In this document: in pieces, positions 1 to 43,807 of the stretch | Numbering within the stretch: the stretch's first letter is position 1 | Layout of the letters: every line of letters begins with the position of its first letter | Source: [Lactobacillus] rogosae | GTDB lineage: Bacteria > Bacillota > Clostridia > Lachnospirales > Lachnospiraceae | NCBI GenBank assembly: GCA_900112995.1 | Contig: FONU01000025.1 | Span: forward strand, 1-43,807 | DNA: 43,807 bases | Reading direction: 5' to 3' | Translations under genes and position numbers: made by a program | The notes under the pieces: generated by a model | Seen by the model: only the letters and a program-made list of their open reading frames with translations | Told to the model about the DNA's origin: nothing | Database searches by the model: none

Positions 1-1271
1 CTTCCACTTGTTCCGTTATCTGTGCTTCCGCCTGTAGTGCCGCTTCCGCTTGCTCCGTTATCTGTACTTCCTGTGTCACCACTTCCATTGGTATCATTGT
101 CTGTGCTTCCACTATTATCTGAACTAGTATTTCCTGTGATGCTATCATCATCAGATGTATTAGCTGTTGTCCTATTGGTTGTATTATTAGAACTGCTGCC
201 AGTAGTACTTTGTGTTACATTCTCAGTCTGCTTCTGTGTAGTCTGTTCTTCTGTGCCTGCCTCAGTTGAAGCTGTTGCCGCCTCATTCTTCTTATTATTC
301 TTCGTTGCAGCCTGTTCTGTTGTATACTGCATATTCTGGTATTCATAAGAAGCACTCTTCTTATTGCTCTTGCCAGCCTTAACTGATACAACAAGAATAA
401 TAATAAGAATAATAACTATTACACCACCTGCAATCCATGAAACCATCATTCTTGCCGGAAGTGTGAGTGCTGGAAAAAGTCTTTTAATGAATATTGTAAC
501 AGCATTTTCCTTTAATCTTTTTCCTGTTTTTCTGTATACAGAACTTACAGCTTCTCTTTCTCTATAATCATCATTATTATTATTCTCATCATAACCATAA
601 TCACTGTCATCATACTCTTCATCAGAATAATCACTTTCATCTAATGAATTGTAATCATTATCAGCGACTGCTGCCATATCATTATTATCGGCATTACCAG
701 CTGTTTCATAACCTAATACATAACTTCTTATGCCTGCTAACCAGCCGCTTATATAAGAACTGTCAACATCGGTTACGCTCTCAATCGCATCAACAGAAAG
801 CATCTCATAAGCGTATAATTCTGTAAGCGACATTTCTATCTCTGATAAATTTCTAAAGCTCTCCTCCTGCTGGTCAAATGACTTAGGGCTTCTGAAGGCT
901 ATTGCCTTCTGCTTCATATATGTAACGAATTCTTCATCATCCTTAATATGAGTATATTCATATTCTCCTGTTGGTGCATTATTCCTTAATTCTTCTGCAT
1001 TCTCACTTACCACACTTGTAAAGAAGAACGCAGATGCAATTGTTGCAACCTGCTTATGAATATTTCTTTCAAGGTTAAAATCACCTATTCTCTTACATAT
1101 CTCAATAAGTGCCTTCTTTGCCTGGGTCATACTCTTTTCTTCGTTCTGATATACAGGGTATGCTAAAGCGTATACCTCTTTGTAAATCTTATTGCATAGT
1201 TCCTTTTTCTCAGCTTTTCCGTCAATCACATCCTGTACTAACTGTGAAAGCCCGTCATCTTTATTACTCAT
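1..1271 (-). CDS. Edge-truncated single-pass membrane protein with acidic linker and Ser/Thr/Asn/Gly-rich tail
   Basis: The reading frame runs off the left edge, so the C-terminus is missing; 423 codons are visible. Two in-frame ATGs lie 6 nt apart. AGGAG (1278-1282) touches the first and is 6 nt from the second, so the start is placed at 1271 (MSNKDDGLSQ). Residues 1-180 look soluble and helical. About residues 184-234 are strongly acidic (runs of D, E, N and Y). A basic stretch then leads to one transmembrane helix near residues 272-297. Beyond it the protein is low-complexity T/S/N/G/D, resembling a flexible extracellular wall-spanning linker. A cytoplasmic N-terminal domain and outward C-terminus are inferred. 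I do not recognise the family and assign no function. It has its own promoter (1405-1433). Confidence 0.75.
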   Translation of the reverse strand, partial: MSNKDDGLSQLVQDVIDGKAEKKELCNKIYKEVYALAYPVYQNEEKSMTQAKKALIEICKRIGDFNLERNIHKQVATIASAFFFTSVVSENAEELRNNAPTGEYEYTHIKDDEEFVTYMKQKAIAFRSPKSFDQQEESFRNLSEIEMSLTELYAYEMLSVDAIESVTDVDSSYISGWLAGIRSYVLGYETAGNADNNDMAAVADNDYNSLDESDYSDEEYDDSDYGYDENNNNDDYREREAVSSVYRKTGKRLKENAVTIFIKRLFPALTLPARMMVSWIAGGVIVIILIIILVVSVKAGKSNKKSASYEYQNMQYTTEQAATKNNKKNEAATASTEAGTEEQTTQKQTENVTQSTTGSSSNNTTNRTTANTSDDDSITGNTSSDNSGSTDNDTNGSGDTGSTDNGASGSGTTGGSTDNGTSG

Positions 1272-1370
1272 ATTCATCTCCTGATATAATATTCTTACTA
1301 ACGTACCAAACCTTAAAATAAGAACACTTTATGTGTGCCTTCACTATCTACTCCGTTATGAACAGAATAA

Positions 1371-1401
1371 ATGTGAAAATGCTCCACTTAGGCATTCACA
1401 T
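1371..1401 (-). other. Leader hairpin at the transcript start of the left-edge gene
   Basis: ATGTGAAAATGC (1371-1382) and GCATTCACAT (1392-1401) form an imperfect stem with a two-base bulge and a 9-nt loop. It begins about where transcription from the 1405-1433 promoter would start, so the mRNA would carry a 5'-terminal hairpin. This could protect the transcript or regulate it. No U-tract follows, so it is not a terminator. Confidence 0.4.
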
Positions 1402-1404
1402 ATT

Positions 1405-1433
1405 ATTATACCACCTCCCACAATAATTGTCAC
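1405..1433 (-). promoter_or_regulatory. SigA-type promoter of the left-edge gene
   Basis: On the minus strand, GTGACA (1428-1433) is followed by a 17-nt spacer and TATAAT (1405-1410). The -10 is preceded by TGG, making an extended -10. This matches the vegetative consensus at 11 of 12 positions. It predicts a start near 1398 and a leader of about 125 nt. Confidence 0.7.
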
Positions 1434-1439
1434 TACAAC

Positions 1440-1487
1440 AAAAAAACAGCAAATAAGCGGCTATAACCTGATTTTCGCCACTCATTT
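1440..1487 (-). terminator. Intrinsic terminator after the MBOAT gene
   Basis: On the minus strand an 11-bp stem (arms 1477-1487 and 1451-1461, two G-U pairs) closes a 15-nt loop. It is followed by GCTG and a run of six T (1441-1446). It starts 10 nt beyond the MBOAT stop codon. Confidence 0.75.
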
Positions 1488-1497
1488 ACTGTAATTA

Positions 1498-3069
1498 TTA
1501 AAAATTAGCATATATAAAATCTGATGTTGTGCTTGTACTTCCATATATAAGTATAAACATTATAAATCCTATATATATAATCCATCTTATTACAATATTA
1601 TATGATGCTATTGTTTCTCTTATGTTAATCCCCTTTTCTTTTAACAGACTGACAACAAATATAATAATACAGCCTGCTATAACAATTAGCAAATCCTGAC
1701 TTGTAAGCCCTACAGCTTTAACAGCCGCCATTGAAAGCTGTGATATATGTGCCTTTGTAACTGTCTGTACCAACATAGCATTAGCAGCTCTTAAATCATT
1801 TGCCATATCAAAATAAAAGCCTATATTGACAAGAATAAATGTCCTTATAATGCAGAAGCCCTGATACCACCATTTCTTAGGATTGATATGAAGCTTTTCC
1901 TGTATCTTTGCATATACAGGTGCTAACATTCCACTTCCTGCAACAATTACGCCATTATATATACCATACATTATGTACTTCCACGCTGCTCCATGCCATA
2001 CACCTACAACAAAGAACACCAAAATGTCAGCAAGTCCTACAGGAAGAAGCTTTCCAACATTGTTACCAAATTTCTTCTTGCTCCACTTACCGAATTTAGC
2101 CATACTCTTAGATAAAGAAAATGGATAGAATATGTAGTCCTTCATCCATGTACCAAGCGTTATGTGCCATCTTCTCCAGAACTCACTTATTGAGCGTGAG
2201 AAATATGGCTGTCTGAAATTCTCATCCATCGTAATTCCAAACATCTGTGCAATTCCTATGACAATATCAATTCCACCGGAGAAATCTGCATAAAGCTGTA
2301 TGCTATAAAGAAGCACTCCTAACACATTGTACCATCCGCCATAATTCCAGTAATTATGGAATATGAGAAGGACTGCCGCATTTACCCTGTCAGCAAGTAC
2401 CATTTTCTTAAAAAAGCCCCATAGTATTCTCTGGACACCAAACTGCAATTCTTTTAAATTGTAGCTGTGTCCTTCATACAACTGGCTTCCAAGTCTTTCA
2501 TATCTTCCAATCGGTCCTTGTAAAAGCTGCGGAAAAAATGAAACAAATAATGCGTGCTTAAAGAAATTGCCCTGAGCCTTATGCTTGCCTCTGTATACAT
2601 CAACAACATAACTTATTGACTGGAATGTATAAAACGATATGCCAAGCGGCAGTGTCAGATTAAGAACTCCTATCTGCTTTCCACTCCCAAAAAGTCTTAA
2701 AACTGCATCTATATTTCCAAGCATAAAATTGGTATACTTCATAATCCCAAGCATTCCAAACGCTATAAGTACCATAGCCAGTACTATTTTTTTCTTTTTA
2801 CGGACAATATTTTTCTTGAAATCTTTCTTTTCTTCCCTGCTTATTCCGTCCTGCGGTTTCTGCTCATTCAATCTGTCCAGAAGAATTCCGCCCCTGTATG
2901 TAACATATGTTGTCAGTAATAACATCCACACTGTCGAGATATCATAAGAAGCATAATATACATAACTTATTATAAGAAGCCATATCCATTGCAGCTTTTT
3001 AGGTATCACATAATATATAATAACTGCCGCTGCTATAAACAGAAAGAACTCAAAAGTCGTAAATGACAT
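1498..3069 (-). CDS. MBOAT-family O-acyltransferase (AlgI/DltB-like)
   Basis: A 523-residue polytopic protein of the membrane-bound O-acyltransferase family, which moves acyl groups (usually acetyl) across the membrane onto extracellular polysaccharide or teichoic acid. Family marks are the start MSFTTFEFFLF, the FWRRWHITLGTW block near residue 295, and the putative catalytic histidine in WHGAAWKY near residue 357. Around ten hydrophobic segments are visible. The frame opens at 3081, but GGAG lies 6 nt before the ATG at 3069, which also fits the family N-terminus. It is downstream of the SGNH-like gene (44-nt gap) and ends at a terminator. The pair resembles other MBOAT plus SGNH O-acetylation modules. 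The acceptor glycan is unknown. Confidence 0.88.
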   Translation of the reverse strand: MSFTTFEFFLFIAAAVIIYYVIPKKLQWIWLLIISYVYYASYDISTVWMLLLTTYVTYRGGILLDRLNEQKPQDGISREEKKDFKKNIVRKKKKIVLAMVLIAFGMLGIMKYTNFMLGNIDAVLRLFGSGKQIGVLNLTLPLGISFYTFQSISYVVDVYRGKHKAQGNFFKHALFVSFFPQLLQGPIGRYERLGSQLYEGHSYNLKELQFGVQRILWGFFKKMVLADRVNAAVLLIFHNYWNYGGWYNVLGVLLYSIQLYADFSGGIDIVIGIAQMFGITMDENFRQPYFSRSISEFWRRWHITLGTWMKDYIFYPFSLSKSMAKFGKWSKKKFGNNVGKLLPVGLADILVFFVVGVWHGAAWKYIMYGIYNGVIVAGSGMLAPVYAKIQEKLHINPKKWWYQGFCIIRTFILVNIGFYFDMANDLRAANAMLVQTVTKAHISQLSMAAVKAVGLTSQDLLIVIAGCIIIFVVSLLKEKGINIRETIASYNIVIRWIIYIGFIMFILIYGSTSTTSDFIYANF

Positions 3070-3113
3070 ATCTTTCTCCATTCCTATGTATTTTCATATA
3101 ATATATATGGCAG

Positions 3114-4232
3114 TTAATAAGACTTCCACTCAAGTCCTGTAGCCGCCTCATAATCGTCTTTCATTGTCTCATACATATCTTCATATGACTTGTAGAAATA
3201 TTCTTCCTCATTAACATTTCCCTCTGCATCATCTGCAAGTACTTTTGCTAATACATCTGAATATTTAACAGCAAGTTCTCCATACATATGTCCTTCTGTA
3301 TCCACATAACCCGAATCATCTCTTGGAAGCACAGACATAAGCGTCTTATTAAAATCATAATATTTAATATTGTAGCTATCAAATAATTCTTTAAGCTTTT
3401 CGGACGCCCTGTCCACCTGTGCTTCCTTAAATGCATCTGGTGTTATAGGTGTTGACACACATACAACATTTATATCATTATCATTACAATAATCAAGAAA
3501 ACGCTCAAACTGTGATATAACTGTTTTATCAAGGCTTTTAGCAGCATTTCCTTTCATTGTATTAACATATGATGGATTACCTGGCACTTCATTGATTCTA
3601 TATCTGTAGCAGAATCCTTTTCCAAGATATGGACCACCTGCGGTTGCAAAATATCCATCTGTATCAAGTCCTGCTGACATATCATAATTCTTATATTCTT
3701 TTGTCTTTTTAAGTGCAATATTAGTCTTTGCCTTCTTTATCGTGCATTTCCAGGTCAGCCTTCTTGAAAATACATTTCTTATATCAAGTTCAGCCCTGTT
3801 ATTCCACAGATATTCTGCCTTAACCCAAGTATCTTTCATCTGCTGGTATATAAATGACTTGGAAAAATGATTCTGGGACTGCCCATTCATCCAATAGTAA
3901 TAGTCTACATCCACAATTACCTGTTTAACATTATTACCCGAATCGACAACTGATTTCAATACATAATAGAAATCATCAACCGTCTCTCCTGGTATTCCCA
4001 TATTAAACGAATTAACATTCATATATTTATCAAGATATTCTGTATCTATACTACATCTTGTATGTGAAGCTCCAAGCACTATTGTGTCGTAGCTCTCATT
4101 TGAACTGTTCACATCATTTAACACAAAACGTATATATCCACTCTCAGCAAACAGATAATCGCACACAAGTATAACCACTGCCAGAACAACGATAAATAAT
4201 ACACATTTTATGTGTGGCCATGCCTTTTTCAT
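3114..4232 (-). CDS. Membrane-anchored SGNH/AlgX-like protein, partner of the MBOAT acyltransferase
   Basis: A 372-residue protein with one N-terminal signal anchor (about residues 8-28) and an extracytoplasmic domain. Visible motifs suggest a DltD/AlgJ/AlgX or SGNH-hydrolase-like fold: a hydrophobic strand leading into GASHTR (about 52-57), where the Ser would be the nucleophile, and DTEGH near the C-terminus (about 308-312), suiting the Asp/His block. Starts at TTG 4250 and ATG 4244 are also open. The ATG at 4232 is preferred because GAGG lies 6 nt upstream and it begins MKKAWPH directly before the anchor. It probably takes the acyl group delivered by the MBOAT and transfers it to the glycan. 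This is inferred from gene pairing and motifs. Confidence 0.65.
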   Translation of the reverse strand: MKKAWPHIKCVLFIVVLAVVILVCDYLFAESGYIRFVLNDVNSSNESYDTIVLGASHTRCSIDTEYLDKYMNVNSFNMGIPGETVDDFYYVLKSVVDSGNNVKQVIVDVDYYYWMNGQSQNHFSKSFIYQQMKDTWVKAEYLWNNRAELDIRNVFSRRLTWKCTIKKAKTNIALKKTKEYKNYDMSAGLDTDGYFATAGGPYLGKGFCYRYRINEVPGNPSYVNTMKGNAAKSLDKTVISQFERFLDYCNDNDINVVCVSTPITPDAFKEAQVDRASEKLKELFDSYNIKYYDFNKTLMSVLPRDDSGYVDTEGHMYGELAVKYSDVLAKVLADDAEGNVNEEEYFYKSYEDMYETMKDDYEAATGLEWKSY

Positions 4233-4361
4233 TCCGTTCCTCATTTCCAACGAATAAATACAGTAAAACTGTACTTTTTGTATATTTCATCTATTATCTG
4301 CACTACTCTTACAATCCGGTAATTCTTTCCATTAATGCTTACTACTGTGCAGATTTTTGTA

Positions 4362-4370
4362 ATTATACCA
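4362..4370 (-). promoter_or_regulatory. Extended -10 promoter element upstream of the SGNH/MBOAT operon
   Basis: On the minus strand TGGTATAAT is an extended -10 with a perfect TATAAT hexamer. No good -35 lies at 17 nt. Instead a palindrome, GTTAAC-5-GTTAAC (4389-4405), sits just upstream and could be an activator or repressor site. The predicted leader is about 125 nt. Confidence 0.45.
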
Positions 4371-4418
4371 CTTATACAGCTTTAAATTGTTAACAATATG
4401 TTAACTATTTTTGAATTT

Positions 4419-4450
4419 ATTGCGAAATTATTACATTAAAATTACGCAAT
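4419..4450. repeat. Inverted repeat between tspO and the SGNH/MBOAT operon
   Basis: ATTGCGAAATT (4419-4429) and AATTACGCAAT (4440-4450) are complementary at 10 of 11 positions with a 10-nt loop. Neither side carries a T-run, so it is a weak terminator candidate for tspO (stop at 4489). A protein-binding site is equally possible. Confidence 0.4.
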
Positions 4451-4488
4451 GACTACATTAATTAACACCTAATACCAAAAGCATCTGA

Positions 4489-4965
4489 TTAGTTCATAAT
4501 CGCAACCGCAATATTAAGATATGCTGCAAAGGTTACCCATAAAAGATATGGAACCATAAGCCACGCTGCCACTGTATTAACATTAAAAAATCTCCATATT
4601 GTAAATATTATTAAAATCCACAATATCATAAGCCATACAAACGCCAGCCAGAAAGCACCAAAGTTGAAGAATATAACTGACCAGCCTATATTGATTACAA
4701 GCTGTACTCCATATAATATCAGTGCTTCTGTTCTGTCATCATCCCTTGTCTCACATACAATATAAGATGCCAGTCCCATAAGTATAAAAAGAATTGTCCA
4801 TACAATAGGAAAAAGCTGACCAGGAGGTGATAGTGCAGGTTTATTCAAATCTCTGTAGATTTCCATTGAATTACCTGTAAGAAGCCACGATATTACTCCT
4901 GCTCCTATACTTATCACCATCGCTAAAATCAGCCTTTTCCAATTCACTTTAATATTTCCTGTCAT
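4489..4965 (-). CDS. tspO: TspO/MBR family tryptophan-rich membrane protein
   Basis: 158 residues, the usual TspO length, with five predicted membrane helices. Hallmarks are the stretch NKPALSPPGQLFPIVWTILF after the first helix, and Trp- and aromatic-rich later helices (GWSVIFFNFGAFW, then WLMVPYLLWVTFAAYLN). TspO proteins bind porphyrins and other small hydrophobic ligands and are linked to stress signalling; the ligand here is unknown. The frame is open to 4995. GGAGG sits 5 nt before the ATG at 4965 (MTGNIK), giving the normal length. A 15-bp palindrome (AAAATGT-A-ACATTTT, 4984-4998) lies just upstream and may be an operator. Confidence 0.9.
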   Translation of the reverse strand: MTGNIKVNWKRLILAMVISIGAGVISWLLTGNSMEIYRDLNKPALSPPGQLFPIVWTILFILMGLASYIVCETRDDDRTEALILYGVQLVINIGWSVIFFNFGAFWLAFVWLMILWILIIFTIWRFFNVNTVAAWLMVPYLLWVTFAAYLNIAVAIMN

Positions 4966-5076
4966 AATTCCTCCATTCACCAAAAAATGTAACATTTTAT
5001 CTGTCAGAATTATTTTATGCAGAAATCACTAAAGCATACTTATAGTTTATTTAATTGTAATTTCACTGTCTGACCA

Positions 5077-5223
5077 TTACAGACCACTCTTTATATTCTC
5101 TCCTGCCGCAGCAGTTGTTGCCGTTGTTACTGCCGCTATCTTATGAATTGCAATGTAATCTTTTGCTTTTTTTATAAATTGCAAATCTCCTGCTTTTTCT
5201 AATAATTCTTTAAACTTATTCAA
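5077..5223 (-). CDS. Small 48-residue protein, TTG start, unknown function
   Basis: An otherwise empty gap holds an open frame starting with TTG at 5223, preceded by AGAGG (5231-5235) with a 7-nt spacer. The product reads MNKFKELLEKAGDLQFIKKA, then KDYIAIHKIAAVTTATTAAA, then GENIKSGL, ending in TAA at 5077. The first 30 residues would form a basic amphipathic helix and residues 29-40 are Ala/Thr-rich. A TATAAT hexamer on the minus strand (5288-5293) could start a 58-nt leader. It lies between the DPM1-like gene and tspO, all co-directional. Support comes from the ribosome site and plausible amino-acid composition. No family is recognised. Confidence 0.5.
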   Translation of the reverse strand: MNKFKELLEKAGDLQFIKKAKDYIAIHKIAAVTTATTAAAGENIKSGL

Positions 5224-5300
5224 CTGTATTCCTCTTTTCTTAAGTCCACCAATTCACACATAAATGCCTGAATTTATTTATTGTAATATTATACTGACTA

Positions 5301-6041
5301 TTAATCATAATAATGCTTAAAATACACTCTTGCAAATATTGCCCAGGTATCAGCGAATGCTCTTACACAGTCTTTTATTCCAATTCTGTTAACGCCTTTA
5401 TCCCTTACAAATACAACCTCAACTGGCATTTCTGCTATTTTGAAACCCCTTCTATGCACCGCTACAAGCAGTTCTATATCATATGCAAAACCTGATGTTC
5501 TTATAAGATGTCCTACCGGTTTAATAGCTTCTGCCTTAAACACCTTAAGTCCTGTCTGCGTATCCTTTACATTAAGATGAAATAATATTATAAGCATTAT
5601 ATAGTAACACATACTTATTACTTTTCTTTTAAATGGATATTTAAGCTTTGACCCCTTATGAAATTTACACCCGATAACAACATCTGCGTTATCATCAAGC
5701 ATTTTCTTAAGATAACCCTCAAGCTGTGCCGGATTAAGTTCCAGATCTGCATCAACAAATGCAATATACTTTCCTTCAGCCTGCGACACGCCCGATATTA
5801 TGGCATTACCTTTACCTCTGTTCTTATCAGAAGTGACAAGCCTTACTCTTTTGTCTTTTCTTACCGCTCTTAATATCTCCGCCTTGGTATTATCCTTACT
5901 TCCGTCATTAACAGCTATAAGTTCAATTTCTCTGACAAAGCCTGATACTATATCAAGTGTCTTGATTATGCTTTGATATATTAATTTTTCCTCATTGTAT
6001 GCTGGCATTACTATGGATAACATTCCATCTAATTCTACCAT
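5301..6041 (-). CDS. GT2 glycosyltransferase, polyprenyl/dolichyl-phosphate hexosyltransferase (DPM1/DPG-like)
   Basis: A 246-residue GT-A enzyme. LSIVMPAYNEEKL opens the fold, AVNDGSKDNT is the nucleotide-binding loop, and DADLEL (about residue 97) supplies the DxD metal site. The region KDTQTGLKVFK followed by GFAYDIELLVAVHRRG is typical of dolichyl-phosphate mannose/glucose synthases, which move a hexose from NDP-sugar to polyprenyl phosphate. There is no C-terminal membrane anchor. The frame is open to 6107; GAGG 7 nt before ATG 6041 (MVELDGM) decides the start. Its leader holds a copy of the structured repeat (6079-6204). The lipid-linked sugar could feed the PIG-V-like transferase at 7493-8686, which uses this donor class in known relatives. 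That link is inference. Confidence 0.85.
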   Translation of the reverse strand: MVELDGMLSIVMPAYNEEKLIYQSIIKTLDIVSGFVREIELIAVNDGSKDNTKAEILRAVRKDKRVRLVTSDKNRGKGNAIISGVSQAEGKYIAFVDADLELNPAQLEGYLKKMLDDNADVVIGCKFHKGSKLKYPFKRKVISMCYYIMLIILFHLNVKDTQTGLKVFKAEAIKPVGHLIRTSGFAYDIELLVAVHRRGFKIAEMPVEVVFVRDKGVNRIGIKDCVRAFADTWAIFARVYFKHYYD

Positions 6042-6078
6042 TGCACCCTCATTTCTAACAACAAATTGATTATTAATA

Positions 6079-6204
6079 CAAAAAATGTGCAAAGCACATT
6101 CCAACACCAGGCATGGTAATCTGCGTCTAACTACAGATTCGTGTGGGTGTGCATCATCGGCACATAGTGCCTTTTGTGTAATAAAGAATTCCTATTACAC
6201 AAAA
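6079..6204 (-). repeat. Structured dispersed element, copy 1
   Basis: Read on the minus strand it holds, in order: a 12-bp perfect stem (arms 6193-6204 and 6172-6183); GGCAC-TAT-GTGCC (6159-6171); a less regular middle; and AATGTGC-TTT-GCACATT plus further T (6081-6100), an intrinsic-terminator shape. It aligns with 29383-29522 over its whole length with about one 1-nt gap. It lies between the tRNA-Leu terminator and the DPM1-like gene. Confidence 0.75.
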
Positions 6205-6232
6205 AAGACTTCCTACTCATTTGTAGGAAGTC
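6201..6232 (-). terminator. Intrinsic terminator of the tRNA operon
   Basis: On the minus strand GACTTCCTAC (6223-6232) pairs perfectly with GTAGGAAGTC (6207-6216) around a 6-nt loop, followed by six T (6201-6206). It begins 3 nt after tRNA-Leu. Its T-run doubles as the edge of the adjacent repeat element. Confidence 0.88.
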
Positions 6233-6235
6233 CTA

Positions 6236-6322
6236 TGCCGGCAACGGGAATCGAACCCGTATGGGAGTATAAGTCCCGCAGGATTTTAAGTCCTGTGCGT
6301 CTGCCAGTTCCGCCACACCGGC
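6236..6322 (-). tRNA. tRNA-Leu (anticodon TAA)
   Basis: An 87-nt class II tRNA. The acceptor stem GCCGGTG pairs with TGCCGGC plus discriminator A. The anticodon arm is CAGGA-CTTAAAA-TCCTG, giving anticodon TAA, which reads UUA/UUG. The long variable arm (GCGGGACTTATACTCCC region) and the T arm GGGTTCGATTCCC are intact. CCA is not encoded. Confidence 0.96.
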
Positions 6323-6405
6323 TCTTTGGTATATCTTAATACATAATCCAAACTTGGTGCAGCCTAAGTTGCACTTTACTGCCTGCAAGCCAGTATTATG
6401 TAGAA

Positions 6406-6487
6406 TGGGCGGAGAAGGATTCGAACCTTCGAAGGCAGTGCCAGCAGATTTACAGTCTGTCCCCTTTGGCCACTCGGGAATCCACCC
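6406..6487 (-). tRNA. tRNA-Tyr (anticodon GTA)
   Basis: An 82-nt class II tRNA. The acceptor GGGTGGA pairs with TCCGCCC plus discriminator A. The anticodon arm is CAGACTGTAAATCTG, giving anticodon GTA. A long variable arm and the T arm AGGTTCGAATCCT are present. It is the first gene of a two-tRNA operon, 83 nt upstream of tRNA-Leu. CCA is not encoded. Confidence 0.96.
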
Positions 6488-6528
6488 ATAATTCCTAAGT
6501 CAGTCTGCTAACTCAGGAAACTTTTTGC

Positions 6529-6557
6529 ATTTTATCATATATATCTTATCTTGGCAA
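6529..6557 (-). promoter_or_regulatory. Strong SigA-type promoter of the tRNA operon
   Basis: On the minus strand TTGCCA (6552-6557), a 17-nt spacer and TAAAAT (6529-6534), with an extended TGA before the -10. The predicted start is near 6522, about 35 nt before tRNA-Tyr. Confidence 0.8.
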
Positions 6558-6580
6558 GTGTTTTTTACAATATTTATTAA

Positions 6581-7477
6581 TTAATAAAACATATTAACCG
6601 AAGTAATACGAAATCCCTTATACTTCTTAAAATTATCATTGCTAATAGCTGATGTGTAATCATATATATTAACAGTTTCTTCTGGCACGAAAGATATCTT
6701 TACAATACCATCATTTCCTACAATATCTGCTGGTATCTTTAAAGTATTAAGGTTATCATTCACCTTATCTTCTCTTTCCCTGTCACCATATTCATTCTTA
6801 TGGTACTTAACCGCTCCCTCTGTTTCATTATATGCAGTTATAGTTCCAATATATTCATCATTGGCATATACTTTAGTATCTGTATTATAGCTTGCACCAT
6901 ACACTTCAAGCACAATGTCTTTCTCAACTCTTGTTACAAATCTGTAATAAAGTGCTGCCTCATTACCTTTATTAGTATATATCCCTGTATGAAGTGAATA
7001 GAAACCCTTTGTGTATCTGTAAGGAATGTTCAATGCAGAAGCTATTGTCTTATCCTCATCTTTATCAGCTGTAGAATTATCATCAGCATCTTCTGATACA
7101 TAATTATTCTCTGCTGCTAACATTTTTTGGAAATATTTATCAATGGCAGAATCTCTGTTAGACTCCACACTATCCTCATTAACCTCATCAGCCTCTTCTT
7201 CATCATCTGTTATAATATCGCCATAAAGCTTCTGTTCTTCTAATAACTTTTTATATTCTTCAAGCTTTGATATATCATATATCTCTGTATTACCAAAGTA
7301 ATAGTCAAGACCATTTTCACCCGGCCACTTTGACAATTCACCATCTACATAGTAAAGCTTATATTCATCTGATACATCAAGCTTACTGCCAAGCACAAGC
7401 GTTGCAAGATAGAACACTGCAAGAATCACAACAATAATATATGCAATTATATTAATACATTTTTTCTTATTATTCAT
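6581..7477 (-). CDS. Membrane-anchored extracytoplasmic protein of unknown function
   Basis: 298 residues. One N-terminal membrane segment (about 9-30) follows a basic start, consistent with a signal anchor. A Tyr-rich region comes next, then a very acidic stretch of D/E/N/S (about 88-150) and a C-terminal domain that looks all-beta (KDIVLEVYGASYN, TKVYANDEYIGTITAYN, DGIVKISFVPEE). The last part is reminiscent of carbohydrate-binding jelly rolls, but no signature is certain. AGGAGA lies 7 nt before the ATG. It is the last gene of the cluster, 15 nt after the PIG-V-like transferase, so it may help assemble or bind that glycan. No function is assigned. Confidence 0.75.
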   Translation of the reverse strand: MNNKKKCINIIAYIIVVILAVFYLATLVLGSKLDVSDEYKLYYVDGELSKWPGENGLDYYFGNTEIYDISKLEEYKKLLEEQKLYGDIITDDEEEADEVNEDSVESNRDSAIDKYFQKMLAAENNYVSEDADDNSTADKDEDKTIASALNIPYRYTKGFYSLHTGIYTNKGNEAALYYRFVTRVEKDIVLEVYGASYNTDTKVYANDEYIGTITAYNETEGAVKYHKNEYGDREREDKVNDNLNTLKIPADIVGNDGIVKISFVPEETVNIYDYTSAISNDNFKKYKGFRITSVNMFY

Positions 7478-7492
7478 CCCAACTCTCCTTTT

Positions 7493-8686
7493 CTACGCCG
7501 TAAATGCGTTGACACCTGCTGTAAACCATAACCATATAAGAAATGCTTCCATAACTACTGCAAGAAATACCGCCAGCCACTTTAAGTCTTTCTTATCTGC
7601 AAAATAATCATATAAACCAATGTATACAACATAACTTCCAGCTATAAATCTGCACATTGACATAACTCCGCCCGTAAAAGGAATTATAAGTGTTATGACA
7701 GCAAATAGAACTTCTGAATAATATCTACATTTAAGCATATATACATACACGATTATTGCCAGTATCATAACCAGCGGAATCCAGTATCTTTCTGCATATA
7801 TATTATTAAAGAAATCCCATATCATATTACCTATCCAGCCAGCACCATCTTCTCTCCATGCTGCCTGCACATTTCTGAACGCCCACGCATCTCCTGTCAC
7901 ATAATACAGATGCATCATATTAACAAATATGCCTGCCGGACATAAGAATACCTGCAATATCTTAACTGGATTTTTAAACATATGTACTATAAAACTGCCA
8001 AGCTTTCCAAATGTTATCCTGCCCTCATATAAATCAAGGTACATCTGCAATACGAGCGGGAATACAAGTATAACACCAACTATTCTTGTACAGCTTGCAA
8101 GCATAGCCGCAGCTGCTGAAATCCAGTAATTATTAATATTGCCCTTTTCTTTTTTTAGATAGTAAAAGAACACTGCAATAAGCATCATAAATAATGTTTC
8201 TGAATATACACAATGAAGATAGAATGAGTATGGTCCCATATATACAAGAACCACTGCAAAATATCCTAATCTGTCAGGCTTATAAAGCCTTACTGTCTTA
8301 ACAAGAAATATCCCCATTATATACACATATATTAAGCTGAGAAATATTCCTGCCTGTGCATAATTAAGGAAGAAAAATATGTATTTAAACAATCTTATTG
8401 ATACTGGAAATAACGGAAAAAATGCCCAGTTAGCCTGTCCATCTCCCGGCTTTATGCTTCCAGAAAGACTATATCCTTTTTCAGCAATCTTAATATACCA
8501 GTCTGCATCGCCACCAAGAAACATCTTAGCAAATGTAATATTATTGCCAAATGCTGAATTGGTAACACAGCCAATAAATATATAAAATAGTCTTGATACA
8601 AGCAAAATCAAAAGAACATTTTTCGCAATCTGCTTATTCTCTTTAGTAGCAATCCTGTTCCATAATCCAACCGCCTTCTCCTTCAT
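7493..8686 (-). CDS. Polytopic GT-C glycosyltransferase, PIG-V-like mannosyltransferase
   Basis: 397 residues with about ten membrane helices. After the first helix comes DADWYIKIAEKGY (about residue 60), holding the acidic pair typical of lipid-donor GT-C enzymes, then WAFFPLFP (about 85-92). Both recall bacterial PIG-V/Mannosyl_trans2 proteins, which take sugar from a polyprenyl-phosphate donor on the outer membrane face. A GTG at 8725 is in frame, but AAAGG 7 nt before ATG 8686 (MKEKAVG) fits better. It follows rfbD after 91 nt and precedes the anchored protein by 15 nt. The DPM1-like enzyme at 5301 is a natural donor supplier. The exact sugar is not shown by sequence. Confidence 0.7.
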   Translation of the reverse strand: MKEKAVGLWNRIATKENKQIAKNVLLILLVSRLFYIFIGCVTNSAFGNNITFAKMFLGGDADWYIKIAEKGYSLSGSIKPGDGQANWAFFPLFPVSIRLFKYIFFFLNYAQAGIFLSLIYVYIMGIFLVKTVRLYKPDRLGYFAVVLVYMGPYSFYLHCVYSETLFMMLIAVFFYYLKKEKGNINNYWISAAAAMLASCTRIVGVILVFPLVLQMYLDLYEGRITFGKLGSFIVHMFKNPVKILQVFLCPAGIFVNMMHLYYVTGDAWAFRNVQAAWREDGAGWIGNMIWDFFNNIYAERYWIPLVMILAIIVYVYMLKCRYYSEVLFAVITLIIPFTGGVMSMCRFIAGSYVVYIGLYDYFADKKDLKWLAVFLAVVMEAFLIWLWFTAGVNAFTA

Positions 8687-8777
8687 ACGTTTACCTTTCT
8701 TCTTAATTAGTAAATACGGATACACAATAACGAAATATTAAAGTTGTTGGGTTCTGACCCTGACATTATAATCATTT

Positions 8778-9716
8778 CTATTCGTTACCTGTAGCCTGTT
8801 CCTGTTCTTTTAAATATTTAATATACCTTTCCACAGCATTCTGCCAGGTTGGAAGCGGTGTAAATCCTGCCTCTTTAAGCTTTGATTTATCTAATCTTGA
8901 ATTAAATGGCCTTGCCGCCTTTGAAAGGCCATATTCTTCTGTGGATACCGGAATAACCTTAATATCCATTCCAGCCTGTCTGTATATTTCACACGCAAAA
9001 TCATACCACGAAATATAGCCACCCTCATTAGTTGCATGATAATATCCATATTTCTCTGTAGCTATCATATCAACTAATAATACTGCCAAATCAAGTGTAT
9101 ATGTTGGTGTTCCTATCTGGTCATTAACAACTCTTACAGTCTCGTGGTTCTTTCCAACCTTAATCATTGTCTTTATAAAATTATTGCCATTAGCACCGAA
9201 TACCCATGCTATTCTTACTATAAAATATTTTGAAAGTGTATCAGCAACCGCAAGCTCACCCTCAAGCTTAGTCTGTCCATATACATTAAGCGGCTTGTAT
9301 TCCTTGCAGTCCGGCTCCCAAGGCTTCTCACCCTGCCCATTAAACACATAATCTGTGCTTATATATACCATTTTACAATCAAGCTTCTTAGCCGCCTTTG
9401 CAATATTAGCTGTCCCTTTGGCATTGACAGCTCTTACCTTCTCAACCTTGTCATCATCTTCTGCCATATCTACTGCCGTCCACGCCGCACAGTGTATAAT
9501 AACATCTGGTGATACACTGCTTATAACCTCATCTACAACAGCCTCATCTGTTATGTCCATCTTGACATATTCCATTGTTGTAACAGCACTATTATCCTGA
9601 ATACCACTGTAATTATCAGCTATATCACTTCCTATTCCTGTGTACCCTCTTTTATCGAGTTCATTCATAACGTCATGACCTAACTGACCTGACACTCCTG
9701 TTACTAATACTTTCAT
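8778..9716 (-). CDS. rfbD: dTDP-4-dehydrorhamnose reductase (RmlD/RfbD)
   Basis: 312 residues, normal for RmlD. It makes dTDP-L-rhamnose from dTDP-4-keto-L-rhamnose using NAD(P)H. The Rossmann loop GVSGQLGHD is at residues 7-15. The catalytic triad region shows STDYVFNG and YGQTK (about residue 144), the SDR Tyr/Lys pair. RIAWVFG and the substrate-loop sequences also fit. GGAG lies 7 nt before the ATG. RmlA, B and C are not in this window. It sits 95 nt after a GT4 gene and has a possible promoter of its own at 9754-9784. It implies rhamnose, or a related 6-deoxyhexose, in the glycan. Confidence 0.92.
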   Translation of the reverse strand: MKVLVTGVSGQLGHDVMNELDKRGYTGIGSDIADNYSGIQDNSAVTTMEYVKMDITDEAVVDEVISSVSPDVIIHCAAWTAVDMAEDDDKVEKVRAVNAKGTANIAKAAKKLDCKMVYISTDYVFNGQGEKPWEPDCKEYKPLNVYGQTKLEGELAVADTLSKYFIVRIAWVFGANGNNFIKTMIKVGKNHETVRVVNDQIGTPTYTLDLAVLLVDMIATEKYGYYHATNEGGYISWYDFACEIYRQAGMDIKVIPVSTEEYGLSKAARPFNSRLDKSKLKEAGFTPLPTWQNAVERYIKYLKEQEQATGNE

Positions 9717-9753
9717 ACTTTCTCCTTAATGTCTTCTATTATCTTTCAATTTA

Positions 9754-9784
9754 ATTATAATCCAGCACATTAATACTATTACAA
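9754..9784 (-). promoter_or_regulatory. Possible internal promoter for rfbD and downstream genes
   Basis: On the minus strand TTGTAA (9779-9784), a 19-nt spacer and TATAAT (9754-9759). The spacing is longer than ideal. It lies in the 95-nt gap before rfbD. Confidence 0.4.
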
Positions 9785-9786
9785 AT

Positions 9787-9811
9787 ATTATTTATATACA
9801 ATATAAATAAT
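9787..9811. repeat. AT-only perfect hairpin after the GT4 stop codon
   Basis: ATTATTTATAT (9787-9797) and ATATAAATAAT (9801-9811) pair perfectly around ACA and touch the stop codon at 9812. There is no GC pair and only a poor T-run, so strong termination is unlikely. An mRNA 3'-end stabiliser is possible. Confidence 0.45.
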
Positions 9812-10897
9812 TTAATCACTTGTAATGAAATCATACACAACTTTCCCAAGTCTATCAGGTGCATATCTTTTAACTACATTTGCATATGCTTCTGTATCAA
9901 CCTCTGTATTATATGACAATAATTCATCTGCAAGATTGTTTATCTGCTCATATTCATTACATCTTATATTAAATGTATTAATATTGCCGTCTGTAATCTC
10001 ATCAAATATAGGAAGATTACTTGCTATAATTGGCTTTTTAAAACGCATAACCTCAATAATCGGCATACCAAACCCCTCGGCCTTCGACGGAAACACAAAA
10101 GCTGACATTGAGGCATACAGCTCGTGCTTTTTATCGTGGGTCACATAATCAAGATAAGTTATATCTTCATCTAACATCATTGCCGACCTTACAATCTGGT
10201 TAATCTCTTCTTCCTGCATCTTTCCACCAAGAATAAGTTTCTTCTTGCCACCCCGGTTCTTATATTGCAAATAGCCTTTTATAAGAAGGTCAACACCCTT
10301 TCTTTTCTCCATATTGCCAACATAAAGAAAATAATCATCATCTTTATTATCCCATTGCTTTTTAACAGGATTGGATATTATATAAGCATTAACATTCGCT
10401 ATGCTCTTAGCTTCCGGGAAAATTTCTTCCGTTGTCCTTTTGGTCTGTTCTGAATTATATAGAATCATATCTGTATTCTTAAGTGTCTTTTTAAGATTGT
10501 ACTTAAAATACATACTATATACTTGCCCGAAATATTCAACATATTCTATTGGAAACATATCGTGTATTGTAATCATAGTCTTAAAACTACCGCCGAGGTT
10601 AATCGGAATTATCGTATTAACTTCCCAGAATATATCAGGCTTAATAATATCAAGCTGCTTTTTCACATATGCAAAATAAGCATAAACTCCGGCACTCTTA
10701 TACACCTGTTTTCCCTTTGTATATACTTTTATTCCATTTTTAATAAATGACTTAATATATTCACTCTCTGCAACATCTGATATAAGAACGAATTCCAGAT
10801 CCTCATATTTCATAAGCTGCTTAAGAAAGTCATTAAGATACATTCCCACTCCGCTTGGTCTGCTGCCAAGCGTTCTTGCATCAACCGCTATCTTCAT
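9812..10897 (-). CDS. GT4 (group 1) glycosyltransferase
   Basis: 361 residues, GT-B fold. The N-terminal domain opens MKIAVDARTLGSRPSGVGMYL, an acceptor-side glycine loop. The C-terminal domain shows YVGNMEKRKGVDLLIKGY and the EX7E-type SKAEGFGMPIIEVM (about residue 272), which binds the nucleotide sugar. It adds one sugar from an NDP donor to a lipid-linked glycan on the inner membrane face. The frame opens at 10963, but AAGGA 8 nt before ATG 10897 and only 11 nt of gap to the preceding stop set the start. Donor and linkage cannot be read from the sequence. Confidence 0.87.
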   Translation of the reverse strand: MKIAVDARTLGSRPSGVGMYLNDFLKQLMKYEDLEFVLISDVAESEYIKSFIKNGIKVYTKGKQVYKSAGVYAYFAYVKKQLDIIKPDIFWEVNTIIPINLGGSFKTMITIHDMFPIEYVEYFGQVYSMYFKYNLKKTLKNTDMILYNSEQTKRTTEEIFPEAKSIANVNAYIISNPVKKQWDNKDDDYFLYVGNMEKRKGVDLLIKGYLQYKNRGGKKKLILGGKMQEEEINQIVRSAMMLDEDITYLDYVTHDKKHELYASMSAFVFPSKAEGFGMPIIEVMRFKKPIIASNLPIFDEITDGNINTFNIRCNEYEQINNLADELLSYNTEVDTEAYANVVKRYAPDRLGKVVYDFITSD

Positions 10898-10908
10898 CTT
10901 TTTAATCC

Positions 10909-11997
10909 TTATTCTGCATATTTGTCCATAATTCCTGCAATTATATGGGCTGACCTGTCCCACGAATGACTTGAAAGTACATTCTGCACTGCCTCGTCAC
11001 TCACCTTATTCTTTTCTAACAGCTCATCTATATTCACATCAGGCTTATGACAGTTGACATATGTAGCCGCATTTTTGTAAATCTCGTGCAGCACCGGAAT
11101 ATCACCAAGAACAATCTCAGCTCCCATACAGAGTGCCTCCATAGGTGGTATTCCAAAGCCCTCATAGGTTGATGGGAATAAAAATGCTTTGCAGTATTTC
11201 ATAAGTGCTCTTGCCTCTGAATCCCTGGCATAACCAATCGCCACTACATTGCCAAGCTTTTCTATTCCAGACCTGTCCCCAAGACTTTCACCTGCTATTA
11301 CATATGTACTTTCTGGGTGAAGCTTCGCATTATTAAGAATCCAGTTAAGATTCTTATTAGGTGCCAATGAAGCCATATACAGATAATATTTATGTCTTTT
11401 TATTCTTGAAGCATACTTGTCAAATATACTCTCGTCTATGCTGTTCACATCAAAGTGCTGCCAGCCATTGCCTGCAACTACTATTTCCTTACCATGGGTA
11501 TTATAATTATCAATGATTTCTTTTCTGGAAAACCCACTGACCGTTATTATCGCATCAGCACTCTTAAAGGCTTTAAGATACATAAGCTTTCTGAACAATA
11601 TCTCATGCCAGTCACCCGGCTCTCTAAAGAACTCCTTATGTGTCTTAAATGCTATGTCGTGTACCGTAACTATTCCATTTTTCATAAACAGTGATACTTC
11701 ATTACATAAATATACAGGCTTAGCCTTCTGCTTGTCCACATATCTCTGAAACGTGAACTGTTCCCACATTCTTCCAGATTTTCCAGCCAATATAACAATC
11801 TTAATGTTATTATAGTGTGTCTTATAGCTGTTAATCTCCGCAGATGTACCTTCTGAATCAATCTCGGGCACAGCTATCTCAACCTCGTAAGGCTTATCCG
11901 CCATATATTTATCAAGTTCTTTTGTTATTTGTCTTGCGTACCTCTGGACACCTTTAATATGTCCATACAAAAAGCTTCCATCAATAATATATTTCAT
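10909..11997 (-). CDS. GT4 (group 1) glycosyltransferase
   Basis: 362 residues, GT-B fold. It starts MKYIIDGSFLYGHIKGVQRYA, with GVQRYA as the N-terminal loop. FLYMASLAPNKN-type sequence (YYLYMASLAPNKNL) and PSTYEGFGIPPMEAL (about residue 280) form the donor-binding half. It resembles mannosyl/rhamnosyl transferases of capsule loci. GAGG 5 nt before ATG 11997 sets the start, replacing an upstream in-frame start at 12045 that would overlap the dehydratase gene. It lies 22 nt after the dehydratase and 11 nt before the second GT4, so it is translated as part of one operon. Confidence 0.87.
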   Translation of the reverse strand: MKYIIDGSFLYGHIKGVQRYARQITKELDKYMADKPYEVEIAVPEIDSEGTSAEINSYKTHYNNIKIVILAGKSGRMWEQFTFQRYVDKQKAKPVYLCNEVSLFMKNGIVTVHDIAFKTHKEFFREPGDWHEILFRKLMYLKAFKSADAIITVSGFSRKEIIDNYNTHGKEIVVAGNGWQHFDVNSIDESIFDKYASRIKRHKYYLYMASLAPNKNLNWILNNAKLHPESTYVIAGESLGDRSGIEKLGNVVAIGYARDSEARALMKYCKAFLFPSTYEGFGIPPMEALCMGAEIVLGDIPVLHEIYKNAATYVNCHKPDVNIDELLEKNKVSDEAVQNVLSSHSWDRSAHIIAGIMDKYAE

Positions 11998-12019
11998 AGT
12001 AACCTCTTTTTGCAGTTTC

Positions 12020-13903
12020 TTATTGTATATCATTATCCGATACATGGTCAGGCTTATAAGTTGGAACGAATTCCTTTACAAGCCGTCTTACTGCCATCGC
12101 ATCTTCTTTGTAAGCTGTTTCCTTAAGGACTTCTAGCTTGTCCTCAAAATTGTCTTTATCAAATTCAATAGGCTTGCCTATATGAATAAGCTTATTCTGT
12201 GTATCCTGAAGCCCTTCCTCTGCCATAAGAAGTTCTTCATATAACTTCTCACCAGGTCTTAAACCAGTATATTTAATCTCCATATCCACACCAAGTGTGT
12301 AACCTGATAGTCTTATAAGATTCTTTGCAAGGTCATCTATCTTTACCGGCTCACCCATATCAAGAATAAATATCTCACCACCCTTGGCGTATGCACCCGC
12401 CTGAATAACAAGCGACACGGCCTCCGGTATTGTCATAAAATATCTTATTATATCAGGGTGTGTAACTGTAACCGGACCCCCTGCTGCAATCTGCTTCTTA
12501 AAAAGAGGAATTACAGAGCCATTGCTTCCAAGTACATTACCAAATCTTACGGCTACGAATTCTGTATTAGATACTCCATTATAATACTGAATTATCATCT
12601 CACATATACGTTTTGTCGCACCCATTATATTAGTCGGATTAACGGCTTTATCTGTACTTATCATTACAAATCTCTTGGTATTATATTTGTCTGCCATTCT
12701 TGCAAGATTCCAGGTACCGGCTACATTATTCTTAACTGCCTCATTAGGGCTTCCCTCCATAAGCGGAACGTGCTTATGTGCCGCTGCGTGATATACAATA
12801 TCCGGTCTGTAATGTGAGAATATCCACTCAAGTCTTGTGTTATTTCTTATTGAACCAATAAGCGTCACCACATTGGCATAAGGACAATTCATCTTTAATT
12901 CCTGCTGTATATCATAGGCACTGTTCTCATATATATCAAATATAATAAGGCACTTAGGGTTATGCTTGACTAACTGCCTGCAAAGCTCAGAACCAATTGA
13001 ACCACCGCCGCCTGTTACAAGAACAGTCTTGCCCGATACATATCCAAGAATTGACTCCACATCAACATTGATAGGATCCCTTCCAAGTAAATCGTCCACA
13101 TCAACATTTCTGATATCCTGAACATTAATCTCGCCGTCCATCATCTGATACACGCCAGGTATAATCTTTAAATTACAGTTAGTTTCTTTACAGATATTAA
13201 GTATCTGTCTTTTAGTTTCCTGCGATGCTGATGGAATAGCAAATATTATCTCATCTATCTCATAGTATCTTGCATATTCCTTAATACGCTCCCTTGTTCC
13301 AACAATCTTAACGCCTCGTATATACTTTCCAACCTTTTTAGGGTCATCATCAATAATACATACAACCTTGGAATTATCAAGGTATCTTGAATTAGCAATC
13401 TCTCTCATAAGAACATTGGTAGCCTCACCGGCACCAATTATCATAATCTTAATCTGCTCTGATGTATGTCTGTATTCCTGTAAAAGTGTTCTTATAAGCC
13501 TGTACATAAAACGGCTCGCACACATTGCAACTATAAGAAATACTACTGACATAAAATAACAGGCTCTAGGAAGCGGTGTTCCCATAACTGTTGTAAGACA
13601 GACGTGTGCCACCTCCGATACAATACAAGCCTCAACTATCTTATAAAGCTCGGCTATACTCGCATACTGCCACAAACTGTGATACATTCTGAAACACCAG
13701 AATATAAGCAGTGTTATAAGTGTAAATGGTACGCAGGTACTCTTAAAATTCTGTATATATTGTGACTCTATCGCCGCCAGATCAACGTTAAACCTCATTA
13801 CCAGCGATATAAATACACAGCCGTTAACAAGAATTATATCTGTTATTATAAGAAAAAAGCGTCTGACTATTAACTGTAGCTTATCTTTCCTTGTCTCTTC
13901 CAT
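12020..13903 (-). CDS. Membrane-bound NDP-sugar 4,6-dehydratase (PglF/WbpM/CapD family)
   Basis: 627 residues, full length for the family. Four N-terminal membrane helices (about 15-130) precede a first Rossmann-like domain (IIGAGEATNVLMREI, about 150) and the catalytic SDR domain with TGGGGSIGSEL (about 296). The active-site strand is STDKAVNPTNIMGATK (about 417-432); it shows the Met/Lys pair that replaces the usual Tyr/Lys in this family. Relatives convert UDP-GlcNAc to UDP-4-keto-6-deoxy-GlcNAc. The aminotransferase at 15742 is a plausible next step. AGAGG lies 6-7 nt before the ATG, and the gene begins 2 nt after the upstream GT2 stop. Confidence 0.92.
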   Translation of the reverse strand: MEETRKDKLQLIVRRFFLIITDIILVNGCVFISLVMRFNVDLAAIESQYIQNFKSTCVPFTLITLLIFWCFRMYHSLWQYASIAELYKIVEACIVSEVAHVCLTTVMGTPLPRACYFMSVVFLIVAMCASRFMYRLIRTLLQEYRHTSEQIKIMIIGAGEATNVLMREIANSRYLDNSKVVCIIDDDPKKVGKYIRGVKIVGTRERIKEYARYYEIDEIIFAIPSASQETKRQILNICKETNCNLKIIPGVYQMMDGEINVQDIRNVDVDDLLGRDPINVDVESILGYVSGKTVLVTGGGGSIGSELCRQLVKHNPKCLIIFDIYENSAYDIQQELKMNCPYANVVTLIGSIRNNTRLEWIFSHYRPDIVYHAAAHKHVPLMEGSPNEAVKNNVAGTWNLARMADKYNTKRFVMISTDKAVNPTNIMGATKRICEMIIQYYNGVSNTEFVAVRFGNVLGSNGSVIPLFKKQIAAGGPVTVTHPDIIRYFMTIPEAVSLVIQAGAYAKGGEIFILDMGEPVKIDDLAKNLIRLSGYTLGVDMEIKYTGLRPGEKLYEELLMAEEGLQDTQNKLIHIGKPIEFDKDNFEDKLEVLKETAYKEDAMAVRRLVKEFVPTYKPDHVSDNDIQ

Positions 13904-13905
13904 AA

Positions 13906-14982
13906 TTAACCTCTTTTTGATTTATCCATAAGTCCTGCTATTGTGCCTATTCCATAACTTAAATGAAGAAGCAGGAATAATACAGGAAGACAGGCATTAG
14001 TTATATTTCTTTTATCTTCAGCTTTAAATGCAGATACTGCCGCCATACCAGATGCCATTAAAGCATAGAGCACCCACATAACAGTTGTAAGCACTACTGT
14101 TACTTTTCTTAATGCCGAAATACCTTTTCCAAGTGTATGGTTGTGCCTTTTCTTAATGCACTCTGCAAGTCCTGTCGCTCCAATAACCGAACCTGAAGCT
14201 ATTATTGCACTGACAAATGCAAATGGCACAAAATGATATATGCTAAGGCACTTAGGACATACCTTGCTTGTCTTTCCTATCCAGTAGCCGTTAGCATACT
14301 TCTGCTTAAGCATTGCCTTAAGACTGCTTCTTGTATACTGGTATGATATTATATCAGGGTCAAAGCACAGCTTATATCCAGCTTTTCTCATTCTATAATG
14401 AATTTCATTATCTTCTGTACGCACAAGTTCCTCATTAAAGAAACCAACCTTTTCAAATACTTCTCTTCTATATGCTGCGTGAAATAACGATTTAACATAA
14501 GTCTTTCCAGGATTATTCCTGTATGAAGCAATGCTTGAACCAAACATACTGCTCTCTGCAAGAAGAAGTGTCTCCTTAAATGGAGTTGGCTTGTCTATTA
14601 TGTTAGGTCTTTGTCCACCACATATATATTCGCCTGTTTCAAGCACCCTCACATTCTTACTGACAAAATCCTCTGGAATTACAGCGTGTGCATCTACCTT
14701 TATTATCGCATCACCCTTATATTCCCTCAATGCAACGTTCCAGCCTGATGGAAGTGTCTTTTTAGGATTGTCAAGCACTACAACCCTTCTGAATTCATCT
14801 TTATTATCAAGTGCAAATTCACACATAAGTGCTCTTGTATTATCAGTTGATGCTCCGTCTACAAGCACAACCTCCATATTGTTATGGTCATAATCCTGAT
14901 TTTTAATACATTCTAATATTCCATTAATATTCTGTTCCTCGTTATATGCAATAACACACATAGTAATAAGCATATCAGACAT
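13906..14982 (-). CDS. GT2 glycosyltransferase with C-terminal membrane helices (ExoA-like)
   Basis: 358 residues. The GT-A core opens ITMCVIAYNEEQNI, has VLVDGASTDNT, a DAHAVIP metal site (about residue 97) and an acceptor-side ED (VRTEDNEIHYRMRKAGYKL). Three or so hydrophobic segments follow (about 247-345), anchoring it to the inner membrane, as in succinoglycan ExoA-type enzymes. AGGAG lies 7 nt before the ATG. It begins 3 nt after the sugar-transferase stop and its own stop is 2 nt before the dehydratase ATG, so translation is probably coupled. It adds an early sugar to the lipid-linked primer; which sugar is unknown. Confidence 0.85.
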   Translation of the reverse strand: MSDMLITMCVIAYNEEQNINGILECIKNQDYDHNNMEVVLVDGASTDNTRALMCEFALDNKDEFRRVVVLDNPKKTLPSGWNVALREYKGDAIIKVDAHAVIPEDFVSKNVRVLETGEYICGGQRPNIIDKPTPFKETLLLAESSMFGSSIASYRNNPGKTYVKSLFHAAYRREVFEKVGFFNEELVRTEDNEIHYRMRKAGYKLCFDPDIISYQYTRSSLKAMLKQKYANGYWIGKTSKVCPKCLSIYHFVPFAFVSAIIASGSVIGATGLAECIKKRHNHTLGKGISALRKVTVVLTTVMWVLYALMASGMAAVSAFKAEDKRNITNACLPVLFLLLHLSYGIGTIAGLMDKSKRG

Positions 14983-14985
14983 TTA

Positions 14986-15708
14986 TTATCTCCTTCTACT
15001 CTTTGTCACTGAAAGCCTCTCGCTTCCAACAACAGATTCAAATGTATCCCAAAGCACCCTGCAATCCTCTGCAAAACCAAACTTTCTTAATGCCTCAAGA
15101 TTATACTTCATCTTCGCAGGAAGTACTTCCTCAACATACGCTTTATCCGGATTGGCGGCATTGCCTAATATTTTATCTTCATCTTTATAAGCTATGCTTG
15201 TTCTTGATGTAAGCCCAGCCGGCAAAAGCAGTGTTGCATACATTTCTTTAGAATACTGCTTTACATACTCAGGCACTTCCGGTCTTGTGCCGACAAGTGT
15301 CATATCTCCTGCAAGAATGTTAAATAACTGTGGGAATTCATCAGCTCTTATCTTTCTTAAAAGCTTTCCCATTCTTGTTATTCTTCTGTCATTATCCACA
15401 GTCACAGAAGCACCAAGCTCATTAGCATTAACAACCATTGTCCTGAACTTGTATATCTTAAATATTCTTCCATACTGTGTAACTCTTTCCTGTCTGAAAA
15501 ATACAGGTCCTCTTGAATCACATTTTATAAGTATTGCAATTATTAACATCGGCAATGCAAGCACAGCAAGCATTATTGATGCAACTACGATATCAAATAA
15601 TCTCTTCACCATTAAAGAAGCTCTACGTTTATTAACTATATTGTAATATTTTCTTACTTCCCTTGTTCTCATAAACTTTGGAAGCTCATTCCATTTTCTA
15701 AGCTGCAT
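14986..15708 (-). CDS. Polyprenyl-phosphate glycosyl-1-phosphate transferase (PglC-like sugar transferase)
   Basis: 240 residues, the short monotopic type. A re-entrant/membrane segment (about 36-62, KRLFDIVVASIMLAVLALP) leads into the family core: GPVFFRQERV, FKIYKFRTM, LRKIRADEFPQLFNIL (about 118-132) and GDMTLVGTRPEVPEY. The conserved Asp-Glu pair in RADEFPQ is the catalytic dyad of PglC-class enzymes. It starts glycan synthesis by moving a phospho-sugar from UDP-sugar to undecaprenyl phosphate. An aminotransferase 33 nt upstream and a PglF-like dehydratase downstream suggest a UDP-4-amino-sugar or diNAcBac-like substrate. AGAGG is 5-6 nt before the ATG. Confidence 0.92.
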   Translation of the reverse strand: MQLRKWNELPKFMRTREVRKYYNIVNKRRASLMVKRLFDIVVASIMLAVLALPMLIIAILIKCDSRGPVFFRQERVTQYGRIFKIYKFRTMVVNANELGASVTVDNDRRITRMGKLLRKIRADEFPQLFNILAGDMTLVGTRPEVPEYVKQYSKEMYATLLLPAGLTSRTSIAYKDEDKILGNAANPDKAYVEEVLPAKMKYNLEALRKFGFAEDCRVLWDTFESVVGSERLSVTKSRRR

Positions 15709-15741
15709 ACCAACCTCTTTTCTGCCAGTCTGTTAAACCTG

Positions 15742-16944
15742 TTATTTAAGGCTGTTAAAATTCTCTATAACATATTCTATCTGTTCATCTGTAAGATTAG
15801 TATGAAGTGGAAGTGTGACTTCATTGTGATACATTTCAAAAGATTTTGGGAAATCTTTTATATCAAAGCCAAGCTGCTTATATGCTGTGTGCATAGGAAG
15901 CGGCTTGAAATGTACATTCGTTGCAATTCCTGCTTCTGCCATTCTTATTATAAACTGGTTTCTGTCTTCTACATCTCTTCCAAGGAGTCTTGTAAGAAAC
16001 AGATGTCCACTTGATGAATATTCATCTGTATAATGGCACAGGCACTCAACATCATCTGCCTTAATACCCTCTGTATACATATTAATCATCTGCTTTCTTC
16101 TTGCAAGCATCCCCTCATATCTTGTCATCTGAGCAAGACCTATGGCGGCTGTTATATCTGTCATATTACACTTATAAAGTGGTGCAATAATGTCATATTC
16201 CCACGCACCAAGCTTAGTCTTTGCAAGTGCATCCTTTGACTGTCCGTGAAGGCTCATAAGCATAATCTTTTTGTATATTTCTTCATCGTCTATTCCGTCA
16301 AGTTCTCTCCATACAAGGCCTCCACCTTCACCTGTTGTAAAGTTCTTAACAGCATGGAAAGAAAATGATGTAAAGTCCGCACATTGTCCGCTCTTATGTC
16401 CATTTCTTGACGCACCATATCCGTGTGCCGAATCAGCAAGTATAAGAACTCTTCCAAGTGCCTCCTGATAAGCATTAGCCGGCTTAAATAAAGCCTTCTT
16501 GCTCTCAAGTATTGCCCTTATCTTATCATAATCGACCATTACACCAGCTATATCCACTGGAATAACCGCCTTGGTCTTCTCTGTTATGGCTGCTTCAAGC
16601 TCATCATAATCAAGATGATAAGTTCCCTCCTGCACATCAATAAGCTTTAAAGTTGCACCAACGTGGCATACAACACTTGCTGATGCTGTATATGTGTATG
16701 CCGGAACTATTACCTCATCTCCCGCTCCAATTCCGAATAATCTAAGAGCCGTCTCCATACACGCTGTAGCTGAATTAAGACACGCACCTCTCTTAGTGCC
16801 AGTGAACTCTGCCATCTGTCTTTCTAATTCCTTGGTTCTTGGACCTGTTGTAATCCAGCCCGACCTTAATGCTTCGCTTACTGCTTCAATTTCCTTTTCT
16901 GATATATCTGGTGGTGAAAATGGTATATTCATCTTTTTTGTCAT
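15742..16944 (-). CDS. DegT/DnrJ/EryC1/StrS-family PLP aminotransferase
   Basis: 400 residues, normal for sugar aminotransferases. MNIPFSPPDISEKEI and SGWITTGPRTKELE are the family opening; GDEVIVPAYTYTASA forms the PLP phosphate region; DSAHGYGA holds the PLP-contacting Asp; and FSFHAVKNFTTGEGG (about 192-206) contains the Schiff-base Lys. It aminates a 4-keto sugar nucleotide using glutamate. Beside the PglF-like dehydratase and PglC-like transferase it would fill the PglE position. No PglD-type acetyltransferase is seen in the window. AAGG lies 6 nt before the ATG. It starts 39 nt after the PEGA gene. Confidence 0.9.
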   Translation of the reverse strand: MTKKMNIPFSPPDISEKEIEAVSEALRSGWITTGPRTKELERQMAEFTGTKRGACLNSATACMETALRLFGIGAGDEVIVPAYTYTASASVVCHVGATLKLIDVQEGTYHLDYDELEAAITEKTKAVIPVDIAGVMVDYDKIRAILESKKALFKPANAYQEALGRVLILADSAHGYGASRNGHKSGQCADFTSFSFHAVKNFTTGEGGGLVWRELDGIDDEEIYKKIMLMSLHGQSKDALAKTKLGAWEYDIIAPLYKCNMTDITAAIGLAQMTRYEGMLARRKQMINMYTEGIKADDVECLCHYTDEYSSSGHLFLTRLLGRDVEDRNQFIIRMAEAGIATNVHFKPLPMHTAYKQLGFDIKDFPKSFEMYHNEVTLPLHTNLTDEQIEYVIENFNSLK

Positions 16945-16983
16945 TATTATCCTTCTGCCTCTTTTCTATACATTCTGCATAAT

Positions 16984-18426
16984 CTAATTAGAAGATGTGG
17001 CTGTAGGCGTTGTTACCGTTGGCGTCTGTACAGTCGCAGTCTCACTTGTCTTTGTCATATCCGGAAACGCATATGTCATATCACCTGCTGTATTAGGTAT
17101 TGATATAGTATAGCTTACTGTATTATACCCAGATTGTGACAATGTTATAGTCTTGTTGCCACTTGATTTGCTAAATGAGCAGGGAACAACACCTATGTAT
17201 ACACTATCTACATACAAAGCCGCTCCTGATGGTGCTGTTATATTAACACTATAACCATTAGTAAGGCTCGCTGATGTCGTCTTTGCTGTTGTTGACGAGC
17301 TTGTACTTGTCATATCAATAACCTTAGTCTTGTAATCTGAATTAACCGTAAATGTCTCTGTATAAGTTTCATAATGGTTAGCCTGTAATGTAAGTGTATG
17401 AGAACCATATGTTAATGACACAGGCTTTGAGTAATCAACTTCACTTCCATCTATTGCCATAATTGCATTCTCTGGTGTAACTGAGAAGTTGATTGCACCC
17501 TTTTTAGCTGAAAGCTGCTTATATTCTGAGAAATCAAGCGTTGAAGTCGCATCTTTCTTAATAGTTACTTTCTTGGTTGCTGTCATATCTGCACTCTGAA
17601 GCTCAACATCATAAGTACCAACTCCGACAGTAAGCATCATATCCTGTGTAACACCATACAAAAGACTGCTTCCTAATGTCACATAACCACCTACAAATGC
17701 ATCTATTCCTGTCAGTTCCAGATATCCGTGCCCATTATCAACCGATATTGAGTACAGCTTATCATCAATTCCTCTTAACGTAAGTTCATCTTCCTTTACA
17801 ATCTGTGCAATGCTTATAAGATTACCTCCAGAGGTTACTACCGTATAATCCCTGTAATTAAGCGTAGTCTGTCCAATCACCACACTCTTAGAGCTTTCAT
17901 CAAGCTCTATATCCGTAACTGATGTCCTGCTCCACGCATTCTTTGAACCATATATCTTGGTTGCCTTGCCATATTTGTTGCAGTATACATCATATATCTC
18001 TCCGGGCTGTATCAATGTCGCCGCCTTAAGCTTTCCATAAGCATCCTGTATATCAGTACCACCTGTATACATTACTGAATATTCCGTTCCAGTTTCAACA
18101 TCAATAAAATGTATATTCTTAAGCGTGGTATCTATTGACGATACTATCCCCACTAGTGTTGCATTGTCACTGTTCCTGGCTATGTCTGTTACATTGCCCT
18201 TTTTCTTCGCTGGTGTAATTGAACTGCCCGGTACAATCGCTCCGTTACTTCCCGATGTTCCACAACCTGTCTGGCATATTATCATAATGGCAGTCATTAT
18301 AATAACTGCCATTCTCTTTACAACCGAATATGGCTTAACTATGTTAAACAGATGTGTCCTGCTTCTTGTAATACCACTTTCGTTCTTTGTTCTATTAGCT
18401 TTATTATATATAAATGTATGTTTCAT
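16984..18426 (-). CDS. Secreted or anchored PEGA-domain protein
   Basis: 480 residues. The first 38 are basic and polar, followed by a hydrophobic segment (MAVIIMTAIMIICQTGCGTS, about 39-58) that looks like a signal peptide or anchor. The Cys lacks a normal lipobox residue at -3. The middle (about 85-300) is beta-rich and unassigned. Two PEGA repeats follow: about 312-365 (INFSVTPENAIMAIDG, YGSHTLTLQANHY) and about 390-445 (NITAPSGAALYVDS, IPCSF-like turn, ITLSQSGY). PEGA domains are extracellular S-layer/wall-associated modules. AGGA is 8 nt before the ATG; an internal start at Met39 would remove the odd extension but has only a poor ribosome site. It lies between the CotS-like kinase (48 nt) and the aminotransferase, so a role in glycan attachment or export is inferred. 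Confidence 0.78.
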   Translation of the reverse strand: MKHTFIYNKANRTKNESGITRSRTHLFNIVKPYSVVKRMAVIIMTAIMIICQTGCGTSGSNGAIVPGSSITPAKKKGNVTDIARNSDNATLVGIVSSIDTTLKNIHFIDVETGTEYSVMYTGGTDIQDAYGKLKAATLIQPGEIYDVYCNKYGKATKIYGSKNAWSRTSVTDIELDESSKSVVIGQTTLNYRDYTVVTSGGNLISIAQIVKEDELTLRGIDDKLYSISVDNGHGYLELTGIDAFVGGYVTLGSSLLYGVTQDMMLTVGVGTYDVELQSADMTATKKVTIKKDATSTLDFSEYKQLSAKKGAINFSVTPENAIMAIDGSEVDYSKPVSLTYGSHTLTLQANHYETYTETFTVNSDYKTKVIDMTSTSSSTTAKTTSASLTNGYSVNITAPSGAALYVDSVYIGVVPCSFSKSSGNKTITLSQSGYNTVSYTISIPNTAGDMTYAFPDMTKTSETATVQTPTVTTPTATSSN

Positions 18427-18474
18427 TCCCTGTATCCTGATTATAATCGTTTATTGGCTATACCTATGGGAATT

Positions 18475-19524
18475 TTACCACACACAGCATATTTTATCAA
18501 TTAATTCTCTTCTTCTTTCATTCTGCTCAATAACCTTCCTTAGTTTATCTACATTTTTATCTGGAATCCACGATTTATTACTATTAATATACTGGTTAAT
18601 TATCTTCCAGAATTTCTCCGGATATGACAAAAGTGTCATAAGAAGTTCAAGCTCATTATCATCAAGAGGACATATTCTGTCATATTCATCAAGAAGCCTG
18701 TAGAACACACTATTTTCCCAGTTATACTTCTCCATAACTTTTCTTATGAACTGGTACAAATCACTAATCTGGCACTCATTCTTATATCTGTCAAAATTAA
18801 CAACATAAGTATCCTTTCCACCGATAAGCACATTATGGTAAGTATAGCTTCCATGCGAAATCTCTCCATTAACCGCCGCATCTAGAAGCCTCTCATCAAA
18901 TCTTTCGTCCATAAGCCTCTCGCTTGCATTGCACGCCTCCTCATAATAGTCACCGATATGCTTAAATGCCAGCTGCTCAAATGTCTGTCTGCCTTTTTTC
19001 TGCTTAAGATAATTGTATGCTTTCTTTAATTCCCTTGTGTGCTTCACATATGTCTTTCTTAGTGCTGTTTCCTTCCTGTTCTGGCATGCCTTAAGCTCTG
19101 CCTGTGCATACTCCTTGTACTCTGTCTCACCACATGGATTAATCTTAAGCTCGCTTCCAGCCTCCCTTAACGCCATATGAAGATACGCCATCATACTCAC
19201 CGCTCTGCACATATCCCCCATATCCTTTACATCACTTTCCTTCGCATCAAACCAGTCTTTTAAAATATATCTTCTGCCGTCCTCATCCTGCGACACAAGC
19301 TGTCCCTCATTATTTCTTACATATGTATCTGTATTGCCAAATCCCGCTGATTTTAATATCTGTGTAATATTATTCTCCCTCTCATAATACTTGTCAGGCT
19401 TCTCACACTGGGTAAAAAGCTTATACCCCTGTCCAGTTGCAATAATAATACCGCCCCTGCCTCTTATCATACGGTTAATGCTGATATTATATTGTTCTAA
19501 CACCTTTTCTGATTTCTCATTCAC
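18475..19524 (-). CDS. CotS-family kinase-like protein (aminoglycoside phosphotransferase fold)
   Basis: 349 residues. The fold of the APH/choline-kinase superfamily is visible as a short N-lobe (GGIIIATGQGYKLF), a helical middle and the catalytic loop HGSYTYHNVLI (about 222-232). The usual HGD Asp is Ser here, although Asn is kept. NFDRYK (about 242) stands where the metal Asp lies. This is the pattern of Bacillus spore-coat CotS/CotI/YutH proteins. An upstream TTG at 19539 is open, but GGAGG 8 nt before GTG 19524 sets the start. It heads the polysaccharide operon, so it may phosphorylate a sugar or surface glycan. The altered loop leaves catalysis in doubt. Confidence 0.78.
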   Translation of the reverse strand: MNEKSEKVLEQYNISINRMIRGRGGIIIATGQGYKLFTQCEKPDKYYERENNITQILKSAGFGNTDTYVRNNEGQLVSQDEDGRRYILKDWFDAKESDVKDMGDMCRAVSMMAYLHMALREAGSELKINPCGETEYKEYAQAELKACQNRKETALRKTYVKHTRELKKAYNYLKQKKGRQTFEQLAFKHIGDYYEEACNASERLMDERFDERLLDAAVNGEISHGSYTYHNVLIGGKDTYVVNFDRYKNECQISDLYQFIRKVMEKYNWENSVFYRLLDEYDRICPLDDNELELLMTLLSYPEKFWKIINQYINSNKSWIPDKNVDKLRKVIEQNERRRELIDKICCVW

Positions 19525-19732
19525 GAATATACCCTCCAATCCAACTAGGCCTACTTATCATATGCATGTGTTCAATAAAAAATGCTTTGCCATTCAGTGA
19601 CAAACATAGTTTTTTTTGTTAAAATTATGGGCAGTAATAATGCGAACTATTGCAAATTTTATATAGCCAAATAACAGATTTAAAGATTTAAAAATGAAAT
19701 CAAAATAATAATTTAAAGATTGGTAATTAAGT

Positions 19733-20989
19733 ATGGATTATAGTAATTTTAAAATTGATATGCCTAATGACGTTGAATTTATAATCAACACAATTAAAAG
19801 CCACGGCCATCAGGCTTATGCTGTAGGTGGCTGTGTCCGCGATTCTATTATGGGACTCACTCCTAATGACTGGGATATAACAACCTCTGCACTCCCTTCC
19901 GATATCAAAGAATATTTCAACAAGACAATTGATACCGGAATTGAACACGGCACAGTAACAGTTATGTTGCACAATGTTGGATATGAGGTTACAACCTACA
20001 GAATTGACGGCGAGTACAAAGACGGCAGACACCCATCTTCTGTTGAATTCTCCGACAGGCTGACAGACGATTTATGCAGACGTGATTTTACAATAAATGC
20101 TATGGCTTACAATAATATAACTGGGCTTGTCGATGAATATGGCGGAATAGACGATATTAATAACCGCATAATAAAATGCGTTGGCAACCCAATTGAGCGT
20201 TTTACAGAAGATGCTTTAAGAATGATGAGAGCCATAAGATTTTCTGCACAGCTTGGCTTTACCATTGAACCGGATACATTTAAGGCTATTGAAAAGCTTA
20301 ACCGCAATATAGATAAAGTCAGTATGGAACGTGTATGCGTAGAACTTAAGAAGACTCTTTTATCAGATAACCCTGATTATTGCAGTCTTTATGCAACAAC
20401 AGGTCTTTTTAATAATATTCTGCCTGTAATAGCAGATAATCTTACCGGCAGATATGCCAAGAAGCTGCTTCTTACCTGCAAATATACTGATAATGAGCTT
20501 CCACTTAGATTAGCCGCAATTCTTTTTGTATGCTCACCTGATGAGGCAAGAACAGCTTTAAGAAATCTTAGAATGGATAACAAGACTATTGATACTGTTG
20601 TAAAGATATTAACATACACCCCGCTTCACATTGATGAAACTGAACCTGCTGTAAGGGAAGCACTTCATCAGTGTGGACGTGACATTTTTATGTTAGTAAT
20701 AAGATTACAGCGTGCTTCTATTAAAGCAAGTGAAGAGATTACATTTATAAGTAACCCTGCCAAGTATAACCATCTGAATAAATTACAGCGTATGGCAGAT
20801 GATATACTTGAAAGAGGTGACTGCTTTACAATAAAAGACCTTGATATAACAGGAGTTGACCTTATCGAATATGGTCTTAAGGGTGCAGAAATCGGCAATA
20901 CACTTAATACACTGCTTGATATTGTAATTGAGAACCCTAAGCTTAATGATAAGGCTACTTTAATTGCACTTCTTGATAATTTAAAGTAG
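19733..20989 (+). CDS. cca: CCA tRNA nucleotidyltransferase
   Basis: 418 residues, class II poly(A) polymerase/CCA-adding enzyme. AVGGCVRDSIMG (about 30-41) is the flexible loop and phosphate-binding strand, and DWDITTSA (about 46-53) holds the two metal-binding Asp. RRDFTINAMAY and RMMRAIRFSAQLGF follow, then a helical tail. It adds or repairs the 3' CCA of tRNAs, needed here because the window's tRNA genes do not encode CCA. It is the only plus-strand gene in the window, divergent from the CotS-like gene with a 208-nt gap. The ribosome site is weak (GGTAATTAAG before ATG). The 3' end is convergent with oleate hydratase across a shared terminator. Confidence 0.95.
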   Translation: MDYSNFKIDMPNDVEFIINTIKSHGHQAYAVGGCVRDSIMGLTPNDWDITTSALPSDIKEYFNKTIDTGIEHGTVTVMLHNVGYEVTTYRIDGEYKDGRHPSSVEFSDRLTDDLCRRDFTINAMAYNNITGLVDEYGGIDDINNRIIKCVGNPIERFTEDALRMMRAIRFSAQLGFTIEPDTFKAIEKLNRNIDKVSMERVCVELKKTLLSDNPDYCSLYATTGLFNNILPVIADNLTGRYAKKLLLTCKYTDNELPLRLAAILFVCSPDEARTALRNLRMDNKTIDTVVKILTYTPLHIDETEPAVREALHQCGRDIFMLVIRLQRASIKASEEITFISNPAKYNHLNKLQRMADDILERGDCFTIKDLDITGVDLIEYGLKGAEIGNTLNTLLDIVIENPKLNDKATLIALLDNLK

Positions 20990-21027
20990 TCATATGTGCA
21001 CCAATCACAGGTGCTTTCCTAATACAT

Positions 21028-21083
21028 AAAAAGGCTCAGCCCTAGCTGCTGGAATTATCCATCAGCTTGAGGCTGAGCTTTTT
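21028..21083. terminator. Bidirectional terminator between cca and oleate hydratase
   Basis: GCTCAGCC (21034-21041) pairs perfectly with GGCTGAGC (21071-21078), with AAAAAG before and TTTTT after, so it works in both directions. The 29-nt interior has a second small stem, AGCTG with CAGCT. It lies 45 nt after the cca stop. Confidence 0.85.
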
Positions 21084-21208
21084 ATATGACAAATATTTTT
21101 GATATTCTGTATATAGCACAACAGTTTCCTGCACTATTTTAAAATGCTGCATTTTTAAACACTATGTTATCTTAAAACATCGTATTTATCAGACAACTAT
21201 CGCTTATA

Positions 21209-23197
21209 TTAATACTTCATATAATCCTTAATAACATTATGGTCTTTAAGAACCTTTTCAATTACAGTTCCCTTTATCCTTCTAAGTAGTGGTTTCTTAA
21301 TGTTATCAAGCACGCCAGGAAGTTCTATTTCAAGAGGTGACTTGCCGTCCATAAGCTTAACTGAAGCATCTAAGAGATCTCTTACATCATATACGCTTCC
21401 CCATACTTCTGGAACGCCCCTGTCTACGCCAAGAAGTCCGTATACAGCCTCCATAGCTGTTCTTACTGAATATTCTGTTGTGAATATAGTATCTCTTGGT
21501 GTCTCAGCAAACTGTCCAAGGAATGCAAAGTTCACACAGCCATCTGGTATAACGTCTGGTCTGTCACCTTTTCTTCTTGGCATAAAGAATGCTGTGATAT
21601 AAGGCATCATCGTAGGTGTTGTATTGCAGTGGTTCTTAGCAAGTTCATCTATTTCATCTACTGGTATTCCAATATGGTATAACCACTCTGCTGTAATCTC
21701 TTGACCAGTACACTCTTTCATAGGCTTCTTGACATAATCACCAGCTACATCTGTAAATAAGCTGTATACCCATACGCATACTTCATCTTTCTTCTGTTCC
21801 TTGAACTGTCCCTGTCTGTTAATTGTCCAGCTAAGAAGCCAGCTTGAATCCTTACAGCTTACGATACCGCCTGTAACAACATTTCCTGTTCTAGGGTCTC
21901 TTTTACATATCTTCTTAATATGATCGATAATCTTTTCATCACTTGTTGTAACTGTAGCTGACTCCCAGTTAGACTTAGATACATTGCCACAGAACTTTTC
22001 TGGGTGTCCAAATGATGGATCCTGCTTTGCAATATTCTTCCAAAGACTCCAGCAGCCGCTTGTTCTTACCTCTGCATCTCCTACAGGTGCGTGAGTATGG
22101 TCACCATAGATTGTACTCTCTGTACAGCTTCCGTTAGTTACAAACACAAGGTCATTCTCTGTAAGCTCAATTGTTTCTTCCTTACCCTTGACATTGCACT
22201 CTATTGTCCTGGCAATCTTCTTGCCATCCTTGAACTCAAATATAACATTTTCCACCCTTGTATTGAACTGGAACTTAACACCTGCTGCCTCAAGATACTT
22301 CTGCATAGGCAGGATAAGTGATTCATACTGGTTATACTTAGTGAATTTGAGTGCTGAGAAATCTGGAAGTCCGCCTATATGATGAATAAATCTCTGGATA
22401 TAAAGCTTCATCTCTAACGCACTGTGCCAGTTCTCAAATGCAAACATTGTTCTCCAGTAGAGCCAGAAATCCGAGTCAAACACTTCTTCATCAAAGAAAT
22501 CCTCAATCTTCTTGTCATACAAATCTTCATCTTTAGTGAAGAACAATTTCATTATCTCCATACAGCCCTTCTGGCTTAAATTGAATTTGCCATCTGTATG
22601 TGCATCTTCACCCTGATTAACTGTTGCCCTGCAAAGTGAATAGTTAGGGTCGTGCTTATTAAGCCAATAATACTCATCAAGCACTGATGCACCCGGCTTC
22701 TCTAATGATGGAATACTTCTGAACAAATCCCAAAGGCACTCAAAATGATTCTCCATCTCTCTACCGCCACGCATTACATACCCTCTTGTTGGATCATTAA
22801 TGCCATCGCACGCACCACCAGCTATATCCATAGCTTCAAGAATGTGAATATGGCTTCCCTTCATCTGTCCATCTCTTACAAGGAAACAAGCTGCTGCAAG
22901 TGAGGCAAGTCCGCTACCTACAATATATGCTGACTTAGCATCAACGCCCTCTGGCTTTTCTGGTCTTGCAAATGCTTCATAATTACCATTTGAGTAATAT
23001 ATACCCTTGCTGTTCTTATCATATTTACCACGCTCAGTATTTCTGTACTGCTCGTATTCTTTCTTCTGTATTTCTTTTATCTCTTTCTTCTCTGTACCGT
23101 TCTTATTCTTTGCATTAATAGCCGCAACTCCTGCTCCTACTGCAAGGAGTGCTGCTCCCGCCTTTAATGTCCTGCTTCCGATTGACTTCTTACTCAT
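21209..23197 (-). CDS. ohyA: Oleate hydratase (myosin-cross-reactive-antigen family)
   Basis: 662 residues. It adds water to the cis-9 double bond of unsaturated fatty acids, making 10-hydroxy acids, with FAD bound structurally (EC 4.2.1.53 family). The dinucleotide loop GSGLASLAAACFL is near residue 90; RGGREMENHFECLWD (about 140) carries the acidic residue tied to catalysis; FAFENWHSALEMKLY and GGLPDFSALKFTKYNQYES are family signatures. An added N-terminus (about 1-75) has a hydrophobic Ala/Gly segment (KAGAALLAVGAGVAAINA) that may tether the enzyme to membrane, then a Lys/Glu-rich linker. GGAG is 7 nt before the ATG. It is the last gene of the TetR module, 34 nt after the radical SAM gene. 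Confidence 0.95.
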   Translation of the reverse strand: MSKKSIGSRTLKAGAALLAVGAGVAAINAKNKNGTEKKEIKEIQKKEYEQYRNTERGKYDKNSKGIYYSNGNYEAFARPEKPEGVDAKSAYIVGSGLASLAAACFLVRDGQMKGSHIHILEAMDIAGGACDGINDPTRGYVMRGGREMENHFECLWDLFRSIPSLEKPGASVLDEYYWLNKHDPNYSLCRATVNQGEDAHTDGKFNLSQKGCMEIMKLFFTKDEDLYDKKIEDFFDEEVFDSDFWLYWRTMFAFENWHSALEMKLYIQRFIHHIGGLPDFSALKFTKYNQYESLILPMQKYLEAAGVKFQFNTRVENVIFEFKDGKKIARTIECNVKGKEETIELTENDLVFVTNGSCTESTIYGDHTHAPVGDAEVRTSGCWSLWKNIAKQDPSFGHPEKFCGNVSKSNWESATVTTSDEKIIDHIKKICKRDPRTGNVVTGGIVSCKDSSWLLSWTINRQGQFKEQKKDEVCVWVYSLFTDVAGDYVKKPMKECTGQEITAEWLYHIGIPVDEIDELAKNHCNTTPTMMPYITAFFMPRRKGDRPDVIPDGCVNFAFLGQFAETPRDTIFTTEYSVRTAMEAVYGLLGVDRGVPEVWGSVYDVRDLLDASVKLMDGKSPLEIELPGVLDNIKKPLLRRIKGTVIEKVLKDHNVIKDYMKY

Positions 23198-23231
23198 AAG
23201 CTTCTCCTTTCACATATCTGCTGACCTGCAA

Positions 23232-24629
23232 TCAACAATGTCCATAATTCTCATAGCTACTCTTCTTTACAGGAGTTTCACTCCATATCTTATCAGCATA
23301 TGGCTTCCACGCATTGGCATATGGAACACATTTGCTGCAAAGATGCTCTGCTGTCTCTGGCGACTGTAAATCTGTTGATTTAGCACCTGTTTCCTTGACC
23401 ATTTTCTGTAAAATCTCAGGATTTTCAAGCATAGGACAAGGTCTTAAATGATTCTTATTAAATGGCTGGTTCTTTCTATACGCCATAAATAATGGCTGGT
23501 TAAGTATCTCAAGTAATGTATTAGTTCTTATATTCGCACCTGAATAATGAATAAATACACAAGGCTCTGCATCACCATTTGCATTAATGTGGAAATAGTT
23601 TCTTCCGCCTGCTATACAGCCACCAACGAACTCACCATCATTCTGGAAATCAAATGTAAATAAGCCCTGTCCTGTTGTAAGACTTCTTATCTGTCTTATG
23701 CGGTCTTTCATATATATTCTCTGCTCTGGTGTTGGAAGCAATTCAACTGAAGCATCATTTCCAACTGGCATATAATGGAAATACATTGCATAACGGCAGC
23801 CCTTATCTACCATAAGCTGTATGAATTCATCACTTGTTACTGTTTCTGTATTCTTAGATGTGTAGCATATTGAAGTACCGAATACAAGACCATTTTTCTT
23901 TAAAAGATCCATTGCATTCATAACCTTGCCATATACGCCATCGCCACGTCTTAAGTCATTGACTGCTTCAAATCCCTCAAGACTTATTGCAAGATAAAGA
24001 TTGCCTACTCTTTTCATCTCCTGACAAAATGCTTCATCAACAAGTGTTCCATTAGTAAATGAAAGAAATGCACAGTCATTATGCTTCTCACATAACTTTA
24101 TTATGTCGCTCTTTCTTACAAGTGGTTCACCGCCTGTAAACATATAAAGATATATTCCTAACTCCTTGCCCTGTGTTACAACACTGTCCATTTCGTCAAA
24201 TGTAAGATTAAGCCTGTTGCCATATTCTGCCGCCCAGCAGCCTGTACAATGAAGGTTGCAGGCACTTGTAGGATCCATAAGAATGAGCCAAGGAACATTA
24301 CAGTTATACTTTTCTCTCATCTTTCTTATTGTCTTAGTTCCATTTAAGAATGCCTCAAATCCAAGATTAAGCACCATAGTCTTTAATACGCCAGGGTCTA
24401 TCTCATCTAATGCCTTATTAATATACTTATTAAGTGCACTGTCCTTATCTTTGATTTTCTTTCTCACGCTGTCAAAATCAACATCAAGCTTCTCACCATC
24501 CATATATTTTTCCATAAAATCGACAAGCTTTAATATCTCTTTTTCTCTATCTTTATCAAGATTTTTAATAACAACATCTGCTGCTTTTCCTACGGCTACT
24601 CTTCCTGCTTTATGTGTAATTGTTCCCAT
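23232..24629 (-). CDS. Radical SAM protein with C-terminal SPASM-like cysteines
   Basis: 465 residues. DPTSACNLHCTGCWAAEYG (about 117-135) supplies the CxxxCxxC motif for the 4Fe-4S cluster; FTGGEPLVR is the GGE SAM-binding motif; and LAISLEGFEAVND fits the barrel. The C-terminal third has CIAGG, CVFIH, CPM and CSKC, enough for one or two auxiliary Fe-S clusters. The N-terminal 110 residues are helical and unassigned. TTG 24638 abuts AGGAG, so ATG 24629, 9 nt from it, is chosen. It is sandwiched between a DUF308 protein and oleate hydratase. The substrate is unknown; a role in fatty-acid or membrane-lipid modification is inferred only from position. Confidence 0.88.
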   Translation of the reverse strand: MGTITHKAGRVAVGKAADVVIKNLDKDREKEILKLVDFMEKYMDGEKLDVDFDSVRKKIKDKDSALNKYINKALDEIDPGVLKTMVLNLGFEAFLNGTKTIRKMREKYNCNVPWLILMDPTSACNLHCTGCWAAEYGNRLNLTFDEMDSVVTQGKELGIYLYMFTGGEPLVRKSDIIKLCEKHNDCAFLSFTNGTLVDEAFCQEMKRVGNLYLAISLEGFEAVNDLRRGDGVYGKVMNAMDLLKKNGLVFGTSICYTSKNTETVTSDEFIQLMVDKGCRYAMYFHYMPVGNDASVELLPTPEQRIYMKDRIRQIRSLTTGQGLFTFDFQNDGEFVGGCIAGGRNYFHINANGDAEPCVFIHYSGANIRTNTLLEILNQPLFMAYRKNQPFNKNHLRPCPMLENPEILQKMVKETGAKSTDLQSPETAEHLCSKCVPYANAWKPYADKIWSETPVKKSSYENYGHC

Positions 24630-24743
24630 TTTTTTCAACTCCTGTCGCTTTTAATTTCTTCTTTATTGTATAAACTCTTATGATCTGTATTAATTATTTA
24701 TTAATATTCCAATTGTTAACTACTGCGTTAATTATCTATATAA

Positions 24744-25292
24744 TCACTGCCTTAATGCTTTGTCTGTCTTAACCGTATCTATCACGATAACAAGATTAAG
24801 AATTCCATCCATACACAGATTAAGCCCTATAAGCCTTACCATAAGCCTTGTTGTCTCACCCGGCATTAATATAAGCAATATGCCAATCGCAGCTACAATA
24901 ACTGCCAGTATAAGCATCAGCCACCAGCGGCTTATTCCAAATCTTTTGGAATCTATAGATGTCTGTATTTTAAATGTCGCATCTACAAGCATTACAATTC
25001 CTATACAGGTTGATAACAACTGCACCACTCTTGCTGTCCTGCACACAAATACAATTCCCACAATTGCAATAACTATACCAAGTGCCAGATCGAACTGGAA
25101 TGCAAGCTGGTAAGCATCTTTTGCAAAATATCCCATAATCTTGACTGCGCCGTATATTATCATATATATCCCGAATATTATACACACAACATCTAACGCA
25201 ATTCCCGGTGCTATAAGAAGTACAGCCCCAACAAGAATAAGACATATTGTAAGAATACTGTACATATTCTTAAAGTTCTTTATGCCATTCAT
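24744..25292 (-). CDS. DUF308/HdeD-like membrane protein
   Basis: 182 residues with about six membrane helices in pairs, each pair holding the HdeD/DUF308 pattern: LILVGAVLLIAPGIALDVVCIIFGIYMIIYGA near the start, and LAVIVAAIGILLILMPGETT in the third repeat. HdeD is an acid-stress membrane protein in enterics; the function here is unknown. AGGAGG lies 7 nt before the ATG. It is the first gene after the TetR gene's 3' hairpin and is followed by the radical SAM gene after 114 nt. This suggests a membrane-stress response together with oleate hydratase. Confidence 0.82.
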   Translation of the reverse strand: MNGIKNFKNMYSILTICLILVGAVLLIAPGIALDVVCIIFGIYMIIYGAVKIMGYFAKDAYQLAFQFDLALGIVIAIVGIVFVCRTARVVQLLSTCIGIVMLVDATFKIQTSIDSKRFGISRWWLMLILAVIVAAIGILLILMPGETTRLMVRLIGLNLCMDGILNLVIVIDTVKTDKALRQ

Positions 25293-25327
25293 AATGCTGC
25301 CTCCTTTCTTAAATATCTTTGTGAATT

Positions 25328-25365
25328 CTTTAACTTAAAGTTAGGATAACTCATTTTCATATCAA
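25328..25365 (-). promoter_or_regulatory. Possible promoter with overlapping palindromic operator for the DUF308/rSAM/oleate hydratase operon
   Basis: On the minus strand TTGATA (25360-25365) with a 16-nt spacer leads to a weak -10, TAACTT. The 13-bp palindrome CTTTAA-C-TTAAAG (25328-25340) overlaps the -10 and start region, a normal place for a TetR-type operator. Ownership by the adjacent TetR gene is a guess. Confidence 0.35.
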
Positions 25366-25371
25366 TTAATA

Positions 25372-25425
25372 CAGACAGATTGAGGGAAGTGTACCTAAAT
25401 TCGTACACTTCCCTCAATCTGTCTG
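25372..25425. repeat. 23-bp perfect inverted repeat between tetR and the DUF308 gene
   Basis: The arms 25372-25394 and 25403-25425 (beginning CAGACAGATTGAGGG) are perfectly complementary around the 8-nt loop CTAAATTC. Outer blocks TCATTTTCA (25351-25359) and TGAAAATGA (25424-25432) also match, separated on the left by 12 nt. There is no T-run on either side, so a classical terminator is unlikely despite its place 21 nt after the tetR stop. Confidence 0.85.
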
Positions 25426-25446
25426 AAAATGAAATTTTTATAAATG

Positions 25447-26010
25447 TTAGTTACTATTTGCTTTAGCTTTTGAAATCATAACTGGAAGTGTTGCATCTAT
25501 TGACTCAGAAATTCTTGCTATAAAATGCTCAAAATCAGCCTGCATACCACTTTCTATCCATTTATATGTACTTCCGATTATCGCATAGCCATAAAAATAC
25601 GACATGAATTCCAGATCCTTTTCTGAGATATTCTCGCCCTCACTCTTAGCCGCAATATAACTTCTTACTACCTCAGCGGTCATCTTTTCAAGATAATTGG
25701 TAATAATATCGCGGTTCCTGGAATTATAGACGTGTATCACAACGTCCTTATACTCCACAAGTATCGCCGCAGCCCTGCTGTACTCCTCATAAAATGAACC
25801 ATTACTTCCAGCTTCTCTTAAATTCTTCTCAATCTCTTCCATAAATATGTTATTGAGAACATCGTATATATCCTTAAAATAATAATAAAATGTGTTTCTG
25901 TTAATTTCACACTCATCACATATATCTTTAACCGTAACTTTATCAACTGATTTCTGCTTTAGTAATTTTAAAAGGCTTAACATTATAGCTCTTTTTGTAA
26001 ATTTAGCCAT
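25447..26010 (-). CDS. TetR-family transcriptional regulator
   Basis: 187 residues. The N-terminal helix-turn-helix reads VTVKDICDECEINRNTFYYYFKDIYDVL (about 29-56), with the FYYYF recognition end typical of TetR proteins. The helical C-terminal ligand domain is not classifiable by eye. The frame opens at GTG 26028. ATG 26010 (MAKFTKRA) is preferred because it matches usual TetR starts, though GAGG is 12 nt away, so the start is uncertain. It lies upstream of, and co-directional with, DUF308, radical SAM and oleate hydratase. A fatty-acid-responsive repressor would make sense but is not shown by sequence. Confidence 0.88.
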   Translation of the reverse strand: MAKFTKRAIMLSLLKLLKQKSVDKVTVKDICDECEINRNTFYYYFKDIYDVLNNIFMEEIEKNLREAGSNGSFYEEYSRAAAILVEYKDVVIHVYNSRNRDIITNYLEKMTAEVVRSYIAAKSEGENISEKDLEFMSYFYGYAIIGSTYKWIESGMQADFEHFIARISESIDATLPVMISKAKANSN

Positions 26011-26168
26011 AGTAATATCTATCCTCACATTCTAAATATATATTCAGCTTATATGTTCTATAATATAACACAGGTTTGGCTTTTCGCCTACCTTAAAAAT
26101 CCAACTTTAATTTAATTTTTATACCATATTATTATTTCAAATATAAATTCAGCCATATCTTTTAAAAT

Positions 26169-26231
26169 GTAAAGAGCTAACCATTATATGCCACAAAGCT
26201 ATGCCTGCATATTAATGATTAGCTCTTTTAC
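26169..26231 (-). terminator. Long-stem terminator after ppdK
   Basis: GTAAAGAGCTAA (26169-26180) pairs with TTAGCTCTTTTAC (26219-26231) with one bulge, and the stem continues through ATTA and TATGC with a few mismatches. ATTTTAAA follows on the minus strand. It begins 46 nt past the ppdK stop. The T-tract is modest. Confidence 0.55.
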
Positions 26232-26277
26232 TATTATGATAACACAATCACACCAATACCTGTGTAAATAATCCGAC

Positions 26278-29163
26278 CTAGTTATCTTTATTCTTATTCT
26301 CTTTATAAGCCTTCTTCGCTTCTGCTATTCCTGCTTTAAGTCCAGCCACCCCTGCAAATGCTACCTCTTTACCGGCCTTGGCGGCTTCCTTACCCACCTT
26401 GACAGCCTCTTTAGCTACTTCCCTGCCTACCTTGGCGGCTTCGTTAGCAGCTTTCTTAGCTTTCTCCTTAAGCTCATCTGTATCTATGCCTTCCTTAGCC
26501 GCGGCATTAGTGTCACCTTCGCTGTCATTCTGCAATTCGCTGGCAATTGCTGCCTGTGCTGCTGCAAGTCTTGCAATAGGCACTCTGAATGGTGAACAGC
26601 TTACATAATCAAGTCCTGCCTTATGACAGAATTCTATGCTTGATGGATCTCCACCGTGCTCTCCGCATATTCCGCACTTAAGTGCTGGTCTTGTCTTTCT
26701 TCCGTTGGCAACTGCCATTTTAACAAGCTGTCCTACACCATTCTGGTCTAATCTTGCAAATGGATCTGACTCATATATCTTGCTCTTATAATATGAGTCA
26801 AGGAACTTTCCTGCATCATCTCTTGAAAATCCAAAAGTCATCTGTGTAAGATCATTAGTACCAAATGAGAAGAACTCTGCTTCTTCTGCAATCTCATCAG
26901 CAAGAAGTGCCGCTCTTGGAATTTCTATCATTGTACCAATCTTATACTTGATATCTGAATTCTTTTCTTTCTTAACAGCTTCCGCTTCTTCTATTACAAC
27001 ATCTTTAACGAACTTTAATTCTTTCTTCTCGCCCACAAGAGGTATCATTATCTCTGGTGTAATCTCATAGCCTTTTTCTTCTGAAACTTCAATCGCAGCT
27101 TCCATTACTGCTCTTGTCTGCATTCTTGCAATCTCTGGATATGTTACTGCAAGACGGCAGCCTCTATGTCCCATCATTGGATTGAACTCGTGAAGTGCCT
27201 CACATTTTGCTTTAACTTCTTCTACTGTAAGTCCCATATCATCTGCAAGTGCCTTAATATCTTCTTCCTCTGTTGGCACGAATTCGTGAAGAGGTGGATC
27301 AAGGTATCTTACAGTCATTGGCCTGCCTTCAAGTGCTTCATACATAGCCTTGAAATCTGCCTTCTGGAACTCACCAATTGGCTTTAATGCTTCTACTCTC
27401 TTCTCCACTGTATCAGAAAGAATCATTCTTCTGAACTTAGGAATTCTGTCTTCACCAAAGAACATATGCTCTGTACGGCAAAGTCCTATTCCCTCAGCAC
27501 CAAGCCTTACAGCATTCTTAGTATCTGCTGGTGTATCTGCGTTAGTTCTTACACCAAGCTTTCTATATTCATCAGCCCAAGCCATAATTCTTCCAAAATT
27601 ACCACTTACAGTAGCTTCCACTGTCTTAATATCGCCTTTGTATATCTTACCTGTTGAACCATCAAGTGATATATAATCCCCATCTGTAAATGTATATCCA
27701 CCAAGTGTAAACTGCTTAGCTTCCTCGTCTATAGATATTGCTCCACAGCCTGAAACACAACAAGTACCCATACCTCTTGCAACTACAGCAGCGTGTGATG
27801 TCATACCTCCCCTTACTGTAAGTATGCCCTGTGAAGCGTGCATACCTTCTATATCCTCTGGAGATGTCTCAAGTCTTACAAGGATAACTCTTTCTCCCTT
27901 GCCGCCTTTTCCAAGTTCCTTGGCTTCTTCGGCTGTAAATACTACTTTACCTGCGGCAGCTCCAGGAGATGCTGGAAGTGCTTCTCCAATAACTTCCCCT
28001 GCCTTAAGTGCATCAGTATCAAACATTGGGTGTAATAACTGGTCTAAAGACTTAGCTTCTATTCTCATTACTGCTTCTTTAGGTGTTATCATTCCCTCAT
28101 CTACAAGATCACACGCAATCTGGATAGCCGCCTGTGCAGTTCTCTTGCCGTTACGTGTCTGCAAGAAATACAATTTGCCTTCTTCTATAGTAAATTCCAT
28201 ATCCTGCATATCTTTGTAGTGGTTCTCAAGCTTCATTGCAAGTTCCATAAACTGTGAATAACACTCTGGAAGGTCTTTCTCAAGCTGTGTTATTGGCTGA
28301 GGTGTTCTGACACCAGCAACTACGTCCTCGCCCTGTGCATTGATAAGATATTCTCCGTATATTCCCTTAGCACCTGTAGATGGATTTCTTGTAAATGCTA
28401 CACCAGTTCCTGATGTATCACCCTTATTACCAAATACCATAGTCTGTACATTAACCGCTGTTCCCCAGTCGCCCGGAATATCATTCATTCTTCTGTATAC
28501 AATTGCCCTAGGGTTGTCCCATGAACGGAATACTGCCTTAACTGCTTCCATAAGCTGAACCTTAGGATCCTGTGGGAACTCTTCACCCTTCATAGCTTCC
28601 TTGTATACAGCCTTAAATCTTACAATAAGTTCTTTTAAATCATCTGCTGTAAGCTCTGTATCATATACAACACCCTTATCAGCCTTAACTTCATCTATAA
28701 TCTTCTCAAAATATGACTTAGGAACTTCCATAACAACATCTGAGAACATCTGTATGAATCTTCTATATGAATCATACGCAAATCTTGGGTTACCTGTCTT
28801 AACCGCAAAGCCCTCAACTGCCACATCATTAAGTCCAAGATTAAGTATTGTATCCATCATACCCGGCATAGATGCCCTTGCACCTGATCTTACAGAAACT
28901 AAGAGAGGATCCTGTGTATCCCCGAACTTCTTTCCGTTATACTCCTCAAGCCAGCCAATAGCTTCAAATATCTGAGCTTGTATCTCATCTGTAATCTGCT
29001 TTCCGTGTCTGTAATATTCAGTGCAGGCCTCTGTTGTAACTGTGAAACCTTGTGGAATTGGCATACCAAGCCATGTCATCTCTGCAAGATTAGCTCCTTT
29101 TCCACCAAGTAATGGCCGCATTGAAGCGTTGCCTTCTGAAAATCTGTAAACCCATTTCGCCAT
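26278..29163 (-). CDS. ppdK: Pyruvate, phosphate dikinase with an extra Ala/Lys-rich C-terminal tail
   Basis: Interconverts pyruvate, ATP and Pi with PEP, AMP and PPi in central carbon metabolism. The order is normal: N-terminal ATP-grasp domain (LLGGKGANLAEM; VRSGARASMPGMMDTILNLG), swivelling domain with the phospho-His in GGMTSHAAVVARG (about 456), and the C-terminal PEP/pyruvate barrel with GTNDLTQMTFGFSRDD and the catalytic Cys in CGICGEHGG (about 824). Typical PPDK ends near residue 875. This one runs to 961. The extra part (about 876-961) is a charged linker then Lys/Ala/Val helical repeats (such as AKVGREVAKEAVKVGKEAAK), ending KENKNKDN. GGAGGG is 6 nt before the ATG. It has its own promoter at 29226-29254. 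Confidence 0.96.
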   Translation of the reverse strand: MAKWVYRFSEGNASMRPLLGGKGANLAEMTWLGMPIPQGFTVTTEACTEYYRHGKQITDEIQAQIFEAIGWLEEYNGKKFGDTQDPLLVSVRSGARASMPGMMDTILNLGLNDVAVEGFAVKTGNPRFAYDSYRRFIQMFSDVVMEVPKSYFEKIIDEVKADKGVVYDTELTADDLKELIVRFKAVYKEAMKGEEFPQDPKVQLMEAVKAVFRSWDNPRAIVYRRMNDIPGDWGTAVNVQTMVFGNKGDTSGTGVAFTRNPSTGAKGIYGEYLINAQGEDVVAGVRTPQPITQLEKDLPECYSQFMELAMKLENHYKDMQDMEFTIEEGKLYFLQTRNGKRTAQAAIQIACDLVDEGMITPKEAVMRIEAKSLDQLLHPMFDTDALKAGEVIGEALPASPGAAAGKVVFTAEEAKELGKGGKGERVILVRLETSPEDIEGMHASQGILTVRGGMTSHAAVVARGMGTCCVSGCGAISIDEEAKQFTLGGYTFTDGDYISLDGSTGKIYKGDIKTVEATVSGNFGRIMAWADEYRKLGVRTNADTPADTKNAVRLGAEGIGLCRTEHMFFGEDRIPKFRRMILSDTVEKRVEALKPIGEFQKADFKAMYEALEGRPMTVRYLDPPLHEFVPTEEEDIKALADDMGLTVEEVKAKCEALHEFNPMMGHRGCRLAVTYPEIARMQTRAVMEAAIEVSEEKGYEITPEIMIPLVGEKKELKFVKDVVIEEAEAVKKEKNSDIKYKIGTMIEIPRAALLADEIAEEAEFFSFGTNDLTQMTFGFSRDDAGKFLDSYYKSKIYESDPFARLDQNGVGQLVKMAVANGRKTRPALKCGICGEHGGDPSSIEFCHKAGLDYVSCSPFRVPIARLAAAQAAIASELQNDSEGDTNAAAKEGIDTDELKEKAKKAANEAAKVGREVAKEAVKVGKEAAKAGKEVAFAGVAGLKAGIAEAKKAYKENKNKDN

Positions 29164-29225
29164 AAGCTTCCCTCCATTATTCCTATAACGTATTTAGTTA
29201 TTACGTCCGTTAATTTATTGTTAAA

Positions 29226-29254
29226 AGTATAACATACTTTTATTAATACATCAA
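29226..29254 (-). promoter_or_regulatory. ppdK promoter with a palindrome over the -10
   Basis: On the minus strand TTGATG (29249-29254), a 17-nt spacer and TATACT (29226-29231). The 19-bp perfect palindrome AAAAGTAT-3-ATACTTTT (29223-29241) spans the -10 and the 3' half of the spacer. A protein bound there would block polymerase, so repression is likely. The leader is about 56 nt. Confidence 0.6.
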
Positions 29255-29382
29255 CGAGTTCTAAGCAATTCATATATTGTTTTAATTTTATGCTGTATTT
29301 ATATTGTATTCAATTTATGGAATTATATTCCTGCCCTTATTACTTCCTATTCTTATTACTAATATTATCTTGCTTTATATTT

Positions 29383-29409
29383 AAAAAAAGAATGTGCAAA
29401 GCACATTCT
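29383..29409 (-). terminator. Intrinsic terminator within repeat copy 2, after the YibE/F gene
   Basis: On the minus strand a perfect 9-bp stem (29401-29409 with 29389-29397) and a TTT loop, then a run of T (29383-29388). It is 88 nt past the stop codon at 29497 and is the only good terminator there. Confidence 0.8.
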
Positions 29410-29522
29410 CGCACCAAATATGGTCACTTACGACACACTACAGCTTCACACAAGTGTGCAGATTGGCACATAGTGCCTTTTATGTAACAGGGAATTCTAT
29501 TGAAATTTCCTATTACATAAAA
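29383..29522 (-). repeat. Structured dispersed element, copy 2
   Basis: On the minus strand: a long outer stem of about 17-19 bp (core TTATGTAA 29513-29520 with TTACATAA 29480-29487); GGCAC-TAT-GTGCC (29465-29477); CACAC-TT-GTGTG (29447-29458); then AGAATGTGC-TTT-GCACATTCT plus T-run (29383-29409). Against copy 1 the outer stem shows a paired A-T to G-C change. The element overlaps the 3' end of the YibE/F gene. Confidence 0.78.
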
Positions 29523-30624
29523 ATGCAGTGATAGCTGCCACTGCCGGAACTGTCAGTATTACACCTATGCTTCCCGACACGCCCTGCATAATCTCTATTC
29601 CTATATTATAAGAATTAATAATCTGCCTGAATGGAAGGTTATACGCATAATTAATTACAAGCTCGCTAACTGCACTTCCGACAAATGCAAGTATAAGTGT
29701 ATTAGACATAGTTCCCATCATATCACGTCCCACGTTCATTCCACTCTTAAACAATTCCACCGAACTAAGCTCTGGTGCTTTATCGTGTATCTCACTTATC
29801 GCCGATGATACCGACATAGCAACATCCATTACCGCACCTAACGATGCTATTAATATTCCTGAGAACAACAGGCCACCAATCTTAATATCTGTAAGCTGTC
29901 CCACATACGAAAGCGTTTCTATATTAGACACATTATATCCGTCAATATCCGCACATACGCCAAACAGCCACGCACTGACTCCCGCTAACAATACCCCAAG
30001 AACCGTACCTGCAATTGCACAAAATGTCTTTATAGTTGCACCGCTTATAAGATACATCGTCACAATTGTCGTTATTATTGTAATAATTACCGCCGCAGCA
30101 AATGGCGAAAAACCTCTATATATAAGAGGTATGTATATCTTGAATATTGCAACAAATGTAAACACCAGCCCGACAACCGATTTAACCCCATTCTTTCCAC
30201 CAATAACACATATTAGAAGCAGAAATATTCCAACAAATACAGCTATCTGTATAATCCTGTCCTTTGAATAGACAGATACATTTTTAGACTCTCCTGACAC
30301 GCTCATATGCACAACTACAGAATCCCCCTTATGGCACACTGCTCCAAAAAGATTACCCTCTGCACTCGTTGCATTGACTATCTCCCCCTTATACTCACCT
30401 GATGTAAGCTGAACCTTTAACATCTGGTATCCGACTCTTATTCCATCTGGTGAAAGATTATCTTCCACCACCTCAACAACCCGGGCACTTTCATAGGAAT
30501 AACCAAGAGTTGTTACTATCTCCGCCTTATCTGTAACTTTAAGCCGGTCAGCAGCTATTATAAATGCTGCAAGACCGGCTATAATTACTATAATACGGAT
30601 TAAGAATTTCTTTTTATCCGACAT
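29497..30624 (-). CDS. YibE/F-family membrane protein
   Basis: 375 residues. An N-terminal signal-anchor helix (about 9-25) is followed by a small beta domain (about 35-120: ARVVEVVEDN, GEYKGEIVNA, GDSVVVHMS) and then seven or so membrane helices. GGKNGVKSVVGLVFTFVAIFKIYIPLIYRGFSP and LGAVMDVAMSVSSAISEI are family signatures. Function is unproven in the family; transport is suspected. GGAG is 7 nt before the ATG, and the start lies 12 nt after the phosphatase-like gene stop, so they are co-transcribed. The last residues (FLCNRKFQ) and the TAG stop come from the structured repeat copy 2, which also provides the terminator. Confidence 0.88.
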   Translation of the reverse strand: MSDKKKFLIRIIVIIAGLAAFIIAADRLKVTDKAEIVTTLGYSYESARVVEVVEDNLSPDGIRVGYQMLKVQLTSGEYKGEIVNATSAEGNLFGAVCHKGDSVVVHMSVSGESKNVSVYSKDRIIQIAVFVGIFLLLICVIGGKNGVKSVVGLVFTFVAIFKIYIPLIYRGFSPFAAAVIITIITTIVTMYLISGATIKTFCAIAGTVLGVLLAGVSAWLFGVCADIDGYNVSNIETLSYVGQLTDIKIGGLLFSGILIASLGAVMDVAMSVSSAISEIHDKAPELSSVELFKSGMNVGRDMMGTMSNTLILAFVGSAVSELVINYAYNLPFRQIINSYNIGIEIMQGVSGSIGVILTVPAVAAITAFLCNRKFQ

Positions 30625-30636
30625 TATATATCTCCA

Positions 30637-32826
30637 TTATTTAATATGTTTCTTTTTTCTGTCTGCTAATACAATTCCTGCAATTCCTATTAATGATATT
30701 CCTGCAGCTGTGTAATATACTGCCGGTCTGCTTATATCACCTGTCTTGACGGTTGTATTGGAATTATCAGAGCTCTCATTAACTGCTGTTACATCTGATG
30801 AGTTATCTGTTGTCTGAGTGCCTTCATTATCCATTGAAGAATCGGCCGTATTATCCGCATTATCATTACCAGAACCTGTTGTGTCTGATGTGTTGTTACC
30901 GTTATTATCTGATGAATTATTGCCATTGTTATCAGCCGCATTATCACCATTTTCTGTGCCGTTATTAACATTATCACTGCTGTTATCTGCTGTCTTTAAT
31001 GCTTTAACTGCATCCTGAAGTGATGTAACTGCACTTGCAATATCCATTGTTGTGCTTTCCTCATTATCAAGAATTGCCTTAGCTGCCTCAATTGTATCTG
31101 AAAGAGCATTTACTGACTCTTCTGTAAAATTGCCTGCCGCCTTAGCTGTTTCCAAAGAAGCCTCTGCCTTGGCAACCTCACTGGTAAGTGCACTCTTATC
31201 AGCCTGCTTAACAATTGTATAAGCAGTTGCTACTCCACCATCTGCCACAAGTTCTTCATTAGTAGCCGCATCGTAAGTTCTTACTGTTAATGTTGTATCT
31301 GTTATATCAATTACTGAATATGTAGGTCTCCAGCTCTGACATCTTGCGGCAATATAATTCTGCTTAGTACCTATAAGCTGATAATACTTACTACCAGTTG
31401 CTGAGTTAGCCTCAAAATATACTGTTCCCTCAGGGTCTACAACCTTTGAACCATCTTTTTCCCCTGTTGAAAGCTGATAACATAAATTATCTGTAAGATA
31501 GGCATTAAATTCATCAGTCTTTGATGTTGATGGTGCTGCTGTGTATGAATTATGTGCCTTGCTGTCTGATGTGAGCTGGTAAGTTCTTGAATATGTATGG
31601 TCGTGTCCCTGAAGGACTGCATCAATATCATATTTATCAATTACAGGAGTAAGCTGTGTACGAAGAACTATACCATCTGAATCTGAGTGGTCATAACCTG
31701 AACCATATATATCCTGATGGAACATAAGAACTCTCCATTTGGCATCTGGATTATTCTCAGTCGCTTCTTTAATAACATTTTCGTGAGTTGTAACATTGTA
31801 ATTGTTAGTATCTATGCTTATGAATAAAGTGTTGCCATATGTAAAGTAATAATCTGTTCCTGCCGCTGTCTTAGAAGCTGTATTATCACTGCTTGTCTGC
31901 TTATTAGGATAATTAAAATGGTTTGAATAATTAACAGACTTTGAATCGTGGTTACCGATTGTAACAGCAACCGGAAGGCTTCTTAATACTGTTGGATTAA
32001 GAAATCCTGCATATTCAATCTGCTGTTCTAACTTATCTGCATCCTTTGAAACCGATGACTGGTTAATCTGGTCACCTGCTGACATAATAAAGCTCAAATC
32101 AGGGAACTTGCTGACTGCATTATTAAGTGTGTGATACCAGTTATAAGAGTCATTCATCGCAAAATACTCTTTATTCTCGCCCTTAATCTGTCCAGTTGAA
32201 GCACCAATCTGTGGGTCGCCGACATACATTATTGAAAAGCTTTCTGTAGACTGTGTCTTATAACTATATGTATCTGACCAAGCACCGTTGACATAATACT
32301 GATATTGATATGAAGTATTTTCTGTGAGATCTGTAACAGTTACTTTACAAGGATATAATGTATAAGTTGTTCCATTATCAACTACTGTTTCAACATCTGT
32401 ATCAACCGACTGCACGCCCTCATATGTCTTTATCTCTCTGCCTGTTGAATCCATAAGCTTAATCTTAGGTGTCTCGCCCTCAGTTGTTGAATACCACGCT
32501 GCATTAAGCTTTGTTGCATTTTCTCCCGGTGTAAGTGCAATCTGACAGAAGTTATTTCTTACTGATTCCCACTTTGTCTTCCACGCTGCCCATTCCTCGC
32601 TGTTAGCATATACATTTGACTTTACATTTCTTTCCTCTGTCACGCTTCCATCTTCTGCATAACAGGCATCATTGACAATTTGCTCCTCGTCCTTTGACTG
32701 TGCCGCAGCATTGTTCCACGCTGCTCTTGTTGAACTTCTTGCCCAGCTCTCAGTTGTTCCCATTGCAATACTTGCTACCATAATAGCTGTTAACGTTGCT
32801 GCCGCAACCTTCTTCATTCTTCTCAT
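30637..32826 (-). CDS. Secreted purple-acid-phosphatase-like metallophosphoesterase, C-terminally anchored
   Basis: 729 residues. The signal peptide is about 1-29 (basic start, then TLTAIMVASIAMG, WARSS). A fibronectin-like beta domain (about 80-190) precedes the calcineurin-type phosphoesterase core with all metal motifs: GDPQIG (about 200), GDQIN (about 252), GNHDS (about 290), FHQD (about 369) and GHDHTYSR (about 407). A FIVAR-like three-helix segment (about 540-610) and an N/S/D/G/T linker (about 610-690) lead to VKTGD, a hydrophobic helix and RKKKHIK. This tail has wall-sorting layout but lacks the Pro of LPxTG. It likely releases phosphate from organic esters at the cell surface. GGGAGG is 5 nt before the ATG. 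Confidence 0.88.
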   Translation of the reverse strand: MRRMKKVAAATLTAIMVASIAMGTTESWARSSTRAAWNNAAAQSKDEEQIVNDACYAEDGSVTEERNVKSNVYANSEEWAAWKTKWESVRNNFCQIALTPGENATKLNAAWYSTTEGETPKIKLMDSTGREIKTYEGVQSVDTDVETVVDNGTTYTLYPCKVTVTDLTENTSYQYQYYVNGAWSDTYSYKTQSTESFSIMYVGDPQIGASTGQIKGENKEYFAMNDSYNWYHTLNNAVSKFPDLSFIMSAGDQINQSSVSKDADKLEQQIEYAGFLNPTVLRSLPVAVTIGNHDSKSVNYSNHFNYPNKQTSSDNTASKTAAGTDYYFTYGNTLFISIDTNNYNVTTHENVIKEATENNPDAKWRVLMFHQDIYGSGYDHSDSDGIVLRTQLTPVIDKYDIDAVLQGHDHTYSRTYQLTSDSKAHNSYTAAPSTSKTDEFNAYLTDNLCYQLSTGEKDGSKVVDPEGTVYFEANSATGSKYYQLIGTKQNYIAARCQSWRPTYSVIDITDTTLTVRTYDAATNEELVADGGVATAYTIVKQADKSALTSEVAKAEASLETAKAAGNFTEESVNALSDTIEAAKAILDNEESTTMDIASAVTSLQDAVKALKTADNSSDNVNNGTENGDNAADNNGNNSSDNNGNNTSDTTGSGNDNADNTADSSMDNEGTQTTDNSSDVTAVNESSDNSNTTVKTGDISRPAVYYTAAGISLIGIAGIVLADRKKKHIK

Positions 32827-32901
32827 CGTTTCCTCCCGATATCAAGCTTTACATTTTATATTGCTGAAAATGTGCCATTATCCTGTACAATAATAATTGC
32901 C

Positions 32902-32929
32902 TCTATATTTTCAGCCTGGTCTTTATCAA
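32902..32929 (-). promoter_or_regulatory. Promoter of the phosphatase-like/YibE-F operon
   Basis: On the minus strand TTGATA (32924-32929), a 16-nt spacer and TATAGA (32902-32907). The predicted start is near 32895. The inverted repeat GCTGAAAAT (32863-32871) and ATTTTCAGC (32907-32915) spans spacer and leader and could be regulatory. Confidence 0.5.
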
Positions 32930-33053
32930 TCTGTCTGCCCTACGTATTTTGCAGATAACAGCTTAATTAAAGACTATATATAATATATGGGGAGTTTATA
33001 AAATCTGCTTGTATGCAATCGTAAATCCAGTGTTAATATTTATAAAATAAATG

Positions 33054-33119
33054 TAAAAAATACTGACAAGTCTGGTAACCAGCCGTATTTACGGATTGTC
33101 TGCCATTCTTATCAGTATT
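33054..33119 (-). terminator. Intrinsic terminator downstream of proS
   Basis: On the minus strand AATACTGATAAG (33108-33119) pairs with CTTGTCAGTATT (33059-33070), 12 bp with one G-U, followed by T (33055-33060). The 37-nt interior holds CCGTA-AA-TACGG. It is 117 nt past the proS stop. Confidence 0.7.
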
Positions 33120-33235
33120 CTATATAATCTTATATATTAATGTCAGAGGCAAAAGGTACTCTGCCCTTGACTTATGCCCTCGGATTGCTCCCATTACTAT
33201 GCAGTTCACTGATATGTCAGAATTGCTGCATTTAA
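33120..33235 (-). other. Noncoding stretch after proS with weak inverted repeats
   Basis: No credible ORF is present. On the minus strand GAGGGCATAAG can pair with CTTTTGCCTC about 16 nt later, and GCAGCAATTC...GAACTGC is loosely symmetric. It may be part of the proS 3' UTR or a dispersed repeat. Nothing here is certain. Confidence 0.3.
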
Positions 33236-34675
33236 TTAGTATGCCTTACCCCAATAAACCATCTTCTTAGCTGGCTTGCCACAGCATACGCACACATCGC
33301 TTAACTGCTCCTGTGCAAATGGCATACATCTTGATGTACAAGTTGTCTCTTCTTTAATCTTATCTTCACAAGCCTGCTCACCGCACCACATAGCCTTGAT
33401 AAAGCCTGGCTTATTAGCTGCTGTTTCCTTGAACTCATCATAGTTAACTGCTACATATGTATGTGCATCCCTATGTGCTCTTGCTCTCTCAAGCATATCT
33501 TTCTGGATAGTGTCAAGAATTTCCGGAAGCTTAACTGCAAGTTCATCAATTGCAACTGTAATCTTCTCTCTTGTATCACGGCGTACAACGATAGCCTGAT
33601 TAGCTTCAATATCTCTTGGTCCCATCTCAACTCTTACTGGAATACCACGCATTTCCTGCTCTGAGAACTTCCAGCCTGGATTCTTATCAGAATCATCAAC
33701 CTTAACTCTAAGACCTGCTGCCTTGATAGCATCTCTTACTTCGTATGCCTTATCAAGCACACCTTCCTTCTTCTGCATAATAGGAATAATATCAACCTGA
33801 ACTGGTGCAACCTTAGGTGGAAGCACAAGTCCTGAATTATCTCCGTGTGTCATAATAACAGCACCGATAAGTCTTGTTGTTGTTCCCCATGATGTCTGAT
33901 GAACATACTTAAGCTTGTTATCTTTATCTGTATACTGTATACCAAATGCCTTAGCAAATCCATCACCAAAGTTATGGCTTGTTCCTGACTGTAAAGCCTT
34001 TCCATCGTGCATAAGTGCTTCGATAGTATAAGTAGCTTCTGCACCAGCGAACTTCTCTTTATCTGTCTTGCGGCCCTTGATAACCGGGATAGCAAGAACT
34101 TCCTCACAGAAGTCAGCATAAAGATTAAGCATCTGCTGTGTACGTGCTTCTGCATCTTCTGCTGTTGCGTGTGCTGTATGTCCTTCCTGCCATAAGAATT
34201 CTCTTGAACGAAGGAATGGTCTTGTCTCTTTCTCCCATCTTACAACTGAACACCACTGGTTATATACCTTTGGTAAATCTCTGTAAGACTGTATCTCATC
34301 CTTGTAGAAATCACAGAAAAGTGTCTCGGATGTTGGTCTTACACACATTCTCTCCTGAAGTGGATTAAGTCCTCCATAAGTAACCCAGGCTACCTCTGGT
34401 GCAAATCCTTCTACATGATCCTTTTCTTTCTCAAGAAGACTTTCTGGAATAAACATAGGAAGATATACATTCTCTACGCCTGTTTCCTTGAATCTTCTAT
34501 CCATTTCATTCTTTATATTCTCCCAGATTGCATATCCAGCCGGCTTAAATATCATACATCCTTTAACGCTTGAATATGACATAAGCTCTGCCTTCTTACA
34601 TACATCTGTGTACCACTGTGCAAAGTCTACATCCATGGAAGTAATCGCTTCTACTAACTTCTTATCCTCTGCCAT
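33236..34675 (-). CDS. proS: Prolyl-tRNA synthetase, archaeal/eukaryotic type
   Basis: 479 residues, the short ProS class without the bacterial editing insertion. It charges tRNA-Pro. Class II motif 2 lies around the region [50 protein letters not shown] and [10 protein letters not shown] are active-site family blocks. The C-terminal domain keeps paired Cys (CGEQAC, CTSRC, CVCCGK), a zinc-binding site typical of this type, and it ends in the characteristic WGKAY-like Tyr. The ATG at 34675 gives the usual family start; the sequence just upstream (AATGAGGTATATTT) holds GAGG 8 nt away. No T-box AGGGTGG/ACCGCG element was found in the leader. Confidence 0.96.
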
Positions 34676-34873
34676 AAATATACCTCATTTCCTGCGCTGT
34701 CTGCGCGTCCTGTTAAATGTGCCGCAAGCCTGTAATCTAAGCAGATAACCCACAATAAAAGATGCTACAGGTTATCCACATATTAAAGCTCACATAATCT
34801 GTAATAGTCTAACATTTTCAGCAGGGATTTTCAAGTAGAACACAGATATCCGTTATTTAAATATTTTATATGC

Positions 34874-35983
34874 CTACTCTATCCTCATTTCACACCTAAG
34901 TCTTATAACCAATGCCTTAATTATGACATAACTTACCGGTCCTGTTATAAACCCTGCCACACCATATACAAGCAGTCCAGTGAATATTATCACAAGCATT
35001 GTAAATGGTGATATTCCCAGTCTGTCGCCCATACTCTTGGACTCCATAATCTCACGCACAAAATACGTGATTATATATGCCATTAACAAAATTACCGCAT
35101 ATCTGTAATTTCTTATAAGAAAGCTTATTAATATCCATGGAATAAGCACAGTACCCGTTCCGAATACAGGAAGTGCATCAATTATCCCTATAATAATTCC
35201 CAGCACAATAGCGTATGGATTCTTAAGTATCGCAAATGCCAACATACATAACCCAGAGTTAATCAGCATAATTCTTAGCTGCACTTTGAAATAAATATTT
35301 ATAAGCCTTCTTACTTCTTTCCATATCATACGGATTTCTTCATAGAATACTACTTGTCTTATATTATCCCTGAACTTCTGCAAATCAGACACAAGATATA
35401 TAACTGCTATGAAGCATACAACAATTCCACCCACAATAATAACAATATTTTTTACAACTGGAGCAGATATCAATATTATCTTCTCAGGCATTATGCTCAT
35501 AAGTTTATGTCCACACGCAATAAGTGACTCAAGACAACAGCCTCCTTCCAGTCCCAGAAATGCATCTGCATCAAAACACATTCTGGCTGTGAGCTGCTTT
35601 ACCGCAATCAGGTTATAATCAAGGTTTCTTAACAGCCTGCTGAACTCATCTACACCCTTAAAAATTATAAAACTAAAAAGTGCCAGCAGTACAACAAATA
35701 TCAATGATACAATAATCGTTGCAGCAATCCCCTGACACTTCTTTTTCTTAATTGTTATTCTTTTGTTCCATCCTAAAAGCTTATCTAGTCCTATGTATAG
35801 CTTATCTGACAGATATATTACCTTCTTCTCAAGTATAACTGCTATAAACACACCTATAACAAATGGCCATACATACACAATCAGATACTTAAAGCTTATA
35901 TATACAGCCGCCACTATAACAGCTATTCCAAAAAGAAATTTTATTCTGGTCTTACCACTCTTTTCATCACGCAAAATATACAA
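34874..35983 (-). CDS. ytvI: AI-2E/YtvI-family permease
   Basis: 369 residues with about seven membrane helices. The family end is clear: DALPVFGTGTVLIPW, then YVIREIMESKSMGDRLGISPF-like sequence (REIMESKSMGDRLGISPF) and GVAGFITGPV. The central region with VSDLQKFRDNIRQ matches the sporulation YtvI branch of the AI-2 exporter family. The role in sporulation or transport is not proven. The frame starts at TTG 35983, 3 nt after GGAGG; another TTG three codons later is better spaced. No ATG suits, so the start is uncertain. It follows the pseudouridine-synthase gene after a 125-nt gap with a TATAAT near 36045. Confidence 0.8.
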   Translation of the reverse strand: MYILRDEKSGKTRIKFLFGIAVIVAAVYISFKYLIVYVWPFVIGVFIAVILEKKVIYLSDKLYIGLDKLLGWNKRITIKKKKCQGIAATIIVSLIFVVLLALFSFIIFKGVDEFSRLLRNLDYNLIAVKQLTARMCFDADAFLGLEGGCCLESLIACGHKLMSIMPEKIILISAPVVKNIVIIVGGIVVCFIAVIYLVSDLQKFRDNIRQVVFYEEIRMIWKEVRRLINIYFKVQLRIMLINSGLCMLAFAILKNPYAIVLGIIIGIIDALPVFGTGTVLIPWILISFLIRNYRYAVILLMAYIITYFVREIMESKSMGDRLGISPFTMLVIIFTGLLVYGVAGFITGPVSYVIIKALVIRLRCEMRIE

Positions 35984-36108
35984 TCTCCTCCGTAATAATT
36001 CATCATCTATATATGAAATAATTCCACATTACCGACAAATTATACTTGAAAAAATTCTATATTGATTGCTTGTTTTCCTGAGCTGTCCAATCTCTGTTTT
36101 TAGTCTTT

Positions 36109-36768
36109 CTATTTTCCTCCTGAAAATTCAGGCTCAATTTCATACACCTTTCCATCAACTGTAAGGCTCTTAGCACATAATGCTATACAGCCCCTTTTAA
36201 TATGGTACTCCTCTGCTTTCTTAACCGCTGGGTTTCCACCATATTTGCCATCGCCAACAACGGGCAGATTCCTTGATGATAACTGGACACGTATCTGATG
36301 ATGTCGTCCTGTTATAAGATTAATCAAAAGGCGTGAAACATTTCTTTCCTCGTCATAGTCAATAAGGCTATACTCAAGCACAGCCTTTTTTGCTCCTGCC
36401 TGTTCCTTTGATACCACCTTTGATGTGTTATCTTTGCCATTTTTTAAAAGATAATCTGTAAATGTGCCTGTATCACTATGAGGTCTGCCACATACAAGTA
36501 CCAGATACTGCTTGCATAAAGATTCCCTTTGCATAAGTGCTGAAAGCCTTGCCGCTTCTTTCTTGTTCTTTGCTATAAGCACAAGACCTGATACTGGTCT
36601 GTCAAGCCTGTTAATAATTGCCGCATAGGCTTCCTCACCCTTATTCTTTCTATATGTAAGCACTTCGCTTACCAGATCCATATCAAAGCCTCTGGCACTC
36701 TGCGAAAGCTGCCCTGCCGGTTTATTAACTATTATTTTATCTTTATCCTCATATATGACATTTAACAT
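36109..36768 (-). CDS. RluA-family pseudouridine synthase
   Basis: 219 residues, lacking an S4 domain. The catalytic motif is NRLDRPVSGL with Asp56; the usual HRLD begins with Asn here. NKPAGQLSQ, KQYLVLVCG and LITGRHHQIRVQLSS-like sequence (TGRHHQIRVQLS) are further family blocks. It isomerises uridine in rRNA or tRNA; the target site is unknown. It is 20 nt downstream of the small unknown gene in the two-component operon. The ribosome site is weak (AGAGA about 10 nt before ATG). Confidence 0.88.
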   Translation of the reverse strand: MLNVIYEDKDKIIVNKPAGQLSQSARGFDMDLVSEVLTYRKNKGEEAYAAIINRLDRPVSGLVLIAKNKKEAARLSALMQRESLCKQYLVLVCGRPHSDTGTFTDYLLKNGKDNTSKVVSKEQAGAKKAVLEYSLIDYDEERNVSRLLINLITGRHHQIRVQLSSRNLPVVGDGKYGGNPAVKKAEEYHIKRGCIALCAKSLTVDGKVYEIEPEFSGGK

Positions 36769-36788
36769 CTTAACTATTCTCTTTCCGT

Positions 36789-37178
36789 TTATTTACTTTT
36801 CATAAATAACAGTTTATTAGCCTGCATACATAATTCATCATATCCAGCCCTGAAATTCTCACTGTCAGCTTTCTCACTTATAATTCTATAGCCTTCAAAT
36901 CTGATAAGATTTTTAAAATATTCCTCAACGTCAGCTGTTTCCTTTATAATGACTTTACTGAAAGCAAGACCTTCCTTGGAAACCTGTGAATCCGGTCTGA
37001 ATACTATTTCACCTGACAGAATATTTTCCTGATCTCCAACAAGAATTGCCTTTGCATAATACTTATTACTATCAGTTGTTGCAAGACGTATCTTTCTTAT
37101 AGGTGCTCTTGACTTATCATTCATTGCATTAGCAATATCAACTTCCTCAGCATCAAAATAATCTTTCTCAATAATCAT
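36789..37178 (-). CDS. Small cytoplasmic protein of unknown function
   Basis: 129 residues from the ATG at 37178 (MIIEKDYFDAEEVD); in-frame TTG/GTG codons just upstream give three more residues, but AAAGAAG sits 8 nt before this ATG. The sequence is alpha/beta: a helical start, beta strands (IRKIRLATTDS, YYAKAILVGD, LSGEIVFRPDS) and a helical end. No membrane segment or known motif is seen. It lies between the response-regulator gene (106-nt gap) and the pseudouridine synthase. Small proteins in this place may be widespread in Clostridia, but I cannot name a family. Confidence 0.65.
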   Translation of the reverse strand: MIIEKDYFDAEEVDIANAMNDKSRAPIRKIRLATTDSNKYYAKAILVGDQENILSGEIVFRPDSQVSKEGLAFSKVIIKETADVEEYFKNLIRFEGYRIISEKADSENFRAGYDELCMQANKLLFMKSK

Positions 37179-37284
37179 ATTCAACACTTCTTTCTATATT
37201 ATGATATACTTATGTGATAATTTATGGTTAATACTCCTTACATAACGCAGGGAGTTATCCATCCTGACGGCTCCCATTAACTGA

Positions 37285-37974
37285 TTATAACTTAAATCTG
37301 TAGCCAACACCCCATATTGTTTCAATATACTGTGGCTTGCTTGTATCAAGTTCAATCTTTTCTCTTATCTTCTTAATATGAACTGTAACTGTAGCTATAT
37401 CACCGATAGAATCCATATCCCATATTTCCTTAAATAATTCTTCTTTAGTATATACATGATTAGGATGCTCAGCAAGGAATGTAAGAAGATCGAATTCCTT
37501 TGTTGTAAATATCTTCTCCTCACCATTAACAAATACTCTTCTTGCAGTCTTATCAATCTTGATACCACGTATTTCAATTATATCATTCTCTGGCTGCGAG
37601 CTGTTAATAAGTCTTTCATATCTTGAAAGGTGAGCCTTAACTCTTGCCACAAGTTCACTTGGACTAAATGGCTTAGTCATATAATCATCAGCACCTACAC
37701 CAAGACCTCTTATCTTATCAATATCTTCTTTCTTGGCTGATACCATTATAATAGGTATATTCTTAGTCTCTCTTACCTTCTTGCATATCTCAAATCCGTC
37801 AATTCCCGGAAGCATAACATCAAGTATGCAGATGTCATATTCTCCGTCAAGTGCTTCTGCAAGTCCGCTTGTACCATCTTTGCATATTGTTACTTCAAAT
37901 CCACTTAATTCAAGATAATCCTTTTCAATATCTGCAATTGCTTCCTCGTCTTCTACTATTAATACTTTGCTCAT
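37285..37974 (-). CDS. OmpR/PhoB-family response regulator
   Basis: 229 residues. The receiver domain has the acidic pair E8-D9-E10, phospho-acceptor Asp52 in LDVMLPG, and Lys81 in VSAKKED. The winged-helix DNA-binding domain includes FTTKEFDLLTFLAEHP and the ending ETIWGVGYRF. The frame opens at 37989, but ATG 37974 (MSKVLIVEDE) gives the family start and has GAGG 9 nt upstream. It follows its histidine kinase by 29 nt. The regulon cannot be told; murA upstream and wall genes nearby make a cell-envelope role reasonable but unproven. Confidence 0.95.
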   Translation of the reverse strand: MSKVLIVEDEEAIADIEKDYLELSGFEVTICKDGTSGLAEALDGEYDICILDVMLPGIDGFEICKKVRETKNIPIIMVSAKKEDIDKIRGLGVGADDYMTKPFSPSELVARVKAHLSRYERLINSSQPENDIIEIRGIKIDKTARRVFVNGEEKIFTTKEFDLLTFLAEHPNHVYTKEELFKEIWDMDSIGDIATVTVHIKKIREKIELDTSKPQYIETIWGVGYRFKL

Positions 37975-38003
37975 AATCTCATTCCTCATCTTTCTATAAT
38001 CTG

Positions 38004-39512
38004 TTATTCTTTAGGCTGTGGGTTCTGCACATTATATTTGAGTAAATTCAAATGCATTGTAGTGCCTTCTCCTTCAACACTCTCTGCCCATATCTTTCCT
38101 TTGTGGTCCTCGACAATCTTCTTTACAATCGCAAGACCTATGCCGCTTCCTCCTTGTTTCGAGTTACGCGACTCATCAGTTCTATAGAACCTTTCAAATA
38201 TATGCGAAACATCTTTTCCAGCTATTCCCTTGCCATTATCTGCAATGATGATGTGTACATAATCACTCTCATCATACAAATCTATATCTATCTTTCCCTT
38301 GCGCCCCTCAGCCATATACTTAACTGAGTTGCTGATAATATTATTGATAACTCTCTTTAACTGCTCTGGGTCAGCGGCAATTATGACCGGCTCTTTAATA
38401 TGATTTCTGTAATTAAGCTCTATGCCTGCCGCATCAAGCTCTGTTCCTATCTCATCACAGCAGTCATCAAAATATTCTGACACATCAAATTTAACAAATG
38501 TATACAATACCCTGTTAGCATCAAGCCTTGAATATATAGTAAGCTCATCTATTAGCTTATCCATATCATTAACCTTATTAGCAATTGTCTTAACATACTT
38601 TGCCTGCTTCTCAGGTGTATCTGCAATTCCATCCCTTAAGCCCTCTACATATCCTTTGATTGCTGTAAGAGGTGTCTTTAGGTCGTGGGAAATGTTTCTT
38701 ATAAGTTCCTTCTCTTCTTTATCCGACTGGAGCTTGTCCTCTGACGACTTCTTTAATATAAGACGCATTTCCTCAAAGTCCTTGCACACATCTCCAATCT
38801 CATTATCAGGTACTTTGGGCATCTCAAAATCAAAATTACCTTCTTTAATATTATCTGTCGCAAGCTTAAGCTTATTAACCGGCTTAATAATCGAACTATA
38901 TATCCACAGATTAAGAATAAGGCTCGTAATTGCAAGAATAAGTATTATAACTACTATAAGCTCAACAATCATATGTCTTATCTGTGGAACACTCTGTTTA
39001 ACAGAAGTTAGTATTGATACACTATATGTATTCCCGAAATCATCTGTAAAATCAACCTGCTTTATAAGGCTGTGATAGCTTCCACCTTTATATGTTGCAA
39101 CATCTACAATATTACTTCCATCTATCTCATACTCTGGAAGTATATTAATAAGCTCTGTTGAACTTAACCCTGTCGAATTGTATATAACATTATTATTCTT
39201 TCTTACAACAAGCTTTGATAACTTTTCTTTTAATGTATCATTAAGCTCCTCTAGATATATTCTGTTATTAAACTTCTCTGGTTCGGTCTCTGCCTGTTCT
39301 CTTACCTGCTCATACACATCATCGGTTATGCTTCCAAACAACGTCATAGGCGAATAAAAATATAATAACACCGTATCACCTTCAACATTATATGTCTTGC
39401 ATATGCTGTCTGACTGCATTTTGAAAATTCCTACGACAAACACACACAGCATAATAACCGGAAGTACTATCATTACACAGAATGAAATCTTTAACTTATC
39501 TCTTAATTTCAT
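38004..39512 (-). CDS. Membrane sensor histidine kinase with HAMP domain
   Basis: 502 residues. Membrane helices at about 8-28 and 183-205 flank an extracytoplasmic sensor domain of roughly 150 residues. A HAMP segment (PVNKLKLATDNIKEGNFDFEM) follows, then the HisKA box NISHDLKTPLTAIKGY (phospho-His near 272) and ATPase motifs (N box NNIISNSVKY, G1 DNGKGI, G2 GGSGIGLAIVK). GAGG is 6 nt before the ATG. It phosphorylates the adjacent regulator. Its leader carries a terminator-like hairpin (repeat copy 3) behind a possible promoter, suggesting attenuation. The signal sensed is unknown. Confidence 0.95.
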   Translation of the reverse strand: MKLRDKLKISFCVMIVLPVIMLCVFVVGIFKMQSDSICKTYNVEGDTVLLYFYSPMTLFGSITDDVYEQVREQAETEPEKFNNRIYLEELNDTLKEKLSKLVVRKNNNVIYNSTGLSSTELINILPEYEIDGSNIVDVATYKGGSYHSLIKQVDFTDDFGNTYSVSILTSVKQSVPQIRHMIVELIVVIILILAITSLILNLWIYSSIIKPVNKLKLATDNIKEGNFDFEMPKVPDNEIGDVCKDFEEMRLILKKSSEDKLQSDKEEKELIRNISHDLKTPLTAIKGYVEGLRDGIADTPEKQAKYVKTIANKVNDMDKLIDELTIYSRLDANRVLYTFVKFDVSEYFDDCCDEIGTELDAAGIELNYRNHIKEPVIIAADPEQLKRVINNIISNSVKYMAEGRKGKIDIDLYDESDYVHIIIADNGKGIAGKDVSHIFERFYRTDESRNSKQGGSGIGLAIVKKIVEDHKGKIWAESVEGEGTTMHLNLLKYNVQNPQPKE

Positions 39513-39560
39513 ATATTCCTCTTGCTATAAATATGTATTCTCTCTAAATATCGTGTATAA

Positions 39561-39586
39561 AAAAGAATGTGCATCATCGGCACATA
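39561..39586 (-). repeat. Structured dispersed element, collapsed copy 3
   Basis: On the minus strand ATGTGC-7-GCACAT followed by TTCTTTTTT. The 19 bases TGTGCATCATCGGCACATA equal a stretch of copy 1 (6149-6167), while the GAATGTGC edge equals the other end of copy 2. It looks like recombination between the two GTGC hairpins removed the middle. It sits about 50 nt before the histidine-kinase ATG. Confidence 0.6.
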
Positions 39587-39590
39587 AAAT

Positions 39591-39619
39591 ATTATATATT
39601 AAATATCCAAATGTTATAA
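39591..39619 (-). promoter_or_regulatory. Possible promoter of the two-component operon
   Basis: On the minus strand TTATAA (39614-39619), a 17-nt spacer and a perfect TATAAT (39591-39596). The -35 is poor and lies in the 12-bp palindrome ATGTTATAACAT (39611-39622), as expected for an activated or autoregulated promoter. Transcription would run straight into the copy 3 hairpin. Confidence 0.4.
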
Positions 39620-39729
39620 CATCTTAACATTATTATTATAAATCGGACATCATTATATAAATATATTAATCACTTTATAATAATACCACAAATTAGCACA
39701 CTATTATTATAACAAAGTATTAAAAATAT

Positions 39730-39773
39730 AAAAATAAAATGAACTACAGATATCATAAAAATATCCGCAGTCC
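39730..39773 (-). terminator. Intrinsic terminator after murA
   Basis: On the minus strand GGACTGCGGATA (39762-39773) pairs with TATCTGTAGTTC (39741-39752), 12 bp with several G-U, followed by ATTTTATTTTTATATTTTT. It begins 7 nt past the murA stop. Confidence 0.75.
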
Positions 39774-39780
39774 ATTATTA

Positions 39781-41073
39781 TCAGCCAATCTTTAATTTGA
39801 ACTTCTGAAGTTCTCTTTCTGAATCCACTTTAGCAATAATTGCACCAAGTGCTGAGAGCTTACCTTCAAAATCCTCATAACCTCTCTGAATATATTCAAT
39901 ATCATCTATCTGTGAAATTCCGTCAGCCGCAAGTGCAGCAATAACAAGAGCCGCTCCGGCTCTTAAATCAGGTGCAGATAACTGAGCCGATGTGAACTTC
40001 TCCACACCTTCTATATATGCTGTATTACCTTCAACCTTTATCTTAGCACCCATTCTGTTAAGTTCATCAACATACTTGAATCTGTTCTCAAATATGCTTT
40101 CCGTAACCATACTAGAACCCTTGGCAAGCGCAAGTGCTACCGCTATCTGAGGCTGCATATCTGTAGGAAAACCAGGATACGGAAGCGTCTTTACATTAGT
40201 GCTTCCCACTTCACCCTCAGCTATAACTCTTATCCAGTCATCGCCCTCAACAAGCTTACAGCCCATCTCAAGAAGCTTTGCTGTTATTGACTCAAGATGC
40301 TTTGGAATTACATCTTTAATAACAATGTCTCCTCTTGTGGCTGCTGCTGCCATCATAAATGTACCAGCTTCAATCTGGTCAGGTATTATTGAATATGTGC
40401 AACCGTGAAGCCTGTTCACACCCTTAATTCTTATAACATCTGTTCCTGCACCTTTAATATTAGCACCCATAGCATTAAGAAAGTTCGCTACATCTACAAT
40501 ATGTGGCTCTTTTGCCGCATTCTCCAGAATTGTCTCTCCCTCAGCCATACACGATGCCATCATAAGATTAATTGTTGCTCCAACTGTTACAACATCAAAA
40601 TAAATATGACCTCCAACCAGATTTTCTGCCTTCGCACTTACAACTCCGTGGTCAATATTTACCTTTGCTCCAAGAGCCTTAAAGCCCTTTAAATGCTGGT
40701 CTATTGGTCTGCTTCCTATATTACAGCCACCCGGAAGTGCCACATTGGACTCCTTATACTTTCCAAGAAGTGCCCCAAGTAAATAATAAGAAGCTCTTAT
40801 CTTTCTGATATATTCGTATTCAACATTAAGATCGCTTATTGAACCCCCGTTAATCTGAACTGTGTTGTTATATATATATTTAACCTTTGCACCTATGCCC
40901 TCTATTGCCTGTAATAGCACTCTTGTGTCTCTTACATTAGGCACATTCTCTATTGTTACGGTCTCATCCGTCATAATTGCTGCTGCCAGAATACCAAGTG
41001 CGGCATTCTTTGCTCCACCTATGGACACCTCTCCACGAAGTGGCACTCCTCCCTTGACAACATACTGTTCCAT
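39781..41073 (-). CDS. murA: UDP-N-acetylglucosamine 1-carboxyvinyltransferase (MurA)
   Basis: 430 residues. It transfers enolpyruvate from PEP to UDP-GlcNAc, the first committed step of peptidoglycan synthesis, in the cytoplasm. GGAKNAAL holds Lys22; ALPGGCNIGSRPIDQH has the catalytic Cys117, the fosfomycin-sensitive residue; TVGATINLM-type and FPTDMQPQ blocks are also present. The frame opens at 41091, but GAGG 8 nt before ATG 41073 (MEQYVVKGG) matches the normal N-terminus. Clostridia often carry two MurA copies; this sequence alone does not say which. It is not tightly linked to other wall genes, though an M23-like gene lies upstream. Confidence 0.96.
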   Translation of the reverse strand: MEQYVVKGGVPLRGEVSIGGAKNAALGILAAAIMTDETVTIENVPNVRDTRVLLQAIEGIGAKVKYIYNNTVQINGGSISDLNVEYEYIRKIRASYYLLGALLGKYKESNVALPGGCNIGSRPIDQHLKGFKALGAKVNIDHGVVSAKAENLVGGHIYFDVVTVGATINLMMASCMAEGETILENAAKEPHIVDVANFLNAMGANIKGAGTDVIRIKGVNRLHGCTYSIIPDQIEAGTFMMAAAATRGDIVIKDVIPKHLESITAKLLEMGCKLVEGDDWIRVIAEGEVGSTNVKTLPYPGFPTDMQPQIAVALALAKGSSMVTESIFENRFKYVDELNRMGAKIKVEGNTAYIEGVEKFTSAQLSAPDLRAGAALVIAALAADGISQIDDIEYIQRGYEDFEGKLSALGAIIAKVDSERELQKFKLKIG

Positions 41074-41288
41074 AATTCGCACCTCTGTCACTACTTACTA
41101 ATTCATAAAAAGTTACTAATCTCTAAATATCTTAACCATAATCTCATATTCTATACCGTTACAATTATGGTATTACTCTATCGTTATCCTTAAATATATT
41201 AAGGCATATGTTCAAATATTTCAATATCCTTATGATTATATCACACCATATCATTATGTCAATCTGTCTTATCCGCATTTTATTATGA

Positions 41289-41322
41289 TTTAAAAAGGGT
41301 ATGGAAAATATCCACACCCTTT
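41289..41322 (-). terminator. Intrinsic terminator after the LysM-G5-M23 gene
   Basis: On the minus strand AAAGGGTGTGGA (41311-41322) pairs with TCCATACCCTTT (41294-41305), 12 bp with one G-U, a 5-nt loop and TTTAAA after. It begins 12 nt past the stop codon. Confidence 0.75.
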
Positions 41323-41334
41323 GTACGTTTTATT

Positions 41335-42864
41335 CTAGTTCTTATTAACATAATTAAGAGGATTAACCCTTGTGCCATCAATCCATATTTCAAAATGCAG
41401 ACGTGGACTTGTCACATCGCCTGTGCTTCCACTTAACGCTATCTGCTGACCCTGACTTACCTGCTCTCCAACACTGACAGTAAGTCTGCTGTTATTAGCA
41501 TACCTTGTCAGGCTTCCATCTTCATGCTGTATATCAACACAGTAACCATATCCACCATACCAGCCTGCTCTTGTAACTTTACCAGCTCTTGCTGCAACAA
41601 CTGTTATGCCTTCACTACACGTCCAGTCAACGCCGTAATTAACTGTATCTTCTCCAGTTCCATAACCCGAAACAAAAGTTCCTGCCACCGGCTTAATATA
41701 ATCAGTCTGTGTAAGGGTTCCCACTGCAATCTTCCCAGGCTTTGACTCCTCTGTTATATTCTCTTTTACAATATCTCTTGCCACTTCCCTGCCATTAGCA
41801 TATGTGACATTAGCAACCACCGTTCTTTTTCCTGACGTTCCCTCATCAAGAATTGTATTAGTCCCTCTTGAATTATTATTATCGTCAATATAACTCACTT
41901 CCGCCTTGTAGTCCTCATCATACGAGAGCTGCTTGGTTGTAAGCACTGTTATCTGCGTATCCGGTACTGTTACCACAATCTCATCGCCTGGTACAACAAC
42001 CACATTTTGTGAAGCTATGTCATTAAGCTTAAGCAGATCATCCAAAGTCATCTGATAATCTTTGGCAATCTGTTCAAGAGTATCGCCTTCCTTTATTATA
42101 TAAGATACCTGGGATTTATTCTCTCTTGTTAAAATGTCATAAGCTTCCTGTACAGACACTACATCTGCCTTATCCCCGCTTACTGCGTTAACAGATACAT
42201 TTTCCGCAAAATCAATTCCCATAAGCTGGTCAGGCGATTTCTTGTTAGTTCCATTTTCCGAATTATTATCTTCAAAGAATGAAGCAACTATCTGTGTATC
42301 CTGAACTGACTCTTCCTCATTCTTATTGATAGCAATTGTGTACTGTTCATCAATCGATGTTCCAGCCTTTATGACAGGTTCAAACTCATCAGCTACATTG
42401 TATGGCTGTATAATCTTTCTGAATAACTCCTCAACTTCTTCTTTAGTAGCAAGAGTTACCATATTATCATCAACCCTTACAGTATAAGCAAGCTGTGTTT
42501 CAACATCAACGATACAGTCAAATAATGAACTGTATATTGCATTCTGTAACTGCTTGGTAGTCATACGTTTCGCTATCGCTCTTCTCTGCTTTGTTATCTT
42601 AACATCGCAGTCCATATATATATAATCTGCAAATTCTTTGCAGAGCTGTAATCTTGCATCAGCCAGTGCAACATTGACTTCGTCTTCTGTATTAGCAGCG
42701 CCAATATAATTACCCTGAATAGAAATACTGTAATATCCCACCTCATTATCAAACATCTGCTTTGATACAAATGGAATACCTATCACTATTACAAGGCATG
42801 CAATAAACATTGTCGCGATAAAGGTAGTTCTCATCTCCCTACCATATCTCGTTATGCGTGTCAT
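41335..42864 (-). CDS. Anchored LysM-G5-M23 (LytM-like) protein with degenerate peptidase site
   Basis: 509 residues. The N-terminal membrane segment (about 15-33) is a signal anchor. A long unassigned region follows, then LysM (VSYIIKEGDTLEQIAKDYQ, about 253-300), G5 (about 305-380, ending ITEESKPGKIAVGT) and an M23/LytM domain (about 400-500). The peptidase zinc motifs are broken: the first His of HxxxD is Asn (NYGVD), the His of YAH is Asn (RYANNS), and HLH is RLH. It is therefore likely a structural domain, as in SpoIIQ-type forespore proteins. GGAGG is 5 nt before ATG 42864, preferred to the TTG at 42879. It binds wall glycans through LysM. Confidence 0.9.
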   Translation of the reverse strand: MTRITRYGREMRTTFIATMFIACLVIVIGIPFVSKQMFDNEVGYYSISIQGNYIGAANTEDEVNVALADARLQLCKEFADYIYMDCDVKITKQRRAIAKRMTTKQLQNAIYSSLFDCIVDVETQLAYTVRVDDNMVTLATKEEVEELFRKIIQPYNVADEFEPVIKAGTSIDEQYTIAINKNEEESVQDTQIVASFFEDNNSENGTNKKSPDQLMGIDFAENVSVNAVSGDKADVVSVQEAYDILTRENKSQVSYIIKEGDTLEQIAKDYQMTLDDLLKLNDIASQNVVVVPGDEIVVTVPDTQITVLTTKQLSYDEDYKAEVSYIDDNNNSRGTNTILDEGTSGKRTVVANVTYANGREVARDIVKENITEESKPGKIAVGTLTQTDYIKPVAGTFVSGYGTGEDTVNYGVDWTCSEGITVVAARAGKVTRAGWYGGYGYCVDIQHEDGSLTRYANNSRLTVSVGEQVSQGQQIALSGSTGDVTSPRLHFEIWIDGTRVNPLNYVNKN

Positions 42865-42893
42865 ACATTCCTCCAACAAATAGTATATTTAAT

Positions 42894-42918
42894 GTCATTA
42901 TTCGTATAATATAATGAC
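42894..42918. promoter_or_regulatory. Palindrome over a possible -10 region of the M23-like gene
   Basis: GTCATTAT (42894-42901) and ATAATGAC (42911-42918) are perfect inverted arms around 9 nt. On the minus strand they surround TATTATAC, which with TTACAG about 17-18 nt upstream could be a promoter. The same ATAATGA half-site recurs at 43008-43032. Confidence 0.45.
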
Positions 42919-43007
42919 GTAATATTTCTGTAACATTTTCGTAACAAATTTTATACTACCACGCATATGCTTATTTGTAAAGTCTTACACTTCTTATAAA
43001 TAGTGAA

Positions 43008-43032
43008 ATAATAATGAACTGTTCATTATTAT
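43008..43032. repeat. 25-bp near-perfect palindrome between the flavin-reductase and M23-like genes
   Basis: ATAATAATGAAC (43008-43019) and GTTCATTATTAT (43021-43032) are perfect arms around one T. It lies 66 nt past the flavin-reductase stop. The one-base centre suits a protein-binding site better than an RNA hairpin. TTTC follows on the minus strand, so weak termination is possible. Confidence 0.6.
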
Positions 43033-43098
43033 GATGCCGGGGTCAAAAGCCCCAGACTTTGATACCTACAAATTGTTCCGTGCTACGCAATAAACCCT

Positions 43099-43659
43099 TT
43101 ACTTCTTAACTGAGTATCCAAACTTGCCTATATTATCTCCCAGTGTGTAATACTGTCCGTGTGAATATGCTATAAGGTCAGCATCCTGAAGCCTTAATGC
43201 ACCCTTGCTGTCAAGAAGCTTCTCATCTACATTTACAGCTACAACTTCCGCTATAAACATATCGTGGCTTCCAAGTTCTATAATATCCTTAACCTTACAT
43301 TCAATATTAACAGGGCTTTCCTTTATTGCCGGTGCAGCTATCTTAACCGATTGCTGTGGTGTAAGGTGCATATCTGCGAATTTATCCGTATTTCTTCCAG
43401 ATTTAACACCGCAGTAATCAGTTGCATAGCATAACTTTCTTGTTGTGAGATTGACCACAAATTCGCCTGAATCTTTTATAATATCATGGCTGTATCTTTC
43501 CTTTCTCACTGATATTGACACCATAGCAGGGTCAGAACATATTGTTCCTGCCCACGCAACAGTAATTATGTTAGGCTTCTCACCCTCTCTTCGACAGCTA
43601 ACCATTACTGCTGGTACTGGGTATAACATATTGCCGGGTTTCCATGTCTGTTTGCTCAT
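43099..43659 (-). CDS. Flavin reductase-like FMN-binding protein
   Basis: 186 residues, split-barrel fold. PVPAVMVSCR, NIITVAWAGTICSDPAMVSISV and RYSHDIIKDSGEFVVNLTT are typical of the FMN-binding flavoprotein family in anaerobes (the FlaRed/HpaC-like group). ESPVNIECKVKDIIELGSHDMFIAEVVAV completes the barrel. It binds FMN and may reduce flavin with NAD(P)H or serve as an electron carrier; the partner is unknown. The ribosome site is poor (AAAGG 11 nt before ATG, GAAAG adjacent). Upstream is the hairpin-rich right-edge sequence. No operon partner is seen. Confidence 0.88.
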   Translation of the reverse strand: MSKQTWKPGNMLYPVPAVMVSCRREGEKPNIITVAWAGTICSDPAMVSISVRKERYSHDIIKDSGEFVVNLTTRKLCYATDYCGVKSGRNTDKFADMHLTPQQSVKIAAPAIKESPVNIECKVKDIIELGSHDMFIAEVVAVNVDEKLLDSKGALRLQDADLIAYSHGQYYTLGDNIGKFGYSVKK

Positions 43660-43727
43660 CTTTCAATTGTCCTTTCGTTTCTTCTGGTTGTTGGGTTCTT
43701 TTTTATTTTTCCTCTTGTTTTGCCAAT

Positions 43728-43807
43728 TTACCCCGCCGTGCACGTCAAGGAAAGCTTTGCTTCCCTTGACTGTCGGGCGTTCGCCCTATTGGACAAAAAG
43801 TTAAAAA
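43728..43807 (-). repeat. Right-edge hairpin-rich sequence with an open reading tail
   Basis: GTCAAGGAAAGC (43744-43755) pairs with GCTTCCCTTGAC (43759-43770) with one mismatch, and GGGCG-TT-CGCCC (43775-43786) pairs perfectly. On the minus strand one frame is open from the edge to TAA at 43728, reading NRANARQSREAKLSLTCTAG at its end. So this could be the C-terminus of a cut-off gene, or a dispersed structured repeat that adds such an end. Confidence 0.5.

Follow-up and report, generated by a model that had tools for sequence, protein, structure and literature searches.

Intrinsic terminators provide the DNA motif at which group IIC introns insert (PMC4424553), and recognition of a DNA stem-loop is described as well (PMC10190682), according to the sections of the two papers available to us. 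The SPRITE repeat is presented, in the accessible part of its report, as a terminator-like sequence located near gene ends, for which neither a duplication nor an empty site was found (PMC3049150). Template switching has been described as a source of arm homogenisation and spacer inversion (PMC8604942), and its action on inverted repeats is also described elsewhere (PMC8794818), as far as the available portions of both papers go. The element analysed here is about 130-145 nt long. An outer palindrome is followed by a core that contains an inner stem and by a 3' hairpin ending in a T-run. The start of the element tends to lie in the T-tract immediately behind a terminator-like hairpin, and the two share one orientation.

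The window, a 43,807-nucleotide stretch of DNA from [Lactobacillus] rogosae (genome G000), carries two copies on the minus strand, at 6079-6204 (copy 1) and 29383-29522 (copy 2). A sequence-only reading had paired these two stretches as copies of one dispersed unit, and its features lie where it placed them. Chance likeness is ruled out by the 19 places in the genome that match copy 1 with E ≤ 2e-6 (copy 1 included); by DNA and covariance-model searches, about 30 copies are present, extending the family beyond the noted pair. The reading made no mention of the terminator-like hairpin that adjoins the minus-strand 5' end of both copies (6205-6234 and 29525-29544), and it missed what is probably a third copy, represented by an internally deleted remnant with a weak score. 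The features are as follows.

6205-6234, minus strand: host terminator-like hairpin behind tRNA-Leu (6236-6322); landing site of copy 1
6172-6206, minus strand: copy 1, T-run and shortened outer palindrome, 5' end of the element
6159-6171, minus strand: copy 1, GGCAC-TAT-GTGCC hairpin; read on the plus strand it is followed by TTTT and is terminator-like in reverse
6101-6158, minus strand: copy 1, core with the inner long-range stem
6080-6100, minus strand: copy 1, 3' hairpin AATGTGC-TTT-GCACATT with T-run
29525-29544, minus strand: terminator-like hairpin within the last YibE/F codons; landing site of copy 2
29478-29523, minus strand: copy 2, T-run and outer palindrome, giving the YibE/F ORF its last codons and stop
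29465-29477, minus strand: copy 2, GGCAC-TAT-GTGCC hairpin
29409-29464, minus strand: copy 2, core with the inner long-range stem
29383-29408, minus strand: copy 2, 3' hairpin AATGTGC-TTT-GCACATT with T-run
39559-39622, minus strand: probable third copy, an internally deleted remnant (TATGTGCCGATGATGCACATTCTTTTTT) recognised by reading (E 0.17), with a deletion resembling that in L018

The outer stem is TTTTGTGTAA/TTACACAAAA in copy 1 (6172-6204) and TTTTATGTAA/TTACATAAAA in copy 2, and the GGCAC-TAT-GTGCC hairpin is identical in the two. Folding z-scores for the minus strand are -3.2 (copy 1) and -5.9 (copy 2), none of 200 shuffles folding as well as either copy on either strand. A Pfam scan of 19 of the 61 listed ORFs of the window revealed no transposase. 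The 3' end of the YibE/F gene holds copy 2 sequence (29497-29537), and its homology to four congeners stops at 29527-29537. The neighbourhoods of the PPDK-like gene, which lies next to copy 2, yielded no convincing element in 80 relatives (best E 0.28, synteny being unconfirmed).

The distribution of the element was determined with a covariance model built from 15 copies of G000, at a cut-off of E ≤ 1e-3. In this model (R1) the small GGCAC hairpin is placed two columns off; the genome's own copies and diverged ones were still recovered. Thirty-one distinct places were found in G000 once antisense matches to the palindrome had been removed by hand count, one of which (C15:31027) looks unrelated on reading. 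Matches at the same cut-off occur in 13 of 41 genomes (G000 and 40 relatives), reaching 57 in G024, 26 in G006 and 19 in G020 with antisense palindrome matches counted in; 12 of 21 congeners and all 16 genomes from other families gave none. In a family-wide sample of about one genome per genus, at least 91 of 299 genomes, in 91 of 298 genera, match at E ≤ 1e-5, a lower bound owing to stricter filters and to the scoring of ten candidates per genome. The family bearing the element is probably the Lachnospiraceae.

Every genome has its own version of the element. The 3' hairpin is AATGTGC..GCACATT in G000, GAGTTCGC..GCGAACTC in G006 and GTGTGCGC..GCGCACAC in many copies of G024. Minimum-energy folds of 12 representatives of different sequence nevertheless contain the outer palindrome in 11 cases and a separate 3' hairpin in nine; the region between the two is variable, and on reading L061 (G004), L066 (G023) and L276 (G024) fold differently there. 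At least three types coexist in G000 (L004, L084/L085 and L043/L044), and L016 combines the body of one type with the 3' hairpin of another. Near-identical copies lie in unrelated surroundings: L084 and L085 of G000 are 98% identical with flanks at 50-53%, and the copies of G006 have a median core identity of 93% against flank medians of 49-50%. Decayed and deleted copies are also present. The palindrome pattern alone is enriched over a reversed control in G006 (32 versus 4) and G024 (52 versus 7) but not in G023 (4 versus 19). Seven outer palindromes of G024 (L264, L269, L272, L273, L277, L279 and L283) lie beside T-runs without a core; in G006, the one case of a core-less palindrome that could be resolved is a deletion product.

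Searches of plasmids with the G024 and G061 queries and of phages with the G006 query gave no match, nor did any of five exact patterns, the last of them taken from a second repeat (see below), in viral contigs. The G061 query matched 19 records labelled 'Bacteriophage sp.'; unverified records of this label from human faeces carry the element (L377-L382: MT835487.1, MT836217.1, MT835478.1 and others). Of eight proteins tested from three such records, seven have a Pfam match, and the families include pyruvate kinase, adenylosuccinate synthetase, BipA and DHDPS. As these are bacterial housekeeping enzymes, we treat the records as mislabelled bacterial DNA.

The position of the copies relative to terminators was scored by taking the best hairpin whose end lies no more than 3 nt from the T-run. 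With a limit of -8 kcal/mol or stronger, such a hairpin directly precedes the T-run in 74 of 104 full or nearly full copies and at 40 of 181 control T-runs (Fisher p 4e-16, a rough value only, as G006 and G020 share sites and the 104 copies are partly dependent). The set, from which truncated copies and remnants were excluded, comprised 22 copies from G000, 20 of the 21 sense-strand copies of G006 among the matches listed, 18 from G020 and 44 from G024; the controls were runs of five or more T's outside long ORFs at the same loci. The proportion is similar in each genome (16/22 in G000, 13/20 in G006, 13/18 in G020 and 32/44 in G024), and an earlier scoring gave 65-77% per genome and 11% for the controls (250 runs sampled from 1223). 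In other genera, a strong hairpin was present at 10 of 11 loci (11 genera). Structures found directly upstream include tRNA-Leu (copy 1), RNase P RNA (L054), SRP RNA (L061), a T-box (L192) and a c-di-GMP-I riboswitch (L070). Among the 30 copies scored without a strong hairpin, some have a long or imperfect one on reading; none is visible at L202, L203 and L200. Both neighbouring genes are co-directional with the element in 19/22 copies of G000, 12/19 of G006, 10/17 of G020 and 21/42 of G024. For 12 of the 42 copies in the last genome, the longest upstream ORF is antiparallel to the element, so not all copies stand behind a gene end. Stacking is seen in G024, where L209, L214, L216 and L219 each follow the 3' hairpin of a further copy. 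In the closely related L206, L216 and L223 the 3' arm is constant and the host T-runs differ, which suggests that the T-run derives from the host.

The proposal that the unit is a portable terminator is partly right. Its ends are indeed terminator-like in both directions; as a rule, however, the element sits behind a terminator that was already there. A second, unrelated multi-hairpin repeat of 125-135 nt (L331:3234-3368, minus strand; L357-L370) starts with GCGCGAGCAGCGATGAGAG or a similar sequence behind a T-run. It has 14 matches in G002, 11 in G012 and none in G000 or G006, and all 14 copies checked are flush behind a strong terminator-like hairpin. This choice of target is thus not unique to the element family.

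Conservation of pairing was assessed by counting two-sided, one-sided and unpaired cells, which represent sequences and not events. Across 15 copies of G000, two-sided, one-sided and unpaired cells number 10, 14 and 4 for the outer stem and 10, 18 and 14 for the long-range inner stem, four of whose six pairs show two-sided changes. In 30 copies of G024 the corresponding counts are 47, 6 and 11 for the outer palindrome, 17, 2 and 4 for the inner short-loop hairpin, 16, 5 and 5 for the 3' hairpin, and 1, 14 and 20 for the long-range stem; an alternative pairing of the 5' strand of that stem gives 7 two-sided and 17 unpaired cells. Two-sided changes in G024, unlike those in G000, are thus nearly confined to the short-loop palindromes (80 two-sided and 20 unpaired cells taken together). 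In every test the two-sided cells outnumber those of all 500 shuffles, while the count of pair types was reached by 0 to 48 of 500. Pairing is conserved, in the inner stem too, as DNA or RNA. The general statement that structure is kept is supported beyond the single pair on which the sequence-only reading had based it, two-sided changes being found elsewhere, including the inner stem. The compensatory change cited in the outer stem does preserve pairing; as it can also arise by DNA template switching, it is not in itself proof of selection on an RNA.

Several observations point to copying from arm to arm within the outer palindrome. In L186, L187, L210 and L211, odd bases in the T-run of the host recur as mirror images in the 3' arm, and in L301 the mirroring includes bases of the host hairpin itself. 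The lengths of the T-run and the A-run are correlated (rho 0.49, p 0.002, n = 38 of the 44 G024 copies), and the orthologous valS copies of G006 and G020 carry the loop of the palindrome in opposite orientations. A caution follows: where a perfect stem has a short loop, compensatory changes do not, on their own, have to mean a functional RNA.

Evidence for movement comes from the valS T-box leader, which could be read in 15 of 22 congeners, the other seven giving no match, a fragment only, or a retrieved stretch that lacks a T-box motif. The element lies directly behind the T-box terminator in G006 and G020 (2 of 15). A short variant is present in G014, a different repeat in G002, G012 and G017, and neither repeat in the remaining nine (G001, G003, G005, G008, G009, G013, G015, G016 and G021), although TTTTTATAGGATTAGGAA after the T-run of G005 is a possible remnant of the outer palindrome. 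In the two genomes carrying it (L192), which belong to related species, the element, with its own terminator-like 3' hairpin, separates the T-box terminator from the start of the downstream gene, which we take to be ValS-like from its reading; either transcription passes through the element, therefore, or another promoter is used. G006 and G020, which share about 95% identity over 2.1 kb, have the valS copy and several others in common. The one resolved difference between them is a deletion in G006, the others being shared, truncated or ambiguous, and no clean same-species empty site was seen among the differences compared. Mobility is accordingly supported by presence and absence at one orthologous site in different species and by copies that are nearly identical although their flanks are unrelated, and not by a same-species empty site. 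L028 (G000), L183 (G006) and L059 (G021) have the same neighbourhood with an element in all three, which may reflect descent or repeated insertion; some copies may be old. Another short dispersed repeat of G006 (L284:1244-1363) is matched at several places in G020, where the orthologous site has a different, shorter sequence.

The description as a MITE-like mobile unit was the best of those put forward. In the wider sense of a short non-coding mobile repeat it applies, given the dispersed copies, the unrelated flanks and the presence and absence at one orthologous site. Terminal inverted repeats, on the other hand, are not seen: on reading, the 5' end TTTTTATGTAATAGG and the 3' end GCACATTCTTTTTT are not inverse copies, the 5' end being a self-contained palindrome. 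T's stand on both sides of the element, but with a 3' boundary not fixed to the base a target-site duplication cannot be asserted.

Among the competing explanations, a small plus-strand protein opening MCKAHS deserves virtually no credence. Both window copies do have the open frame (84 and 31 codons), but an ORF of at least 31 codons with that opening is kept in only 5 of the 22 G000 copies (a sixth, L028, opens MCFAHS and runs for 56 codons), the ATGTGC start, which lies inside the 3' hairpin, is absent in 12 of the 22, and the peptide reading is rejected on these grounds. It seems improbable, too, that the element is a functional structured RNA, a regulator or a second terminator or insulator, spread by selection and kept behind genes against read-through from both sides. 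The terminator-like hairpins in both directions would suit such a role, as would the 10 two-sided cells in four of six pairs of the G000 inner stem, the excess of two-sided cells over any of 500 shuffles and the recurrence of the outer palindrome (11/12) and the separate 3' hairpin (9/12) in representatives of differing sequence. The same inner stem, however, has a single two-sided cell against 20 unpaired in G024 (7 against 17 in the alternative pairing), the element is patchy among congeners, copies are decayed or deleted, and the element also separates valS from the T-box terminator, a position in which a further terminator should do harm. No Rfam family matches the element at curated cut-offs, the window copies giving only matches far below them.

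The element might alternatively be a remnant or satellite of a known machine, either the ends of an IS200/IS605-type (Y1) transposon or a degenerate group IIC intron; this reading, which overlaps with the one preferred below and would name the enzyme, we regard as rather unlikely. Hairpin ends and the absence of inverted repeats recall IS200/IS605. Y1 transposase (PF01797) is encoded in 11 of 16 genomes, and its presence does not track the element: Y1_Tnp was not found in the element-bearing G023 (94% complete) but is present in G002, G003 and G016, genomes with no element match. The flanks of five Y1 loci (L252, L255, L256, L257 and L260) show no such ends on reading, and the covariance model matches only two Y1 loci, weakly (L255, E 0.0045; L261, E 0.013), which we take as chance. 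With no clear co-occurrence and no such ends at the loci read, Y1 transposase was rejected as the mover. As to the intron, insertion of group IIC introns at intrinsic terminators, reported in the available part of PMC4424553, speaks for the idea; against it, no group II intron of Rfam matches at curated cut-offs, or even at E ≤ 1 on the two window copies.

The explanation that we prefer, and consider probable, is that of a non-autonomous, non-coding mobile element that inserts in one orientation, preferably into the T-tract directly 3' of intrinsic-terminator hairpins. Its mover would most likely be a trans-acting enzyme recognising a stem-loop followed by a T-tract, perhaps on single-stranded DNA, in the manner of Y1 transposases or group IIC introns. 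At the 3' foot of the outer palindrome an A-run would pair with the host T-run and may aid the choice of site. Since the 3' end of the element is itself a hairpin followed by T's, every copy would offer a fresh target, leading to head-to-tail stacking of the kind seen in G024. After insertion, template switching during replication may homogenise the arms of the palindrome, sometimes together with the adjacent host T-run, and the inner stem is conserved as a structure, in DNA or RNA; older copies are seen to decay through deletions and point mutations. A search for an autonomous copy, in the form of left and right ends split around a gene, yielded none in G024 (60 DNA matches, with 40 of 154 candidates scored). 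It is conceivable, if only tentatively and with the balance against it, that one transposition machinery, as yet undescribed, serves at least two unrelated families of structured repeats in this bacterial family, using a terminator hairpin and T-tract as attachment site, with the same motif at the 3' end of the repeat, pairing of A-run and T-run, and matching to the host site by template switching.

The family is widespread and apparently undescribed: common as the element is, none of the libraries searched has a family name for it, and a literature search found no published description, a weak negative as most subscription papers lie outside its coverage. It belongs to a known kind, the short non-autonomous mobile repeat, with an unusual target rule. 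As it lands on terminators, including that of a T-box leader, its insertion could alter read-through and the 3' ends of genes, and it provides a test case for asking which enzymes read terminator hairpins in DNA.

Comparison with the systems introduced above delimits the element further; for each of them the likeness is drawn from those portions of the cited papers that were available. Group IIC (bacterial class C) introns resemble it in inserting at terminators, as it does itself, but they are ribozymes with a reverse transcriptase, whereas the element is about 135 nt long and non-coding and has no group II match in Rfam. REP sequences with their TnpA-REP (RAYT) proteins and IS200/IS605-derived MITEs have in common with it the hairpins and a possible recognition of single strands (PMC8266576). 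Unlike in REP/RAYT systems, a GTAG (or CGTC) foot is not conserved, GTAG being seen on reading in some copies and not in other subfamilies; unlike for IS200/IS605-derived MITEs, no matching Y1 transposon ends were found. Inverted repeats maintained by template switching show the same homogenisation of arms and inversion of the spacer (PMC8604942, PMC8794818), but here the copying of arms seems to extend into the host T-run beside a mobile element. The pneumococcal SPRITE, BOX and RUP repeats are likewise short, structured, intergenic and present in many copies (PMC3049150). SPRITE, as described in the available text and thus by description, not by sequence, is itself a terminator-like stem, whereas the present element is a multi-hairpin unit that stands in fixed orientation behind a separate hairpin of the host.
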